Shown here: positions 1 to 64,000 of the stretch, piece after piece
Layout: each line of letters starts with the position of its first letter
Position numbering within the stretch: the first letter of the stretch is position 1
Source of the DNA: Rhodoferax fermentans
GTDB lineage: Bacteria; Pseudomonadota; Gammaproteobacteria; Burkholderiales; Burkholderiaceae_C
Length of the DNA stretch: 64,000 nucleotides
Reading direction: 5' to 3'
NCBI RefSeq assembly: GCF_002017865.1
Contig: NZ_MTJN01000002.1
Location: forward strand, 930,001 to 994,000
Translations under genes and position numbers: made by a program
The notes under the pieces: model-generated
What the model saw: the letters and a program-made list of their open reading frames with translations, nothing else
Databases searched by the model: none
What the model was told of the DNA's origin: nothing

Positions 1-1220
1 CTCGCTGTCACCACATGAACGGCACAACCCAGCTTGACGGCTTGGCGCACACGCTGGGCGAACAAGGGATGGTCCTTGCGCAGATTGGAGCCAACCACCA
101 GAACACTCTGCAAGGTCGACAGATTGGCAATCGGCATCCCCAAAAACCGAACACCAGGCTGCCCGGTTTCGAACTGGGCATGACGGAGCCGGTAGTCAAT
201 GTTGTCGCTGCCCAAACCTCGCACCAAAGCGCCAGCGAGGTACAGCTCCTCAAGTGTGCTATGCGGGCTGACCAATGCACCGATGGCACCGGCGCCATGG
301 TCCGTCTTGATGCTCTTTAAACCGTGGGCCACATATTCCAGCGCGGTCTTCCAGTCAACCTCATGCCATTGACCGCCTTGTTTGATCATGGGGCTTGTCA
401 GCCGATCTGAACTGTTCAGTGCTTCGTAAGAAAAACGGTCACGGTCGGCAATCCAACATTCGTTGATCGCTTCATTTTCCAGAGGTACCACCCGCATGAC
501 CTTGTTGTTCTTGACCTGCACGATCAGATTGGTGCCAGTGGAGTCATGGGGGCTGATGGACTTGCGACGTGACAACTCCCAGGTCCGCGCGCTGTAACGG
601 AACGGTTTGCTGGTCAGAGCACCCACAGGGCAGATGTCGATCATGTTGCCCGACAACTCGGAATCAATCGTCTTGCCACCAAAAGTTTCAATTTCGGCGT
701 GTTCACCACGGTGCGACATGCCCAACTCCATGGCGCCGGCAATCTCCTGCCCAAAGCGCACACAACGGGTGCAATGGATGCAGCGCGCCATTTCCTGCAT
801 GGAGATCAAAGGGCCCACGTCCTTGACCGGGACGACCCGCTTTTCTTCTTCGTAACGCGAGGCGGTGCCGCCATAACCCACCGCCAAGTCTTGCAACTGG
901 CATTCACCGCCTTGGTCACAAATGGGGCAATCCAGAGGATGGTTGATCAGCAAAAACTCCATCACCGACTGCTGGGCCTTGATCGCCTTGTCGGATTTGG
1001 TACGCACCACCATGCCTTGTGTCACCGAGGTGGCACAAGCCGGCATGGGTTTGGGCATTTTTTCGATGTCGACCAGACACATGCGGCAACTCGCCGCGAT
1101 GCTGAGCTTTTTGTGGTAACAGAAATGCGGGATGTAGGTCCCCACCTTGTCAGCGGCGTGCATCACCGTGCTGCCCTGCTCAATCGCTACTTTTTGACCG
1201 TCGAGTTCAATTTCAATCAT
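1..1220 (-). CDS. nuoG: NADH-quinone oxidoreductase subunit G (partial, 3' end beyond left edge)
   Basis: Large peripheral-arm subunit of respiratory complex I. It carries iron-sulfur clusters that pass electrons from NADH towards quinone. About 406 residues are visible from the start MIEIELDGQKV. The N-terminal 2Fe-2S ferredoxin domain shows the cysteine pattern C-YHKKLSIAAS-C-RM-C. It is followed by CPICDQGGEC and RCIHCTRC, the cysteine sets of the next clusters, and then the beginning of the molybdopterin-oxidoreductase-like domain. The reading frame runs off position 1, so the C-terminus is missing only because of the window edge. It starts 11 bases after the nuoF stop in the same operon, and nuoH-N would be expected further left. 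Confidence 0.96.
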   Translation of the reverse strand, partial: MIEIELDGQKVAIEQGSTVMHAADKVGTYIPHFCYHKKLSIAASCRMCLVDIEKMPKPMPACATSVTQGMVVRTKSDKAIKAQQSVMEFLLINHPLDCPICDQGGECQLQDLAVGYGGTASRYEEEKRVVPVKDVGPLISMQEMARCIHCTRCVRFGQEIAGAMELGMSHRGEHAEIETFGGKTIDSELSGNMIDICPVGALTSKPFRYSARTWELSRRKSISPHDSTGTNLIVQVKNNKVMRVVPLENEAINECWIADRDRFSYEALNSSDRLTSPMIKQGGQWHEVDWKTALEYVAHGLKSIKTDHGAGAIGALVSPHSTLEELYLAGALVRGLGSDNIDYRLRHAQFETGQPGVRFLGMPIANLSTLQSVLVVGSNLRKDHPLFAQRVRQAVKLGCAVHVVTA

Positions 1221-1231
1221 CTGGTGCTCAC

Positions 1232-2584
1232 TCAAACGTATGCGGGAACCATGCAGGTTTTGTGTGCAATGTGGTATTCAAATTCAGGCATGTAATGCTT
1301 GAGCATGGCCCGCACCGGCATGGCTGCAGCGTCGCCCAGTGCACAAATCGTGCGCCCTTGAATGTCTTCCGCCACAGAGTTCAACAGAGCCAGATCCGCT
1401 TCGCGACCTAAGCCATTTTCAATGCGGTCCACCACGCGTGACATCCAGCCCGTGCCTTCCCGGCAAGGTGTGCACTGTCCACAGGACTCGTGCATGTAGA
1501 AGTAACTGAGTCGCTGCAAACTCTTGACCATGCAGCGCGAGTCGTCCATGACGATGACCGCACCCGAGCCCAGCATCGACCCCGCCTTGGCGATGGCGTC
1601 GTAGTCCATGGTGCAGTCCATCATGATGTGGGCTGGCAACACAGGTGACGACGACCCGCCAGGAATCACCGCCTTGAGCTTGCGACCGGAACGCACACCA
1701 CCAGCAAGTTCGAGCAAAGCGGCAAACGACGTGCCCATGGGCACTTCATAGTTGCCTGGCAACTCCACGTCACCACTCACCGAAAATATCTTGGTACCAC
1801 CATTGTTGGGCTTGCCCGATTCCAAATAGGCCTTGCCACCATTGCGAATGATCCAAGGCACAGCACCAAAAGTTTCGGTGTTATTGATGGTCGTTGGCTT
1901 GCCGTACAAACCGAAACTGGCAGGGAACGGCGGCTTGAAGCGCGGCTGGCCTTTTTTGCCCTCCAGCGACTCCAGCAAACCGGTCTCTTCACCACAGATG
2001 TAAGCCCCGAATCCATGGGCCGCATGCAGCTGAAAACTGAAGCTGGTGCCAAGAATGTTGTTGCCCAACAGCCCGGCAGCACGGGCTTCTTCCAACGCCT
2101 CTTCAAAGCGCCGGTAGGTGTGAAAAATCTCGCCGTGAATGTAGTTGTAACCCACGGAAATGCCCATGGCATAGGCGGCAATGATCATACCTTCAATCAC
2201 AACATGTGGATTGAATTCCATGATGTCGCGGTCTTTGCAAGTACCGGGCTCACCCTCATCCGAGTTGCACACCAAGTACTTTTGCCCCGGGAATTGCCTC
2301 GGCATGAAACTCCACTTCAGTCCGGTCGGGAAACCGGCGCCGCCACGACCACGCAGACCCGATTCCTTCACCGTGGCAATCACCTGATCCTGCGTCAAAC
2401 CAGGTCCACCGTCCAACCCCAGCACCTGACGCAAGGCCTTGTAACCACCACGCGCTTCGTAGTCTTTCAGGCGCCAGTTGGAGCCATTCAGATTGGCCAG
2501 GATTTGTGGGTTGATATGCCGATTATGAAAACAGGTCTGCACACCGCTGGACTGGAACTGCGCCAGAAAGCTGTCAACACTCAT
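1232..2584 (-). CDS. nuoF: NADH-quinone oxidoreductase subunit F, NADH-binding
   Basis: The 51-kDa-type flavoprotein subunit that binds NADH and FMN and holds the N3 4Fe-4S cluster. The product is 450 aa. The nucleotide/FMN-binding motif [13 protein letters not shown] lies near residues 80-95, and a second glycine-rich stretch, [13 protein letters not shown], follows at about 200. The cluster motif [10 protein letters not shown] lies near residue 375, with the fourth cysteine in TICALGD. I chose the start MSVDSFLAQ at 2584 because it gives an ATGA overlap with the nuoE stop. A longer in-frame extension to 2707 would run over nuoE and has no family support. Confidence 0.96.
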
Positions 2585-3072
2585 GACTTCACCTCCATCG
2601 AACGCAGGCCGTCCACCAACTGATCCAGCTTGTCGTCGGTCATGAAGCTGCACATATTGGTATCGTTGACCAGCATCACCGGCGCATCGGCACAGGCACC
2701 AAGACACTCACATTCTTGTAGCGTGAACAGCCCATCTGGCGTGGTCTGATTGGCATCAATGCCAAGTTTTTCTTTCAAGTGGGTCAACGCATGGGCACCG
2801 CTGCGCAACTGGCAAGGCAGGTTGGTGCAAACATTGAGTTTGTACTTTCCCACTGCCTTCTGGTTGTACATGTTGTAGAAACTGGTGACTTCATGCACAG
2901 CCATGGGCGCCATACCCAGGTAGTCAGCCACAAAGCGCTCACTCTCCGGACTGACAAAACCCTGTTCCTGCTGAACAATCTGCAGGCAGGCCATGACAGC
3001 CGACTGACGTTGCTCGAACGGATATTTGGCAACCTCTTTGGCAAAGGCTGCGAGAGACTTTTCTGAAATCAT
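2581..3072 (-). CDS. nuoE: NADH-quinone oxidoreductase subunit E
   Basis: The 24-kDa-type thioredoxin-fold subunit, which carries the N1a 2Fe-2S cluster and pairs with NuoF. The product is 163 aa, normal for the family. Cluster cysteines appear as CTNLPCQLR and, about 35 residues later, [11 protein letters not shown]. Both ends are coupled translationally: the start overlaps the nuoD stop as ATGA, and the stop overlaps the nuoF start as ATGA. Confidence 0.96.
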
Positions 3073-4322
3073 CGGTCAACTTCCCCAAACACAATGTCCA
3101 TGGTGCCGATGATCGCCACCGCGTCAGCAATCATGTGGCCTTTGCCCATCTCGTTGAGAGCAGCCAGATGCACAAAGGCAGGTGGTCGAATTTTCATGCG
3201 GTACGGCTTGTTGGCGCCATCACTGACCATGTAGATACCGAATTCCCCTTTGGGATGTTCAATGGCTGAGTAAGCCTCCCCTTCCGGAACTGCAAAACCT
3301 TCTGTGAACAGCTTGAAGTGGTGGATCAGATCTTCCATGTTGGTTTTCATGGCTTCCCGATCTGGCGGCGCAATCTTGTGGTTGTCCGTGATCACCGGAC
3401 CCGGGTTGGCTCGCAACCAGTCCACACATTGTTTGATGATGTGATTGGACTGTTTCATTTCCTCCATACGCACCAGATAGCGGTCGTAGGTATCCCCAGT
3501 TTTGCCTACTGGAATGTCGAAGTCGAGACGGTCATAAACCTCGTATGGCTGCTGTTTGCGCAGATCCCAGGCAATGCCGGAGCCACGCAACATCGGTCCA
3601 GTAAACCCAAGGTTCAACGCCCGCTCTGGCGTTACCACACCAATACCCACTGTGCGCTGCTTCCAGATCCGGTTTTCCGTCAGAAGTGTGTGGTACTCAC
3701 CCAGATAAGTCGGGAAACGCTGGGTAAAGTCGTCGATGAAATCCAGCAGACTGCCACCACGATTGCGATTCAAAGCCTGTGTGGATTTGGCACTGCGAAC
3801 CTTGTTGGGTGCATGTTGCGGCATCGTATCGGGCAAATCGCGGTAAACGCCGCCTGGACGGAAGTACGCGGCATGCATACGTGCGCCACTGACCGCCTCA
3901 TACGCATCCAGCAAGTCTTCCCGTTCGCGGAAGGCATACAGCATGACCGTCATGGCGCCACAGTCAATCGCGTGCGCACCCACCCACAACAGGTGATTGA
4001 GCAGGCGGGTGATTTCGGCAAACATCACCCGGATGTACTGTGCGCGAAGAGGGACTTCCAGACCTAGCATCTTTTCGATCACAAGGCAATACGCCTGCTC
4101 GTTGCACATCATGGACATGTAGTCCAGACGATCCATGTAGGGCAAAGTCTGCAGGTAGGTCTTGTTTTCTGCCAGTTTTTCGGTGGCGCGGTGCAACAGG
4201 CCGATGTGCGGGTCAGCACGCTGTATCACCTCACCATCGAGCTCCAGAACCAAGCGCAACACACCGTGCGCTGCCGGGTGCTGCGGGCCAAAATTCAGGG
4301 TGTAGTTTTTAATGTCCGCCAT
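3069..4322 (-). CDS. nuoD: NADH-quinone oxidoreductase subunit D
   Basis: The 49-kDa-type subunit that helps form the quinone-binding pocket of complex I. The product is 417 aa, starting [20 protein letters not shown]. The HPAAHG motif near residue 18 is the conserved quinone-site loop, and the protein also contains [11 protein letters not shown] and the PGGVYRDLP segment. NuoC and NuoD are separate genes here, not fused as in E. coli, which is usual for betaproteobacteria. It lies three bases after the nuoC stop. Confidence 0.97.
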
Positions 4323-4325
4323 AAC

Positions 4326-4943
4326 TTACTGCGCCTGCGGCAGGCCTCCATAGTTCTCTTCACGGATGATGCGGGGCGTGATCTCACGCGGCTCAATCGT
4401 GACAGGCTGATACACCACGCGCCGTTGCTCGGCGTCATAACGCATCTCAACATGCCCGGACAAGGGAAAGTCTTTGCGAAATGGATGACCAATAAATCCG
4501 TAATCCGTGAGGATCCGGCGCAAATCGTCATGCCCCTCAAAAACGATGCCATAGAGGTCAAAGGCTTCGCGCTCGAACCAGTTGGCCGCACTCCAGATAT
4601 CGCAAACTGAACGAATCACTGGCGCATCATCGTCGGTAGCAAAAACCTTGAGACGAATGCGCTGATTCAGACTCACCGACAACAGGTGCAGCACCACACA
4701 AAAACGCTGCCCAAGCTGCGGTTCATCCTTGTAGGTTGAATAGTCCACACCACACAAGTCAATCAACTGCTCAAATTGGCAGGCCGGATGATCTCGCAAG
4801 ATACCAGCCACCTGGTGGTAGTCAGCCGCCTTCACCACCAAAGTCAACTCACCCCATTTCACAGCACTGCTCTGCACAAACTCGCCCAAAGCCACATTGA
4901 CCTGGGCCTGGAGCGTATGAGGATTTACCGCGTATACCGTCAT
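4326..4943 (-). CDS. nuoC: NADH-quinone oxidoreductase subunit C
   Basis: The 30-kDa-type connecting subunit of the peripheral arm. The product is 205 aa with the start [12 protein letters not shown]. The family signature [19 protein letters not shown] is visible around residues 125-145, followed by [21 protein letters not shown]. The start at 4943 was chosen over an in-frame extension to 5123 because that extension would overlap nuoB deeply. Ten bases separate it from the nuoB stop. Confidence 0.95.
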
Positions 4944-4953
4944 GACATTCCTT

Positions 4954-5433
4954 TTAAGTACGCGCAATGGTTTGCGTGCGACGGATTTTGTTCTGCAACT
5001 GAATGATGCCGTACACCAGCGCCTCGGCGGTGGGCGGACAACCCGGCACATAAATATCAACCGGCACAATGCGGTCGCAGCCACGCACCACAGAATAGCT
5101 GTAGTGGTAATAACCACCCCCATTGGCGCACGACCCCATGCTGATCACCCAGCGCGGCTCAGCCATCTGGTCATACACCTTGCGAAAGGCTGGCGCCATC
5201 TTGTTGGTCAAGGTGCCCGCCACAATGATCAGATCAGACTGACGTGGACTGGGTCGAAACACCTCGGCACCAAACCGGCTGATGTCATAACGGGCCGCAG
5301 CCGCATGCATCATTTCAACCGCACAACAGGCCAAGCCAAAGGTCATCGGCCAGACCGACCCCGTCTTGGCCCAGTTCACGACGCTGTCATACGTCGTCGT
5401 GACAAACCCTTCTTTGAGAACACCTTCAATCAT
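4954..5433 (-). CDS. nuoB: NADH-quinone oxidoreductase subunit B
   Basis: The PSST-type subunit that holds cluster N2, the last iron-sulfur cluster before quinone. The product is 159 aa from [16 protein letters not shown]. The adjacent-cysteine motif [10 protein letters not shown] and the later [15 protein letters not shown] and [11 protein letters not shown] provide the four cluster ligands. An upstream in-frame start at 5484 would overlap nuoA and is rejected. The gap to the nuoA stop is four bases. Confidence 0.96.
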
Positions 5434-5437
5434 TGAC

Positions 5438-5800
5438 TTACTCCCAATCCAGGGCGCCTTTAAGCCACATGTACACAAAGCCAATCGTCAGAATGGTCAC
5501 AATTTCCAAACCAACCATGAAACCGTAAAGACCCAGCTCTCTGAGCGTGACAGCCCACGGAAACAGCAGCGCCGTTTCCAGATCGAACAGGATAAAAAGA
5601 ATGGCAATCAGGTAATAGCGGACATCAAAGGTCATTCGGGCGTCGCCGAATGCCTCAAAGCCACATTCATAAGGGGAGTTTTTGGCAGCGTCGGGGCGAT
5701 TGGGGCCCAACACGTAACCGATCACCTGGGGAAGTACCCCGATGGCGATACCCACCAGGATAAACAAGAGTACCGGCAGGTACTGACCGAGGTTCATCAT
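5438..5800 (-). CDS. nuoA: NADH-quinone oxidoreductase subunit A
   Basis: Small membrane subunit of complex I, about 120 aa with three hydrophobic segments. It contains the conserved [25 protein letters not shown] loop between the first two helices. Two adjacent ATG codons (5800 and 5797) are possible starts, giving MMNLGQ or MNLGQ. It is the first gene of the nuo operon, and the tRNA-Leu gene lies directly upstream. Confidence 0.96.
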
Positions 5801-5855
5801 AAGGATTTGTCTGCTTGTATCTCAGGCACATTTGCATGCGCCCGAGTTGTTTATC

Positions 5856-5940
5856 TGGTGCCGTCGGCGAGACTCGAACTCGCACAGCTGTCGCCACTAC
5901 CACCTCAAGATAGCGTGTCTACCAATTCCACCACGACGGC
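5856..5940 (-). tRNA. tRNA-Leu (anticodon GAG)
   Basis: An 85-nt gene with the CCA end encoded. The acceptor arms GCCGTCG and CGACGGC pair fully. The D-arm contains GGAATTGGTAGAC as in bacterial leucine tRNAs. The anticodon stem CTATC/GGTAG closes the loop TTGAGGT, giving anticodon GAG. A long variable arm is present, and the T-loop is GTTCGAGTC. The position between secG and nuoA matches the arrangement common in betaproteobacteria. Confidence 0.96.
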
Positions 5941-5949
5941 AATTTAGAT

Positions 5950-5992
5950 CTTCTAAAGACACAAACCTTGATGTTTGTTAAGTCTGTAGAAG
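5950..5992. other. Long hairpin between secG and tRNA-Leu
   Basis: CTTCTA/TAGAAG, AGAC/GTCT and ACAAAC/GTTTGT pair in register around the loop CTTGAT, with one mismatch and one small bulge, so about 16 base pairs form. It sits just before the 5' end of the tRNA in the transcription direction. It could be an RNA processing site or part of the leader before the tRNA. It lacks the T-run of an intrinsic terminator on either strand. The function is inference. Confidence 0.45.
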
Positions 5993-6054
5993 CAAGCGGG
6001 AGTTTACCCTGAAATCCTTGTTCTCCTAGGGTGAGAGTATATTTCGAAAGTCAA

Positions 6055-6408
6055 TTACTTCGACGGAATTTGTGCTGCACCAGATGCAGGAACTGCAGGA
6101 ATTGCAGCTACAGGTGCGGGCGCAACCAGGGCTGCGTTTTCAAGAACACTGCCAGAGCTCGCAGCCGGACGAGCCGACCCGAAATACGCCAGACCCAGGG
6201 TGCTGACAAAAAACACCGTGGCCAGCACGGCGGTGGTGCGCGACAGGAAATTGGCGCTGCCACTGGCCCCAAACAAGCTGCCTGAGCCACCACTGCCAAA
6301 TGCTGCCCCCATGTCAGCGCCCTTGCCGTGCTGCACCAGAATCAAGCCCACCATCACCACCGCAGACAGCATCTGCACTGCCAGCAAAATCGTCAACAAA
6401 ACATTCAT
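6055..6408 (-). CDS. secG: Preprotein translocase subunit SecG
   Basis: Small inner-membrane subunit of the SecYEG translocon that assists protein export. The product is 117 aa. It has two hydrophobic segments: residues 1-23, and residues 56-75 after the conserved loop [19 protein letters not shown]. The C-terminus is an alanine/proline-rich extension. The gene follows tpiA at short distance, as in many proteobacteria. Confidence 0.94.
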
Positions 6409-6426
6409 ACCTTACTCCTCATTCAA

Positions 6427-6457
6427 TAGCTACCAGCGCTTGTTTATCAAGCGGCTG
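6427..6457. repeat. Palindromic repeat, AGCGCTTG-arm form, overlapping the tpiA stop
   Basis: TAGCTACC is followed by AGCGCTTG, a short loop and CAAGCGGCT. This is the imperfect GCTTG-arm version of the dispersed repeat family of the window, with the same TAGCTA flank. The right arm contains the TGA stop of tpiA (6447-6449), so the last codons of tpiA read through the repeat. Confidence 0.6.
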
Positions 6458-7187
6458 CAGCAATAATCGTTAAAAAATCCGGGGCTTTGAGGGCGGCGCC
6501 GCCAATCAGGCCACCGTCAATATCGGGTTGGGCCAGCAGCGAGGCTGCGTTGGCCGCATTCATGCTGCCACCGTACAGCAGCTTGATGCGGTCGGCATGC
6601 TCGGAAGCGGCCTTCAACTGGGCACGCAACACCGCGTGCACTTGCTGCGCCTGCTCCGGCGTTGCCGTCTTGCCGGTGCCAATGGCCCAGACCGGCTCGT
6701 ACGCCACCACCACCTCGCTGATGCAATGTCCGTTTGTTTGGATCACTGCGGCCAGCTGACGCTTGACCACCTCGTCCGTGAGGCCTGCTTCACGCTCGGC
6801 CAGCGTCTCACCCACACACACAATCGGCGTGATGCCACTGCTCAGGGCGCGCTGCGCCTTGGTGGCAACCACAGCATCAGTCTCGCCATGGTACTGGCGG
6901 CGCTCGGAGTGGCCCACGATGGCGTAACGCACTCCAAACTCCTTGAGCATGGCCGCCGAGGTTTCACCGGTGTAGGCACCTGCTTCATGCGCCGAAATGT
7001 CTTGCGATGCGAGATCGATCTTGGTGCCCGCCAGCAAGGCCTGGCACTGCCCCAGATACACCGCAGGCACACCCACGGCGACCTCGCAGCTGGCTTGACC
7101 CAGGCCGGCGAGGATGTCTTTGAGCAGCTTGTCATTGGCAGCCAGGCTGCCGTTCATCTTCCAGTTACCTGCAATCAGCTTTTTCAT
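6447..7187 (-). CDS. tpiA: Triose-phosphate isomerase
   Basis: Interconverts dihydroxyacetone phosphate and glyceraldehyde 3-phosphate in glycolysis and gluconeogenesis. The product is 246 aa starting [13 protein letters not shown], with the catalytic lysine in GNWKMNG. The catalytic histidine is in VGHSERR, and the catalytic glutamate and loop 6 are in [15 protein letters not shown]. Its 5' end overlaps the last 23 bases of the upstream oxidoreductase gene, which suggests translational coupling. Its stop lies inside a palindromic repeat. Confidence 0.97.
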
Positions 7188-8190
7188 GATGTTGTTCCCA
7201 AGTCAAAACAATTTTTCCAACGTGCTGGCTCGATTCCATCAAGGCATGCGCCGCCGCCACATCGGCCGCCGCCAACGACCGGTAGATCACCGGCTTGATC
7301 CGTCCGTCAGCCAGCGCTGGCCAGACGTTTTTCAGACAGGCTTTGGCAATGGCGGCTTTGAAAGCCACCGACCTGGGCCGCAAGGTCGAACCCGTGATGG
7401 TCAGACGCTTGCGCAAGACCAGGCCCGCGTTGAACTCGCTGCGGGTACCACCTTGTATCGAAATGATGACAAGGCGCCCATCGTCCTTGAGGCATTGAAC
7501 CTCTTTGGCCACATAAGCCCCGGCCACAATGTCCAGGATCACATCCACACCTTGACCCTCCTCGGTCAGGCGCAACACCTCGTCCTGGAAATCCTGTGTC
7601 TTGTAGTTGATGGCAGCGTCCGCCCCCAGGGCGATGCAAGCCTCACATTTTTCAGCGCTGCCCGCCGTCACAAACACCCGTGCACCGGCCAGTTTGGCCA
7701 GCTGGATGGCGGTGACACCAATGCCGCTGGAGCCCCCCTGGATCAGCACGGTTTCACCGGGCTGCAGGCGCGCACGCTCCATCAGGTTGCTCCAGACCGT
7801 GAAAAACGTCTCGGGCAGACTGGCCGCCTCGACATCACTCAAGCCCGCAGGCACCGGCAGACATTGGGCAATAGGCGCCACGCAGTACTCTGCATAACCG
7901 CCACCCGCCACCAGCGCACACACACGGTCACCCAGCTGGAATCCAGCCGCAGCCAACTCAAGCGGGTCGCCCGCTTCGATGGTGCCAGCCACTTCAAGCC
8001 CCAGAATGTCCGAAACTCCCGGCGGCACCGGGTAGTGTCCTTGGCGCTGCAACACATCGGGACGATTGACACCACTGGCTGCCACACGGATAAGCAATTC
8101 CCCCGCGCCCGCGACAGGCACAGGCCGCTCACCCAGATGCAAAACATCTGGGCCGCCGAAGCCAGTGATTTCAATCGTTTTCATGGTCAT
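7165..8190 (-). CDS. NAD(P)H-quinone oxidoreductase, zinc-less MDR family
   Basis: Quinone oxidoreductase/enoyl-reductase-like member of the medium-chain dehydrogenase superfamily, 341 aa. The N-terminal GroES-like domain includes [14 protein letters not shown]. It is followed by the nucleotide-binding motif [15 protein letters not shown] at about residues 150-165. No catalytic-zinc cysteine/histidine set is seen, as expected for the Qor/PIG3 group. The start at 8190 (MTMKTIE) is supported by AGAGG five bases upstream. That AGAGG is the flank of the adjacent palindromic repeat. MKTIE at 8184 is the alternative. Confidence 0.88.
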
Positions 8191-8233
8191 TTTGGCCTCT
8201 AGCCCTTATTCAATAAGGGCTAGCAGCTATCAA
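8191..8233. repeat. Palindromic repeat (best copy), between pnp and qor
   Basis: Perfect 12-bp arms, CTAGCCCTTATT and AATAAGGGCTAG, meet around one base (8199-8223). Read on the minus strand, the flanks are TTGATAGCTG before and AGAGGCCAAAA after. This is the most symmetric copy of the family. It abuts the qor start codon, and its AGAGG probably serves as the ribosome-binding site. Confidence 0.85.
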
Positions 8234-8244
8234 CTTGATAACTC

Positions 8245-10368
8245 TCAGGCCCGGTTGTCCGCGCCGGTTTGGGCAGGACGCTCCAACAAGGCTTTCATCG
8301 ACAGCTTGATGCGGCCTTTTTCGTCGGTTTCCATGACCTTGACCTTGACGATCTGGCCTTCTGCCAAATAGTCGGTGACCTTCTCGACACGTTCATGGGC
8401 GATCTGGCTGATGTGCAACAAGCCGTCCTTGCCAGGCAAGAGGTTGATCAATGCACCGAAGTCGAGGATCTTGACCACCGGGCCTTCGTAGACCTTGCCG
8501 ATTTCGACTTCGGCGGTGATCTGCTCGATGCGGCGTTTGGCTTCTTCAGCCTTGGCCGGATCTGCGGACGCAATGGTGATGGTGCCGTCTTCGTCGATGT
8601 TGATCTGGGTGCCGGTTTCTTCGGTCAGCGCACGGATCACCGCGCCGCCCTTGCCGATCACATCACGGATCTTCTCGGGGTTGATCTTCATCGTGAACAG
8701 GCGCGGTGCGAAGTTGGAGACTTCGGTCTTGGCCTCACCCATGGCTTCGACCATCTTGCCCAGGATGTGCATGCGTGCTTCTTTGGCTTGGGCCAAAGCG
8801 ACTTGCATGATTTCCTTGGTGATACCTTGGATCTTGATGTCCATCTGCAGCGCGGTGATGCCGTTGGTGGTACCGGCCACCTTGAAGTCCATATCGCCCA
8901 GGTGATCTTCGTCGCCCAGGATGTCGGTCAGCACCGCAAAACGGTTGTCGTCCTTGATCAGGCCCATGGCGATACCGGCCACATGCGCCTTCAACGGCAC
9001 ACCAGCGTCCATCAAGCTCAAGCAGCCGCCGCACACCGACGCCATCGAAGACGAGCCATTGGACTCGGTCACTTCAGACACGACACGCATGGTGTAGGGG
9101 AAGTCTTCCTTGTTGGGCAACACCGCAACGAGCGCACGTTTGGCCAGACGGCCGTGGCCGATTTCGCGGCGCTTGGGCGTACCAACACGACCGGTTTCGC
9201 CGGTGGCGAAGGGAGGCATGTTGTAGTGCAACATGAAACGGTCTTCGTAGTCACCAGCCAGCGAATCCACGCGCTGGGCATCACGCTCGGTACCGAGCGT
9301 GGTCACCACCAGCGCCTGGGTTTCACCACGGGTGAACAGGGCTGAGCCGTGGGTACGGGGCAACACGCCGTTGCGGATTTCGATGGCACGCACGGTGCGG
9401 GTGTCACGGCCGTCGATACGGGGTTCGCCAGCCAGAATTTGGCCACGCACGATCTTGGCTTCGATCTCAAACAGCAGGCCTTCGATGGCCACGCTATCAA
9501 ACGCCACGCCTTCTTCCTTCAATGCAGCCATGACTTCAGCATAGGCAGCACGGCAGGCTTGGGTGCGGGCTTGTTTGTTGCGGATCTGGTAAGCGGCGAC
9601 CAGCTTGTCTTTGGCCAGGCCGTCGATCTTGGCGATCAGCGCTTCGTCCTTGGCGGCAGGTTTCCAGTCCCACACCGGTTTGCCAGCGTCACGCACGAGT
9701 TCGTGGATCGCATTGATGGCAATCGCACCCTGGGTGTGACCAAACACCACCGCACCGAGCATGATGTCTTCGGACAGCTGGTCGGCTTCGGACTCCACCA
9801 TCAGCACGGCCGATTCGGTACCAGCCACCACCAGGTCCATCTGGCTGTTCTTGCGCTGGGTTTGGCCCGGGTTGAGCACGTACTCACCATTGATGTAACC
9901 GACGCGGGCGGCGCCAATCGGTCCGCTGAACGGCACGCCGCTGATGGACAGCGCAGCGCTGACGGCAATCATGGCGGCGATGTCGGCATCCACTTCGGGG
10001 TTGAGCGACAGGGTGTGCACCACCACATGCACTTCGTTGAAGAAACCTTCGGGGAACAGCGGGCGAATCGGACGGTCGATCAGGCGACTGGTCAGGGTTT
10101 CGTATTCGCTGGGGCGGCCTTCACGCTTGAAGAAGCTGCCGGGAATGCGGCCTGCGGCGTAGGACTTTTCGAGGTAATCCACGGTCAAGGGGAAAAAGTC
10201 CTGGCCAGCCTTGCCTTCAGACTTGGCCACCACGGTGGCCAGCACCACGGTGCCGTCCATGTCGAGCATCACTGCACCGCTGGACTGACGGGCGATTTCG
10301 CCGGTTTCCATGGTGACCGTGTGTTGACCCCATTGGAAAGTCTTGCTAACTTTTTTGAACATCGTCAT
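8245..10368 (-). CDS. pnp: Polyribonucleotide nucleotidyltransferase (PNPase)
   Basis: 3'-5' phosphorolytic exoribonuclease of mRNA decay and the degradosome, 707 aa. The two RNase PH-like domains are joined by the alpha-helical linker. A KH domain lies near residue 555 ([18 protein letters not shown]) and an S1 domain near residue 625 ([18 protein letters not shown]). The second PH core keeps [10 protein letters not shown] and [11 protein letters not shown]. The start MTMFKKV at 10368 has AGGAG seven bases upstream. It follows rpsO, and the leader between them carries two hairpins. Confidence 0.97.
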
Positions 10369-10443
10369 TTGTTATCTCCTGAGTATTTGGGGGATGCAGG
10401 CCACCCCGCCATAGCCCGGAAACTGCCACACAGAACACGATGC

Positions 10444-10489
10444 CATTCCAGAACCCCACCCCGATACAAGATGACCGGGCTTTGGAATG
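10444..10489 (-). promoter_or_regulatory. Leader hairpin upstream of pnp (candidate RNase III/PNPase autoregulation site)
   Basis: CATTCCA/TGGAATG plus CCC/GGG pair across a symmetric 3x3 internal loop, with about 20 bases at the top. It lies some 75 bases before the pnp start. In E. coli, pnp is autoregulated through an RNase III-cut hairpin at a similar place. Assignment of that role here is inference. Confidence 0.4.
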
Positions 10490-10525
10490 ACACAGCTTCG
10501 CTCGTGTATTTGCCGTCTCCGAAGT

Positions 10526-10560
10526 AAAAAACGCCTGAGCTAGTGACCTAACTCAGGCGC
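10526..10560 (-). terminator. Intrinsic terminator after rpsO
   Basis: On the minus strand an 8-bp stem, CGCCTGAG/CTCAGGCG, with a 12-base loop is followed by a run of T. It sits 21 bases after the rpsO stop, so it ends or attenuates the rpsO message before pnp, as in the E. coli rpsO-pnp operon. Confidence 0.8.
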
Positions 10561-10580
10561 TTCATCGTCTTGTCAGACAA

Positions 10581-10847
10581 TTATTTGCGCAGACCCAGCT
10601 TGGCGATCAACGCCACATAACGGTCAGCATCTTTGGCCTTGAGGTAGTCCAGCAGCTTGCGGCGACGGCTCACCATACGCAGCAGACCACGGCGACCATG
10701 GTGGTCTTTGGCATGCAGCTTGAAGTGGGGGGTCAGTTCGTTGATGCGCGCTGTGAGCAGGGCGACCTGAACTTCGGGGCTACCGGTATCACCGGCGGAA
10801 CGTGCGTTGTCTTTGACAACAGCGGCTTTGATTTCGGATGCGATCAT
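10581..10847 (-). CDS. rpsO: 30S ribosomal protein S15
   Basis: Primary 16S rRNA-binding protein of the small subunit, 88 aa. The typical helix-rich sequence includes [14 protein letters not shown], the conserved [12 protein letters not shown] and [11 protein letters not shown]. The start [10 protein letters not shown] at 10847 has AGGAAAAAGC upstream. A longer frame to 10958 has no family support. A TATACT hexamer on the minus strand (10932-10937) is a weak candidate -10 element. Confidence 0.97.
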
Positions 10848-11009
10848 GCTTTTTCCTGAGAGTAAACAACTTGCGTCAGGCGCTGGAACTGCCCCTGACG
10901 TGCGAGAACTGCAACGCGTGCAGAGCCTTGGAGTATAACCTGCCCGGTCTGGATGCACCAGCTGCGCCCAGAAGCGGTCTACGCGGCCGCTTTGTCACAC
11001 GGCCACCGC

Positions 11010-12284
11010 TCAGGGGCGCACCATGTGGCAGGTGGTGGCCTGCTCGGCCTCAGCCGCACTCAGCGTCTTGATCACGCGAAAGCCGTAACCCGAGCCTTCC
11101 ACATCAAATTTGACACCGGGAGCGCCCTTGCGCTCCATCAGCCCCACCACCAATGATTGCTGAAATTGATGATCACTCGCCCGCATCGCTCCACTTTGGG
11201 CATACAAAGTGACCCGGGCTTTTTCCAGCTGCGTCGCCACAGCCACCGCATCCGTCGTGCCTGCGGCTTGCAGCGCCTGCACCAGCGCCTGCACCATGAG
11301 TTGCATGCGCATGTGCACATAGTCGTCTGCGGGATTGGGGAAACGCTGGCGGAAGGCTTGGTAGAAGGCCTCGCTCTGGGGCGTGGGCACATTGGGCAAC
11401 CAGTCGGCCACAGCAATCACCTTGCCGATGCCAGCCTCACCCATCGCGGCTGGCGCACCCAGCGCATTGCCGTAGAACGTGTAGAAGCGACCGTCATAAC
11501 CCACGTCTTTGGCGGCCTTGACCAGCAGCGTCAGGTCATTGCCCCAGTTGCCGGTGATCACTGCCTGTGCGCCGCTGGCCTTGATTTTGGTGAGATAGGG
11601 AATGAAGTCCTTGACGCGCCCGATGGCATGTAACTCGTCTCCCACAATGCGCACATCGGGGCGCATCTGCGTCAACTGACGGCGTGCTTCACGCGCCACC
11701 GCCTGGCCAAAGCTGTAGTCCTGGCCGATGATGTAGACACTTTTGAGCGCGGCATCGTCCTTGATCACCGACATCAGCGCGTTCATGCGCATGTCGGCGT
11801 GGGCATCAAAACGAAAATGCCAGAAACTGCATTTCTCGTTGGTCAGGATCGGGTCCACCGCCGAGTAATTCAGGAAGATCACCCGCTTGCCCGGTTCGCG
11901 CTCGTTGTGTTTGTTGATCGCATCCATCAGCGCCGCCGCCACCGCCGAGGAATTGCCCTGGGTCACCACCCGGGCCCCCTGGTCAATGGCAGCCTTGAGC
12001 GCGGTCAACGCGTCTTCAGTCTGACCCTTGCTGTCAAAACGGTCGATTTGCAGCGGTACACCCTTGGCCTTGTCACCCAGCTTGACACCCCCCGCCGCAT
12101 TCACCCGCTCCACCGCCCAGGCCAGGTTGCGGTAGACCGACTCACCGGTGTTGGCGAACGGGCCACTCAGCGCCTCGATCATGGCAATTTTGATCGGCGC
12201 CGGAGTTGGCTGGGCCATGGCCAGAACCGGCAGACATAGGGCCAGGACCAGGGATTTCAAGGCGCGTGTGAGAACAATAAACAT
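11010..12284 (-). CDS. ABC transporter substrate-binding protein, branched-chain amino-acid/LivJ type (orphan)
   Basis: Periplasmic ligand-binding protein of type-I fold, 424 aa. A signal peptide is clear (hydrophobic residues 8-22, then AMAQP). The mature part begins IKIAMIEALSGPFANTGESV, typical of the LivJ/LivK group, with a later SVYIIGQDYSFGQAVAREA segment. No permease or ATPase genes sit beside it, so its partners must be elsewhere. The ligand cannot be read from sequence. The start at 12284 was chosen for the signal peptide. The frame remains open upstream to 12755 but overlaps the divergent hsp20 gene. Confidence 0.85.
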   Translation of the reverse strand: MFIVLTRALKSLVLALCLPVLAMAQPTPAPIKIAMIEALSGPFANTGESVYRNLAWAVERVNAAGGVKLGDKAKGVPLQIDRFDSKGQTEDALTALKAAIDQGARVVTQGNSSAVAAALMDAINKHNEREPGKRVIFLNYSAVDPILTNEKCSFWHFRFDAHADMRMNALMSVIKDDAALKSVYIIGQDYSFGQAVAREARRQLTQMRPDVRIVGDELHAIGRVKDFIPYLTKIKASGAQAVITGNWGNDLTLLVKAAKDVGYDGRFYTFYGNALGAPAAMGEAGIGKVIAVADWLPNVPTPQSEAFYQAFRQRFPNPADDYVHMRMQLMVQALVQALQAAGTTDAVAVATQLEKARVTLYAQSGAMRASDHQFQQSLVVGLMERKGAPGVKFDVEGSGYGFRVIKTLSAAEAEQATTCHMVRP

Positions 12285-12380
12285 GGGGAAATTTCTCTTG
12301 AAAGAAGCGTGCACGTGCACAGATAGGGGTCTTGCGGCGTTCTTGTGCTGAAGGCCGCGCAGTTTACAAGGAGTCACCCC

Positions 12381-12758
12381 ATGTTCTTTACACCCGCCAC
12401 CCCCGCCGGTTTCCGCCGCCAACTGTATGTCGCCGCCCGCCCGCCAGTCGGGCTCGTTGAGCCGAACCAGACCAGCCGCAGCCAGCGCCCCAGTGCGGTC
12501 GAGCAGGACGAGCAATCCTTCACCCTCTCGTTCGACGTTCCCGGCGTCAGCCGCGAGCAATTGGTGGTGGGCATCGAAGGCAATGTGGTGCGCCTGTCCA
12601 GCGCCGAAGGTGCACCGCGCAGCTACCACTTTGCCTGCGAGTTGCCACAAGACATCGACGCGGGCCAAAGTGCCGCCAAGCTGGAAAACGGCGTGTTGAC
12701 GCTGAAGCTGGCCAAGGTGGCGCCGGTGAACCGGGTCACCGAGTTGGTGATCCACTGA
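12381..12758 (+). CDS. Small heat-shock protein, Hsp20/alpha-crystallin family
   Basis: ATP-independent holdase chaperone, 125 aa. The alpha-crystallin core is recognisable from SFTLSFDVPGVSREQLVVGIEG through LENGVLTLKLAKVAP. The first 35 residues form a short variable N-terminal arm, so it is compact for the family. The start ATG at 12381 has AGGAG eight bases upstream. The gene is divergent from the orphan binding-protein gene. Confidence 0.87.
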   Translation: MFFTPATPAGFRRQLYVAARPPVGLVEPNQTSRSQRPSAVEQDEQSFTLSFDVPGVSREQLVVGIEGNVVRLSSAEGAPRSYHFACELPQDIDAGQSAAKLENGVLTLKLAKVAPVNRVTELVIH

Positions 12759-12835
12759 GCCACCTGCGGATCAGGCCAAACCGGCGATGTCAAGGTTTGG
12801 CCTGACGACCGCAGACTTCAATAGCGATCAATTTC

Positions 12836-12872
12836 GATAGCTATATGCCCTTATTGCAAAAGGGCTAGAGGC
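12836..12872 (+). repeat. Palindromic repeat between hsp20 and tsaD
   Basis: GATAGCTATATGCCCTT, a loop, then AAGGGCTAGAGGC. The flanks AGCTAT and CTAGAGGC match the family consensus in plus orientation. The left arm carries a mismatch (TGCCCTT for AGCCCTT). It lies between convergent genes. Confidence 0.75.
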
Positions 12873-12890
12873 TTATTTCTTATATAAACC

Positions 12891-13961
12891 TCAACCGCCA
12901 ATGGCATCCAGAGGCCAGCGTGGTTTGACGTCAAAAGCGTAGTTGTTGACGGCGCTTTGCTGGCCGGACTGCAGTCGCATCGCTGCCGCCATCGCAATCA
13001 TGGCGCCGTTGTCGGTGCACAGGTGCAACTCGGGGTAGTGCACCCGTGTCTTGAGCCGGGCACATTCGGCATTGAGCTGCTGGCGCAACTCCCGGTTGGC
13101 GCCCACACCACCAGCCACCACCAGGCGTTTGAGCCCGGTTTGTTTCAAAGCGGTGAGTGATTTCTTGACCAGCACCTCCACAATCGCGGCCTGGGTGGAG
13201 GCGGCCAGATCTGCCAGCACGGCCACCGGTAAATCCGCCACCGCGCAACCATGGGCATGGGCACATTTACCGGTCTGCACCATCACTGCGGTCTTGAGCC
13301 CAGCAAAAGAAAAGTCCAGATCACCGCTGTGCAACAAGGGGCGTGGCAATTTGTAGGCTTTGGGGTTGCCCGACTCGGCCAGCTTGGACAGCGCCTGCCC
13401 ACCCGGGTAATCCAGGCCCAACAGCTTGGCGGATTTGTCAAAGGCCTCGCCCGCGGCGTCGTCAATCGTCTCACCCAGAATCTGGTACGAGCCGACCCCA
13501 TCCACCCGCATCAACTGGCTGTGTCCACCAGACACCAGCAACGCAACAAACGGGAACTCGGGCGGATCGATACTCAGAAACGGTGACAACAAATGCCCTT
13601 CCAAATGGTGCACCCCCAGCACCGGTTTGCCCAAGGCAGCAGCCAGCGCACAGGCCACACCGGCGCCCACCAGCAAGGCACCAGCCAAGCCGGGCCCCCG
13701 CGTGAACGCCACCACATCGACATCGACCAACGTACGGCCCGAGTCCTGCAGCACCTGCTGGGTCAGCGGTAACACACGGCGGATGTGGTCACGGCTGGCC
13801 AGCTCGGGCACCACACCGCCGTAGGCCTGGTGCATCTCAATCTGGCTGTACAAGGCATGCGCCAGCAAAACCGGCAAGCCCTGCGCGGGCATGTCGACCA
13901 GGGCCACGCCCGTTTCATCACACGAGGACTCGATCCCCAGAACACAACACTGTTTCACCAT
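12891..13961 (-). CDS. tsaD: tRNA N6-adenosine threonylcarbamoyltransferase
   Basis: Catalytic subunit that transfers the threonylcarbamoyl group to A37 of ANN-reading tRNAs, 356 aa. It starts [18 protein letters not shown]. The metal-binding histidines appear in [10 protein letters not shown] near residue 117, and the nucleotide-binding VSGGHSQL follows. The C-terminal part keeps [13 protein letters not shown] and CTDNGAMIA. Confidence 0.96.
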
Positions 13962-13972
13962 AACCCACGAGT

Positions 13973-14620
13973 TTAGGCGATGGTCTCTGGCGCAGGCCCA
14001 GGCAAGGGCAGCCCGAGCCCGGTAAGGTAGACCGACACCGCCGCTCGCGCGACCTCAACCAAGTCGAAGGTGCTGGGCGCCAGCATCCAAGTTTGGATCA
14101 AGCCTGCCATCAGGGAATGCAGCCCCTGGGCGGCCACCAATGGCGACATCGGCAAGCACACCGAACGATGTGTGGCGACCTCCTGCAATCGGCGCTGCAA
14201 CTCACGCGTGTTGTCGCTGTAACACTGCACATGCCGCTGCTTGACGGCCAGCAACTCCTCAACATACTCCACCTTCATCGTGGCGATCTCAAAGACGGCG
14301 CGTACCCGCTCATCGTCCACGATGGTCTGCATCGGCAACAGGATGGCGCGTTCCAGCTCCAGCAGGGGGTCCTGGGTCCGATCGTCACTGATCTGTTGCA
14401 TGGTCCGCTCCATCGGCAAGGTGGCGCTCTCCATCAGGGCATTGAACAGATCCGCCTTGTTTTTGAAGTGCCAGTAGATGGCGCCTCGGGTCGCACCTGC
14501 GGCGAGGGCAATATCTTGTAAGGAGGTGCGCGACACACCTTGTTTGGCAAACAGATGCAACGCAACGTCCATCAGTTGAGTACGCGTCGCTTGCGCGTCT
14601 TCTTTGGTCCTGCGAGCCAT
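13973..14620 (-). CDS. TetR-family repressor of the adjacent RND efflux operon (AcrR/TtgR type)
   Basis: DNA-binding repressor of 215 aa. The N-terminal helix-turn-helix is clear: [20 protein letters not shown] followed by [14 protein letters not shown]. The C-terminal ligand-binding domain resembles AcrR/TtgR regulators. It is divergent from the efflux operon, and a symmetric sequence that fits an AcrR-type operator lies between them. Local autoregulated control of the pump is therefore the simplest reading. The ligand is unknown. Confidence 0.9.
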
Positions 14621-14650
14621 GGTGATGAGCTTTCAAAGGGGGGATTTATT

Positions 14651-14670
14651 TACATTCATCATTGTATGTA
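14651..14670. promoter_or_regulatory. Candidate TetR/AcrR-type operator
   Basis: TACATTCATC faces ATTGTATGTA. The two halves agree at 7 of 10 positions, and the outer TACAT/ATGTA pairs are perfect. The layout resembles the E. coli AcrR operator. It lies 31 bases from the repressor start and overlaps a TATAAT hexamer (14669-14674) that could be the pump promoter -10. Confidence 0.6.
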
Positions 14671-14737
14671 TAATTCTGAAAAAATCAAACCTCCCACCCG
14701 AATCCTAGGGTTAACCCTTACATTTTGGACCCGCACC

Positions 14738-16042
14738 ATGCACCCTGTCCTTCCCCCATTCCACCCCCTGCCTGGCCAGCGATCTCGCACCCCCGGATTC
14801 ACCCGGACCGCTGGCAGCGCCCTGGCTGTCAGTGCCTTGCTTTTGTTGTCGGCATGTGGCCAGGGCAAACCTGACGCAGCCGGTGGTCCCGGTGGTGGCA
14901 TGCCCCCGGCTGAAGTGGGTGTCATCACCGTGGCACCGGGTGACGTGGGCCTGACCACCGAACTGCCAGGTCGGCTGGAGGCCTCGCGTGTGGCCCAGGT
15001 GCGTGCCCGTGCGGCAGGCATCTTGCAAAAGCGCCTGTTCACCGAAGGCAGCGACGTCAAGGCGGGTCAGCCCCTGTTCCAGATTGATGCCAGCCCCTAT
15101 GAGGCTACCCTGTCCAGTGCGTTGGCCAACGTGGCCAAGGCCGAAGCCAACCAGGTCCAAGCCAGCGCCCTCGCAGAACGTTACAAACCTCTGATTGAAG
15201 CCAAGGCCATCAGCCAGCAGGAATTCATCAACGCCCAGGCGTCCCAAAAGCAGGCCGACGCGGACGTGGCTGTGGCCAAGGCGGCGGTACAAACCGCCCG
15301 CATCAATGTGGGTTACGCCAATGTCACCTCCCCCATTTCTGGCCGCATTGGCCGAGCCTTGGTGACCGAGGGTGCCTTGGTCGGCCAGGGTGAAGCGACC
15401 GAACTGGCGGTGGTGCAACAGATCAACCCGATGTATGTGAATTTCACGCAGTCGGCGGCTGAGGTCATGGCCCTGCGCCGTGCCATGGACAGCGGACAAC
15501 TCAAACGCGCTGGCAAACAGGCGGCCAGCATCCGGGTGGTGCTCGAAGACGGCACCGACTACCCGCTGACAGGCAAGCTGCTGTTCTCTGACCTGACGGT
15601 GGACACCACCAGTGGCCAGATCACCCTGCGCGCCGAAGTGCCCAACCCACAAGGCGCACTGTTGCCCGGCCTGTTTGTGCGTGTCCGGCTCGAACAAGCC
15701 CAGGCTGGCAATGCCATCACCCTGCCCCAGCAAGCCGTGACCCGCTCCCCACAAGGTGACACCGTGATGGTGGTGGACGCCCAGGGCAAAGCCGCACCAC
15801 GCACCATCAAGATTGGTGGCCAGCAAAACGGCCAGTGGGTGGTATTGAGTGGTTTGCAGGCCGGTGAGCAGGTGATGGTTGACGGCTTCCAGAAATTACG
15901 GGGTGGTCCGGTCAAGCCAGTGCCATGGCAAGCCGGTGCACCCGCAGCGGGCAAGCCGGGTGCCGGCCAGCCAGCGGCAGCAGCTTCAGCAGAAAAAGCC
16001 GCATCAGCCCCCGCTGATGCTGCCTCAGGCGCTGCGAAATAA
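14738..16042 (+). CDS. RND efflux periplasmic adaptor lipoprotein (AcrA/MexA type)
   Basis: Membrane-fusion protein linking the inner-membrane pump to the outer-membrane channel, 434 aa. A lipobox LSAC places the lipidated cysteine at about residue 40. It is followed by the biotinyl-lipoyl motif RARAAGILQKRLFTEGSDVK and a coiled-coil hairpin near residues 135-190. The second lipoyl half is VTSPISGRIGRALVTEGALV. The C-terminal tail after residue 400 is rich in Ala, Pro and Gly. An ATG at 14738 gives the lipoprotein signal, though no clear Shine-Dalgarno is present. It is first in the operon. Confidence 0.93.
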   Translation: MHPVLPPFHPLPGQRSRTPGFTRTAGSALAVSALLLLSACGQGKPDAAGGPGGGMPPAEVGVITVAPGDVGLTTELPGRLEASRVAQVRARAAGILQKRLFTEGSDVKAGQPLFQIDASPYEATLSSALANVAKAEANQVQASALAERYKPLIEAKAISQQEFINAQASQKQADADVAVAKAAVQTARINVGYANVTSPISGRIGRALVTEGALVGQGEATELAVVQQINPMYVNFTQSAAEVMALRRAMDSGQLKRAGKQAASIRVVLEDGTDYPLTGKLLFSDLTVDTTSGQITLRAEVPNPQGALLPGLFVRVRLEQAQAGNAITLPQQAVTRSPQGDTVMVVDAQGKAAPRTIKIGGQQNGQWVVLSGLQAGEQVMVDGFQKLRGGPVKPVPWQAGAPAAGKPGAGQPAAAASAEKAASAPADAASGAAK

Positions 16043-16054
16043 GGAGCGCCTTCC

Positions 16055-19000
16055 ATGTCCAAATTTTTCATTGACCGCCCGATCTTTGCCTGGGTGATCG
16101 CCCTGTTCATCATGGTGATGGGCGTGGTGTCCATCACCCAGTTGCCGATTGCCCAGTACCCGCCGGTGGCGCCACCGTCGATCGTGATCTCGGCCACTTA
16201 CCCTGGCGCCTCGGCGCAAACGATGGAAGACAGTGTGTTGTCCATCGTCGAACAGGAGATGAACGGCTCGCCCGGCCTGATCTACATGGAGTCCACCGCA
16301 CAGGCCAACGGTACCGGCACCATCACGCTGAGTTTTGAACCATCCACCAACCCCGATTTGGCCCAGGTGGATGTGCAAAACCGGCTCTCGCGCGCCACAC
16401 CTCGCCTGCCTTCTGCGGTGACCCAGCAAGGTGTTCGCGTTGACAAGTCACGCAACAACTTCCTGTTGTTCACCATGCTGACCTCGGACGACGCGGCACT
16501 CGATCCGGTGGCGTTGGGTGACTACGCCTCGCGCTCGATCGTGCCCGAAATCCAGCGTCTGCCAGGGGTGGGCCAGGCCCAACTGTTTGGTACCGAGCGT
16601 GCCATGCGGGTGTGGATCGACCCGGCCAAACTGGTGGGTTTCAAACTGTCTGCGGCTGAAGTCAACGCCGCGATCAAGGCGCAAAACGCCCAGGTCTCCG
16701 CCGGTGAAATCGGCAGCTTGCCCAACGTGGCAGGCCAAGGCATTGCGGCCACCGTACTTGTCAGTGGCCAACTCACCAACGCAACACAGTTTGGCAACAT
16801 CGTGCTGCGCGCCAACACCGATGGCTCCACGGTGCGCCTCAAGGACGTGGCCCGCATCGAATTGGGCGGCCAGTCTTACGCCACCTCGGCCCGTCTCAAC
16901 GGCAAACCTGCCATCGGCATTGGTGTGCAACTCTCCCCGAGCGGCAACGCCCTGGCCACGGCCAAAGCGGTGCGCGCCCGCATGCATCAGTTGGAGACCT
17001 TTTTCCCCAAGGGCATGAGTTGGTCGATTCCTTACGACAGCTCGCTGTTCATTCAGACCTCGCTGGCCCAGGTGGCCGAGACCCTGGTGGAAGCAATTGT
17101 GCTGGTGTTCCTGGTGATGTTCTTGTTCCTGCAGGACTGGCGCTACACCCTGATTCCAACCCTGGTGGTGCCGGTGGCACTGTTGGGCACCTTTGCCACG
17201 ATGTTGGCCATGGGTTTCTCGATCAACGTGCTGACCATGTTCGCCATGGTGCTGGTGATTGGTATCCTGGTGGATGACGCCATCGTGGTGGTGGAGAACG
17301 TCGAACGCATCATGAGTGAGGAAGGCTTGTCCCCCTTGCTGGCCACCCGCAAGGCGATGGGCCAGATCCAGGGCGCCATCATTGGCGTGACCGTGGTGCT
17401 GATCTCGGTGTTTGTGCCACTGGCATTCTTCAGCGGGTCGATTGGCAACATCTACCGCCAGTTCTCGGCGGTGATGGGGGTGTCGATTGCGTTCTCGTCC
17501 TTCCTGGCGCTGTCCTTGACCCCGGCCTTGTGTGCCACCTTGCTCAAGCCGGTGGAAGCCGGACACCACCACGCCAAGAGCGGCTTTTTTGGCTGGTTCA
17601 ACCGTGGTTTTGCCAGCACCGCCAAAGGCTATGAACGCGGGGTCGCCAAGACCCTGCCACGTGCTGCGCGTTACCTGGTGATTTATCTGGCAATTCTGGC
17701 CGCAGCGGCGGTGATGTATACCCGTTTGCCAACCTCCTTCCTGCCCAGCGAAGACCAGGGCAGTATGCTGATCAACGTGCAACTGCCACCTGGCGCCACC
17801 CAGGAGCGTACCCTGGCTGTGATGCAGCAGGTGGAAGGATTCATCCTGGAGCAGCCTGAGGTCAAAAGCATGGTGGGTGTGCTGGGTTTCAGCTTCTCGG
17901 GGCAAGGACAAAACGCCGCGCTGGCTTTTGTCACCCTGAAAGACTGGGCCGAGCGCAAAGGCCCGGGCAGCTCCGCCGAGGCGCTGGCCGGTCGCGCTTT
18001 TGGCGCCCTGTCAGGCATCCGCGACGCCTTCATCTTCCCCTTGAGCCCGCCGCCTATTCCCGAACTGGGATCCTCCTCGGGTTTCAGCTTCCGGCTGCAG
18101 GATCGCGGTAGCCAGGGTCATGAGGCCCTGCTGGCAGCGCGCAACCAATTGCTGGGCATGGCGGCCCAAAGCAAGGTGCTGACCCAGGTTCGCCCGGATG
18201 GTCTGGAAGACGCGCCCCAGCTGCAGGTCGACATTGACCGCGACAAGGCCAATGCCTTGGGGGTTGGTTTTGATGCCATCAACAGCCTGATTTCCACCGC
18301 GCTGGGCTCCGCCTATATCAACGACTTCCCCAACAGCGGTCGGCTGCAGCGGGTGGTGGTGCAGGCTGATGCCATGGCACGCATGCAACCCGAAGACCTG
18401 CTCAAACTCAATGTCACCAACAACAAGGGCCAGACCGTGCCACTGTCCGCTTTCGCCAGCACCCGCTGGGTGAAGGGCGCGATGCAGACGGTGCGCTACA
18501 ACGGGTACCCGGCCATGCGCATCAGCGGCAGTGCCGCACCGGGCTACAGCACGGGTGCCGCATTGAACGAGATGGAGCAGCTTGCAGCCAAATTGCCAGC
18601 CGGTTTTGGCTTTGAATGGACCGGTACCTCACGCGAGGAAAAACTGGCCGGCTCACAAGCCATGATCCTCTACGCCTTTGCCATTCTGGCAGTGTTCTTG
18701 TGCCTGGCCGCGCTGTATGAAAGCTGGAGCATTCCCATGTCCGTCATCCTGGTGGTGCCGCTCGGTGTGCTTGGGGTGATCGTGGCCACCCTGCTGCGCA
18801 GTTATGCCAATGACGTGTACTTCCAGGTCGGTCTGATCACCATCATCGGTTTGTCGGCCAAGAACGCGATTCTGATCATCGAGTTTGCCAAGGACCTGCA
18901 GGCGCAGGGCAAATCCGTGATTGCAGCCGCCTTGGAAGCGGCCCACCTGCGGTTTCGCCCGATTGTGATGACCTCGATGGCGTTCACGCTGGGGGTGTTG

Positions 19001-19210
19001 CCACTGGCGATCTCCAGTGGCGCGGGCTCAGCCAGCCAGCGCGCCATTGGTACCGGCGTGATCGGCGGCATCCTGACCGGCACAGCCTTGGCGGTGGTGT
19101 TTGTTCCAATCTTTTTTGTGGTGGTGCGCTCGCTGTTCAAGGACAGCGAACGCCAGCAGCAGGTGCATGCCGAACAGGCCGCGCACATGGGAGTGCATTC
19201 GCATGAATAA
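16055..19210 (+). CDS. RND multidrug efflux transporter, AcrB/MexB (HAE1) type
   Basis: Proton-driven inner-membrane pump of 1051 aa, the normal length. It starts MSKFFIDRPIFAWVIAL. Proton-relay residues are present: paired Asp in GILVDDAIVVVENVER and the Lys in LSAKNAILIIEFAKDL. The TM1 leader, the two large periplasmic loops and the twelve hydrophobic segments follow the family plan. It lies 12 bases after the adaptor gene, and the outer-membrane gene overlaps its last bases. Confidence 0.96.
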   Translation: MSKFFIDRPIFAWVIALFIMVMGVVSITQLPIAQYPPVAPPSIVISATYPGASAQTMEDSVLSIVEQEMNGSPGLIYMESTAQANGTGTITLSFEPSTNPDLAQVDVQNRLSRATPRLPSAVTQQGVRVDKSRNNFLLFTMLTSDDAALDPVALGDYASRSIVPEIQRLPGVGQAQLFGTERAMRVWIDPAKLVGFKLSAAEVNAAIKAQNAQVSAGEIGSLPNVAGQGIAATVLVSGQLTNATQFGNIVLRANTDGSTVRLKDVARIELGGQSYATSARLNGKPAIGIGVQLSPSGNALATAKAVRARMHQLETFFPKGMSWSIPYDSSLFIQTSLAQVAETLVEAIVLVFLVMFLFLQDWRYTLIPTLVVPVALLGTFATMLAMGFSINVLTMFAMVLVIGILVDDAIVVVENVERIMSEEGLSPLLATRKAMGQIQGAIIGVTVVLISVFVPLAFFSGSIGNIYRQFSAVMGVSIAFSSFLALSLTPALCATLLKPVEAGHHHAKSGFFGWFNRGFASTAKGYERGVAKTLPRAARYLVIYLAILAAAAVMYTRLPTSFLPSEDQGSMLINVQLPPGATQERTLAVMQQVEGFILEQPEVKSMVGVLGFSFSGQGQNAALAFVTLKDWAERKGPGSSAEALAGRAFGALSGIRDAFIFPLSPPPIPELGSSSGFSFRLQDRGSQGHEALLAARNQLLGMAAQSKVLTQVRPDGLEDAPQLQVDIDRDKANALGVGFDAINSLISTALGSAYINDFPNSGRLQRVVVQADAMARMQPEDLLKLNVTNNKGQTVPLSAFASTRWVKGAMQTVRYNGYPAMRISGSAAPGYSTGAALNEMEQLAAKLPAGFGFEWTGTSREEKLAGSQAMILYAFAILAVFLCLAALYESWSIPMSVILVVPLGVLGVIVATLLRSYANDVYFQVGLITIIGLSAKNAILIIEFAKDLQAQGKSVIAAALEAAHLRFRPIVMTSMAFTLGVLPLAISSGAGSASQRAIGTGVIGGILTGTALAVVFVPIFFVVVRSLFKDSERQQQVHAEQAAHMGVHSHE

Positions 19211-20630
19211 ATTAACTGTGATCTCGGTGGCCTGTGCCAGTGTGTTGTCAGCCTGCTCGCTGATCCCCACCTACGAGCGGCCTGCAGCACCCATCGCCAC
19301 CCAGTGGCCCACGGCAGCTGCGGCCACGGCCAGATCTGAAAAACAAAGCACCAGCCCCTTATGGAATAAGGGCTGGGAGGAGTTTTATACCGATATAACG
19401 GTGCAGCAGCTGATCCACACCGCACTGGCCAACAACCGTGATCTGCGGGTGTCGGTGCTCAACATCGAACAAGCCCGCGCCCAGCTGGGCCTGCGCCGTG
19501 CCGACCAGTTTCCGGCCGTCAACGCCACACTGAGCGGCTCGCGGGTGCCCAACAGCAGCGGCGGCATCACCAGCAGCTACACCGGTGGCTTGACCTTCAC
19601 CGCATACGAACTGGACTTTTTTGGCCGGGTCGCCAGCCTCAAGGAACAGGCCCTGGCCCAGTATCTGGCCACCTCCGAGGCCACCAAAACGGTGCAGATC
19701 AGCCTGATGGCCAGTGTGGCGCAAAGCTGGCTGAGCCTGTTGGCTGACGAAGATTTGCTGCGCACCTCGCGCCAGACCCTCGCCACGCGAGAAGAGTCTC
19801 TGAAACTCACCGAACTCAAACGCAGCCACGGTGCGGCGTCTGACCTGGAATGGCGGCTGGCGCAATCGCTGCTGGAAAGTGCCCGTGTCACCCTGGCACA
19901 ACAGCTGCAAAAACGCGCACAGGACGAAAATGCGCTGACCCTGCTGCTGGGCCAAAGCCTGCCTGAGGCCGCCCGCAACCAGCTGGCCCAAGGCCAACTC
20001 GACAGCCAACAGTTCCCCAACCTGCCCGCCGGGCTGCCATCTGACCTGCTGACCTATCGCCCCGATATCCGACAGGCCGAACAAAGCTTGCTGGCCAGCA
20101 ACGCCAACATTGGTGCAGCGCGCGCCGCGTTCTTCCCGCGCATCACACTCACCGCTGGCGCCGGGTCGGCCAGCAGCGAACTCTCGGGTTTGTTCAAGAG
20201 TGGCTCCTGGGGCTGGACCATGGCGCCCAGTCTGGTGTTGCCCATCTTCAACGCGGGCGCCAACCAGGCCAATTTGGACATCGCGCAGGCGACACGCGAC
20301 ATCGCGGTGGCGCAATACGAAAAAACCATCCAGAGCGCGTTTCGCGAGGTGGCCGATGCCCTGGCTGGCCAGGACACCCTGGCGCAACAGCTCCAGTCGA
20401 GTGAGGCGTTGCTGAAAGCAGAGAGTGAACGCACCCGTCTGACCAAACTGCGTTTTGACAATGGCGCGGCCAGCCAACTCGACTGGCTCGATGCCCAGCG
20501 CTCTCTGTTCACCACCCAGCAGTCTCTGGTGCAAACGCGCCTGGCGTATTTGCAGAACCAGGTCACCCTGTTCAAAAGCCTTGGGGGCGCCAATCCGGAG
20601 CTGAGCATCGAGCCTGGCAAGGCCCCCTGA
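19203..20630 (+). CDS. RND efflux outer-membrane lipoprotein (OprM/NodT family) with a repeat-derived insert
   Basis: Outer-membrane channel of the tripartite pump, 475 aa. The lipobox LSAC places Cys at residue 18. Two OEP repeats follow, with landmarks NNRDLRVSVLNIEQARAQLGLRRA, AYELDFFGRV and YRPDIRQAEQSLL. The start at 19203 overlaps the acrB-type stop by 8 bases. Residues 51-58 (SPLWNKGW) are encoded by a palindromic repeat copy, in the N-terminal linker just before the first conserved helix. The family normally has a short, variable Ala-rich stretch there, so the insert is probably tolerated. Confidence 0.93.
   Translation: MNKLTVISVACASVLSACSLIPTYERPAAPIATQWPTAAAATARSEKQSTSPLWNKGWEEFYTDITVQQLIHTALANNRDLRVSVLNIEQARAQLGLRRADQFPAVNATLSGSRVPNSSGGITSSYTGGLTFTAYELDFFGRVASLKEQALAQYLATSEATKTVQISLMASVAQSWLSLLADEDLLRTSRQTLATREESLKLTELKRSHGAASDLEWRLAQSLLESARVTLAQQLQKRAQDENALTLLLGQSLPEAARNQLAQGQLDSQQFPNLPAGLPSDLLTYRPDIRQAEQSLLASNANIGAARAAFFPRITLTAGAGSASSELSGLFKSGSWGWTMAPSLVLPIFNAGANQANLDIAQATRDIAVAQYEKTIQSAFREVADALAGQDTLAQQLQSSEALLKAESERTRLTKLRFDNGAASQLDWLDAQRSLFTTQQSLVQTRLAYLQNQVTLFKSLGGANPELSIEPGKAP
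19353..19374 (+). repeat. Palindromic repeat copy translated inside the oprM-type gene
   Basis: AGCCCCTTAT and ATAAGGGCT arms face each other around a short loop, inside an open reading frame that stays intact. The TAGCTA and AGAGGCC flanks are not conserved here, so only the core is visible. Confidence 0.75.
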
Positions 20631-20660
20631 AACACAGGCCTCTGAAGTGCATCGCCGACG

Positions 20661-20942
20661 CTAATCGGTGATCTTCACACCTTTCCAGAAGGCGACCCGG
20701 TCACGCACCTGGTCAGCCTCTGGTTTGGGGTCGGGGTAGTACCAGACCGCATCCGGATTCATCTCACCGTTGACCATCAGCGAGTAATAACTGGCCTGCC
20801 CTTTCCAGGCGCAGGAGCTTTTGTGGTTGCTGAAGTGCACAAACTCCCGGTTGAGTGAACTCGCCGGGAAATAGTGGTTGCCCTCCACCATGACGGTATC
20901 GTCGCTCTGTGCAATCACTGCACCGTTCCAGATCGCTTTCAT
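20661..20942 (-). CDS. DUF427 domain protein
   Basis: A 93-aa protein of the small DUF427 family. Typical parts are KAIWNGAVIAQSDDTVMVEGNHYFP, the tryptophan/cysteine segment SSCAWKGQASYYS, and AVWYYPDPKPEA. Its biochemical role is not established. It is convergent with the efflux operon with 30 bases between stops. Confidence 0.85.
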   Translation of the reverse strand: MKAIWNGAVIAQSDDTVMVEGNHYFPASSLNREFVHFSNHKSSCAWKGQASYYSLMVNGEMNPDAVWYYPDPKPEADQVRDRVAFWKGVKITD

Positions 20943-21005
20943 CTTCCATGTCCTTCACAAAAAGAGGTATTTGAACCGATGTCGCAGAGACACCACGACA
21001 ATCAC

Positions 21006-21033
21006 TTGCCAGCCCCAAAGACACCGCTATAAT
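21006..21033 (+). promoter_or_regulatory. Sigma-70-type promoter of rpsU
   Basis: A consensus TATAAT at 21028-21033 is preceded by TTGCCA at 21006-21011 with a 16-bp spacer. It lies about 120 bases upstream of the rpsU start, leaving a leader of roughly 115 nt. Confidence 0.7.
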
Positions 21034-21155
21034 GCTTGGCTTTGCTGGCAAAACTCCGCTGCCTGATCAACTTTTAAGCGGAGAAATTCGCAAGATCAAT
21101 TTTTGGCCCGATCTTCCAAACTTTGAAGTCTGCACCTTTTGGATTACTTGACTCC

Positions 21156-21368
21156 ATGACAACCATTCGTGTTAAAGAAAACGAGCCTTTTGACGTCGCT
21201 CTGCGCCGCTTCAAGCGCACCATTGAAAAACTGGGCCTCCTGACTGACTTGCGTGCACGCGAGTTTTATGAAAAGCCCACCGCTGAGCGCAAACGCAAGA
21301 AGGCTGCTGCAGTCAAGCGCAACTACAAGCGCATCCGCGCCATGCAGTTGCCCAAGAAGCTGTACTGA
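21156..21368 (+). CDS. rpsU: 30S ribosomal protein S21
   Basis: Small basic ribosomal protein of 70 aa, the exact family length. It starts [21 protein letters not shown], and the C-terminal half is rich in Arg and Lys ([19 protein letters not shown]). The ATG at 21156 was chosen by family length. The frame is open a little further upstream. A consensus promoter and an intrinsic terminator bracket it. Confidence 0.97.
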
Positions 21369-21405
21369 TTCTGCTGACTCAGCCGGGCTACCAAGCCTGC
21401 AGACA

Positions 21406-21437
21406 AGCTCGCCGGGGACGCCCAGGCGGGCTTTTTT
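21406..21437 (+). terminator. Intrinsic terminator after rpsU
   Basis: AGCTCGCC pairs with GGCGGGCT (one G-T pair) around a short loop and is followed directly by six T. Confidence 0.85.
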
Positions 21438-21490
21438 CGTTCTGGCGTATCCAGACCTTTCATCCCAACAATTGACCAGGAGTCACCACC

Positions 21491-21937
21491 ATGTCCCTCA
21501 AAGACCAGATCACCGAAGACATGAAAACCGCCATGCGTGCCAAAGACAGCGTCCGGCTGGGCACCATCCGCCTGTTGCTGGCGGCCGTCAAACAAAAAGA
21601 GGTCGATGAGCGTGTGGTGGTCGACGATGTGACCTTGGTCGGCATTGTGGACAAGCTGATCAAGCAGCGCAAAGACTCAGTGGCCGCTTATGTTCAGGCC
21701 GAACGGCAAGACCTGGCGGACAAGGAAGCGGATGAAATCAAGGTGCTGGAAGCCTACTTGCCGCAGCGCCTGGGCGCTGACGAAATCACGGCTGCGGTGG
21801 CCTTGATTGTCAGCACACTGGGCGCCTCCGGGCCTGGTGACATGGGCAAAGTCATGGGAGCCGTCAAAACCCAACTCGCCGGCAAGGCCGACATGGCTTT
21901 GGTGTCGCAGGCGGTCAAGGCCGCGCTGGCAGGCTGA
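21491..21937 (+). CDS. GatB/YqeY domain protein
   Basis: YqeY-like protein of 148 aa. The family resembles the tRNA-binding tail of GatB amidotransferase. Conserved parts are MSLKDQITEDMKTAMRAKD, LGTIRLLLAAVKQKEVDER and EADEIKVLEAYLPQRL. The gene follows rpsU, an arrangement widely conserved in bacteria. A strong start context (AGGAGTCACCACC) precedes the ATG. Its precise role is unknown. Confidence 0.92.
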   Translation: MSLKDQITEDMKTAMRAKDSVRLGTIRLLLAAVKQKEVDERVVVDDVTLVGIVDKLIKQRKDSVAAYVQAERQDLADKEADEIKVLEAYLPQRLGADEITAAVALIVSTLGASGPGDMGKVMGAVKTQLAGKADMALVSQAVKAALAG

Positions 21938-21941
21938 CCGG

Positions 21942-21971
21942 GCAGCCCCAGACGGGGCTGCTTGGTTTTTT
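21942..21971 (+). terminator. Intrinsic terminator after the yqeY-like gene
   Basis: A perfect 8-bp stem, GCAGCCCC/GGGGCTGC, around AGAC is followed by TTGGTTTTTT. Its tail touches the stop codon of the convergent DUF1631 gene. Confidence 0.85.
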
Positions 21972-24244
21972 CAGGACCCGGCGTCGATGCTGTTGCGCAT
22001 CGCCGTGCGAACCACGGCGTCCAGCGCACCGTCCACCATGGAAGACTGGTCTGACACCACACGCAGCTTGCCCTCGGCCAGCATGCGTTCGTAAAAGCGC
22101 TGGGTCATGGACTGGGTTTTGCCACCCACATTGGTGAACAGGTACATGGTGCCGTGCGGACTGATCCAAGACAGCTGCACGCGCTGCCAGGCACCCGAGA
22201 GGTACAACTCGATCCAGGCCCCCACCGCCAACGGCACGGTGCTGGTTTGGGCCGGCAAGGACAACGGCGCCGACTTGGGCTGGTCTGCCACTTCTTCGTC
22301 CGCAAAATCCATGAAACCGGATGCCTTGGCCTCGGAAGGTGCCACCCAATGGTCCTGGCTGCCCATCAAGCTGGCATCGAGACCCTCCGGTGCAGCCGCC
22401 TCCTCCTGCGTGGCAGGCCTGAACGCCTGATGGTGCTGCTTCATCAAAACATCAAAAAAGACGCTGGTTTTGGTGGAAGGGTAACCAATCAGGCTCAGGC
22501 CTTCGCGCAGGCCCGACAGCAGCCGGGGTACCAGTTTGGTCAAACGACCAACATCTTTGCGTGTCAGATCAGGTTGCGCGCTCCACAACAGATCTGCAAC
22601 CAGTGCCTTGTAGGCACCTGGGTCGTCCGTCCCGGGCACGGCTTTGAGTTGCGCCTCTGCCATCACATGCGACCAAGGACCACACAAAAAGTCCAATACA
22701 TCCACAGGCACCCGGGACATACCCGACATCTTCATCATGTTGTTCGCCATCTGGGAAGCCAACAAATTGCGCTCCTCGGCGTAACCCAAAGCTGCGGCCG
22801 CACTTTGAATCTGGCTATTGACGGTCTCCCGCACCTCGGGGTTGTCCCACTCTTGCTGAAGCTGCTTGAGCGCTGCCTCAAAGGGCTGAACCCCCTCGAT
22901 ATTGAGCACCGCCAAGGGGCTGACATGCCGCTGCAAGGACAGCAGGAAAGCCTCAAAATCTGGATCAGTTTCTGAGCCAAACGCCAAACCCCGTTGCGAG
23001 ATTTCGTTCAACAACAGCCGCGCCGGGTGCGCCTTGTCAATGAAAAAACGCGGGTCAACAATCACCAGCCGCAGCAGTGCGGGCTCCAAGCGCTCAATGA
23101 TTTTCCTCACCTGGGGCAACAAGCGGGTGTCCTTGATCAGGTTCTCCGCCATCAGGGACACCACCTCCAGGCTCAGCACCTGGCTCATCGACTTGGCACT
23201 GCGCGTCAACTCTTCACGCACAACCGCACCCGGTGGTCGTGTGTCAGTCGCTCTGCCTTTGGGGGGGGCGGGGCGCTGCTGCATACGCAGCACCACCGTG
23301 TCAAGTTGCTGCATCTCCTGCAGGGCATCCAGGGCTGCTGGCAAGGTCGCCTGAAAAGCGGTTTCAGGACCATGCTCTGGCGACTGCCCACCCTCAAACT
23401 CACGCGCAAACTGCTGGGCAAACGCCTCTTTGGGACTGTCTGGCGGGCCATCAAGGTGACCCGACATCAACTGCCGCAACTTGTCCAGCGTCAGCACCGT
23501 TTGCCGGTATTCAGGGGTCCACACCGCCCGTTCGGCACGACCCGAACGACCATGATCCACCACCTCGGTCACCACCTCGGGGGTGCGAATCACGGTGAAG
23601 CCCACCCGCCGCACGTCCTGGCTTCGAAGCTGTTCTGACCATTGCAGATACGCCTCACGCAACGCACTACCCAGCGGGGCTGACAGGTGACGCAACCAGA
23701 TGGCACGCACCTGTGTCGGCACCCGCATCTCGTTCATGAGCTGTTGCAAGGCCTTGACATATGAGTCGGGGCGCAGCGGATTGTGTTCGGGGGAGACCCG
23801 ATCCAAGCCCACCAAAGCACACACAAAACTGTTGAATTCGGGCAAGGCCAGCCCGGCATCCAACAACACATGCTGCAACATGCGAGCCAGTTCCACGCGC
23901 TCCTGAACCTGGCTCTCATCCATCAGTTCAAGCTGATCCAAGCGCAAGGCTTGCTCACCCAAGACGCCGGATTTGGCCTGCGTGTCACCATGGCTGCGGA
24001 AGACCGCCAGCAAAATGGCCGGAAAACGCTCACACAGACTAAGTGTGTGTGACTCCATCAACTTGACACTGAGCTCCAGCTGGTCTCGCTCCAGAAAACC
24101 CCGAGCCGTGGACACCTCGGTGCGCAGGGTTTTGCGGGCCATGCCCAACACCTGCGACAACATGCTTGCACTCGTCCGCGCCGCCGACTCCAACAGGCTC
24201 TGGTAAATGGACAATCCAGGAATGGACGAATCAGCGGTCGACAT
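21971..24244 (-). CDS. DUF1631 family protein
   Basis: Large cytoplasmic-looking protein of 757 aa belonging to DUF1631, a family common in beta- and gammaproteobacteria and sometimes mislabelled thymidine phosphorylase. It is mainly helical, without a signal peptide or membrane segment. The C-terminal part (about residues 665-740) contains WIELYLSGAWQRVQLSWISP, which resembles PilZ-like modules of the family. That resemblance suggests a possible cyclic-di-GMP link but is not demonstrated. It starts 24 bases after the ettA stop on the same strand, so co-transcription is likely. Confidence 0.75.
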   Translation of the reverse strand: MSTADSSIPGLSIYQSLLESAARTSASMLSQVLGMARKTLRTEVSTARGFLERDQLELSVKLMESHTLSLCERFPAILLAVFRSHGDTQAKSGVLGEQALRLDQLELMDESQVQERVELARMLQHVLLDAGLALPEFNSFVCALVGLDRVSPEHNPLRPDSYVKALQQLMNEMRVPTQVRAIWLRHLSAPLGSALREAYLQWSEQLRSQDVRRVGFTVIRTPEVVTEVVDHGRSGRAERAVWTPEYRQTVLTLDKLRQLMSGHLDGPPDSPKEAFAQQFAREFEGGQSPEHGPETAFQATLPAALDALQEMQQLDTVVLRMQQRPAPPKGRATDTRPPGAVVREELTRSAKSMSQVLSLEVVSLMAENLIKDTRLLPQVRKIIERLEPALLRLVIVDPRFFIDKAHPARLLLNEISQRGLAFGSETDPDFEAFLLSLQRHVSPLAVLNIEGVQPFEAALKQLQQEWDNPEVRETVNSQIQSAAAALGYAEERNLLASQMANNMMKMSGMSRVPVDVLDFLCGPWSHVMAEAQLKAVPGTDDPGAYKALVADLLWSAQPDLTRKDVGRLTKLVPRLLSGLREGLSLIGYPSTKTSVFFDVLMKQHHQAFRPATQEEAAAPEGLDASLMGSQDHWVAPSEAKASGFMDFADEEVADQPKSAPLSLPAQTSTVPLAVGAWIELYLSGAWQRVQLSWISPHGTMYLFTNVGGKTQSMTQRFYERMLAEGKLRVVSDQSSMVDGALDAVVRTAMRNSIDAGS

Positions 24245-24267
24245 GGTGATTGATCCTCGTGGAGAGC

Positions 24268-25929
24268 CTACTTCAGCGCCTTGAAACGCATGCGTTTGGG
24301 TTTGGCACCCTCTTCACCCAGACGTTTTTTCTTATCCTCTTCGTAGTCGTGGTAGTTGCCGTTGTAGAAGGTCCACTGGCTGTCGCCCTCACAGGCCAGG
24401 ATGTGGGTGGCAATCCGGTCAAGGAACCAGCGGTCATGGCTGATGACCATGATGGACCCCGCAAACTCCAGCAAAGCGTCTTCCAGCGCACGCAAGGTTT
24501 CCACGTCCAGATCGTTGGAGGGTTCATCGAGCATCAGCACATTGCCGCCCGCAATCAGCGTCTTGGCCAGATGCAAGCGACCGCGCTCACCACCTGACAA
24601 CAAACCGACACGTTTTTGCTGGTCCGCACCATTGAAGTTGAAACGGCCACAGTAGGCCCGGCTGGCCATGGTGAACTTGCCGATGTTGAGCATATCGAGC
24701 CCGCCCGACACATCCTCCCAAACGGTTTTTTCGTTGGCCAGATCGTCACGGTTTTGGTCCACAAAGGCCATCTTGACGGTTTGACCAATCTTGACCGTGC
24801 CGCTGTCGGGCTGCTGCTGGCCGGAGATCATGCGGAACAAGGTGGACTTACCGGCGCCGTTGGGGCCGATGATGCCCACAATGGCGCCCGCAGGCACCTT
24901 GAAGCTCAGGTTGTCAATCAGCAGACGGTCACCAAAGGACTTGCTGACGTTGGTGAACTCAATGACCTCATTGCCCAAGCGGTCCGCCACCGGGATAAAG
25001 ATTTCATTGGTTTCGTTACGCTTCTGGTATTCAAAGTCAGACAGCTCTTCAAAACGGGCCAGACGGGCCTTGCTCTTGGCCTGACGTGCCTTGGGGTTCT
25101 GACGCGACCACTCCAACTCCTTCTTGAGGGTCTTGGCGCGCGACTCTTCACCCTTTTGCTCCTGCTCCAAGCGTGCCTGCTTTTGCTCCATCCAGGAGCT
25201 GTAATTGCCCTTGTAGGGAATACCAGCACCCCGGTCGAGTTCCAGAATCCACTCGGCCGCGTTGTCCAAGAAGTAGCGGTCATGGGTGATCGCCACCACG
25301 GTGCCGCTGTAACGCTGCAAAAACTGCTCCAACCAATCCACCGATTCGGCATCCAAGTGGTTGGTGGGTTCATCGAGCAACAACATGTCGGGGTGGCTCA
25401 GCAGCAGGCGGCACAGCGCGACACGGCGCTTTTCCCCGCCGGAGAGCACACCAATCACCGCATCCCAAGGCGGCAAGCGCAACGCGTCAGCCGCAATTTC
25501 CAATTGGTGCTCGGAGTCGGTGCCGGCGGTGGCGATGATCGCCTCCAGCTCGGCCTGTTCCGCCGCCAGCGCATCAAAGTCGGCATCTTCTGCACCGTAG
25601 GCGATGTACACCTCTTCCAGGCGCGCCTTGGCAGCAAACACCTTGCCCATGCCCGACTCGATGCTCTCGCGCACGGTCTGGGCCGGATCCAGTTGCGGTT
25701 CCTGCGGCAGGTAACCGATGTTGAGCCCGGCCATCGGAATGGCTTCACCTTCGATGTCCTTGTCCACACCGGCCATGATCTTCAGCAAAGTGGATTTGCC
25801 CGAACCGTTGGTGCCGAGCACACCAATCTTGGCACCCGGGAAGAAACTCAGCGAAATGTCTTTCAGGATATGCCGCTTGGGTGGCACGATCTTGCCAACG
25901 CGGTTCATCGAAAATACGTATTGAGCCAT
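24268..25929 (-). CDS. ettA: Energy-dependent translational throttle protein EttA (ABC-F)
   Basis: Ribosome-associated ABC-F ATPase that gates the first elongation steps according to the ATP/ADP ratio. The product is 553 aa against about 555 in E. coli. Two ABC domains are present, with Walker A motifs GTNGSGKSTLL and GPNGAGKSTLF and signatures LSGGEKRRVALCR and LSGGERGRLHLAK. The ABC-F form LLLDEPTNHLD and MLDEPSNDLD follow. The linker between the domains is charged. The start MAQYVFSMNRVGK at 25929 fits the family. The upstream in-frame extension to 26214 is rejected. Confidence 0.96.
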   Translation of the reverse strand: MAQYVFSMNRVGKIVPPKRHILKDISLSFFPGAKIGVLGTNGSGKSTLLKIMAGVDKDIEGEAIPMAGLNIGYLPQEPQLDPAQTVRESIESGMGKVFAAKARLEEVYIAYGAEDADFDALAAEQAELEAIIATAGTDSEHQLEIAADALRLPPWDAVIGVLSGGEKRRVALCRLLLSHPDMLLLDEPTNHLDAESVDWLEQFLQRYSGTVVAITHDRYFLDNAAEWILELDRGAGIPYKGNYSSWMEQKQARLEQEQKGEESRAKTLKKELEWSRQNPKARQAKSKARLARFEELSDFEYQKRNETNEIFIPVADRLGNEVIEFTNVSKSFGDRLLIDNLSFKVPAGAIVGIIGPNGAGKSTLFRMISGQQQPDSGTVKIGQTVKMAFVDQNRDDLANEKTVWEDVSGGLDMLNIGKFTMASRAYCGRFNFNGADQQKRVGLLSGGERGRLHLAKTLIAGGNVLMLDEPSNDLDVETLRALEDALLEFAGSIMVISHDRWFLDRIATHILACEGDSQWTFYNGNYHDYEEDKKKRLGEEGAKPKRMRFKALK

Positions 25930-26173
25930 AGGACTTGAAATGTTGCTTCTGTGAAAAAGCCCCATTATCGACGCTAGCGCAGCCGCAGTCACCGTGTCGT
26001 GCGACAATCGCCGCTGTTTCAGGACTTCAGTTACCTGAGACGTCAGCACCTTGCTGGGAGTTTCATCATGTGTGAGGCTCCGTTTTTGATCCCATCTGCC
26101 TTTGACTGAATTGTCGCGACAACGCGCCAAAACGGGCTGATGTCCTGGCACCCTGGATGGGGTGCACCTCACC

Positions 26174-27982
26174 ATGAAATTTGAAGAACTCAATCTGGCT
26201 CCGGCCATCATCAAAGCTGTGCTTGAGCAAGGCTATGAAAACCCCACGCCGATCCAAGCCCAGGCGATCCCGCTGGTGCTTGACGGCCACGACCTGTTGG
26301 GCGGCGCCCAGACTGGCACCGGCAAAACCGCTGCCTTTGTGCTGCCCATGCTCAACAAACTCTGCGCACAGGAAGCCCCTCGCAACAAGTTTGGTGGCAT
26401 CGGCATCCGCGCCCTGGTACTGACCCCCACCCGCGAGCTGGCAGCCCAGGTCGAAGAATCGGTGCAAACCTACGGCAAATACCTGGAGATCAGCTCGGCT
26501 GCCGTGTTTGGTGGTGTCGGCATGAACCCCCAAATCAGCCGCATGAAAAAAGGTGTGGACGTGCTGGTGGCCACCCCTGGCCGACTGCTCGACCTGATGC
26601 AACAAGGCATGCTCGACCTGGGTCAGGTACAGATCCTGGTGCTCGACGAAGCCGACCGCATGCTCGACATGGGCTTCATCCATGACGTGAAAAAAGTGCT
26701 GGCCGCCGTGCCCAAGGACAAACAAAGCCTGTTGTTCTCGGCCACCTTCAGCGACGAAATCCGTGAACTCGCCGCCACCCTGCTGAAAAATCCGCAAAGT
26801 GTGCAAGTCACCCCGCGCAACACCACGGTGCAACGCATCACCCAGCTGATCCACCCCGTGGGTCGTGGCAAGAAAAAGGCCTTGCTCGCCCACATCGTGC
26901 AAGAACACAACTGGAGCCAGGTGCTGGTGTTCACCCGCACCAAGTTTGGCGCCAACAATGTGGCTGAGTTTTTGACCAAAAACGGCATCAATGCCATGGC
27001 ATTACACGGCAACAAGAGCCAGACCGCGCGCACCCAGGCGCTGGCTGACTTCAAGAGCGGTGACGTGCGCGCCCTGGTGGCCACCGACATTGCCGCCCGT
27101 GGCATCGACATCGACGACCTGCCGCATGTGGTGAACTACGACATCCCCAATGTCTGCGAAGACTATGTGCACCGCATTGGCCGCACTGGCCGTGCTGGCG
27201 CCGAAGGCCAGGCGGTGAGCCTGGTGAGCCTGGACGAAGAAGGTTTCATGCAAGCCATTGAACGCTTCACCAAACAGGATATTCCGGTGCAAATCATTGC
27301 CGAGTTCATGCCCGAACCCGGTGAAAAAGCCGAACCCATCGCCATGGGCCGCCAGACCATCTGGGGCGGCGCTGGCAAACCACCGAGCCGTGACGTGATG
27401 ATGGCTGCCGCCAAGGCCGCCCGCACCGAGATGCTGACACGTGTGCGCGAAAGCAAGGGCCCAGGCGCCGCCCGCCCTGCCAATGGCGGCGGCAACGGTG
27501 GTGCAGGCCGTGGCCGCAGCGGTGGCGGTGGTGGTGGCCGAGGTCCCCGTCCGGCAGGTGGTGAAGGCCGCCCTGCCAACCCGCGCAACGACGGCAACTT
27601 TGATGCCGACGGTGGTGGCCGCAGCATGGAGCCACGCAGCCATTTGTCCGCCGCTGAACAAGCGGTGCGTGGCCCGGGTCAACGCCCGGCGCGTGGTTAC
27701 GGTGGTGGCAACGGCGGCGGTTACGGTGGCCCAGCCCCGGCACCCGCACGTGGTGCTGGTGGTCAGCCCGACCCGATGCGCACCAGCGTTGACATGATGT
27801 CTGACCGCGGCCCGCGTCGCAATGGTGGCGGTGGTTTTGGTGGCGGCAACCGCAATGCCGGCCCCGCAGGCGCAGGCTTTGGCAGTGGCCCAAGCCGCTC
27901 GGGCGGTGGCAACCGCTCCGGCAGCCGCGGTCGTTCCGGCGGCCCCGCTGGTGGTGGCTCACGTGGGCCCAGCAGCCGCTGA
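26174..27982 (+). CDS. rhlE: DEAD-box RNA helicase, RhlE type
   Basis: ATP-dependent RNA helicase of 602 aa. All core motifs are visible: Q-motif region [68 protein letters not shown] and [10 protein letters not shown]. After about residue 430 the protein becomes a long Gly/Arg/Pro-rich low-complexity tail with GGG and RGG-like runs, typical of betaproteobacterial RhlE and likely to bind RNA. ATG 26174 is chosen over 26162 because MKFEELNL is the family start. Confidence 0.94.
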
Positions 27983-27987
27983 GCCAC

Positions 27988-28018
27988 ATAACAAAGGGGC
28001 TTGAAGCCCCCTTGTTAT
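27988..28018 (+). terminator. Intrinsic (possibly bidirectional) terminator after rhlE
   Basis: ATAACAA and GGGGCTT pair with AAGCCCC and TTGTTAT around a tight loop, with one A-C mismatch. The hairpin follows the rhlE stop by five bases, and a T-rich stretch comes after. Confidence 0.8.
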
Positions 28019-28036
28019 TCAGTCTTTTAGCACTCC

Positions 28037-28066
28037 AGCCCTTGATTCATAAGGGCTGATAGCTAT
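28037..28066 (-). repeat. Palindromic repeat between rhlE and cupin gene
   Basis: AGCCCTT and AAGGGCT arms around GATTCAT are followed by GATAGCTAT. In minus orientation this is the usual AGCTAT flank. It lies just beyond the rhlE terminator. Confidence 0.8.
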
Positions 28067-28117
28067 TTAATCTGTAGTTGACAACCACACCAGCAGCTGC
28101 TGGTGTGATGGCTTTGG

Positions 28118-28501
28118 TTAGCTGCGCACAAACAGGGTCACCAGCTCGTCAGGTCCAACCTGGCGGCTCCAGTGGCCGTGCACGCTGGCGTCAAAGCTTT
28201 GGCCTTCGGGCACCACGTCGGCCGAGTAAAAGTGTTCACCGGCCTTGAAAATGCGCGAGCTGCCGTCCTGCAGGAAAATCTCCATCTGGCCACCCAGAAT
28301 AAACACCCACTGCGGGTCAGTGGTGCAATGCATTCCGCTGACAAAACCCACCGGGCTGTGGCGCAGCTGCATACCACCAGAGGGCATCAGGGCCGACAAG
28401 GCCACCTGGGGCTTGACGGGGTCCAGCGCAACGGTTTCCTCGCGAAAACGGGCGCGGCCATCGGTATCGGTGAACAAAACGACTTTGGTAAACGCAGGCA
28501 T
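28118..28501 (-). CDS. Cupin-domain protein
   Basis: Single-domain cupin of 127 aa. The barrel is suggested by CTTDPQWVFILGGQMEIFLQDG and AGEHFYSADVVPEGQSFDA, the positions of the two cupin motifs. Only part of the usual metal-binding His/Glu set is evident (histidines at HSPVG, MHCTT and GEHF). The substrate or role cannot be assigned. It is a single gene between rhlE and gloA. Confidence 0.7.
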   Translation of the reverse strand: MPAFTKVVLFTDTDGRARFREETVALDPVKPQVALSALMPSGGMQLRHSPVGFVSGMHCTTDPQWVFILGGQMEIFLQDGSSRIFKAGEHFYSADVVPEGQSFDASVHGHWSRQVGPDELVTLFVRS

Positions 28502-28639
28502 GATCTACTCGGGTTGGTTGAAAATAGGCGCCATTATTCCCCAACCATGGCCTGAAAACGGCCCAAGACCCTGGTTTGCTAACGCGATATAGCCAACTCT
28601 TGATTTCACCCCTTGTTTCAATTTTTTTAAGCTTCCACC

Positions 28640-29053
28640 ATGCGAATTCTTCACACCATGCTGCGCGTCGGCAATCTGCAACGCGCGATCGACTTCTACA
28701 CCCAGGTGCTGGGCATGACCCTGCTGCGTCAGTCGGACAACCCCGAGTACAAATACAGCTTGGCCTTTCTCGGCTTCGAGGGCGGCAACCCCGGCCAGGC
28801 CGAGATTGAGCTGACCTACAACTGGGGGGTGGAGAGTTATGAGATGGGTAGCGCCTATGGCCACATCGCGCTGGGGGTGCCAGATGCCAAGGCCGCCTGC
28901 GACAAAATCCGCGCGGCCGGGGGCAAGATCACGCGTGAAGCCGGTCCGGTTCAAGGCGGCAGCACGGTGATCGCTTTTGTGGTTGACCCGGACGGCTACA
29001 AGATTGAGCTGATCGAGCGCGCCGAAGGCAGCGGCGGTCTGGGTTTGCGCTGA
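28640..29053 (+). CDS. gloA: Lactoylglutathione lyase (glyoxalase I)
   Basis: Converts the hemithioacetal of methylglyoxal and glutathione to S-lactoylglutathione. The product is 137 aa. Metal ligands appear at H5 ([10 protein letters not shown]), Glu in AEIELTYNW, His in YGHIALGV and Glu in KIELIER. The core [12 protein letters not shown] motif is present. This is the Ni-type short bacterial form. It sits next to eda, with a converging orientation. Confidence 0.95.
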
Positions 29054-29089
29054 GACCAGCACCGGGCTGGCGCCAGCGCGGGCCAGACG

Positions 29090-29731
29090 CTATTGGTGCA
29101 AGGCCTTGGTTTCCAGCGCCAGGCGGGTGACACGGCCCCAGTCACCCGACTCGGCCACCTGGGCCGGCACCAGCCAGGAGCCGCCCACACACACCACATT
29201 GGGCAGTGCCAGGAAATCGGGCGCGTTTTGCAGCGTGATGCCGCCAGTGGGGCAAAACTTCACATCAAAAAACGGACCACCCCAGGCCTTGAGCATGCCC
29301 ACACCTCCGGCTTGTACCGCCGGAAAGAACTTGAGCTCGGTGAACCCGTCTTCACTCGCCCGCATGATCTCGCTGCCGGTGGCCACGCCGGGTAGCAGCG
29401 CCAGTTTGGCATCGCGGCAGGCCTGACCGACCGCGCTGGTGTAGCCCGGGCTCACTGCAAAACGGGCCCCGGCATTGGCTGCGGCCTGGGCATCCGACGC
29501 GCTGCGCACCGTGCCAGCACCCACCATGGCCTCGGGCACCTCGCGCGCAATCGCTTCGATACAGGCCAGCGCCTGCGGCGTGCGCAGCGTCACCTCCAGC
29601 ATACGGATACCTCCGGCCAGAAAAGCGCGTGCCAGCGGCACCGCGTGTGCCACATCGTTCAACACAATGACCGGGATCACCGGTGCGTCTTGCATGACCT
29701 GCAGAGCGGTCAAAGAGGTGTTTGCGTTCAT
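29090..29731 (-). CDS. eda: 2-dehydro-3-deoxy-phosphogluconate aldolase
   Basis: Cleaves KDPG to pyruvate and glyceraldehyde 3-phosphate, the last step of the Entner-Doudoroff pathway. The product is 213 aa. The catalytic glutamate and Schiff-base lysine regions appear as GIRMLEVTLRT and FTELKFFPAVQAGG, with CPTGGI near residue 160. It lies 95 bases after edd on the same strand. Confidence 0.95.
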   Translation of the reverse strand: MNANTSLTALQVMQDAPVIPVIVLNDVAHAVPLARAFLAGGIRMLEVTLRTPQALACIEAIAREVPEAMVGAGTVRSASDAQAAANAGARFAVSPGYTSAVGQACRDAKLALLPGVATGSEIMRASEDGFTELKFFPAVQAGGVGMLKAWGGPFFDVKFCPTGGITLQNAPDFLALPNVVCVGGSWLVPAQVAESGDWGRVTRLALETKALHQ

Positions 29732-29826
29732 GAAAACTTTCTAAAAAAAGGAAGAAAAGCACGCCAGGCGAGAACGCCCGGCGGGATCAGGATGACAGGT
29801 GGGGGGGGTGAAGACCGTGCTTGGTA

Positions 29827-31665
29827 TCACAACCAGCTGCAGGCGCCCTCTTCGGCGCTGCTGGCGTTGCGCCGCATGCTGGCAAACAGCGCGCGGCCCA
29901 TGCCCACACCGTTGGCGGCGCGCAAGGCATCGGGCATTTGAGCGACTTCACGTTTTGCCCATTCCGCTTCAGGCACCAGCACCTGCAGGGTGCCGGTCTC
30001 GGCGTCGAGCCGGATCACATCACCGTCGCGCACGCGAGCGAGCGGGCCGCCTGCCACCGCTTCGGGCGAAACGTGAATGGCAGCCGGCACCTTGCCGGAG
30101 GCACCACTCATGCGTCCGTCGGTCACCAGCGCCACGCGGAAACCTTTGCCTTGCAACACCGCCAACGGCGGGGTGAGTTTGTGCAACTCGGGCATGCCAT
30201 TGGCTTTGGGACCCTGCCAGCGCACCACACACACCACGTCCTGGTTGAGTTCGTTGGCGGCAAAGGCTTTTTGCAAGGCGTCCTGCGAGTCAAACACGCG
30301 GCACGGTGCCTCGATCACATGGCGGTCATCGGGCACGGCCGAGATCTTGATCACACTGCGACCCAGGTTACCGAGCAACAATTTCAGGCCGCCGCTGGCG
30401 CTGAACGGCTCACTGGCCGGGCGCACCACAGACTCATCTTTGCTAGCACCAATCTCTTGCCAGATCAGGGCTGGAGACGATTTATCCTCTGAAACCGATG
30501 TCGGGGCTGCAGGCACGCGGGTGTATTCGCGCAACCCACCGGAGCGCACGGTCAACACGTCGGCATGCATGAAACCACCGTCGAGCAGCTCGCGAATCAC
30601 AAAACCGGGACCGCCAGCGGCCTGGAACTGGTTCACATCGGCGCTGCCATTGGGGTAAACACGGGTCAGCAGCGGTACCACGTCCGACAGGGCTGAAAAA
30701 TCATCCCAGTCGATCACGATGCCTGCCGCACGCGCCACCGCCACCCAGTGGATCAGGTGGTTGGTCGAGCCACCGGTGGCCAGCAAGGCCACCATGGCGT
30801 TGACGATACATCGCTCGTCCACCACCAGGCCAATCGGCGGGCACTTGTAGCTGGCCGATCCCAGCACGGTGCGCAGGGCTTCACGTGTGAGTTCCTCGCG
30901 GATGCTGGCGCCCGGGTTGATGAAGGCGGTGCCCGGCACATGCAGACCCATGGCTTCGAGCAACATCTGGTTGCTGTTGGCAGTGCCGTAGAAGGTGCAG
31001 GTGCCCTCGCCGTGGTAGGCCGCCGACTCGGCTGCCAGCAACTCGGGGCGGCCCACCAGGCCTTGGGCGGCCTTTTCACGCACCTTGGATTTGTCGTTGT
31101 TGGACAAGCCGGTGGTCATCGGACCGGCGGGCACAAACACGGTCGGCAAATGGCCAAACTGCAGCGCGCCGATCAGCAGGCCCGGCACAATCTTGTCACA
31201 CACACCCAGCATCAGCGCCCCGGCAAACACATCGTGGCTCAGCGCCACGGCGGTGCCCATGGCGATCACGTCGCGCGAGAAGAGGCTCAACTCCATGCCC
31301 GGCTGGCCCTGGGTGACACCATCACACATCGCCGGCACGCCACCAGCGACCTGGGCGGTGGCGCCAAACAACCGGGCCTCGGCCTTGATCAGGTCGGGGT
31401 AGTGGCCCAGCGGCGCGTGGGCCGACAACATGTCGTTGTAAGCGGTGACGATGCCGATGTTGGGCGCTTTCTCGGCCACCACACGCAACTTGTCGTTGCC
31501 CGGCAAGGCCGCAAACGCATGTGCCACATTGGCGCAACCCATGCGCTGTGCACCCGGCGGGCGTTGCGCGTCGGCCTGTACCTGCGCCAGATAGGCGCTG
31601 CGTGTGGGTTGGCTGCGCTGGATGATGCGCTGGGTGACGGCGTCAACGGTGGTATTGAGTTTCAT
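29827..31665 (-). CDS. edd: Phosphogluconate dehydratase
   Basis: Dehydrates 6-phosphogluconate to KDPG, the committed Entner-Doudoroff step. It is an IlvD/Edd-family 4Fe-4S enzyme of 612 aa. Cluster and active-site segments include [44 protein letters not shown] and [22 protein letters not shown]. The stretch around residues 390-405 ([14 protein letters not shown]) looks slightly longer than usual. With eda downstream this forms a two-gene unit. Confidence 0.95.
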
Positions 31666-31682
31666 GATGGTTGAAATTTTTA

Positions 31683-31695
31683 GTAACTAAATTAC
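31683..31695. promoter_or_regulatory. Short inverted repeat upstream of edd (possible operator)
   Basis: GTAA and TTAC flank CTAAA, 18 bases before the edd start. The position suits a repressor such as HexR or a GntR-type protein, but the match to the HexR consensus is poor, so the regulator is a guess. Confidence 0.3.
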
Positions 31696-31805
31696 ATACT
31701 CAATGGTAACCCAGTCTGGTCTCTGGCGGTGTTTCAACAGGTACTTGGCGGTTACGAGCGCCTCTTCGGCACCCTCGCTCCAGACTGCTTCTTTATACTG
31801 CCGAC

Positions 31806-32459
31806 ATGACCACATTAGCCGACCTGCGCAAAAGTTACGAACGTGCCGAACTCAACGAAGACGCCTCCCACGCCGACCCGCTGAAACAGTTTGAGCAATG
31901 GCTGCAAGAAGCCATCCACGCCGAAGTGCCCGAACCCAATGCGATGACGCTGGCCACCGTGAGCAGCGATCTGCGCCCGAGCACCCGCGTGGTGTTGATC
32001 AAGGCTTATGACGAACGCGGCATTGTCTGGTACACCAATTACGACTCTCGCAAAGGCCAGGAACTGGCGGGCAACCCCTATGCGGCCTTGCAGTTCCACT
32101 GGGTTGAGCTCGAACGTGTGGTGCGCATCGAAGGTGTCGTGAAAAAAGTCAGTGAAACCGAGAGTGACACCTACTTCCACAGCCGCCCGCTCGACAGCCG
32201 CATTGGTGCCTGGGCCAGCCCGCAAAGCCAGGTGATCAGCGGGCGCGGGGTGTTGGTGGCCAACGCGGCCAGGTATGGCGCCCAGTTTCTGCTGCAACCG
32301 CCCCGCCCGCCCCACTGGGGCGGTTACCGCCTGAAACCCGAGCGCTGGGAGTTCTGGCAAGGGCGCAAGAGCCGCCTGCACGACAGGCTTCGTTATGGCC
32401 TGCAGCCCTTATCTGACAAGGGCTCACAACTATGGATTCGAGAGCGACTGGCACCCTGA
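31806..32459 (+). CDS. pdxH: Pyridoxamine/pyridoxine 5'-phosphate oxidase with repeat-derived C-terminal insert
   Basis: FMN-dependent enzyme of vitamin B6 salvage and synthesis, 217 aa. It contains [24 protein letters not shown] and the LRYG...WIRERLAP end. In relatives the final part is a short RY-x-WxxxRLAP segment. Here about nine extra residues (199-207, LQPLSDKGS) are encoded by a palindromic repeat, while the terminal WIRERLAP is kept in frame. The last 28 bases overlap the TonB-like gene. Confidence 0.94.
32404..32424 (+). repeat. Palindromic repeat copy inside pdxH, next to the tonB-like start
   Basis: AGCCCTT and AAGGGCT arms around ATCTGAC. The AAGGG of the right arm lies nine bases before the ATG of the next gene and could act as its Shine-Dalgarno. 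The following AACTAT resembles the AGCTAT flank. Confidence 0.8.
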
Positions 32460-33043
32460 ATTTGGGTTTAACCAGAGCTTGGGGGGGCCTGCTGTGCGCC
32501 TTGCTGGTGTCGCTGCTGCTGCATGCGCTGCTGCTCTGGCCGTCCCACCAGATCTGGCAGCTGCCCTCTTGGCTGCGCGGCCAGCCGGACCAGCGGGTGA
32601 TCCTGAGGGTGGTGCGCCCCGCCCAAAGCGAGCCACAGACAGCACACCAGCCGCCCCAGCAGGCGCCTGCGTTGGCACCGCCTGCACCTCAGCCCACTGA
32701 ACCAGAGGAGCAGTCGCTCCCACCACAGCCACCGTCAAATCCGGAACGGCTGCCAGACAGCGAGAACGGTTATTTGCCCGCAGAGTTTCTTTCCCGCACG
32801 GCATTGCCCGCCAGCGAGATCGAGCTGCAAGACCTTGCGGCACCCGAGGCGCCTGGCCGCCTGCAACTGCTGCTGTGGATCAATCAGGCAGGGGAAGTGA
32901 CCCAGGTGGACGTGGAGGCGAGCGACGCACCAGACTGGTTTACCCAAGAAGTGACACAGCGGTTCAAACAGGCCGTGTTTGAACCGGGGCTCAGAGCTGG
33001 CCGAGCCGTGGCCAGCCTGATGCGCATCGAGGTGCTGTTCTGA
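32432..33043 (+). CDS. TonB-like energy-transducer protein
   Basis: 203-aa protein with one N-terminal membrane segment (about residues 15-36, [17 protein letters not shown]). A Pro/Gln-rich periplasmic stretch spans residues 60-110, and a C-terminal TonB-like fold contains [19 protein letters not shown] and [14 protein letters not shown]. This is the TonB architecture, but no ExbB/ExbD genes are adjacent. The start overlaps the end of pdxH and lies at the edge of a palindromic repeat. No other suitable start is seen. Confidence 0.7.
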
Positions 33044-33079
33044 GGATCACAGCGCCTGCGCCCGGCCTGTCACCCCCGC

Positions 33080-34828
33080 TCAGAAACTCTCCCACTCATC
33101 GTTGCCAGCCTTGCCGCCACTGTCATGAGGCAGGCTGGCCGCTTTAGGTGCTGGTTTGTTCGCCAGCTTGGCGGTCACCGTGCTGCTGGCTGCCACCGGT
33201 TTGGAGACGTTGGGCCGGATGGCTGCACTGCTGCGTGCCGCAGGTGCCGAAAAACCGTGATCCTGTCCCGACGCAAGTTTGAACACCGCCACTGTTTGCA
33301 CCAGATCCTGTGCCTGACTCTTGAGGCTGCTGGCCGCTGCGGCCATTTCTTCCACCAAAGCCGCGTTTTGCTGGGTGACCTGGTCCATCTGCTGGATGGC
33401 TTCCCCAATCTGGCCCACACCCTGGCTTTGCTCGGTGCTGGCTGCACTGATCTCACCCATGATGTCGTTGACCCGGCGAATGGAGGCCACTACTTCGGTC
33501 ATGGTGGTACCGGCCTGGTCCACCAGGGCTGTACCTTGTTCGACCCGCTCGACACTGGTGCTGATCAGGGTCTTGATTTCTTTGGCGGCTTCAGCACTGC
33601 GGCCTGCCAAGCTGCGCACTTCACTGGCCACCACCGCAAAACCACGACCCTGTTCACCCGCACGGGCGGCTTCGACCGCCGCATTCAACGCGAGGATGTT
33701 GGTCTGGAAGGCGATGCCGTCGATCACACTGATGATGTCGCTGATCTTGCGGCTAGCTTCATTGATGCCTTTCATGGTGTCCACCACCTGGGCGACGACT
33801 TCACCGCCCTTGATGGCCACCGAGCTGGCGTTTTGGGCGAGCTGGTTGGCCTGACGGGCGTTGTCGGCGTTTTGTTTGACGGTGGAACTGAGCTCTTCCA
33901 TGGAAGCGGCTGTTTCCTCCAGAGCGCTGGCCTGTTCTTCGGTGCGTTGGCTCAGGTCGTTGTTGCCCTGGGCGATCTCGGAGCTGGCGGTGGCCACCGA
34001 GTCGGAGCCGGCGCGTACCTTGGAGACCACACTCACTAAGCCTGTTTGCATGCGGGCCATGGCTGCCATCACACTGGTCGTATCTCCACTGCGAACCTGC
34101 AAAGTGGCAGTCAGATCGCCATCAGCCACAAGGCTGGCTGCATGGCTCAAATCGGCTGGCTCGGCCCCCAGCGCACGGGTCAGGCTTCGGGTAATGAGTA
34201 CGCCCGCCAATACGGCCACTCCAAACACAAATAAGCAGACAGTGATCAAGACAACTCGCTGCGTGACGTAGATGGCTTCCGACTCTTCTACCAACTCGAC
34301 GGAACGCGCTGCCGTGAAATCCGCATAGTTGGTTTCAGCTTTAGCCAATGCCGCCAAAAGAGGGCGGCATTCCGTATTCATTTTTGCAATGGCTTCTTCA
34401 TGCTTGTTACTGAGGGTCAACTCAACAATACCCATGGCCACTGGTGCGTATGATTGTTCAATCTTGTCGATCTCGGCAATCAAGCGACGCGCTTCGTCTG
34501 ATACATCAGCCTCTTTGGCCATCTCTTTGAGTTTGGCCATGCGCTGCCCCACATCTTTATGCGCTTGCAAGACGTTGTTTTTCTCAATGGCCAAGTCTTG
34601 TGGTTGTGTCACCAACACCAGATTGCGCGCCGCTATGGCACGACTGTCCACCGCTTGTCGCACGCCAGCTGCCATCTGGGCCTGTGCGTTGATGCCATTG
34701 ATGTAGTTTTCAAAACGATCGTGGGCATCGTTGAGCATCTTCGCGGAAAAGCCAGATACCAGTAAAACCATCAAGGCCAGTCCACCAAACGACCAAGCCA
34801 ACTTTGTACGTACCGTCAAATTGTTCAT
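33080..34828 (-). CDS. Methyl-accepting chemotaxis protein with C-terminal tether
   Basis: Inner-membrane chemoreceptor of 582 aa. TM1 lies at residues 11-28. A four-helix-bundle-type periplasmic sensor follows to about residue 190, then TM2 ([19 protein letters not shown]), a HAMP region and a long coiled-coil signalling domain. The hairpin tip [40 protein letters not shown] sequence is intact. The C-terminus ends EWESF after a flexible Ala/Pro linker, matching the xWxxF pentapeptide to which CheR/CheB bind in Tar/Tsr-like receptors. cheW lies immediately upstream. Confidence 0.94.
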
Positions 34829-34855
34829 AGGAAATTCCAGGTAGTTGCAGCTGTT

Positions 34856-35368
34856 TCAAGCCATTGAAGGATCTATGCCCATGTCCGAACTGGACATGAG
34901 TTTTCCGATGTCGATCAGGATCAGCATGCGGTTTTCCAGCGAGCCTATGGCCAGCAGGTGGTCGCTGCCAATGGCCGATGACAGCTCGGGCACCGGGCGT
35001 AATTGCTCCGGGCTCAGGGTGATGACGTCTGAGACCCCATCGACCACCATGCCCACCACCCGGCTGCCGATGTTGAGAACAATCACCACAGTGAAGTGGT
35101 CGTAATTGACCGGGTTGAGCTTGAACTTGATACGCATGTCCACCACCGGCACGATCACACCGCGCAGGTTGACCACCCCCAAAATGTGTTCAGGCGCATT
35201 GGCCATGCGGGTGGGACGCTCGAAGGAGCGAATTTCCTGCACCCGCAGGATGTCGATGCCGTACTCTTCCTCACCCAGCTTGAATGCCAGGAACTCACTG
35301 ACAGCCAAGGCCCGGTTCACGTCCGTGACAGGTGTCGCTCCATGATGCGCAGCGTCTGTGCTTTCCAT
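34856..35368 (-). CDS. cheW: Chemotaxis coupling protein CheW
   Basis: Adaptor linking receptors to the CheA kinase, 170 aa. It contains FLAFKLGEEEYGIDILRVQEIR, ILGVVNLRGVIVPVVDMR and VVDGVSDVITL, the typical CheW core. The start MESTDAAHH at 35368 is supported by GGAGG six bases upstream, whereas the upstream ATG at 35380 has no such site. The gene pairs with the chemoreceptor downstream, 27 bases apart. Confidence 0.94.
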   Translation of the reverse strand: MESTDAAHHGATPVTDVNRALAVSEFLAFKLGEEEYGIDILRVQEIRSFERPTRMANAPEHILGVVNLRGVIVPVVDMRIKFKLNPVNYDHFTVVIVLNIGSRVVGMVVDGVSDVITLSPEQLRPVPELSSAIGSDHLLAIGSLENRMLILIDIGKLMSSSDMGIDPSMA

Positions 35369-35631
35369 GTTTACCTCCATATTTTCAACATCAAACCATA
35401 CAATTTGACAAAATTATATATTAATTGATAAATTTTGCATGTTTCGATAAAAATTCGAAGCTAGGTGTTCAGAACAGGCTGAGTAGCCAGAGCGAATCAC
35501 TTGGAAGGGGCGTGGCAGGTGGCCGCATCAAAGTCCTGCCCCAACCAGTGTGAGGGCGGCACCACAACGCGTCAAGTCAAGACACATCGGGACAAACCCG
35601 GCAGAAGCGCCGGGCCCGCAGTGCCAAAACC
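35369..35631. other. Intergenic region upstream of cheW, AT-rich
   Basis: The first 90 bases next to cheW are strikingly AT-rich (a TTATATATTAATTGATAAA-like stretch), unlike the surrounding DNA, and probably hold the cheW-mcp promoter. The remainder up to the permease stop holds no gene I can support. Confidence 0.4.
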
Positions 35632-36594
35632 TCAGCCGAGCCAGCCCACCAAAGCCATCACCAGCGAAATCGTCAACAGGCCCAACAAGGTCGACACCGC
35701 CAGGCTGGCGGTCACCAGTTCTTGTGCGACCTCGTAACGCTGGGCAAACAGGAACACATTGGCGCCCATGGGCAAGGCGGCGGTGACGATCATCACGTTC
35801 AGGGTGGGGCCTGCCATGCCCAGCCCCCAGCCCAAAAGTGCTACCAGCAATGGCAGGGCCAGGTTTTTCAGCAGGCTGATGCCCAAAGCCGCTTTCAGGT
35901 GGGTGCCAATCTGCACCTGTGTCAGCATCGCACCCACCAGCACCAGCGCCACCGGCCCAAAGGCACTGCCCAGCAATTGCAGCGGCCGGTCCACCACCTC
36001 GGGCAACACCAGCCCGGTCTGCGCAAACAACAAACCCGCAATGATCGGCATCGGCACCGGGTGGATCAGGCCACCTTTCAAGGCCAGCAACACCGTCAGT
36101 GCCATGTGCTGCTGGCCGCCCTGCCCGGCCAGGCGCGCCTGGCGTGCACTGGCCATCTCCAGCACCACGGTGGTGATGGTCAACATCACCAGCAAATGCA
36201 CCGACACCAGGGTCAGCAGCGTGACCATGCCGGCCTGCCCGTAGGCCAGGCTGATCAGCGGGATACCGATCATCACGGTGTTGCTGAAGGTGCAGGCCAG
36301 CGCCAGCACGGCGGCCCGGTGGTCGCGGCCCTTGCCCACAAAAACGCCCATGAACAGCAGCAGCACGGCGGCGAAGTACATGAGCAGTGGCCTGAAGTTG
36401 AGCTGCTCCACATGCACCGTGCTCATGGTGCGAAACAGCAAGGCCGGTGTGAGCACCGAAAACACCAGGTTGGAGAGGTCTTTGTTGGCCTCGACCCGGA
36501 TCAGTCCAGCTCGAACCGCGATGAAGCCGATAGCAATCAAAAAAACCACGGGCAACAAGGCCGAGACAACAGGACTGTTCACTTCAAACAACAC
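35632..36594 (-). CDS. AEC-family auxin-efflux-carrier-type permease
   Basis: Membrane transporter of about 320 aa with eight to ten hydrophobic helices. Landmarks are LPVVFLIAIGFIAVRAGLI at the N-terminus and ACTFSNTVMIGIPLISLAYG, typical of the AEC family. The substrate is unknown. The only in-frame ATG is far upstream (36789), so I propose a GTG at 36594 (or 36582). No strong ribosome-binding site settles this. Confidence 0.8.
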   Translation of the reverse strand: MLFEVNSPVVSALLPVVFLIAIGFIAVRAGLIRVEANKDLSNLVFSVLTPALLFRTMSTVHVEQLNFRPLLMYFAAVLLLFMGVFVGKGRDHRAAVLALACTFSNTVMIGIPLISLAYGQAGMVTLLTLVSVHLLVMLTITTVVLEMASARQARLAGQGGQQHMALTVLLALKGGLIHPVPMPIIAGLLFAQTGLVLPEVVDRPLQLLGSAFGPVALVLVGAMLTQVQIGTHLKAALGISLLKNLALPLLVALLGWGLGMAGPTLNVMIVTAALPMGANVFLFAQRYEVAQELVTASLAVSTLLGLLTISLVMALVGWLG

Positions 36595-36624
36595 ATGGGA
36601 TAACAAAGACAACGCATGAAAACA

Positions 36625-36660
36625 CAAAAACCACCCAGGCGCTGGCCAGGGTGGTTTTTG
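36625..36660. terminator. Bidirectional intrinsic terminator
   Basis: A perfect 12-bp stem, CAAAAACCACCC/GGGTGGTTTTTG, around a 12-base loop has T-rich flanks on both strands. It lies after the DUF3149 gene and just before the AEC permease. Confidence 0.85.
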
Positions 36661-36715
36661 AATGCTGATAGCCGGGGGGGTGACGCTCAGGTCGGCCGCC
36701 CGGCCAGACAGGGCG

Positions 36716-36859
36716 TTATTTGTGCGCGCTACGTTCGGCCTCAGCCATTTTTTTCCGCAACACAACATAGGCATAACCCAGACCCGCAATCATCGCGGCG
36801 ATGACCACAACACTCATCAGCCCGTAGTCGGTGGAAAAAAGATCTTGCAACGCTTTCAT
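36716..36859 (-). CDS. DUF3149-type single-helix membrane mini-protein
   Basis: 47-aa protein beginning MKALQDLFSTDYGLMSVVVI, with one hydrophobic segment (residues 15-34) followed by the basic VLRKKMAEAE. This matches DUF3149, a family of tiny CcoQ-like membrane proteins in betaproteobacteria. AAGGAG lies seven bases before the ATG, strong support that it is translated. An FNR-like box lies about 70 bases upstream, and a terminator follows. Confidence 0.8.
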   Translation of the reverse strand: MKALQDLFSTDYGLMSVVVIAAMIAGLGYAYVVLRKKMAEAERSAHK

Positions 36860-36931
36860 GGTTTGGCTCCTTGTCAATCAGGTCAATACGGCCCAAAGAC
36901 CCTACTGTGCGACAGGAATTGCACTCAAAAC

Positions 36932-36945
36932 ATGACAAGGATCAA
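36932..36945 (-). promoter_or_regulatory. FNR-like box upstream of the DUF3149 gene
   Basis: Read on the minus strand it is TTGAT-CCTT-GTCAT. The first half is a perfect FNR/Anr half-site, and the second matches at four of five positions. It lies 73 bases before the start codon, a plausible activator position. Confidence 0.4.
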
Positions 36946-36990
36946 GTCCAGCCCAGATTCAAAGCAGAAACCGCGTTTGGACGGGCGGGT

Positions 36991-37530
36991 TCACCTGGTT
37001 TGCTGGCCATCGAGCATGCGGTAATACAGACCCGTCGGGTCGTCTGACAACACGGCCAAGGTGCCCTCCACCAGCACCGGCTCCAGCGAGTACTTGACCG
37101 GTGTGCGGGTCTTGACTTCGATCATGCTCTCGGGCCCGCCAGGTGTACAAAAGGCGCAGGTCAACGGCACCGAGGTCAAGAGGAAATGGGTCTGTTTCTG
37201 GCCCGGGCTCAGCGGCATCATGAAACCCTGCACCCGCTGGGTTTTGCCGTCCAACGCCAGCACCGCGGCGGGAAAGGTCGGCAGCACCCGCTTCTTGACC
37301 ACGCTGACCTTGACATCCGACAGCAGCGACCAGGGCAACACATCGGCACGTTCGACCAGCGGCGCAAACGGGCTGTTGGGGCTGTGCACACCCGGGCCGG
37401 CCCCCGAAGGCACACCGGCGATCGGCGAACTCAGCTGCGCCAGGGCAGGCGCGGCTGCCGCCAACAGCAGGACAGACAGCGCCAGACCCCGCCAGCCCAA
37501 GCGACCTTCTCTGCGCACCCAATCACCCAT
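36991..37530 (-). CDS. DUF3299 periplasmic protein
   Basis: 179-aa protein with a signal peptide (hydrophobic residues 14-28, then ALAQLSS). The DUF3299 core includes VKKRVLPTFPAAVLALDGK, GFMMPLSPGQKQTHFLL and the paired cysteines PLTCAFCTPGGPE. DUF3299 proteins often accompany an FtsX-like permease and an ABC ATPase, exactly as here. AAAGGGG lies before the ATG. A metal-handling role is likely but inferred. Confidence 0.75.
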   Translation of the reverse strand: MGDWVRREGRLGWRGLALSVLLLAAAAPALAQLSSPIAGVPSGAGPGVHSPNSPFAPLVERADVLPWSLLSDVKVSVVKKRVLPTFPAAVLALDGKTQRVQGFMMPLSPGQKQTHFLLTSVPLTCAFCTPGGPESMIEVKTRTPVKYSLEPVLVEGTLAVLSDDPTGLYYRMLDGQQTR

Positions 37531-37560
37531 GGACGACCCCTTTTTTGAAACCCACTGATG

Positions 37561-37809
37561 TTAGTGCGTGTGTTTCATGCCGCAAAACTTGCCAATCGCC
37601 AGGCCCTTGCATTCCACCTGCAGCTGCTTTTCACAGACCTCGTCAGACTTGCCCGACTCCAGGCATTTGGCGGCATTTTCGTGCGCGGTGGCCATGGCCC
37701 GGTGGCGCGCAATGTCCTCTTGCGTGGCTTTGTCCAGTAGCGTCGTGGCAGCTATGCCAAAAGTAGCAAATGACCCCATCAACATAAGGGCTAGAAGGCT
37801 TTTTTTCAT
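37561..37809 (-). CDS. Small periplasmic Cys/His-containing protein, function unknown
   Basis: 82 aa with an N-terminal signal sequence (about residues 1-21, ending GIAATT). The mature part has cysteines at 49, 59, 67 and 76 and histidines at 36, 43, 80 and 82, ending GMKHTH. I do not recognise the family. The four regularly spaced cysteines suggest two disulfides or a metal site. GGAG six bases before the ATG supports translation. It lies between the FtsX-like permease and DUF3299 genes. Confidence 0.65.
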   Translation of the reverse strand: MKKSLLALMLMGSFATFGIAATTLLDKATQEDIARHRAMATAHENAAKCLESGKSDEVCEKQLQVECKGLAIGKFCGMKHTH

Positions 37810-37880
37810 ACAAACTCCAGACTAAGTTCTAGGGGAAACGACAACAACAGATCGGGGCAGAGCAGCAGCCACATCGGACC

Positions 37881-39083
37881 TCAGCGGCCCTGCAGAAGTT
37901 CCAGCACACTGACGCGGTAGGCCCCCAGCGCGGGCAGCAGCGCCGCCCCCAGTGACACCAGCAGCGCCAAGGCGGGCACCACCAACAAGTCGGACGGCCA
38001 GACCCAGCCGCCCACCAGCAGCGAGCTGTCGAGCTGCAGGAACCAGCCCAGCGCCGCGGTGCAGCCCTGGCCCAGCAACAGACCCAAGGCGCCCGCCAGC
38101 AGGCCCAGCCAGAGCGCCTCACACAGCAGCAAAGCCGCCACCCGCCGGGGCGGTGCGCCCAGCATACGCAGCAACGCCAGGTCGGCCCGGCGCTCACGCA
38201 CCGCGCTCCATAACGCGATGAACACACTCAAACCAGCGGTGAGCAAGAGCACCGCCGCAAAAGCGCGCAGCACCTCGGTGCCCAGGCCCAGCATGTGCAA
38301 GAGCCGGGTGATCTCGACCGCCGGGGCGGCGGCCTGCATGTCGGTGCTGCTGTTGACATAACGCGGAAAAGTCAGTGCCGCCATCGGCGTTTTGTACCGC
38401 ACCAGCGCCAGCGTGATTTCACGCTCGTCTTCCATCACAGCGCGGTCTTCGTCATCGAGTGCGGTGTAGTCCTCGTGCACCTTCCAGACCGAGGCCGTGT
38501 CGGTCAGGATCAGGCGGTCCAGCACACTGGCGCTGGGCTGCAGGATGCCGACCACGGTGTAGGTACTGTCACCGTGAACATGGCCACCTGCGCCCAGACC
38601 ATGCGAGCCAACAAAGGTCTGGCCCAGCTGCAGCCCAAGCTGGCGCGCCACCGTCGAGCCCAGCACCACCTGCATCGGTGTGGTCCAGAGCTGGCCCTGC
38701 GCCAGCTGCGCGTTGTAGTGGTGGATGTAGTTGATGCTGGTGCCCACAATGCGGTAGGCGTGGAAGTTGTCGCCCAGGCTGATCGGGATGATCTGCGCCA
38801 CCTGCGGGTGGCTTTCAAGCTCGCGAATGTCTTTCAGCGGCACATTGCCGGTGGGCACATCCACATGCAACACACCGCTCAAAATCAGCTGCATCGGGCT
38901 GCCCTTGGCACCCACCACCACGTCGATGCCCGCCAGATCGCGGTCAAAGGCTTTTTCCAGCTGGTAACCGACCAGCAGCAAAAAGGTCATTGACGCTAGG
39001 CCCAGCGCCAGCAGCAGCACATTGAGCGCCGAATTCAGTGGCCGCGCCCACAGGTAACGCCAGGCCAACCACAAGGTCTTCAT
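37881..39083 (-). CDS. FtsX/MacB-like ABC transporter permease
   Basis: 400-aa permease with one N-terminal helix (residues 18-40), a large periplasmic MacB-PCD-like domain to about 270, and three C-terminal helices. Features include WLAWRYLWARPLNSALNV at the start and LSVFIALWSAVRERRADLALLRMLGA near residue 300. It lies 16 bases after its cognate ATPase, separated only by part of a palindromic repeat. Confidence 0.9.
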   Translation of the reverse strand: MKTLWLAWRYLWARPLNSALNVLLLALGLASMTFLLLVGYQLEKAFDRDLAGIDVVVGAKGSPMQLILSGVLHVDVPTGNVPLKDIRELESHPQVAQIIPISLGDNFHAYRIVGTSINYIHHYNAQLAQGQLWTTPMQVVLGSTVARQLGLQLGQTFVGSHGLGAGGHVHGDSTYTVVGILQPSASVLDRLILTDTASVWKVHEDYTALDDEDRAVMEDEREITLALVRYKTPMAALTFPRYVNSSTDMQAAAPAVEITRLLHMLGLGTEVLRAFAAVLLLTAGLSVFIALWSAVRERRADLALLRMLGAPPRRVAALLLCEALWLGLLAGALGLLLGQGCTAALGWFLQLDSSLLVGGWVWPSDLLVVPALALLVSLGAALLPALGAYRVSVLELLQGR

Positions 39084-39095
39084 GCTGTGGATTCC

Positions 39096-39132
39096 ATAGC
39101 TACTGGCCCTTTAAGAATAAGGGCTCAAAGCC
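39096..39132 (+). repeat. Palindromic repeat forming the 3' end of the ABC ATPase gene
   Basis: ATAGCTACTGGCCCTTT, then AATAAGGGCTCAAAGCC. The left arm has one mismatch (GGCCCTT). The minus-strand ATPase frame runs through it and stops at the TAG formed by its TAGCTA flank (39100-39102). Confidence 0.85.
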
Positions 39133-39762
39133 ATTTTGACCATCAGGCTTGGGCGGGATCAGCCGCGCCACCCGGGCGTCGTGGGTGGCAATCACCAGGG
39201 TTGCGCCTTGGGTTTGGGCGGTGGCCAGCAACAGCGCCACCGCATCGGCAGCGGCGACATCGTCCAGGCTCGCGGTGGGTTCATCGGCCAGGATCAGGGC
39301 GGGCTGCAGCAACACGGCGCGCGCCAGCGCCACCCGCTGCGCCTGCCCACCCGAGAGCTGCGCAGGCAGGCGTGCCGCCAACTCAGCCACACCCAGTGAC
39401 GCCAGCGCCTGCTCGATGCGTGCAGCGTTTTCTGGCACACCGGCCGCCCACTGCGCCATGGCCAGGTTTTGGTAAACAGTGAGTGCCGCGCTCAAATGCA
39501 ACTTCTGGGGCAAAAAACCGATGGTCCGGGCACGCCAGGCATCGGCGGCGGCAGGCTTGAGCACGCCAAGCAGTTGCCCGGCCACCTCCAGCTGACCATC
39601 GGTGGGCGCCACCAAAGCGGCCACCAGCGCCAGCCAGGTCGATTTGCCACAACCCGAGGGGCCGCTGAGCAACAACACCGTACCGGGCGCCACCATCACA
39701 TCGGGAAAAACCAGCGTGGCACCACCTGGATAAACAAAACGCAAAGCCTGAGAGCGAATCAT
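39100..39762 (-). CDS. ABC transporter ATP-binding protein (MacB/LolD-like), repeat-derived C-terminus
   Basis: 220-aa ATPase partner of the FtsX-like permease. Walker A is SGPSGCGKSTWL, the signature is LSGGQAQRVALARA, and Walker B is LILADEPTASLDD, with the switch histidine in VIATHDARVA. The final ten or so residues (FEPLFLKGQ) are encoded by a palindromic repeat and are not expected in relatives. MIRSQALRF at 39762 is preferred over an ATG at 39780. Confidence 0.9.
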   Translation of the reverse strand: MIRSQALRFVYPGGATLVFPDVMVAPGTVLLLSGPSGCGKSTWLALVAALVAPTDGQLEVAGQLLGVLKPAAADAWRARTIGFLPQKLHLSAALTVYQNLAMAQWAAGVPENAARIEQALASLGVAELAARLPAQLSGGQAQRVALARAVLLQPALILADEPTASLDDVAAADAVALLLATAQTQGATLVIATHDARVARLIPPKPDGQNGFEPLFLKGQ

Positions 39763-39793
39763 GGCGCGCAGTCTACCCAAGACGGCTCAGCCC

Positions 39794-40924
39794 TCAAGAG
39801 GCGGTGGCCTGATCTGATGCAGGTGACGGCCTGTTTTCAGCCCCTTGCGCCATGTCGGTGAGGGTCGGTGCCGAGGCAATGTGCAACGTTTGTGTCGGAA
39901 AGGCAAAACCAATGCCACGCTCGGCGAAGTCCCGCACCAGCTGCAAGTTGATGGCCTGTTGCGCGTCCATGTAAACGTTGTAGTCCGGTTCACGCACGTA
40001 ATAGACCGCCTCAAAGTCGAGCGAAAAAGCGCCGAATCCCTTGAAGTGTGCGCGGTCAAAACGTGCTGCCGTTTGTGCCTCGATGGCTTGGCGGATCAGG
40101 TCTGGAATGGTTTTGAGTGCTGGTTCAGCCGTGTCGTAGGTCACCCCGATGGCAAACACCACACGGCGCTCCTGCATGCGTTTGTAGTTGCGGATGCGGC
40201 TCTTGAGCAAATCGTTGTTGGAAAAAACAATCTGCTCGCCACCCAAACCACGGATGCGGCTGGTTTTTAAACCCACATGCTCCACTGTGCCCATCAGGTC
40301 GTCCACGGTGATGAAGTCACCAATCACAAACGGTTTGTCGATGGCAATCGACAACGACGCAAACAGGTCACCCAGAATGTTCTGCACCGCCAGCGCCACC
40401 GCAATACCACCAATACCCAGACTGGCGATCAGCGCGGTGACATTGAGCCCGAGGTTGTCCAGGATCAGCAGTGCCACCAGTGACCACAGCACCACCCGCC
40501 CGAGGAAGGACAGCAGCGAGCGGGTCATCTCGCGTGCGCCGGTCTCATTCACATCACCCTGGGCAAACCGGTGGCGCAGCCAGAAATCCAATCCCCGCGT
40601 CGCCCAGAAACCACACTGCAGCAGCATCAGCCCAATCACAGTCCGATCAACAATTTTCTGCAAACCGGTCGGCAGCTCAAGAAACAGGCTGGCGATATAC
40701 AGGCTGACCACACTGGCCAACAGCACCCGTGTGGCCGACAACACCTCGACCAAAAAGTCGTCAATCAAGGTGTCGGTGTTGCCTGCCAGGCGCTGCAGGC
40801 GACGCAACACCACACCCCGCAAAAAGTACAACACAACTAGGAAAACCGAGGCGGCCAGCAGCGCACTGAGCCAATGGGCAGAGGTGTTGTCGGCAAGAAG
40901 TTGGCGAAACAAGGGGCCTCCCAT
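39794..40924 (-). CDS. MscS-family mechanosensitive channel
   Basis: 376-aa small-conductance mechanosensitive channel protein. Four or five hydrophobic helices precede the pore-lining helix ALIASLGIGGIAVALAVQNILGDLF (glycine/alanine ridge). The beta domain follows with DKPFVIGDFITVDDLMGTVEHVGLKTSRIRG, and then the C-terminal alpha-beta domain. It may act as an osmotic safety valve. The adjacent divergent sucrose genes also suggest an osmotic context. Confidence 0.9.
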   Translation of the reverse strand: MGGPLFRQLLADNTSAHWLSALLAASVFLVVLYFLRGVVLRRLQRLAGNTDTLIDDFLVEVLSATRVLLASVVSLYIASLFLELPTGLQKIVDRTVIGLMLLQCGFWATRGLDFWLRHRFAQGDVNETGAREMTRSLLSFLGRVVLWSLVALLILDNLGLNVTALIASLGIGGIAVALAVQNILGDLFASLSIAIDKPFVIGDFITVDDLMGTVEHVGLKTSRIRGLGGEQIVFSNNDLLKSRIRNYKRMQERRVVFAIGVTYDTAEPALKTIPDLIRQAIEAQTAARFDRAHFKGFGAFSLDFEAVYYVREPDYNVYMDAQQAINLQLVRDFAERGIGFAFPTQTLHIASAPTLTDMAQGAENRPSPASDQATAS

Positions 40925-40943
40925 CCTGAAAAGTCATTACAAG

Positions 40944-40977
40944 GCACCAATTATATTTGCACAAATATAATTGGTGC
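40944..40977. promoter_or_regulatory. Perfect 15-bp-arm palindrome between mscS-type gene and sps
   Basis: GCACCAATTATATTT and its exact reverse complement are separated only by GCAC. It lies 55 bases before the sps start and 19 bases before the channel start. It is AT-rich in the centre and could be a shared operator or an RNA hairpin. No T-run terminator follows. Confidence 0.6.
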
Positions 40978-41031
40978 ACAATGACCCCAACGGCTCTGCG
41001 TGCCAGGACGTTCCAAACGGAGACAAAAGCC

Positions 41032-43194
41032 ATGAAAAATGACCCGACCACAAACACTTCACCCCCTTTGAGCATTGCCCTGATCAGCATCCACGGCCTG
41101 ATCCGCGGCCATGATCTGGAACTGGGGCGGGATGCCGACACCGGCGGACAAACCAAATATGTGGTGGAGCTCGCCAACGCACTGGGTGAACGTGATGACG
41201 TCGCCAAAGTGATGTTGTTGACACGCCGCGTGGTGGACGATTTGGTCAGCCCCGACTACGCCGTGGCAAATGAGCCGCTGTCGGCCAAGGCCAGCATCGT
41301 GCGTGTGGAATGTGGTGCGCCAGGCTATGTGCGCAAAGAGTTGCTGTGGGACTCGCTGGACAGTTTTTCAGACAATGTGTTGGCCTATTTCAAACTGCCC
41401 GGAAACATGCCGGACGTGATCCACAGCCACTATGCGGATGCGGGTTATGTGGGGGCGCGTCTGTCGCACCAGCTGGGGATTCCCTTGGTGCACACCGGCC
41501 ATTCTCTGGGGCGCAACAAACGCAAACAACTGGTGGCCAGTGGTGTCAAACGCAGTGAGATTGAATCAACCTACAACATCAGCCGACGGGTAGAAGCCGA
41601 AGAAACCACCTTGGGGGCGGCTGAGCGAGTGATCACCAGCACACAACAGGAAATTGAGCAGCAATACGGCTTGTACGACTATTACCAGCCCCAAGCCATG
41701 CGTGTGATTCCGCCGGGCACCGACCTCAAGACATTTTTCCCGCCGCAGGGCGAGGACGAAGACCCGAGTGTGGCCCTTGAACTCGCCAAATTTCTGAAAG
41801 AACCCACCAAACCCATCATTCTTGCGCTGTCACGCCCGGACCCCAAAAAGAACATCATTTCCCTGATCGAAGCTTATGGCGAGTCGCCCAAATTGCAGCA
41901 AGTGGCCAATCTGGTGATTGTGGCGGGCAACCGGGACGACATTCAGGACATCAGCGGTGTGTCAAAAACCGTGCTCAACGACATCCTGCTGGCCATCGAC
42001 AAATACGATTTGTATGGCAAGGTGGCCTACCCCAAACACCACAAGGCGTCCCAAGTACCCACCCTGTACCGGCTGGCGACCCGCCTGGGCGGTGTGTTTG
42101 TCAACCCGGCCCTGACCGAGCCATTTGGTCTGACCCTGATCGAAGCCGCAGCCTGTGGCCTGCCGCTGGTGGCAACCCAAGACGGTGGCCCCATCGAGAT
42201 CATCAAAAACTGCAACAACGGCTACCTGATCGACCCGCTGGACAAAGCCGCCATGGCCAAAAAGCTGCTGCTCACGCTCACCCGCAAAAAAGATTGGCAG
42301 CGGTTCTCGGCCAACGGTGTGGCCGGTGTGCGGCAGTTCTACTCTTGGCCAGCGCATGTGGAGAGTTACCTCAAGGTGATCCGGCCTCTGGTGGCCAAAA
42401 CCGAGCCTGTCGTCAAGCTGAGCTTGAAGCGTCGGCCCAACCTGTTTCGTCGGCAGGCACTGTTCACCAGCCTTGACCTGAACCTGACTGGGGATCAGGC
42501 CTCTCTCGCTGAGCTGTTGAAGCTGATTCACGACCAACGCAAGGCATTCATCTTTGGCATTGCCACTGGTCGGCATCTGGATGATGCTCTGGTGGTGTTG
42601 CGCCAGCACGGTATTCCCGAGCCCGACATCCTGATCACCAACCAGGGAACACACATCCACTACGCGCCCGAGCTGACACGTGACACGGCTTGGGAGCGAC
42701 ACATCGACCACCATTGGAATCCACAGGAAATTCGCACCCTGCTGGCGGAGATTCCGGGCCTCAAGATGCAACCCAGAAACTGCCAGAGCGCCTTCAAGAT
42801 CAGCTACTTCATCGACCCAGCAAGCGCCGATGTCACGGAGATCCGGCAAGTCCTGCTGCGCAACGACCAAGCCGTCAACCTGGTGTTTTCGTTTGGCCAT
42901 TTTCTGGACATCCTACCTGCGCGCGCGTCCAAGGGGCTGGCATTGCGCTGGTGCGCCGACCAGTTTGGTTTCCCGCTTGACAACACACTGGTTGCAGGTG
43001 TCACACGTGCCGATGAAGACATGTTGCGCGGCAACACCATGGGGGTGGTTGTGGCCAACCAGTACCCCCCGGAACTGTCTGAACTCAGTGATGTGGACAA
43101 AATCTATTTCTCCAAAGACCTGTACGCAGCCGGTATTCTGGAAGCCATTGCGCACTACCAATTTTTGACACCTAACAGAGACAAAACCACCTGA
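41032..43194 (+). CDS. sps: Sucrose-phosphate synthase with degenerate phosphatase-like C-terminal domain
   Basis: Makes sucrose 6-phosphate from a nucleotide-sugar (usually UDP-glucose) and fructose 6-phosphate. The product is 720 aa. The GT-B fold (GT4) shows SIHGLIRGHDLELGRDADTGGQ at the start, HTGHSLGRNKR and NPALTEPFGLTLIEAAACGLP. The last 240 residues resemble sucrose-phosphatase, but the catalytic DxD is replaced (FTSLDLNLTG) and the GDSGND site reads GVTRADED, so this part should be inactive. GGAG lies before the ATG at 41032. The next gene supplies a real phosphatase. Confidence 0.93.
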   Translation: MKNDPTTNTSPPLSIALISIHGLIRGHDLELGRDADTGGQTKYVVELANALGERDDVAKVMLLTRRVVDDLVSPDYAVANEPLSAKASIVRVECGAPGYVRKELLWDSLDSFSDNVLAYFKLPGNMPDVIHSHYADAGYVGARLSHQLGIPLVHTGHSLGRNKRKQLVASGVKRSEIESTYNISRRVEAEETTLGAAERVITSTQQEIEQQYGLYDYYQPQAMRVIPPGTDLKTFFPPQGEDEDPSVALELAKFLKEPTKPIILALSRPDPKKNIISLIEAYGESPKLQQVANLVIVAGNRDDIQDISGVSKTVLNDILLAIDKYDLYGKVAYPKHHKASQVPTLYRLATRLGGVFVNPALTEPFGLTLIEAAACGLPLVATQDGGPIEIIKNCNNGYLIDPLDKAAMAKKLLLTLTRKKDWQRFSANGVAGVRQFYSWPAHVESYLKVIRPLVAKTEPVVKLSLKRRPNLFRRQALFTSLDLNLTGDQASLAELLKLIHDQRKAFIFGIATGRHLDDALVVLRQHGIPEPDILITNQGTHIHYAPELTRDTAWERHIDHHWNPQEIRTLLAEIPGLKMQPRNCQSAFKISYFIDPASADVTEIRQVLLRNDQAVNLVFSFGHFLDILPARASKGLALRWCADQFGFPLDNTLVAGVTRADEDMLRGNTMGVVVANQYPPELSELSDVDKIYFSKDLYAAGILEAIAHYQFLTPNRDKTT

Positions 43195-44024
43195 TGACAC
43201 GCCTGCTGCTTTGCACCGACCTGGATCGCACGCTGATCCCCAACGGATCTCAACCCGAGTCGCCACAAGCGCGCGCCTTGTTTGCCAAGCTGGCAGACAA
43301 CCCAGGTGTGACACTGGCCTATGTCAGCGGCCGCCACCAGGCGCTGATCCAGCAGGCAATTCGCGACTTCGACTTGCCCACGCCCGCTTTCGCCATTGCT
43401 GACGTGGGGGCTTCGATCTACCAGGTGACAGGGACGGTGTGGCAACGTTGGCACGCATGGGACGCCCATATTGCCCCGGCGTGGGCGGGGGCCAGCCACA
43501 ACGATCTGCGAGGTCTGCTGTCTGGCATCACGGCGCTGACCCTGCAGGAGCCCGAAAAACAGGCGATCCACAAACTCAGCTACTACGCGCCGATTGACAC
43601 CCAAACAACGGACTTGTTGGCGCAGATAGAGGCCCTCTTCAAACCTTCGGGCATCCAGGTCCATCTGATATGGAGCATCGACGAAGCAACCCAACAAGGC
43701 CTGCTGGACATCCTGCCAGCCTCTGCCAACAAGTTACATGCCATTGAGTTTTTGATGGCAAAGCAGGGTTTCGCGTGTGATCAGACGGTGTTTGCCGGCG
43801 ACAGTGGCAACGACCTGGATGTGCTGACCAGCGACATTCCGTCCGTGCTGGTGGCCAACGCCGACGCGGACATCAAGGCCCGCATGGCCAACGTTTCGCC
43901 CGCCAAGCTCTACCTCGCCAAAGGTGACTTCCTGGGCATGAACGGCAATTACGGCGCCGGCATTCTCGAAGGTGTGGCCCATTTCCACCCGGGCATGGCG
44001 GTCTGGTTGCGCCAACAACATTGA
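43194..44024 (+). CDS. spp: Sucrose-6-phosphate phosphatase (HAD family)
   Basis: Hydrolyses sucrose 6-phosphate to sucrose, 276 aa. HAD motif I is intact (CTDLDRTLIPNG), the motif II-like region is YVSGRHQALI, and the metal-binding motif is FAGDSGNDLDVL. It overlaps the synthase stop as TGATG, indicating translational coupling. The C-terminal KGDFLGMNGNYGAGILEGVAHF fits the SPP family. Confidence 0.92.
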   Translation: MTRLLLCTDLDRTLIPNGSQPESPQARALFAKLADNPGVTLAYVSGRHQALIQQAIRDFDLPTPAFAIADVGASIYQVTGTVWQRWHAWDAHIAPAWAGASHNDLRGLLSGITALTLQEPEKQAIHKLSYYAPIDTQTTDLLAQIEALFKPSGIQVHLIWSIDEATQQGLLDILPASANKLHAIEFLMAKQGFACDQTVFAGDSGNDLDVLTSDIPSVLVANADADIKARMANVSPAKLYLAKGDFLGMNGNYGAGILEGVAHFHPGMAVWLRQQH

Positions 44025-44045
44025 TATGAATCGAAAGCCCACCCC

Positions 44046-45998
44046 ATGTACGAACAAGAATCCCACGCGCTGTTAAACGACATCCTGACCAAACTCAAGC
44101 CAGAGTTGAGCAATACCCACACCCGCCACTTCTACACCCGCCTGGGAGCCAACTTTTACGCCATCCATTCGTTGTTTCACCTGCTGTATGGTGAGCGCGA
44201 GGACTTCAAGCAGCAGTTGTCGAGCCTGGTGGAGACACTGGCCTTGCGTTATGTGCAGCGGGCGCCACACTTGCGCGAGTCAGACATGGCGCGCGAAAAA
44301 AACTACAACTGGTTCCTGAGCCAAAAATGGGTGGGCATGGCGCTGTACTGCGACCGTTTCGCCGACAACCTGAATGACCTGCAGACCAAACTTCCCTACC
44401 TGCAAGACCTCGGCATCAATCTCTTGCATGTCATGCCGATTCTGGATTGCCCGCCGGAGGCCAGCGATGGCGGTTATGCGGTGCGCAACTACCTCGAAGT
44501 GGATGCACGTTTTGGCAGCACCAACGATGTCGAGGCGTTGGCCAGTTCACTGACCCAGCGTGACATGTTGCTGGTGCTGGACGTGGTGGTCAACCACACC
44601 TCGGACCAACATGAGTGGGCGAAGCGCGCGCGCCAGGGCGACAAAAAATACCAGGACTATTACTACGTTTTTGACGACCGCAGCCTGCCCGACGCCTATG
44701 AACAAGGCATGCCCGAGGTCTTTCCACTGCAGGCACCAGGCAACTTCACCTGGGATGAGGCCATGGGCAAGTGGGTGATGACTGTGTTCAACACCTACCA
44801 GTGGGACTTGAACTACCGCAACCCGTCGGTGTTCATTGAGATGTTGGACGTGATCCTGTTCTGGGCCAACAAAGGGGTGGATATCCTGCGACTCGACGCG
44901 GTGGCCTTTTTGTGGAAAAAGATCGGCAGCAGCTGTCAGAACGAACGCGAAGCCCATCTGCTGCTGCAACTCATGAAAGACTGCTGCCAGGTCACCGCAC
45001 CAGGGGTGCTGTTCATTGCCGAGGCGATTGTTGCCCCGAGTGAGGTGTCCAAGTATTTTGGTGAAGATGCGATCAACGCCAAGGAGTGCGAAATTGCCTA
45101 CAACGCCACCTTCATGGCCTTGTTGTGGGACGCGGTGGCCACCAAAAATGCCCGTTTGCTCAACCAGGGGGTCAAAAGTTTGCCCACCAAACTGGAACGT
45201 GCCACCTGGCTCAATTACGTCCGTTGCCACGACGACATCGGCCTGGGCTTTGATGACCGTGATATCAGCCTGGCTGGGTATGACCCACGCCAACACCGCC
45301 AGTTTCTGATCGAGTATTTCACCGGCCGGTTTGAGGGTTCACCCGCGCGTGGCTTGCCCTTTGGTGTGAATAAAAAAACCGGTGACGCGCGTTTTACTGG
45401 CTCCTTGGCCTCCTTGGTCGGCTTGGAATCGGCCCTGCAGAGCCAGGATGAACAAGCCATCGATGCAGCCATCAAAACAATTGTGTTGTTACACAGCATG
45501 ATCCTGTCGTTTGGTGGTATCCCGCTGATTTATTACGGGGATGCGTTGGGCACGCTCAACGACATGGCCTACATGACCGACCCCTTCAAGGCCAACGACA
45601 ACCGATGGGCGCACCGTTCCCACTTTAATTGGGAAAAAGCTGAAAAACGCCATCAAAGCGGCACCGTCGAACACAAATTATTCAGCACCATGAAAAAGCT
45701 GATCGCGCTGCGCAAGGAACTGGTGGCCTTCGCGGACTTTGACAACCGGCAACTGCTGTCGGTCAACAACCTCAACCTGCTGGCCTTCTTGCGCACAGAT
45801 CCCAAAAACAGTCACAACAAAGTCTTGGTGGTGGGCAATTTCAGCACCGAAGCACAGCGGTTTGACATAGACCCGCTGAGCTCGTGCACCCTGTTCATGC
45901 ACCACGATGTCAAAGACCTGGTGGCAGGAACTCGGTTGGCACTGGACAGCCACGGCCTGCTGATCCCGCCCCTGTCCTTTTATTGGTTGTCGGAATAA
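44046..45998 (+). CDS. ams: Amylosucrase-like GH13 enzyme
   Basis: Glucan-forming or sucrose-cleaving glycoside hydrolase family 13 protein of 650 aa, matching amylosucrase length. The helical N-terminal domain is followed by the TIM barrel with VVNHTSDQHEW. The nucleophile is in DILRLDAVAF (near residue 285), the acid/base in LFIAEAIV (near 326), and the third carboxylate in VRCHDDIG (near 397). It lies 21 bases after the phosphatase gene. In methylotrophs the same gene set makes and metabolises sucrose. Sucrose hydrolase is the alternative. Confidence 0.92.
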   Translation: MYEQESHALLNDILTKLKPELSNTHTRHFYTRLGANFYAIHSLFHLLYGEREDFKQQLSSLVETLALRYVQRAPHLRESDMAREKNYNWFLSQKWVGMALYCDRFADNLNDLQTKLPYLQDLGINLLHVMPILDCPPEASDGGYAVRNYLEVDARFGSTNDVEALASSLTQRDMLLVLDVVVNHTSDQHEWAKRARQGDKKYQDYYYVFDDRSLPDAYEQGMPEVFPLQAPGNFTWDEAMGKWVMTVFNTYQWDLNYRNPSVFIEMLDVILFWANKGVDILRLDAVAFLWKKIGSSCQNEREAHLLLQLMKDCCQVTAPGVLFIAEAIVAPSEVSKYFGEDAINAKECEIAYNATFMALLWDAVATKNARLLNQGVKSLPTKLERATWLNYVRCHDDIGLGFDDRDISLAGYDPRQHRQFLIEYFTGRFEGSPARGLPFGVNKKTGDARFTGSLASLVGLESALQSQDEQAIDAAIKTIVLLHSMILSFGGIPLIYYGDALGTLNDMAYMTDPFKANDNRWAHRSHFNWEKAEKRHQSGTVEHKLFSTMKKLIALRKELVAFADFDNRQLLSVNNLNLLAFLRTDPKNSHNKVLVVGNFSTEAQRFDIDPLSSCTLFMHHDVKDLVAGTRLALDSHGLLIPPLSFYWLSE

Positions 45999-46004
45999 GC
46001 TGAT

Positions 46005-46514
46005 TCAGGCCGACCCGGCGGCGGCGCTGGCGCAATCGGCACACACGCCACGCACCGCCAAGTCCAGGCTCACATCCTGGTAACCCAGCGCTTTCAGAGC
46101 CTGCAGCGCACCTTCGGCAGCGGCCTCCAGATCCAGCGCATTGCCTTGCAACGCTCCGGCCAGCGGGCTGTCGCGGTGGCAGGTCTGGCATTCAAAGTGC
46201 GGCATGGCCTTGACACTCTCGGGCATGGCCTGGTAACGGCGCACCCGATTCGCATCCACCCTGCATAGCAAGAGGCCCACCTGGGTCAGCCGGTCAATCA
46301 GGCGGTACAACGTGACGCGGTCCAGCGTCACGCCCTTGTCCGGCTCGGCGCCCTGCAAGGCCGACAACAGCTGCGCATGGGTGTAACTGGTATCGGCGTG
46401 CGCCAGAAACCAGCCCAGCACCAGGCGCGCCGCCACCGTGCGTCGCAAGCCGTGGGCCGAGAGCAGCGCGTCGATGGGGTCCGTGCGCGCCGGGTGTGCA
46501 GAAGAAACCGTCAT
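46005..46514 (-). CDS. zur: Fur-family zinc uptake regulator Zur
   Basis: Zinc-dependent repressor of 169 aa. The winged-helix N-terminal half contains VTLDRVTLYRLIDRLTQVGLL. The C-terminal zinc-site cysteines are paired as FECQTCHRDS and GVCADCAS. The position divergent from a znuCBA operon identifies it as Zur and not Fur. Its stop is six bases from the amylosucrase stop. Confidence 0.9.
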   Translation of the reverse strand: MTVSSAHPARTDPIDALLSAHGLRRTVAARLVLGWFLAHADTSYTHAQLLSALQGAEPDKGVTLDRVTLYRLIDRLTQVGLLLCRVDANRVRRYQAMPESVKAMPHFECQTCHRDSPLAGALQGNALDLEAAAEGALQALKALGYQDVSLDLAVRGVCADCASAAAGSA

Positions 46515-46576
46515 GGTGTGGGCCTCAAATCAAGATTATTGCCATTGAGTTGCATTAACTCAAAAATGCAAGTCAA

Positions 46577-46597
46577 TTGCGATACACTATACCGCAA
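46577..46597. promoter_or_regulatory. Candidate Zur operator
   Basis: TTGCGATA and TACCGCAA face each other across CACTA, matching at 7 of 8 positions. A second weaker palindrome (TTGCAT...ATGCAA) spans 46550-46571. Both lie in the gap between zur and the zinc-uptake genes. Specific recognition by Zur is inferred from position. Confidence 0.55.
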
Positions 46598-46631
46598 CCC
46601 AGTTGCACTAGCGAAACAACCGCTCTGTTTG

Positions 46632-46877
46632 ATGCCCTCTTCTTATCCCCCACACAGCCCTGACACCCCGCCCGCGCCAGGTCAAAACCACGACCATGGC
46701 GCCGGTCATAGCCACACCCATCCGGCAACGCAAGGCCACTTGAGCACGTCAAGTCCCGACCTGCGCAGCAGTGTGCTGGGCTGGCCAGCCTGGCAGCGGT
46801 TGTTGCTTGTGTTGCCGGTGTTGCTGCTGCTGTGGCTGGCCGTGCTCTGGGCCAGCGCCGAGGTGCAGCCATGGTGA
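46632..46877 (+). CDS. Small His-rich membrane protein heading the znu operon
   Basis: 81-aa protein. The first 35 residues carry a histidine cluster (QNHDHGAGHSHTHPATQGH). A tryptophan-rich helix follows (WQRLLLVLPVLLLLWLAVLW, residues 53-75) with a short tail. The gene overlaps the znuC start by seven bases, implying coupling. I do not recognise a named family. A periplasmic or cytoplasmic zinc-binding helper of the importer is plausible. No clear Shine-Dalgarno is seen, so the start at 46632 is chosen from the reading frame. Confidence 0.65.
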   Translation: MPSSYPPHSPDTPPAPGQNHDHGAGHSHTHPATQGHLSTSSPDLRSSVLGWPAWQRLLLVLPVLLLLWLAVLWASAEVQPW

Positions 46878-47629
46878 CGGTCGAGAACCTGACGGTGAGT
46901 TACCGCCAGCACCCGGCCCTGCACCACATCAGCGGCCGTTTTGTGGACGGGTCGCTGACGGCGGTGATTGGCCCCAATGGCTCGGGCAAAAGCACCCTGC
47001 TCAAAAGCATCATGGGCCTGCTGCGCCCGGCGGGTGGGCGGGTGCAGGTGAACACCCCACGCGCACGCATTGCCTACATGCCCCAGCTCACCGAGATCGA
47101 CCGCACGTTTCCGATGTCGGTGCAGGACTGTGTACAGCTGGGCTGCTGGGCTGCCAGCGGCGCCTGGGGCGGGGTCACCCCGGCGCTGCGGCAACGCGTG
47201 GCCAATGCCATCACCGAGGTCGGTTTGACCGGTTTTGAGCAGCGCAGTGTGGGCTCACTCTCAAGCGGGCAATTGCAACGGGTGTTGTTTGCTCGGCTGA
47301 TGGTGCAGGACGCCGATCTGATCTTGCTCGATGAGCCCTTCAACGCCATGGACAGCCGCACCACCGACGCACTGCTGGCCCTGGTCCACCGCTGGCATAC
47401 CGAGGGCCGCACCGTGGTCGCGGTGTTACACGACGACGAGCAGGTGCGTGCCCACTTTGACCAGACGCTGCTGCTGGCACGTGAGCTGGTGGCCTGGGGC
47501 GACACGCACACCGTGCTGACCGGGCCCAACCTGCAACGCGCCCGCGCCCTGGCCGAGGCCTGGGACGACCACGCCGACATCTGCCACACCGACGAGTTGC
47601 CCTCACTACCAAAGCGGGAGGCTGTATGA
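46871..47629 (+). CDS. znuC: Zinc ABC transporter ATP-binding protein (ZnuC type)
   Basis: 252-aa ATPase of the metal importer. Walker A is IGPNGSGKSTLL, the Q-loop is YMPQLTEIDRTFP, the signature is LSSGQLQRVLFAR and Walker B is LILLDEPFNAMD, followed by VLHDDEQV. The C-terminus ends with a His/Asp-containing tail (HADICHTDE). MVTVENLTVSY at 46871 is the family start. The stop overlaps znuB as ATGA. Confidence 0.92.
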   Translation: MVTVENLTVSYRQHPALHHISGRFVDGSLTAVIGPNGSGKSTLLKSIMGLLRPAGGRVQVNTPRARIAYMPQLTEIDRTFPMSVQDCVQLGCWAASGAWGGVTPALRQRVANAITEVGLTGFEQRSVGSLSSGQLQRVLFARLMVQDADLILLDEPFNAMDSRTTDALLALVHRWHTEGRTVVAVLHDDEQVRAHFDQTLLLARELVAWGDTHTVLTGPNLQRARALAEAWDDHADICHTDELPSLPKREAV

Positions 47630-48507
47630 CGATGGCCCCCTGGTTGTGGGACAGCCTGATTGGCCCGTTTGCCGAATTTGCCTTCATGCGCCGTGCGCTG
47701 GTGGCTACGCTGGCGCTCTCACTCAGCGCCGCGCCACTCGGAGTGTTTCTGACATTACGGCGCATGAGCCTGCTCGGAGACGCGCTGAGCCATGCGGTGC
47801 TGCCCGGTGTGGCGGTGGGGTTTTTGCTGTTTGGCCTGTCCCTGCCAGCCATGGCACTCGGTGGGGTGGTCGCTGGGCTGCTGGTGGCCGGCATTGCCGG
47901 TCTGGTCAGCCGCGCCACCAGCCTCAAAGAAGATGCCAGTCTGGCTGCGCTGTACCTGGTGGCGCTGGCGATTGGCGTGGCACTGATCTCGCGCCAAGGC
48001 AGCCAACTGGACCTGTTGCATATCCTGTTTGGCAGCGCACTCGGTGTCGATGCACCCGGGCTGCTGCTGGTGGCCGGTGTCGCCAGCCTGAGCCTGCTGC
48101 TGCTGGCCGCCGGTTACCGTGGCCTGGTGCTGGAGACCTTTGACCCGGTGTACCTGAGCGCCGCTGGCGGCAGGGGCTGGGTCTGGCAACAGGGCTTTCT
48201 GATGCTGGTGGTGCTCAACTTGGTGGCTGGCTTTCAGACCCTTGGCACACTGATGGCGGTGGGCCTGATGATGTTGCCCGCCGTCTCGGCCCGCCTCTGG
48301 CATGAACACCTGAGCGCCCAGCTGGTCAACGCCAGTGTGCAGGCCATGCTGGCCAGCCTGGCCGGGTTGCTGCTGTCTTACCACCTGGACACCCCCAGTG
48401 GCCCCACCATCATTGGTTGTGCCGGGGTGTTGTATGCCTTGTCATTGCTGTTGTCGCCGGGCGGCTGGCTGCCCAAATTGCTCAAGCGCCCACACCGGGT
48501 GGCGTGA
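47626..48507 (+). CDS. znuB: Zinc ABC transporter permease (ZnuB type)
   Basis: 293-aa inner-membrane permease with eight to nine hydrophobic helices. Family landmarks are RMSLLGDALSHAVLPGVAVGFL and LGTLMAVGLMMLPAVSARLW. ATGA overlap with znuC shows operon coupling. Confidence 0.93.
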   Translation: MTMAPWLWDSLIGPFAEFAFMRRALVATLALSLSAAPLGVFLTLRRMSLLGDALSHAVLPGVAVGFLLFGLSLPAMALGGVVAGLLVAGIAGLVSRATSLKEDASLAALYLVALAIGVALISRQGSQLDLLHILFGSALGVDAPGLLLVAGVASLSLLLLAAGYRGLVLETFDPVYLSAAGGRGWVWQQGFLMLVVLNLVAGFQTLGTLMAVGLMMLPAVSARLWHEHLSAQLVNASVQAMLASLAGLLLSYHLDTPSGPTIIGCAGVLYALSLLLSPGGWLPKLLKRPHRVA

Positions 48508-48539
48508 GCCCTGTCTTTACATCCTGAAAGGAATATCCC

Positions 48540-49466
48540 ATGAAACGACTGACCTTGAAATGGTTGGCCTGCGCCGCCCTGAGTGCGCCTTTGCTGCTGC
48601 AAACCAGCCACGCCGCCGAACCAATCCCGGTGGTAGCCAGCTTCAGCATCCTGGCCGACCTGGTGCAGGTGGTGGGTGGTGAACGCGTGAAGGTGCAGGC
48701 CCTGGTCGGGCCCGATGCCGATGCGCATGAGTTCACACCCTCGCCTGCCGATGCCAAGGCGATTCTGGGCGCACGTCTGTTTGTCATCAACGGGCTCAAT
48801 TTCGAGCCCTGGGCGCAAAAATTGGCCAAGTCAGCCGCTTACGCTGGCCCGACTCTGGTGGCCAGCCAAGGTGTCAAACCCCGCAGCATGCCCGCCGAAG
48901 AAGCGCATGGGCATGGGCATGACCATGGCCACTCGGCCACCGACCCGCACGCCTGGCAAGACCCAACCAACGTCAAGCTGTATGTGAAAAATATTGCCAA
49001 ATCGCTCTCCAGCCTTGATCCGCAGGGGGCTGACAGCTACCAGAAAAATAGCGACGCCTACATCAAGGAGCTTGATACGCTGGATAGCTTTGCCAAAGAG
49101 CAGCTGGCCAGTCTGAGCCCGCGTCAACGCCAGGTGATCACCTCACACGATGCTTTTGGTTACTTTGGCGCGCGTTACCAGATCCGTTTCCTGGCGCCCC
49201 AAGGCATCTCGACCGAGGGTGAGCCCAGTGCCAAAGAGGTGGCCAAACTGATCCGCCAGATCAAGCAGGACAAGATCCGCGCGGTGTTTGTGGAAAACAT
49301 GAGCAACCCCAAGCTGCTGGCGCAAATTGCCAAGGACACCGGCGTGACCCTGGGCGCCAAGCTGTATGTGGACGCCCTTTCCAGCCCCAGTGAGCCAGCC
49401 AGCACTTACCTGAAGCTGATGCAGCACAACGTCACCCAGTTGGTGGCGGGCATGAAACTCAACTGA
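48540..49466 (+). CDS. znuA: Zinc-binding periplasmic protein (ZnuA type)
   Basis: 308-aa cluster-A-I binding protein with a signal peptide ending SHAAEP. Metal ligands appear as DADAHEFTPS, the second histidine after the loop in TDPHAWQDP, and TSHDAFGYF. A His-rich loop (AHGHGHDHGHSATDPH) lies near residues 125-140, the mark of zinc (not manganese) members. AAAGGAATATCCC precedes the ATG. Confidence 0.95.
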   Translation: MKRLTLKWLACAALSAPLLLQTSHAAEPIPVVASFSILADLVQVVGGERVKVQALVGPDADAHEFTPSPADAKAILGARLFVINGLNFEPWAQKLAKSAAYAGPTLVASQGVKPRSMPAEEAHGHGHDHGHSATDPHAWQDPTNVKLYVKNIAKSLSSLDPQGADSYQKNSDAYIKELDTLDSFAKEQLASLSPRQRQVITSHDAFGYFGARYQIRFLAPQGISTEGEPSAKEVAKLIRQIKQDKIRAVFVENMSNPKLLAQIAKDTGVTLGAKLYVDALSSPSEPASTYLKLMQHNVTQLVAGMKLN

Positions 49467-49477
49467 GTCTTGACACA

Positions 49478-49494
49478 CGCGGGCAGCGCCCGCG
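49478..49494. other. Short GC hairpin after znuA
   Basis: CGCGGGC and GCCCGCG pair perfectly around AGC, 11 bases after the znuA stop. No T-run follows, so termination by this element alone is uncertain. Confidence 0.35.
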
Positions 49495-49578
49495 ATGCTG
49501 GGCCTGAAGCATCCGGCCAGCTGCAATCGGTGCAGGGCGCCGGGTGCAGACCGCTTTGATATTCATTTTGTAGCGTCA

Positions 49579-49599
49579 AGCGCTTGTTCAACAAGCGCT
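49579..49599. repeat. Palindromic repeat, AGCGCTTG-arm form, before the COG0523 remnant
   Basis: Ten-base perfect arms, AGCGCTTGTT and AACAAGCGCT, meet around one C. The flanking TAGCGTC and TGGGGCTTC resemble degenerated family flanks. It lies in the gap between znuA and the truncated GTPase. Confidence 0.7.
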
Positions 49600-49633
49600 G
49601 GGGCTTCTTTTTGTCAAAAATTTGGAGGTCCCT

Positions 49634-49825
49634 ATGCAACATTCCCTTGTGCCTGTCACGGTGCTGTCGGGTTTTCTGGGCGCGGGCAACACCACCTTGC
49701 TCAACCACATGCTGGCCAACCGGCAGGGGCTGCGGGTGGCGGTCATGGTCAATGACATGAGCGAGGTCAACATCGACGCCTCGCTGGTGAACAAGACGAC
49801 CCGCTTCCATCATGGGAACGCATGA
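49634..49825 (+). pseudogene. Truncated COG0523 (CobW-like zinc chaperone) GTPase remnant
   Basis: 63-aa frame. The first 48 residues match the N-terminus of COG0523 GTPases ([11 protein letters not shown], then [20 protein letters not shown] and [11 protein letters not shown]). The rest of the GTPase is absent, including the CxCC metal motif, and the frame ends in an unrelated tail. The P-loop reads GAGNTT where the family has GAGKTT, so even the surviving part could not bind nucleotide. A good ribosome-binding site (GGAGG) is still present. The gene probably belonged to the zinc regulon. Confidence 0.8.
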
Positions 49826-49886
49826 AAACCCCGCCTGAGCCAGCTCCCGCCCTTGGCTCCACGGTTGTAACTTCTCAAATACTTGT

Positions 49887-51449
49887 ATGAAACCTATCGT
49901 CTCTGCCAGCACAAACTTCTTGCTTCGCCGCGCCCTGCTCCTGGGCTTGGTCGCCGCTGTCCCTGCGGCCGTGGCCCAAAGCGGCCCCTCGGCCAACGCC
50001 CGCGTCCTCAAGGTGGCTGCACCTTGGGAAATCGGCAGCCTGGACCCGTCCAAGACCGGCTACATCTTCACCCGCCTGGAAATCACCGAAACCCTGGTGG
50101 ATGTGGATGCCACTGGCCAACTCAGCCCCGGCCTGGCCGCACGCTGGAGCGTCTCGCCCGACCAGAAAACCTGGCGCTTTGCTGTGCGGCCCGGCGCCCT
50201 GTTCCATGACGGCTCGGCCGTAACCCCCGAGGCCGTGGTGCGCAGCCTGGAGCGGGCACTGGCCCAACCCGGCATCCTCAAGAACACCCCCATCCAACGC
50301 ATCGCGGCGGTCAACGGTGAGGTACAGATCGCGCTCAAACAAGCCTTTACCGCGCTGCCGGCCTACCTGGCCCACAACAGCACCCAGATCCTCGCGCCCG
50401 CCGCCTTTGCGGCAGACGGCACAGTGCAGGCGGTGCTTGGCTCAGGCCCCTACAAAATCGTGCGTATCAATGCACCCCAAAAACTGGAGACAGTTGCCTT
50501 TGAGGGCTGGCGCGGCAAACGCCCGGCGGTCGAGCGGGTGGAGTACCTCTCCAGCAGTCGCGGCGAAACCCGGGGCATGCTGGCCGAAAGTGGTCAGGCC
50601 GACCTGGTCTTCACCCACGATGCGGTGGCCATCGAGCGGCTCAAACGCAACCCACGGCTGCAGTTCCACACCCTGCCGATTCCGCGCACGCTGTACCTCA
50701 AGGTCAATGCCGCACACCCGCTGCTCAAGGACGTGAAAGTGCGCCAGGCCATCAGTCTGGCGATCGACCGCCCGGGCATCGCCAAGGCCATTCTGCGCGA
50801 ACCCAAGGCCGCAGCCACCCAGCTGTTCACGCCCGGTATGGCCGAATGGCATGTGCCGGGCTTGCAGCCGCTGACCCGCGACCTTGGCAAGGCCCGCCAG
50901 CTCCTGCAAGAGATTGGCTGGCAGGCGGGGCCGGATGGTCTGCTGCGCAAGGACGGCCGCCCCTTCAAGCTCACACTGCACACCTTCTCTGACCGGCCCG
51001 AGCAGCCGCCCATGGCTACCGCCATCCAGGCCCAGCTGCGCGAGGTCGGTATGGACGTGGCGGTGGCCATCGTCAACGCCAGTGACATCCCCGCCGGTCA
51101 CCAGGACGGCTCGCTGGAGCTGGCGCTGGTGGCGCGCAACTACGCGCTGGTGCCCGACCCGATTGGCACCCTGTTGCAGGACTTGGGTCCCAAGGGCGGC
51201 GACTGGGGTGCCATGGGCTGGCAAAGTGCCCAGGTCACCAGCACACTGGAGAGCCTGAGCAGCGCCAATGATCCGGCGCGCCGCTCGCGCCTGCGCGGAG
51301 CGCTCGCCACCGTGTTGCAGGCCGAACTGCCGATCATCCCGGTGGCCTGGTACCAGCACACGGCCACCAACAGCCAACGGATCGGCAATGTCAGCATCGA
51401 CCCGCTGGAGCGCAGCTACCGCATCAGCCAGTTCACCTGGGCGAAATGA
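49887..51449 (+). CDS. ABC transporter substrate-binding protein, peptide/nickel family
   Basis: 520-aa SBP_bac_5-family periplasmic protein. It has a signal peptide (hydrophobic RRALLLGLVAAVPAAVAQS). Family parts are GSLDPSKTGYIFTRLEITETLV, FHDGSAVTPEAVVRSLERAL and VRQAISLAIDRPGIAKAI. The ligand could be a peptide, nickel or a metal-metallophore complex. Adjacency to zinc genes makes the metal option worth noting. Its stop overlaps the next gene as ATGA. Confidence 0.88.
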   Translation: MKPIVSASTNFLLRRALLLGLVAAVPAAVAQSGPSANARVLKVAAPWEIGSLDPSKTGYIFTRLEITETLVDVDATGQLSPGLAARWSVSPDQKTWRFAVRPGALFHDGSAVTPEAVVRSLERALAQPGILKNTPIQRIAAVNGEVQIALKQAFTALPAYLAHNSTQILAPAAFAADGTVQAVLGSGPYKIVRINAPQKLETVAFEGWRGKRPAVERVEYLSSSRGETRGMLAESGQADLVFTHDAVAIERLKRNPRLQFHTLPIPRTLYLKVNAAHPLLKDVKVRQAISLAIDRPGIAKAILREPKAAATQLFTPGMAEWHVPGLQPLTRDLGKARQLLQEIGWQAGPDGLLRKDGRPFKLTLHTFSDRPEQPPMATAIQAQLREVGMDVAVAIVNASDIPAGHQDGSLELALVARNYALVPDPIGTLLQDLGPKGGDWGAMGWQSAQVTSTLESLSSANDPARRSRLRGALATVLQAELPIIPVAWYQHTATNSQRIGNVSIDPLERSYRISQFTWAK

Positions 51450-52423
51450 GCATGGGCTGGACATGGGTAGCCCATCAGAGTGCACGTTTGCTGGGCCAGG
51501 GTGCCCTGGTGGCTGGCGCCGTGGGGGCGCTGAGTTTTGTCATGACGCGGGCCCTGCCCGGTGATGCGGCCTACCGCATTGCCGCAGGTCGTTATGGGTA
51601 CGACCTGGTCGACACAGCGGCGGCCGATGCAGTGCGCAGCGAACTGGGCCTGGACCAGCCCGCCTGGCAGCAACTGCTGCACTGGCTGGGCGACCTGCTG
51701 CAACTGCGGCTGGGTGAATCGATGGTGTCGGGCGACCCGGTGGTCGATGAAATCACCCACCAGCTCGGACACACACTGCAGCTCTCTGTGGCCGCGTGGC
51801 TGTTGGCCATCACCCTGGGCTTGCTCTTGGGCAGCTGGGTGGCTTTACGTGGCGGCCACTGGAGTGCCCGCTGGATCCAGCCAGTGTGCACGTTGCTGCG
51901 GGCCAGCCCGGCCTTTGTGCTGGGCGTGGTGCTGATGCTGGGCCTGGGTGTGCATCTGGACTGGCTGCCGGTGGCAGGCCATGGCGAGGCCATCAACCTG
52001 GTGTTGCCCGCTCTGGCCCTGGCTCTGACCCTGCTGCCCGGCATGACCCAGGTGGTGAGTCAGCGGCTGCAGCAGGTGCTGGCCTCTGACGCTTTTGAGT
52101 TCGCGCTGACCAAGGGTTTGCCACTGCGCGCTGCCCTGTGGCGCCACGCCCTGGCGCCGCTGGCGCTGGGCACCCTGGCCTATGCGGGCATGCAACTGGT
52201 GCTGCTGGTCGAAGGTGTGGTGGTGGTGGAAAGCCTGGTGGCCTGGCCCGGCATTGGCCATGCGCTGGTGCATGCTGTCCTCTCGCGCGATGTGCCCATG
52301 ATCCAGGGCACGGCGCTGGCCATGGGTCTGCTGTTTGTGCTGCTCAATGGGCTCATGGATGCCGCCGTGCAATGGCTGGACCCGCGTCTGCGCGAGCCCG
52401 CTGGCAGAAGGAGTGCAACATGA
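51446..52423 (+). CDS. ABC transporter permease (DppB/NikB type)
   Basis: 325-aa permease with six helices. The N-terminal signature includes FVMTRALPGDAAYRIA, and the inner-membrane loop shows TKGLPLRAALWRHALAPLAL (EAA-like). It is coupled by ATGA to both neighbours. Confidence 0.9.
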   Translation: MSMGWTWVAHQSARLLGQGALVAGAVGALSFVMTRALPGDAAYRIAAGRYGYDLVDTAAADAVRSELGLDQPAWQQLLHWLGDLLQLRLGESMVSGDPVVDEITHQLGHTLQLSVAAWLLAITLGLLLGSWVALRGGHWSARWIQPVCTLLRASPAFVLGVVLMLGLGVHLDWLPVAGHGEAINLVLPALALALTLLPGMTQVVSQRLQQVLASDAFEFALTKGLPLRAALWRHALAPLALGTLAYAGMQLVLLVEGVVVVESLVAWPGIGHALVHAVLSRDVPMIQGTALAMGLLFVLLNGLMDAAVQWLDPRLREPAGRRSAT

Positions 52424-53241
52424 GCGCCGCGTCACCCTCTGCCATCGTGACGTCGCCTGCACCGCTGGGACGCTGGGGCGTTTGGGTCCTGCTGGCGGTG
52501 TTGCTGCTGGGCCTGCTGAGCACCTGGCTGGGGCCAGACCCCGCCATCCAGAACCTGGACCAGAGCCTGGCCGCCCCCAGCACCAGCCATTGGCTGGGCA
52601 CCGACCACTTGGGCCGCGACCTGCTGGCCCGCCTGGGCGAGGCGGTGCGTGTGTCGTTCTGGCTGGCGCTGGGCTCAGCCCTGCTGGCTGTGGGGCTGGG
52701 CACCGTGCTGGGGCTGTGCGCCGCCTGGCAGCGCGGGCTGACCGAGCGCCTGCTGTGTCTGTGTGCCGATGGTGTGGCGGCCATCCCTGGCTTGCTCTGG
52801 GTGCTGCTGGTGGCCGCGCTGGCACCGGGGCAAAAATGGGCGCTCTACAGCGGGCTGGTGCTCACCGCCTGGGTGGAGTTCTTCCGCCTGGTGCGCAGCC
52901 GCGCCAGCATGACCCTGGCGGGTGATGCGGTGCAGGCCGGGCGCCTGCTGGGTTTTGGTGCGCCTTACCTGTTGCGCTGGCATGTGCTGCCGCCCCTGCA
53001 GTCCGATCTGCTGCGCCTGTGGAGCTACGCCGTGGCCAACGCGGTGCTGGCGGTCGCGGCCCTGGGTTTTGTGGGGGTGGGCCTGCGCCCGCCCACGGCC
53101 GAACTGGGTCTGATGATGACCGAGGCCCTACCCTACTACGACGAAGCCCCGTGGCTGCTGGCCGGCCCGGTGCTCTTGCTGGTACTGACGGTGGCCGCCC
53201 TGCAATCGGCCACGCGGCCGCATGAAAGAGAGAGCGCATGA
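52420..53241 (+). CDS. ABC transporter permease (DppC/NikC type)
   Basis: 273-aa permease. The conserved HWLGTDHLGRDLLARLGEAVRVSFW near residue 50 is the DppC/NikC hallmark, and the EAA-like loop is GRLLGFGAPYLLRWHVLPPL. The start ATG at 52420 overlaps the previous stop as ATGA. A frame open far upstream is not used. Confidence 0.9.
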   Translation: MSAASPSAIVTSPAPLGRWGVWVLLAVLLLGLLSTWLGPDPAIQNLDQSLAAPSTSHWLGTDHLGRDLLARLGEAVRVSFWLALGSALLAVGLGTVLGLCAAWQRGLTERLLCLCADGVAAIPGLLWVLLVAALAPGQKWALYSGLVLTAWVEFFRLVRSRASMTLAGDAVQAGRLLGFGAPYLLRWHVLPPLQSDLLRLWSYAVANAVLAVAALGFVGVGLRPPTAELGLMMTEALPYYDEAPWLLAGPVLLLVLTVAALQSATRPHERESA

Positions 53242-54710
53242 ACGCCCCCCTGTTGCAGGTCAAGGACCTGCGTATCCACCTCCAGCCCAATGCACAGCAG
53301 CCGAAAGGGCGTACCCTGCTGGAAGCCTGCAGTTTTGCCCTGAACGCTGGTGAGCGCCTCACCATGGTGGGGGAATCAGGTGCGGGCAAGTCGCTGCTGG
53401 CCCAGGCCATCATGGGCACCTTGCCTGCGGCCTTGCGGGCCAGTGGCGCCATCTCGATCGGTGGTGTGGCGACCAACGGCGAGCGCGCCCTGACCCAAGC
53501 GCTGTGGGGTCGGCGCATGATGATGCTGCCGCAGGAGCCCTGGTCGGCACTGAACCCGCTGATGCGCATGCACAGCCAGGTGGCCGAGGCCGCCCATTTT
53601 GCGCGCGGCCTGGACTGGCCCACGGCCAGACAACAAGCCAGCACCCGCTTGCAGGCTGTGGGCGTGGGACATGCCGCACAACAATGGCTGCACCAGATTT
53701 CAGGTGGCATGGCCCAACGTGTGGGTGTGGCCTGCGCCGCCGTGGCACAGGCCAGCCTGTTGATCGCCGATGAGCCCACCAAAGGCCTGGACCCGCAGGC
53801 CTGCGCGCAAGTGGCACAGCTGTTGATGGCGGCCCAGACCCAGGGGCAGGCCCTGCTCACCATCACCCACGACCTGGACCTGGCCGCCCAGCTGGGTGGC
53901 CAGATCGTTGTCATGCGCCAAGGCCAGATCGTGGAACAGGGCCCGGTCCAGCAGGTGCTGCAGCAGCCGCAACATGCCTACACCCAGGCCCTGATCGCTG
54001 CCCAACCCAAACACTGGGCCAACTATCCCTTTGCCGCAACTGGCGAGGCTGAACCGGTGATACAAGCGCATGGCCTGAGCAAGTGCTACGGCGAGCGCCG
54101 CTTGTTTGACGGGCTGGACCTGGCGCTGCAGGCGGGTGAAGTGGTGGCCATCAGCGGCCCCAGCGGTTGTGGCAAAACCACGCTGGGCAATGTGTTGCTG
54201 GGTGTGGTGCAGGCGGATGCCGGACAGGTACAACACCGCACCGGCCTGCCCCGCTGGAAGTTCCAGAAGCTCTACCAGGACCCGCCTGCCGCGTTTTCAG
54301 CTTTTCGCACCCTGGGTCAGGCATTGGCCGATGTGCGCCAGCTGCATGGCCTGTCCGATGCCCAACAAACCCAGTGGATGCAGGCCCTGGGTCTGGATGA
54401 GGGCCTGTTGGCGCGGCGGCCCCACGAGGTCTCGGGTGGGGAGTTGCAACGTTTTGCGCTGCTGCGCCTGATGCTGCTGCAGCCGGCCTTCCTCTTTGCC
54501 GACGAGCCCACCTCGCGCCTGGACCCGATCACCCAGCGCCACACCATGCAGGTGCTGTGTGACTGCGCAGCGCAATCGGGCTGTGCGGTGCTGCTGGTCA
54601 GCCACGATGCCGACCTGGCCCGCAGCAGCAGCCACCGGCATTTGTCGATGGCCGACCTGGGCCGCCAGACGCCACCCCAACATGCCTCTGAAACACTCTG
54701 TTTTCAGTAG
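53238..54710 (+). CDS. ABC transporter ATP-binding protein with two fused ATPase domains (DppD-DppF/NikDE type)
   Basis: 490-aa protein in which the two ATPases of a peptide/nickel importer are fused. The first domain has GESGAGKSLLAQAI, ISGGMAQRVGVACA and LLIADEPTKGLD. The second begins near residue 275 with GPSGCGKTTLGNVL, VSGGELQRFALLR and LFADEPTSRLD. ATGA overlap with the permease completes a four-gene operon. The stop codon TAG (54708-54710) is supplied by the flank of a palindromic repeat. Confidence 0.92.
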   Translation: MNAPLLQVKDLRIHLQPNAQQPKGRTLLEACSFALNAGERLTMVGESGAGKSLLAQAIMGTLPAALRASGAISIGGVATNGERALTQALWGRRMMMLPQEPWSALNPLMRMHSQVAEAAHFARGLDWPTARQQASTRLQAVGVGHAAQQWLHQISGGMAQRVGVACAAVAQASLLIADEPTKGLDPQACAQVAQLLMAAQTQGQALLTITHDLDLAAQLGGQIVVMRQGQIVEQGPVQQVLQQPQHAYTQALIAAQPKHWANYPFAATGEAEPVIQAHGLSKCYGERRLFDGLDLALQAGEVVAISGPSGCGKTTLGNVLLGVVQADAGQVQHRTGLPRWKFQKLYQDPPAAFSAFRTLGQALADVRQLHGLSDAQQTQWMQALGLDEGLLARRPHEVSGGELQRFALLRLMLLQPAFLFADEPTSRLDPITQRHTMQVLCDCAAQSGCAVLLVSHDADLARSSSHRHLSMADLGRQTPPQHASETLCFQ

Positions 54711-54749
54711 CTACTAGCCCTTTCAAAATAAGGGCTAGAGGCCAAAAAG
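54707..54749 (+). repeat. Palindromic repeat with complete flanks, after the ABC operon
   Basis: GTAGCTACTAGCCCTTT, a short loop, AATAAGGGCTAGAGGCC and an A-rich end. This is the copy closest to the family consensus in the plus orientation, and it contains the stop of the preceding gene. Confidence 0.85.
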
Positions 54750-54757
54750 ACTGAAAC

Positions 54758-55519
54758 TCAAGCGGGCTCGAATTCCTCGACGGAGGCCGCAGGCTTGGCC
54801 GGTGCCAGCTTGGCGAGCGCGGCCAGCGGGTCTTGGCCTTTCCAGCTGCCCTCACTGCCGAGCAGCCGGAAGCGGGCAAAGAAATACTCCACCAGCCACT
54901 TCTCCGAATAGGCGGACGCGATGGCTTTGCCGTGGTAAGTGTTGCCCCGTGCAAAAGCCGCCATCGACTGGCCATCGGGCCAGATCGAGAAGGTCATCTG
55001 GTAGAACAGCGGCGTCTCACCCATGCCGATCTTGAACACCACGTTCGGGTCGGCACCAATCATCTGGGAAATGTTGGGCGCACGGCTCCAGAAGCGGGTG
55101 GCGGCACCGAGTTTGACCTGCGCCCGGGTCAGCGCCACCAGCGGGCCGTCTGGCATGGCGTTGGAGTCGTAGTTGTCGGCAGTGAACGGCACCTTGCCAC
55201 CCCACAGGCCTTTGGCGGATATTGGGTTGAGGTAGACCGTCCAGTGTTCATCCGACTTGGCGCGCCATTGTTGGAACAGTGCCTGGTTGGCGATCTGTTG
55301 GCGGGCCGTGGCTTCATCTGGCCAGACGGTGAAGATGCCCCAGACCGCCGTGTTGGGTTGGGGCGTGAAACCCTCGCCCGTACCAGAGCCCAGCAGCTTG
55401 TAGAACTGCAGGTCGGGCATGTTGTTGAGCGGCCCCCGCGCCCAGGCCATCTGGCCAACCACCCATAACCTGTCCAGCACGGACTCGAAGTGAAAGATGC
55501 TCAGGCAGACGGTGGTCAT
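54758..55519 (-). CDS. crtA: Spheroidene monooxygenase-like protein (CrtA family)
   Basis: 253-aa protein. CrtA-like blocks are VLDRLWVVGQMAWARGPL, FYKLLGSGTGEGFTPQPNTAVWGIFTVWPDEATAR, and a Trp-rich DEHWTVYLNPISAKGLWGG segment. CrtA oxygenates the C2 position of spheroidene in purple bacteria. Homologues also exist in non-phototrophs, and no other carotenoid gene is in view, so the physiological substrate is uncertain. An FNR-type box lies about 124 bases upstream. Confidence 0.75.
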   Translation of the reverse strand: MTTVCLSIFHFESVLDRLWVVGQMAWARGPLNNMPDLQFYKLLGSGTGEGFTPQPNTAVWGIFTVWPDEATARQQIANQALFQQWRAKSDEHWTVYLNPISAKGLWGGKVPFTADNYDSNAMPDGPLVALTRAQVKLGAATRFWSRAPNISQMIGADPNVVFKIGMGETPLFYQMTFSIWPDGQSMAAFARGNTYHGKAIASAYSEKWLVEYFFARFRLLGSEGSWKGQDPLAALAKLAPAKPAASVEEFEPA

Positions 55520-55642
55520 GGCAAGCTCCCGGTGACAGCTTCAAACCCCATCTGACGGGTTGAGTGGTGGGCTAGAACAAGGGCTGGCAGATGGTGCCTG
55601 CTTGGGGGCAGTCCAGCCCTTGGATTCTAGGCCGGGTGGGTA

Positions 55643-55656
55643 TTGATACAGGTCAA
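55643..55656 (-). promoter_or_regulatory. FNR/Anr-type box upstream of the crtA-like gene
   Basis: TTGAT-ACAG-GTCAA, both half-sites fully matching the relaxed FNR/Dnr consensus. It lies between the crtA-like start and the HDOD gene stop, so it can only serve the crtA-like gene. Confidence 0.6.
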
Positions 55657-55694
55657 TTCAGCCACGCCACCCGGTGTGCGGGCACGCTAGCGCC

Positions 55695-56561
55695 TCACTC
55701 AAACAGAGCTTCCAGACCACCACTCAGTTCGGCCAAGGGGGGCATCACCCCCCGGGCATCCCGGTGACCGGCTTCGGCCAGCGCGGGTGTCCAGTTCGGC
55801 TCCAGGTTCAGATGCAGCCGCCTGGCCACCGCCAAGGGGTAACAGTCCAGCTGGGCCTTGTAACCCAGGGCCAGCACCTCGACACTGGCGCGCCAGGCCC
55901 CCAGATGCACCCAGGCGGCTGCTTCCGAAAAATTGGGAGCTGCCAGGGGCTGGGCCACGTGGCGCAGCGCATCCACCAGCGAGAGCGGGAAATGCCAGAC
56001 CTGCGCCAGCTCAGCCGACACGTCACCATAGTGAAAACCAAACGCATCAAGCTCCAGTTGCGCTCGCCGGGTATCCAGCACACTCATTTGTTTGTTCAGC
56101 GCCACCAGGTCTGCCGGCATCATCACATGCATGTGCAGCTGACCAATGGCATGCATCACCCCCAGCGTGAAAACCCGGTCGGCATCCACATCGGCCTGGC
56201 TCGCCAACCAGCGCGAGGCACAGGCGGTGTACAGGTTGTAGCGCCAGAACTGCTTCAGATCGAGCCCCGTCGTGGCCTTGAAGGCTGCGGCCACCGTGCT
56301 GCCAATCACCAGGTTGCGCACCATCACCAGACCCAGCGTCTGCAGCGCTGCCTCGACCGTCTCAATGCTGCGCGGTACCTTGAAATAGGGCGAGTTGGCC
56401 AGCCGCAGCACTCTGGCGCTCAAGGCCGGGTCCAGCGCCAGCTGCTCGGCAATCTGGCTGACCGACACCTCGTCATCGTTGAAACTGGCAATGAGTTTCT
56501 GGCCCACTTTGGAAATGGTGGGCATTTTGTCGGGCTGGTCAATCAGGTGCTTGAGTTTCAT
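55695..56561 (-). CDS. HDOD-domain protein (second of a tandem pair)
   Basis: 288-aa single-domain HDOD protein. Core parts are MPTISKVGQKLIASF, LALDPALSARVLRLANSPYF and TLGVMHAIGQLHMHVM. The HD-pair metal motif is absent, as in HDOD proteins of signalling systems. The start MKLKHLIDQPDKMP at 56561 aligns with its neighbour's MDLKSLIDIPSKLP, so a longer N-terminus to 56591 is less likely. Function in c-di-GMP or stress signalling is inference. Confidence 0.85.
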   Translation of the reverse strand: MKLKHLIDQPDKMPTISKVGQKLIASFNDDEVSVSQIAEQLALDPALSARVLRLANSPYFKVPRSIETVEAALQTLGLVMVRNLVIGSTVAAAFKATTGLDLKQFWRYNLYTACASRWLASQADVDADRVFTLGVMHAIGQLHMHVMMPADLVALNKQMSVLDTRRAQLELDAFGFHYGDVSAELAQVWHFPLSLVDALRHVAQPLAAPNFSEAAAWVHLGAWRASVEVLALGYKAQLDCYPLAVARRLHLNLEPNWTPALAEAGHRDARGVMPPLAELSGGLEALFE

Positions 56562-56694
56562 GAGCTCGCTTTCGCCACTGAAGGTGTACATGGGTCAGCA
56601 TGGTGCGATCTGCACCACACACACGGTCTGGCCAAGGGCACACTGGCTTGGCCTGCAGGCACAGGACCCTCAGGTCCAGAGCCGGGGATCGGGT

Positions 56695-57555
56695 TCACTC
56701 AAACAAGGCGTCCAGGCCCTGGGTCAGTTCGGCCAGGGGCGGCATCAGCAGCAGCGCGTCAGTGTGGGATTGCGCTGCCAGCGCGGGGGTCCAGTTGGCT
56801 TGCAGGTACAGCCGTTCACCCACATCAAACGGGTAGTTCGCGACCTGCTCCGCGTCGCTCCAGCCCAGCACCTCGGCGCGGGCACGCCACGCCCCCATAT
56901 GCACCAGAGCCGCCGCCTCCAGAAATTCAGGCGCCGCCAGCGGGTCCACGATGTGGCGCAGTGCGTCCACCAAAGGCAGCGGCAAATTCCACGCCAAGGC
57001 CAGTTCGGCCGACACATCACCGCAATGGAAGCCCAGCGTGCGCACCTCCAGTTGCGGGCGCCCCGGGTGCAACACACTCATTTGCTGGTCCAGCGGGGCC
57101 ATGGTCTGTGGCGCGATGGCATGCAGTTGCAACTGGCCAATGGCATGTAACAAGGCCAGCGTGAACACCCGATCAGCGTTGAAGCCAGTACGTTCGGCCA
57201 GCCACCGTGCGGCGCACGCCGTCTCGAGGTTGTAGCGCCAGAACTGCGGCAAATCCAGACCGGGTGTCGCCTTGTAGGCCGCCGCCACGGTGCTGCCCAG
57301 CACCAGATTACGCACCATCACCAGGCCCAACATCTGCAGTGCACCATCGACCGTACCGATGGTGTGCGAGACCTGGAAATAGGCCGAATTGGCCAGCTTG
57401 AGCAATTTGGCGCTCAAGGCCGGATCGGCGGCAAGCTGCTTGCTGATCTCGGCCACCGACACCTGCTCAGCACCAAAACTGGCCAAAAGCTGCTGGCCCA
57501 ACTTCGGGATGGTGGGCAACTTGCTGGGGATGTCGATCAGGCTTTTGAGGTCCAT
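56695..57555 (-). CDS. HDOD-domain protein (first of a tandem pair)
   Basis: 286-aa paralogue of the next gene, similar over the full length and sharing more than half its residues by eye (for example LGLVMVRNLVxGSTVAAAxKAT and the final MPPLAEL). The pair probably arose by tandem duplication. It begins MDLKSLIDIPSKLP, and CACTCCATG precedes the start without a strong ribosome-binding site. Confidence 0.85.
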   Translation of the reverse strand: MDLKSLIDIPSKLPTIPKLGQQLLASFGAEQVSVAEISKQLAADPALSAKLLKLANSAYFQVSHTIGTVDGALQMLGLVMVRNLVLGSTVAAAYKATPGLDLPQFWRYNLETACAARWLAERTGFNADRVFTLALLHAIGQLQLHAIAPQTMAPLDQQMSVLHPGRPQLEVRTLGFHCGDVSAELALAWNLPLPLVDALRHIVDPLAAPEFLEAAALVHMGAWRARAEVLGWSDAEQVANYPFDVGERLYLQANWTPALAAQSHTDALLLMPPLAELTQGLDALFE

Positions 57556-57651
57556 GGAGTCACTTTCTCAAAGAGACGTGTGGGGCGCGACTATTTTCTC
57601 CCATCCTCCACGCCGATGGTGTGCAATTTGACCTCAGCAGCCCCCCTGGCC

Positions 57652-58194
57652 TCAATCCAATGCCAGACGGGCAAAGGTTTTCCTGAACTTGGCCACCTTG
57701 GGTGCCGCCACCGCCAGGCAATAGCCCTGGTGCGGGTTGCGCGCAAAGAAGTCTTGGTGGTAGTCCTCGGCAGCACTGTAGTTGTGCAAGGGCAGCACCT
57801 CGGTCACGATGGGGCGTGTGTAAATGCCGCTGGCCATCAGCTCCTGAACGATGTCCTGCGCCACCTGCTGCTGGCTGGCGTCCGTGAAATAAATACCACT
57901 GCGGTACTGGCTGCCGTGGTCATTGCCCTGGGCGTTGAGCGTGGTCGGGTCATGGATGACAAAAAAGATCTCCAGGATCTCACGCAAACTGATCTGGCCT
58001 GGGTCAAACACCAGCTTAACCACCTCGGCATGCCCAGTGCGTCCGGTGCAGACCTGCTCATAGGTGGGCTGCGCGACGTGGCCGTTGCAGTAGCCCGACT
58101 CCACCGCCACGATGCCCTTAACCTTGGCGTAAACCGCATCCAGGCACCAAAAACAACCTCCGCCCAGGGTGATGGTGTGATGTGCTGTTGGCAT
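57652..58194 (-). CDS. msrA: Peptide methionine sulfoxide reductase MsrA
   Basis: Repairs methionine-S-sulfoxide in proteins, 180 aa. The catalytic cysteine is in GGGCFWCLDAVY, followed by YCNGHVAQPTYEQVCTGRTGHAEVV and QYRSGIYF, both typical. The residue following CFWCL is Asp, whereas most MsrA proteins have Glu there. The resolving cysteine is QGYCLAV near the C-terminus. Confidence 0.94.
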   Translation of the reverse strand: MPTAHHTITLGGGCFWCLDAVYAKVKGIVAVESGYCNGHVAQPTYEQVCTGRTGHAEVVKLVFDPGQISLREILEIFFVIHDPTTLNAQGNDHGSQYRSGIYFTDASQQQVAQDIVQELMASGIYTRPIVTEVLPLHNYSAAEDYHQDFFARNPHQGYCLAVAAPKVAKFRKTFARLALD

Positions 58195-58282
58195 AGGTGT
58201 CTCCTTGGGTGGTCTGTCAAACTTTGGATTGTCTACAGACTGGCAATACCCTTGCGTCAGACCGCCATTGCCCCACCCGCCC

Positions 58283-59842
58283 CTATTCCAGACCCAGCTC
58301 CTGGATTTTGCGGGTGATGGTGTTGCGCCCGATGCCCAGTCTTTGCGCCGCCTCGATACGCCGGCCCCGGGTGCTGGCCAGGGCCGCCAGGATCAGGCGG
58401 GACTCAAAACGGCGGGTGAGTTCGTCCCACACATCACAACGGTCGGTGGCCAACAGGGCGTGGGCATCAGCCTCCAGGCCCAGCTCCCAGCTGGACGGCT
58501 GGGGCAACGCGGCCGCAACCTCTGCCACACGCAGTTCGACATCATCCAGATGGGCACCTGACAGCGCATCCGCCTGAACACCCGCCGGTTTGGCCATGAC
58601 TTCCGCCAAACCGGCCGGAAACGCCTGGACCACCTCAGCCACCCTGCTGGTGGACGCAGGCAAGGACCGGTTGGCGCCATGGGTCACCTCCACCTCGGGC
58701 GGCAAGTCCTTGGGTTCTATCAACTGGGCGGGGGCCATGACGGTGAGCCAGTGGCAGATGTTCTCGAGCTGACGCACATTGCCGGGAAATGAAAAATCGC
58801 TGAGCCAGGCCAGAGCAGCCTCGGAAATCCGCTTGGGTTCCACACCCAGTTGGGCTGCACTTTGCTGCAGGAAATGGCGGGTCAGCGCGGGGATGTCCTC
58901 GCGCCGTTCACGCAGCGCAGGAAGACGCAGGCGGATGACGTTCAGACGGTGGAACAAGTCTTCGCGGAACACCCCTTCCTTGACCCGTTGCTCCAGATTC
59001 TGGTGGGTCGCGGCAATCACCCGCACATTGGTCTTGACCGCACCATGGCCACCGACCCTGTAAAAGTGACCATCTGACAGCACCCGCAGCAAACGGGTCT
59101 GCAGGTCAAACGGCATGTCACCGATTTCGTCCAGGAACAAGGTGCCACCATCGGCCTGTTCAAAACGGCCACGGCGCATGGTCTGGGCACCGGTGAAGGC
59201 CCCCCGTTCGTGGCCAAACAATTCAGACTCCAGCAGGTCTTTCGGAATTGCAGCAGTATTGATAGCAACAAATGGCCCACTGGCGCGGGGTGAGTGCTTG
59301 TGGAGTGCTCTGGCGACGAGTTCTTTGCCGGAACCCGACTCACCAGTGACCATGACCGTGACATTGCTCTGGCTCAATCGCCCGATGGCCCGGAACACAT
59401 CCTGCATGGCGGGTGCCTGGCCGAGCATTTCCGGGGCTTCGGTGATACGTTCTTCGGCCACTTCCTCGCGCTGGCTCTCTTCGACCGCACGGCGGATCAG
59501 CTCCACCGCCTTGGGCAAATCAAACGGCTTGGGCAGATACTCAAACGCACCGCCCTGAAACGCCGATACCGCGCTGTCCAGGTCCGAATACGCCGTCATG
59601 ATGATGACCGGCAGACCGGGCAACTTGGCCTTGATTTTTTCGAGCAGGTCCAGACCGGAGCCGCCTGGCATACGGATGTCACTGACCAGCACCTGCGGTC
59701 CGCGGTCGCTGTCGTCGTCCAGGGCACTCAGGACATCACGGGCATTGGTAAAACTGCGGGTGGGCAGGTTGTCACGCAAGAGCGCTTTTTCAAGCACGAA
59801 GCGGATCGACTGGTCATCGTCAACAATCCAGATGGGCTTCAT
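58283..59842 (-). CDS. ntrC: Nitrogen regulation response regulator NtrC
   Basis: Sigma-54-dependent enhancer-binding activator of nitrogen assimilation genes, 519 aa. The receiver domain has acidic DDD and the phospho-acceptor at about D55 (VSDIRMPG). The AAA+ domain has Walker A GESGSGKE, GHERGAFTGAQ and Walker B GGTLFLDEIGDM; the intact GAFTGA loop means it contacts sigma-54. The C-terminal Fis-type helix-turn-helix ends RLGIGRNTITRKIQELGLE. It follows ntrB on the same strand. Confidence 0.96.
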   Translation of the reverse strand: MKPIWIVDDDQSIRFVLEKALLRDNLPTRSFTNARDVLSALDDDSDRGPQVLVSDIRMPGGSGLDLLEKIKAKLPGLPVIIMTAYSDLDSAVSAFQGGAFEYLPKPFDLPKAVELIRRAVEESQREEVAEERITEAPEMLGQAPAMQDVFRAIGRLSQSNVTVMVTGESGSGKELVARALHKHSPRASGPFVAINTAAIPKDLLESELFGHERGAFTGAQTMRRGRFEQADGGTLFLDEIGDMPFDLQTRLLRVLSDGHFYRVGGHGAVKTNVRVIAATHQNLEQRVKEGVFREDLFHRLNVIRLRLPALRERREDIPALTRHFLQQSAAQLGVEPKRISEAALAWLSDFSFPGNVRQLENICHWLTVMAPAQLIEPKDLPPEVEVTHGANRSLPASTSRVAEVVQAFPAGLAEVMAKPAGVQADALSGAHLDDVELRVAEVAAALPQPSSWELGLEADAHALLATDRCDVWDELTRRFESRLILAALASTRGRRIEAAQRLGIGRNTITRKIQELGLE

Positions 59843-59916
59843 AGTGTGTGGTCACCTCGTTAAGTACCCACGCTCTGGCCGGGTACAGCCCACCTTGCGG
59901 CGTGCCATTCTGCGGG

Positions 59917-60987
59917 TCAGGGCAGAGGAATCAGTATCTTGAAATCAGTCAATCCGGGAGAGCTGTCACACTCGATCAAACCCTGGTGTTGCTGGACAAA
60001 GGTTTGTGCCAATGTCAGCCCCAGCCCGGAACCACCCTCACGTCCGGACACCAACGGATAAAAAATACGGTCTTTGATCGAGTCTGGCACCCCAGGCCCG
60101 TTGTCCATCACATGCAATTCCAGTGCCAACCGGTAACGTTGTTTGCCAAAGGTGGTCTGACGCGCCACCCGGGTGCGAAAAGTGATGCGACCATCCCCCT
60201 GCGCAATGCGCTCTGAGAGGGCCTGGCAGGCATTGTGGGCGATGTTCAGCAGGGCCTGGATCAGCTGCTCGCGGTCGCCCCGCAGCTCAGGAATGGAGGT
60301 GTCATAGTCCTGCACCACCTCCAGCCCCTTGGGAAACTCTGCCAGGATCAGCGAGCGGACCCGTTCACACACCTCATGGATATTGACATCTCCCACCACA
60401 TGCGCCTTGCGATGCGGCGCCAGCAGCCGGTCCACCAGCGACTGCAGGCGGTCTGCCTCATGGATGATGACCTGGGTGTATTCGTTGAGGTCAGGCGAGG
60501 CCAACTCCATCTCCAACAACTGGGCCGCACCACGAATCCCGCCCAGCGGGTTTTTGATCTCATGCGCCAGATTGCGGATCAGCTCCTTGTTGGCCAACGC
60601 CTGTTCAGCCAGACGCTCCTCGCGGTCTTGCCGGGCTTGTTGCTCCAGCGGCAGGAGCTCGGCAATGATCTCCGGCCCCTCGGTGAGGGTCACAATCACA
60701 TGCACGGGCAAAGCGTCACGGCTGACCCGCAGCAAGGCGGCGTCGTAACGCAAGGCCGAAAAGTCGTTGCCACCCACGCCCGTCAGAATGGTGCGTAAAT
60801 GCTCCGGCTGGGTGAAGCAGTCCGGAAAATGGGCGCCCACAATGATGCGGCGTGACATGCCCAGCGCGTCCTCCATGGCCGCATTGACAAATAACACGGT
60901 GCCGTCGCTACGCACCACCGCCACCAGGGTGGCCAGCAAATCAAAGGCCTTGTAGCGCTCGGCGTTGACCGAGGATGAAGGGATCAT
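59917..60987 (-). CDS. ntrB: Nitrogen regulation sensor kinase NtrB
   Basis: Histidine kinase/phosphatase partner of NtrC that normally responds to the PII protein. The product is 356 aa. A PAS domain covers about residues 20-110, the H-box is RNLAHEIKNPLGGIRGAAQLL, and the ATPase part has NIAHNACQALSER, DNGPGVPDSIKDRIF and GGSGLGLTLAQTF. It has no membrane helix, consistent with NtrB. The start MIPSSSVNAERYK at 60987 has AGGGTC upstream. An ATG at 61017 has none. Confidence 0.95.
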   Translation of the reverse strand: MIPSSSVNAERYKAFDLLATLVAVVRSDGTVLFVNAAMEDALGMSRRIIVGAHFPDCFTQPEHLRTILTGVGGNDFSALRYDAALLRVSRDALPVHVIVTLTEGPEIIAELLPLEQQARQDREERLAEQALANKELIRNLAHEIKNPLGGIRGAAQLLEMELASPDLNEYTQVIIHEADRLQSLVDRLLAPHRKAHVVGDVNIHEVCERVRSLILAEFPKGLEVVQDYDTSIPELRGDREQLIQALLNIAHNACQALSERIAQGDGRITFRTRVARQTTFGKQRYRLALELHVMDNGPGVPDSIKDRIFYPLVSGREGGSGLGLTLAQTFVQQHQGLIECDSSPGLTDFKILIPLP

Positions 60988-61032
60988 GGCAGACCCTGAG
61001 AGAGGATGGCAGGTCATCAGATAGGCGCAGAC

Positions 61033-61530
61033 TTACTGCGATGGGGAGCTGCTGGCGGGAGGCAATCGGTCAATCTCACGGCGCAGACCAGCAATGTCAC
61101 TCTCGGTGCGCGCCAAACTGGCTTTGAGTTCGGCCACCCGGTCCAGGTATTTCTGGTAGTTGCGGGCCTCGCCGCCCTGCTTGTCGGGCTCGCCGTTGTT
61201 GTATTCTTTCTTCAACTCTTCCTGACGGGCCAGGGCTTTCTTGAGTTCATCTTGCAGGATCAGTCGGCGGTCCGAGTCACGCGCTTTTTGCTGCGACGAC
61301 TCCACCTTGGAGGTGTTACTGCCAGCGGAGGGGGTGGGATTGGCTTTGGGGGCGGGTGTCCCTTGCACCACAGTGATGTTGCCACCTTCGACCAGTTTGC
61401 AGCCTTTGGCGCGTGCATCCGGCTTGGTGTTGGTGTATTCGTTGCCACAGCGGTAAATCTCAGCCTGTGCCTGGCTGGGCAAGGCTGCTACACCCGCTGC
61501 CAAGGCCACCAGCATCCACAGTTGTTTCAT
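61033..61530 (-). CDS. DUF4124-domain periplasmic protein
   Basis: 165-aa protein with a signal peptide (about residues 1-23, ending SQAQAEIYRCG). The short DUF4124 region (IYRCGNEYTNTKPDARAKGCKLVEGG) is followed by a charged coiled-coil tail (residues 90-150). It sits between glnA and ntrB on the same strand, and its function is unknown. A GC-rich perfect hairpin lies just upstream. Confidence 0.8.
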   Translation of the reverse strand: MKQLWMLVALAAGVAALPSQAQAEIYRCGNEYTNTKPDARAKGCKLVEGGNITVVQGTPAPKANPTPSAGSNTSKVESSQQKARDSDRRLILQDELKKALARQEELKKEYNNGEPDKQGGEARNYQKYLDRVAELKASLARTESDIAGLRREIDRLPPASSSPSQ

Positions 61531-61563
61531 AAGGCTTTTGCTCTCTCCATCGTGACCAGGTTT

Positions 61564-61592
61564 GGCGGGCTGCCTGAACCCGGCAGCCCGCC
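61564..61592 (-). other. Perfect 11-bp hairpin upstream of the DUF4124 gene
   Basis: GGCGGGCTGCC and GGCAGCCCGCC pair without mismatch around TGAACCC. It lies about 35 bases before the DUF4124 start and 24 bases after the glnA terminator in transcription order. It could be an attenuator or an mRNA-stabilising leader structure. Confidence 0.5.
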
Positions 61593-61615
61593 CCATTGGT
61601 ATAGTTTCCCACAAT

Positions 61616-61644
61616 AAAAAAGGACGGCAACTGCCGTCCTTTTT
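61616..61644. terminator. Bidirectional intrinsic terminator after glnA
   Basis: AAAAAGGACGGC and GCCGTCCTTTTT form a 12-bp stem around AACT, with T-runs usable on both strands. It separates glnA from the DUF4124-ntrBC genes. Confidence 0.9.
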
Positions 61645-61689
61645 GCGGTACCAAGTTGTCATGGCTGACCCACCTGGTAAGGTCGCTGA

Positions 61690-63105
61690 TTACAGCGAGT
61701 AATACATGTCGAACTCGATCGGGTGGGTCGCCATACGCAGACGTGTGACTTCAGTCATCTTGAGTTCGATGTAGGCATCGAGCATGCTGTCAGTGAACAC
61801 TCCACCCTTGGTCAGGAAGCTGCGGTCTGCATCGAGGCATTCCAGCGCCTGGTCCAAACTGTGGCAAACGGTCGGGATCAGTGCGTTTTCTTCGGGCGGC
61901 AGGTGGTACAGATCCTTGGTGGCGGCTTCGCCAGGATGGATCTTGTTTTCCACACCGTCCAGACCCGCCATCATCAAGGCCGAGAAACCCAGGTACGGGT
62001 TCATCAACGGATCGGGGAAGCGGGCTTCGATACGGCGGCCCTTCGGGTTCGCGACAAACGGAATACGGATCGATGCAGAACGGTTTTTGGCCGAGTAAGC
62101 CAATTTCACCGGCGCCTCAAAACCAGGAACCAGACGCTTGTAGCTGTTGGTACCGGGGTTGGTGATCGCGTTCAGTGCGCGGGCATGTTTGATGATGCCG
62201 CCGATGTAGTACAGGGCGAAATCGCTCAAACCGGCATAACCGTCACCGGCAAACAGGTTCTTGCCGTCTTTCCAGATCGACTGGTGCACGTGCATGCCCG
62301 AGCCGTTGTCACCCACGATGGGCTTGGGCATGAAGGTGGCGGTCTTGCCGTAGGCATTGGCCACGTTTTGCACCACATACTTCAGAACTTGTGTCCAGTC
62401 AGCGCGCTCAACCAGGGTGCTGAACTTGGTACCAATTTCGTTCTGACCAGCGCCAGCCACTTCGTGGTGGAACACTTCGACCGGGATGCCCAGCGATTCA
62501 AGGATGAGCACCATTTCGGCGCGCATGTCTTGGGTGCTGTCAATCGGAGGCACCGGGAAGTAACCACCCTTGACGGTGGGACGGTGACCACGGTTGCCGC
62601 CTTCGAGCTTGGCACCGGAATTCCAGGGGGCTTCGTATTCTTCAATCTTGAAGAAGGTGCCCGACATGTCGGTGTTCCAACGGACATTGTCAAAAATGAA
62701 GAATTCTGGTTCTGGACCAAAGAAGGCGGTGTCACCAATGCCAGACGCCTTCAGGTAGGCTTCTGCGCGGCGTGCGATGGACCGCGGGTCGCGGTCGTAG
62801 GCCTTGCCGTCACCTGGCTCGACCACATCGCAGCTCAGGAACAGCGTGGTTTCTTCGAAGAACGGGTCGATGTTGGCGGTGTTCGGGTCGGGCATGAGTT
62901 GCATGTCCGAAGCTTCAATACCCTTCCAGCCAGCGATGGAAGAACCGTCAAAGGCATGGCCGGAGCTGAACTTGTCTTCATCAAAATGCGAAACGGGCAC
63001 AGTCACGTGCTGTTCTTGGCCACGGGTATCGGTGAAACGGAAGTCAACAAACTTGACTTCGTTGTCTTTCACCATCTTCATGACATCTGCGACGGTCTTG
63101 GCCAT
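61690..63105 (-). CDS. glnA: Glutamine synthetase type I
   Basis: Makes glutamine from glutamate, ammonia and ATP, 471 aa as usual for GSI. It starts [21 protein letters not shown]. Key parts are [32 protein letters not shown], the [13 protein letters not shown] substrate region, and the adenylylation loop DLYHLPPEE with its tyrosine. The start at 63105 has CCAGGAGTATTTG upstream. The long open frame on the other strand is a shadow. A sigma-54 promoter and an NtrC site lie upstream. Confidence 0.97.
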
Positions 63106-63149
63106 CAAATACTCCTGGTTGCTGTTGAGAAAGGGTTTGTGAAATTGAA

Positions 63150-63165
63150 TGCAGGTTTTGTGCCA
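63150..63165 (-). promoter_or_regulatory. Sigma-54 promoter of glnA
   Basis: On the minus strand TGGCACAAAACCTGCA has the invariant GG and GC elements in the right spacing (GG-N10-GC) and matches the TGGCAC half fully. It lies 45 bases before the glnA start. Confidence 0.8.
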
Positions 63166-63292
63166 GTGTCGGGGCATGTTCAACAAGTCCGCACCTCCGC
63201 CATTTTGCACCCACTTTACGGCACAACTTCGGGTTCAGCGTTTGCAGGTTTGCCTGTTCTTCCGACAAGTGCAATGGAAAGAACAATGATAG

Positions 63293-63307
63293 GCACCATA
63301 CTGGTGC
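63293..63307. promoter_or_regulatory. NtrC binding site (enhancer) of glnA
   Basis: GCACCA-TAC-TGGTGC is a perfect NtrC palindrome. It lies about 130 bases upstream of the sigma-54 promoter, the usual enhancer distance. Confidence 0.75.
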
Positions 63308-63333
63308 AAAAAACATGCACTAAAACAAAGTGC

Positions 63334-64000
63334 TCAGGATTGCACCAATTCGGGGCCAAGTTTGACCTGGAAGGTTTGCAGACCCGCCAACAAAGCGACG
63401 TAGGCCGGGTTGACCAGGCCTGGCGCACCTTTGACACCCAACTCAATATGGCGCCCCCATTCCGGGTGATCCACACTGGGCAAGCTGAACACCTTGATGC
63501 CGGGATAGTCTTGCTCCAGTTGCTGCATCAGCGGCGTCAGTGTCGCCTCCATGGCACCAAAAACAATCACCGAGCGCTCCAGCCAAGCCTGGTTCTGAAA
63601 CCACTGGGCGTAACAGCTGTCCAACACCCACTCGATCATCGGCCAAGCCATGACCGGGAAACCCGGCACAAAATGCACCCGCCCGACGCTGAAGCCAGGG
63701 ATCTGGTTGTAGGGGTTGGGGATGATGCTGGCACCCTGAGGGAACACCCCCATGTTGAGCCGATGCACGTTGTCTGGCGCTTGGGCGTCGTAGACCTTGC
63801 CTTGCTCTCGCGCCTGATTCTGCATACGTTGCTCAATCAGGTCCTTGGCCTGAGGATGCAAGGCCAGGGGCAGCGCTAGCGCAGCTGCGGCACATTGGCG
63901 GGTGTGGTCGTCAGGGGTGGCGCCAATGCCACCGGTCGAGAACACCACGTCGCCGGATTCAAAAGCCCGCTGCAACACCGCCGTGATGCGATCCGGGTCA
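63334..64000 (-). CDS. CinA-like / molybdopterin-binding-domain protein (partial, 5' end beyond right edge)
   Basis: The visible C-terminal 221 residues contain GDVVFSTGGIGATPDDHTRQ, the MoaB/Mog-type binding motif of the CinA N-terminal domain. They are followed by VHRLNMGVFPQGASIIPNPYNQIPGFSV and HFVPGFPVMAWPM. It matches the stand-alone CinA-like (competence/damage-inducible protein A) group. The frame continues past 64000, so the true start is not seen. Confidence 0.8.
   Translation of the reverse strand, partial: DPDRITAVLQRAFESGDVVFSTGGIGATPDDHTRQCAAAALALPLALHPQAKDLIEQRMQNQAREQGKVYDAQAPDNVHRLNMGVFPQGASIIPNPYNQIPGFSVGRVHFVPGFPVMAWPMIEWVLDSCYAQWFQNQAWLERSVIVFGAMEATLTPLMQQLEQDYPGIKVFSLPSVDHPEWGRHIELGVKGAPGLVNPAYVALLAGLQTFQVKLGPELVQS

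Follow-up and report, generated by a model that had tools for sequence, protein, structure and literature searches.

What is a short palindrome that recurs all along a bacterial chromosome, does it still move, and what might read it? In some Comamonadaceae, a single short sequence able to form a hairpin recurs hundreds of times along the chromosome, and the role of REP-class repeats is a long-open question. In the window studied here, a 64,000-nucleotide stretch of the Rhodoferax fermentans genome, a sequence-only reading had described such a palindrome family with conserved flanks and had assigned it to the REP type. The element follows the consensus TAGCTRYY-AGCSCTT-N7-AAGSGCT-AGAGGCC, with weakly conserved edges, and its stem comes in two dialects, GCCCTT/AAGGGC (CC/GG) or GCGCTT/AAGCGC (GC/GC). 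A weight matrix of 65 positions, trained on 57 copies of the genome itself (window copies included), detects 11 copies in the window above a score of 12, while the score range 8-12 is empty. All nine sites named earlier are among them, and two further copies (marked as added) were absent from that description:

6427..6462, plus strand: copy still in the GCGCTT form, adjoining the ORF 6447-7187 (matrix 31.6; 23/30 letters)
8194..8229, minus strand: copy in the genome's own dialect, with pnp (8245-10311) on one side and a PIG3-type oxidoreductase gene (7165-8190) on the other (matrix 79.3)
12838..12873, plus strand: copy in a convergent gap adjoining tsaD (matrix 67.0)
19346..19381, plus strand: weak copy (matrix 12.1)
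28030..28065, minus strand: copy in a convergent gap, neighboured by a separate terminator-like hairpin at 27996-28010 (matrix 62.4)
32397..32432, minus strand: copy within the pdxH-like gene 31806-32459, at its 3′ end (matrix 26.9)
37764..37799, plus strand: degenerate copy, added; site also occupied in the genus mate G121 (matrix 31.8)
39097..39132, plus strand: copy overlapping the end of the ORF 39100-39762 (matrix 51.0)
49004..49039, minus strand: weak copy within the ORF 48540-49466, added (matrix 14.9)
49571..49606, plus strand: copy still in the GCGCTT/AAGCGC form; site also occupied in G121 (matrix 26.0)
54708..54743, plus strand: copy in the own dialect CC/GG, 0 mismatches, in a convergent gap between the ABC-transporter gene 53238-54710, whose stop codon is the first TAG of the copy, and a crtA-like gene (matrix 70.6)

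The family is confirmed. The exact pattern AGCCCTT N5-9 AAGGGCT occurs four times in the window vs 0 in 100 shuffles. Scored over all 30 specified letters of the full motif, seven window copies reach 23-29, and the best of three mononucleotide shuffles reaches 21. Two sites, 37763 and 49570, are level with that shuffle at 21, and 19345 scores 19. No matches to the matrix appeared in local shuffles, in the reversed sequence, or in three codon shuffles. Moreover, a genome-wide search allowing up to three mismatches returned 209 copies (105 forward and 104 reverse) and none with the reversed pattern, from which a total of roughly 730 copies is extrapolated. Conservation of the flanks, also claimed earlier, is real and extends from about position -13 to position +50 relative to the core. 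The letters of the tag in the 57 training copies are ATAG in 44, GTAG in 11, and TTAG and GGAG in one each. Within the family, 62 of 299 genomes carry the element. The copies inside genes (individually less certain where the matrix score is below 25) and the dialects described below go beyond what one window can reveal.

The copies lie mostly after gene 3′ ends, and some are inside genes. In 454 kb of the own genome, 13 occupy convergent, 30 tandem, and two divergent gaps, and 29 are in genes; the corresponding numbers in G121 are nine, 25, four, and 16. In the tandem gaps, 11 copies have the same orientation as the genes and 19 the opposite one, i.e., there is no preference, and the in-gene copies occur on both strands. 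The spacing (CV 1.01, 1.02, and 1.35) is that of scattered sites with no excess of close pairs, and the spacing test revealed no REPIN-type close inverted pairs. Copies on the plus strand number 44 of 74, 19 of 54, and 26 of 51 in the genome stretches analysed. As a side observation, 99 typed positions indicate a strand polarity along the chromosome (p=0.016), a result left unused here.

Comparison with a close Rhodoferax bears on the question of movement. Among the own copies alignable on both sides, 50 of 52 are common to both genomes, the two exceptions being partial, and in the reverse direction the count is 45 of 45; 22 of 74 and 6 of 51 copies could not be aligned and stand outside these counts. 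The strain-specific presence or absence that the sequence-only reading had proposed to look for was thus not seen, and recent mobility of the element is not supported. Its suggestion that the flanks form a mobilisation or folding signal holds insofar as the signal is wider than the hairpin, but recent mobilisation does not agree with the shared copies or with orthologues across genera. The latter, apparently new, are found at two genes. The site 3′ of pnp is occupied in 26 of 30 genomes, and in trmJ a copy appears in frame at one codon in 23 of 30 loci. The trmJ copy is an insertion and not a set of altered codons; trmJ is shorter in G284, G013, and G005. The Rickettsia palindromic elements are likewise palindromes translated in frame within proteins, and the trmJ copies are alike in this respect; they differ in sequence and in host, and the present element lies mostly outside genes and has arms that follow genome dialects.

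Counts in 39 genomes show that the dialects are genome-specific. They differ at orthologous sites, in genes too, features that appear to be new. The own genome has 121 CC/GG and 0 GC/GC copies while its genus mate G121 has 0 and 32; similarly, G178 has 31 and 0 and its genus mate G072 has 0 and 57. Intermediates with only the right arm switched exist. In TrmJ, a residue that is Gly or Ala goes with the dialect of the genome, such that a protein residue moves along with the wording of the DNA. Mobility alone does not predict that corresponding sites of related genomes should have stems that differ and yet are consistent within each genome, and we did not find dialect switching at orthologous REP sites described in the open-access literature searched.

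The loop and the stem diverge differently. In 17 pairs of own and G121 copies (16 distinct G121 copies), 73 of 119 loop positions differ, compared with 74.6 (sd 5.0) for shuffled pairs, and 18 of 187 stem positions differ; the S letters changed from C to G on the left in 13 of 17 and from G to C on the right in 13 of 17. Hence, the loop is saturated and the stems are mostly retained, apparently a new observation, keeping in mind that G121 copies were located with the own matrix, which biases toward retained stems. In the unbiased comparison with BLA1, 35 of 189 loop vs 25 of 351 stem positions differ (p=1.5e-4). Relative to the flanks (146/1394), TAGCT is slower in gaps (5/135, p=0.009), as it also is in genes (1/115 vs 110/1183, p=6e-4), and the loop is faster (p=0.002). 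The stems are not clearly slower than the flanks (p=0.06-0.07 in gaps and p=0.43 in genes), and therefore the difference between loop and stem could be due in part to a fast loop. The loci L242-L321 were selected by the exact arm pattern and so inform on loop change only.

The copies hold their positions from one species to the next while their wording changes across whole genomes, a pattern suggestive of a reader in the cell. We give an even chance to the reading that the element is a REP-class hairpin, vertically inherited and stationary, whose arms track the preference of a trans-acting factor. In this scenario, the element would have spread in an ancestor, probably by insertion, and then been inherited in place; the factor would recognise the tag and the hairpin sequence-specifically, and on a shift of its preference the sites would follow, the right arm first and the left arm next. 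Since copies have both orientations relative to genes, the best fit would be a factor that acts on DNA and perhaps, like TnpA-REP proteins, on the single-stranded hairpin; a RAYT is a possible candidate. More tentatively, and at somewhat less than even chance, we propose a recognition code independent of DNA uptake, in which a cellular factor would read several hundred stationary sites per genome and co-evolve with them, and where a shift of preference would lead to point substitutions in the arms chromosome-wide, housekeeping genes included, with the loop drifting freely.

The dialect differences at shared sites constitute a natural test between selection for recognition and copying. Under concerted evolution, old sites would be overwritten by other copies (through conversion or replacement), a hypervariable loop would mask the copying, and no factor would select at each site. 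The genome-wide dialect at old sites, the loop that outpaces its flanks, and the stems not clearly slower than the flanks in BLA1 agree with this account. It is nevertheless unlikely: the loop sits between both switched arms, yet orthologous loops are as unlike as shuffled pairs, 49 of the 57 own loops are distinct, and right-arm-only intermediates occur. A hairpin at the RNA 3′ end, an mRNA stabiliser or weak terminator retained for its fold, would be in keeping with the location after stop codons and in convergent gaps. At the pnp site across genera, the flanks pair and covary, forming an outer stem in part, and mispairs on the pnp sense strand are G·T in 61 and A·C in eight cases. A longer hairpin in the own genome was considered and dropped, as flank positions there have no excess pairing despite the covariation at pnp. 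We consider an RNA hairpin quite unlikely because exchanging C-G for G-C makes no difference to the fold, which leaves the dialects unexplained. The lack of orientation preference in tandem gaps and the in-gene copies on both strands also argue against it. The transcript-strand mispair test gave conflicting results (own p=0.08, BLA1 p=0.17, and G121 p=0.005 with the sign reversed). Moreover, terminator calling over 27900-39300, a part of the window with four copies, marked none of them as an intrinsic terminator, the right stem being followed by AGAGGCC and not by a T run.

It is highly doubtful that the RAYT of the genome moves the element in the way of an ordinary mobile REP. The window lacks a RAYT, as stated earlier, and the sole PF01797 match of the genome lies outside it. 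The genome has one Y1_Tnp gene, whose 3′ end bears a degraded copy, in element-bearing genomes 4 of 14 Y1_Tnp loci have a 3′-end copy (base rate 39/345, p=0.065), and the association in presence is weak, Y1_Tnp occurring in 33 of 37 genomes with at least 10 copies vs 189 of 262 others (p=0.027, kinship ignored). Against this stand the near absence of genome-specific copies among those alignable on both sides, the carriage of the element by G095, G141, G196, and G270 with no Y1_Tnp detected, and the spacing. The least probable account, with only a slim chance of being right, is a DNA-uptake-type signal, where biased transformation would favour copies matching a receptor and a change of receptor would move all sites. 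In the available part of PMC3630211, the DUS of Neisseriaceae have many sites per genome and species-specific wording that tracks a binding protein; genome-wide dialects and in-gene copies resemble this pattern, and exact copies are rare in viral contigs (1 and 0 contigs). The element is, however, far longer than the 10-12 nt DUS and hairpin-shaped, the DUS being short and without hairpin, and trmJ has an insertion in place of altered codons.

The element also has to be placed among known repeats. REP elements, as described in PMC3733652, are palindromes of 20-40 bp with a GTAG or CGTC tag at one end and high copy number; they are found chiefly in convergent and tandem gaps, no more than about 20 bp from 3′ ends, the TAG of the tag can serve as a stop codon, and some are in repair and RNA-related genes. 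The present element is alike in these respects but departs in its mostly ATAG tags, in the arm dialects of its shared sites, in lacking an excess of close pairs, and in having only a candidate RAYT. The assignment to the REP type stands for size, symmetry, scatter, 3′-end placement, and presence in part of the family, but not for the GTAG/CGTC tag, so that the element would at best be a variant tagged with TAG. The main text of that paper does not name Acidovorax, Delftia, Comamonas, Polaromonas, or Variovorax. BRE, in the available text of PMC3110155, is a dispersed repeat of Bordetella and other Betaproteobacteria including Comamonadaceae, some copies being in genes, of about 90 bp, 69% GC in Bordetella, and no more than 29 copies, partly in tandem. 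The element resembles it in being dispersed, betaproteobacterial, and partly in-gene, and is set apart by the published description of BRE. Membership in BRE or in an Rfam family is without support; an Rfam scan of the window at gathering score matched a tRNA only. A 2017 listing (PMC5217627) has, in its available part, a spaced Polaromonas naphthalenivorans motif with ATAGCT in common with the element and a second half that we could not bring into register with it. The same part gives GCTTAT(N)5AAGCG of Acidovorax ebreus as a potential novel motif, unexplained and with no description of a family, orthologous sites, or dialects; this motif, with 114 copies (44 convergent, four divergent, 59 co-oriented, and five in genes), fits the core described here, GCGCTT-AT-N5-AAGCG.

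The element has the core TAGCTRYY-AGCSCTT-N7-AAGSGCT-AGAGGCC. All nine sites named in the sequence-only reading are among the 11 window copies scoring above 12 on a 65-position weight matrix (trained on 57 copies from this genome, including those in the window), and the conserved flanks that it described are confirmed, with weaker conservation from about -13 to +50. At ≤3 mismatches, the R. fermentans genome (G000) carries 209 copies, 105 forward and 104 reverse (reversed control pattern, 0). A 454 kb stretch holds 74 copies scoring above 12, while local shuffles and reversed sequence gave nothing above 8. If this single stretch, about a tenth of the genome, represents the whole, extrapolation gives ~730 copies per genome. 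An Rfam search of the window returned a tRNA as the sole match and none on the element. Two elements, G000:C1:15430-15465 on a small second contig and G000:C2:3300281-3300316 on the chromosome, are identical even in the loop, reflecting either duplication or assembly overlap.

Within the family, 62 of 299 genomes have a copy at ≤3 mismatches and 37 have at least ten; the congeneric genomes G121, G284, and G214 have 117, 1, and 0, respectively. An exact search of named genomes with the stem form of R. fermentans found 83 stretches, including Rhodoferax ferrireducens A7, Rhodoferax BLA1 and U11-2br, R. antarcticus, a Comamonas MAG, and other Comamonadaceae. Viral contigs rarely carry an exact copy: the GCGCTT/AAGCGC pattern occurs on one (L348, IMGVR_UViG_3300030512_000219) and a second pattern on none.

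The sequence-only reading had entertained mobilisation; recent movement is not supported by comparison with the close relative BLA1 (flanks about 10% diverged). Where both flanks align, 50 of 52 R. fermentans copies are present in BLA1 and 2 are partial (22/74 lack an alignment on one or both sides, in part through the end of the fetched stretch); in the reverse direction, all 45 alignable BLA1 copies are present (6/51 unalignable). Moreover, at the 3′ site of pnp, 26 of 30 genomes (15 genera, mostly selected as element-bearing) have a same-strand copy at ≤8 mismatches, the best of 20 shuffles reaching 9 to 12; G284, G243, G214, and G002 have none at this threshold.

With gene calls from a purpose-made hexamer model, the 74 copies fall in convergent (13), tandem (30), and divergent (2) gaps and inside predicted genes (29). 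Convergent gaps are occupied more often (13/48) than divergent ones (2/48; p=0.004), with tandem gaps at 30/284; the contrast is weaker in G121 (9/43 convergent, 3/43 divergent). Among an initial 50 copies, most of them good matches, 26 lay in convergent gaps, 18 in tandem gaps, and 0 in divergent ones, with 5 inside genes and 1 at an edge. The median distance to a flanking stop codon is 19 nt (29 in G121), and at 54708 the first TAG of the element is itself the stop codon of the preceding gene. Tandem copies run with or against the genes in 11 and 19 cases (10 and 15 in G121).

Copies inside genes are read through in frame, and three codon shuffles gave no in-gene copy above score 12. Matches identify MiaA, MutS, and TrmJ as hosts; others we take, from their sequences, to include a UvrD/Rep-type helicase and isoleucyl-tRNA synthetase. 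In trmJ (32 genomes searched, 30 loci fetched), the element lies at one offset in 23 of 30 loci. Among the rest (G284, G214, G018, G128, G190, G013, and G005), TrmJ is clearly shorter at that offset in G284, G013, and G005, and the R. fermentans protein has about 14 residues more than 4xbo TrmJ. Since the corresponding stretch of MiaA and MutS is almost equally long in solved relatives, some in-gene copies are not clear insertions.

The wording of the arms differs between genomes, even within a genus.

Exact counts of arm patterns, each with NGAG, in genomes from the 39 searched (order: GCCCTT/AAGGGCT, GCGCTT/AAGCGCT, GCGCTT/AAGGGCT)
G000 (R. fermentans): 121, 0, 6
G121 (genus mate of G000): 0, 32, 13
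G178: 31, 0, 3
G072 (genus mate of G178): 0, 57, 39
G283: 0, 96, 113
G136: 0, 251, 3
G002: 0, 0, 13
G004: 1, 25, 10
G214 and G284 (Rhodoferax): 0, 0, 0 each

Reversed control patterns gave 0 across the 39 genomes, save one match in G294. In the R. fermentans stretch, the left/right arm letters are C/G in 60 copies, G/G in 10, T/G in 2, and G/C in 2; the fourth arm combination is absent within the fetched R. fermentans and G121 stretches. Of 17 same-orientation pairs with G121, 13 have C replaced by G in the left arm and 13 have G replaced by C in the right arm. Because GCCCTT/AAGGGC dominates in two genera, we infer that it arose twice, with GCGCTT/AAGGGC as the intermediate. In trmJ, the right-arm letter, and hence Gly or Ala, tracks the genome's right-arm share (5 G vs 17 C genomes, one-sided p=0.0024, a statistic that ignores kinship).

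Substitutions are unevenly spread over the element. In 27 intergenic pairs with BLA1, differences number 5/135 in TAGCT, 21/81 in RYY, 25/351 in the stems, 35/189 in the loop, and 146/1394 in the far flanks. The loop is faster than the stems (p=1.5e-4) and the flanks (p=0.002), and TAGCT is slower than the flanks (p=0.009), with no clear slowing of the stems (p=0.06-0.07). The 23 in-gene pairs differ at 1/115 positions in TAGCT, 23/299 in the stems, 29/161 in the loop, and 110/1183 in the coding flanks; TAGCT is again slower than the flanks (p=6e-4) and the stems are not (p=0.43). For G121, flank homology in the fetched stretch was found for 28 of 74 copies, including the 17 pairs (16 distinct G121 copies; 6 R. 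fermentans copies in genes). Their loops differ at 73/119 positions vs 74.6 (sd 5.0) in shuffled pairs; the stems, S positions excluded, differ at 18/187, a value biased toward kept stems as G121 copies were located with the R. fermentans matrix.

An arm switch of this kind could reflect elements being copied over each other. Overwriting of whole elements should carry along the loop, which lies between the arms, but the loops are not homogenised, either against G121 or within R. fermentans, where 49 of 57 are distinct. Unless the loop is hypervariable, this favours selection or drive on the arm letters; copying hidden by such a loop remains a rival.

Pairing also matters. Across 27 sequences from the pnp 3′ site, pairing in the 13-pair stem reaches 92%, and its covariation is 0.391 vs 0.220 in shuffles (0/500 as high), falling to ≤0.124 when slid. 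Evidence on which strand folds conflicts: sense-strand mispairs at pnp are 61 G-T and 8 A-C, but genome-wide, mispairs by orientation gave p=0.08 in R. fermentans, p=0.17 in BLA1, and p=0.005 in the opposite direction in G121. Upstream of pnp, in the interval after rpsO (loci L159 and L169), inspection by eye suggests that in both G120 and G270 the loop of a conserved hairpin, ATGCCATTCCA...TGGAATG, contains half an element in inverted orientation.

Binding of TnpA-REP proteins to single-stranded, GTAG-tagged hairpins has been described, with a stem mismatch required in E. coli (PMC8266576). The tag here is TAG, and positions 5/31 are mostly, and 7/29 often, unpaired in R. fermentans. The 3′ end of the genome's one Y1_Tnp (PF01797) gene carries a degraded copy of the element. 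Copies at this position occur at 4 of 14 Y1_Tnp loci (base rate 39/345, p=0.065), and Y1_Tnp was not detected in four genomes with at least 10 copies. A link between element and Y1_Tnp is suggestive but unproven. A GGGGTCAGATCCC sequence (L031 1021-1033) adjoins the R. fermentans gene, and two copies of the similar GGGGTCAGACCCC lie close to where the G225 gene begins (L062); such a sequence may be the cognate repeat of the Y1_Tnp gene that it accompanies. G015 has 14 Y1_Tnp matches, several full length with identical scores, where one per genome is usual, a set that looks like an active IS200-type family.

A motif reported for Acidovorax ebreus fits the element core and is similarly placed (PMC5217627). 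REPs have already been described close to 3′ ends and within repair genes (PMC3733652), and different REP classes next to orthologous RAYTs in pseudomonads and stenotrophomonads (PMC3686654). The literature searches brought up no report in which orthologous copies that stay in place are combined with saturated loops and a switch of arm letters across the genome. Elsewhere in the window, a spheroidene monooxygenase gene (54758-55519; NF045923 above cut-off) points to a phototrophic relative, and two adjacent ORFs share a 300-nt direct repeat, 75% identical (56203-56502 and 57197-57496).
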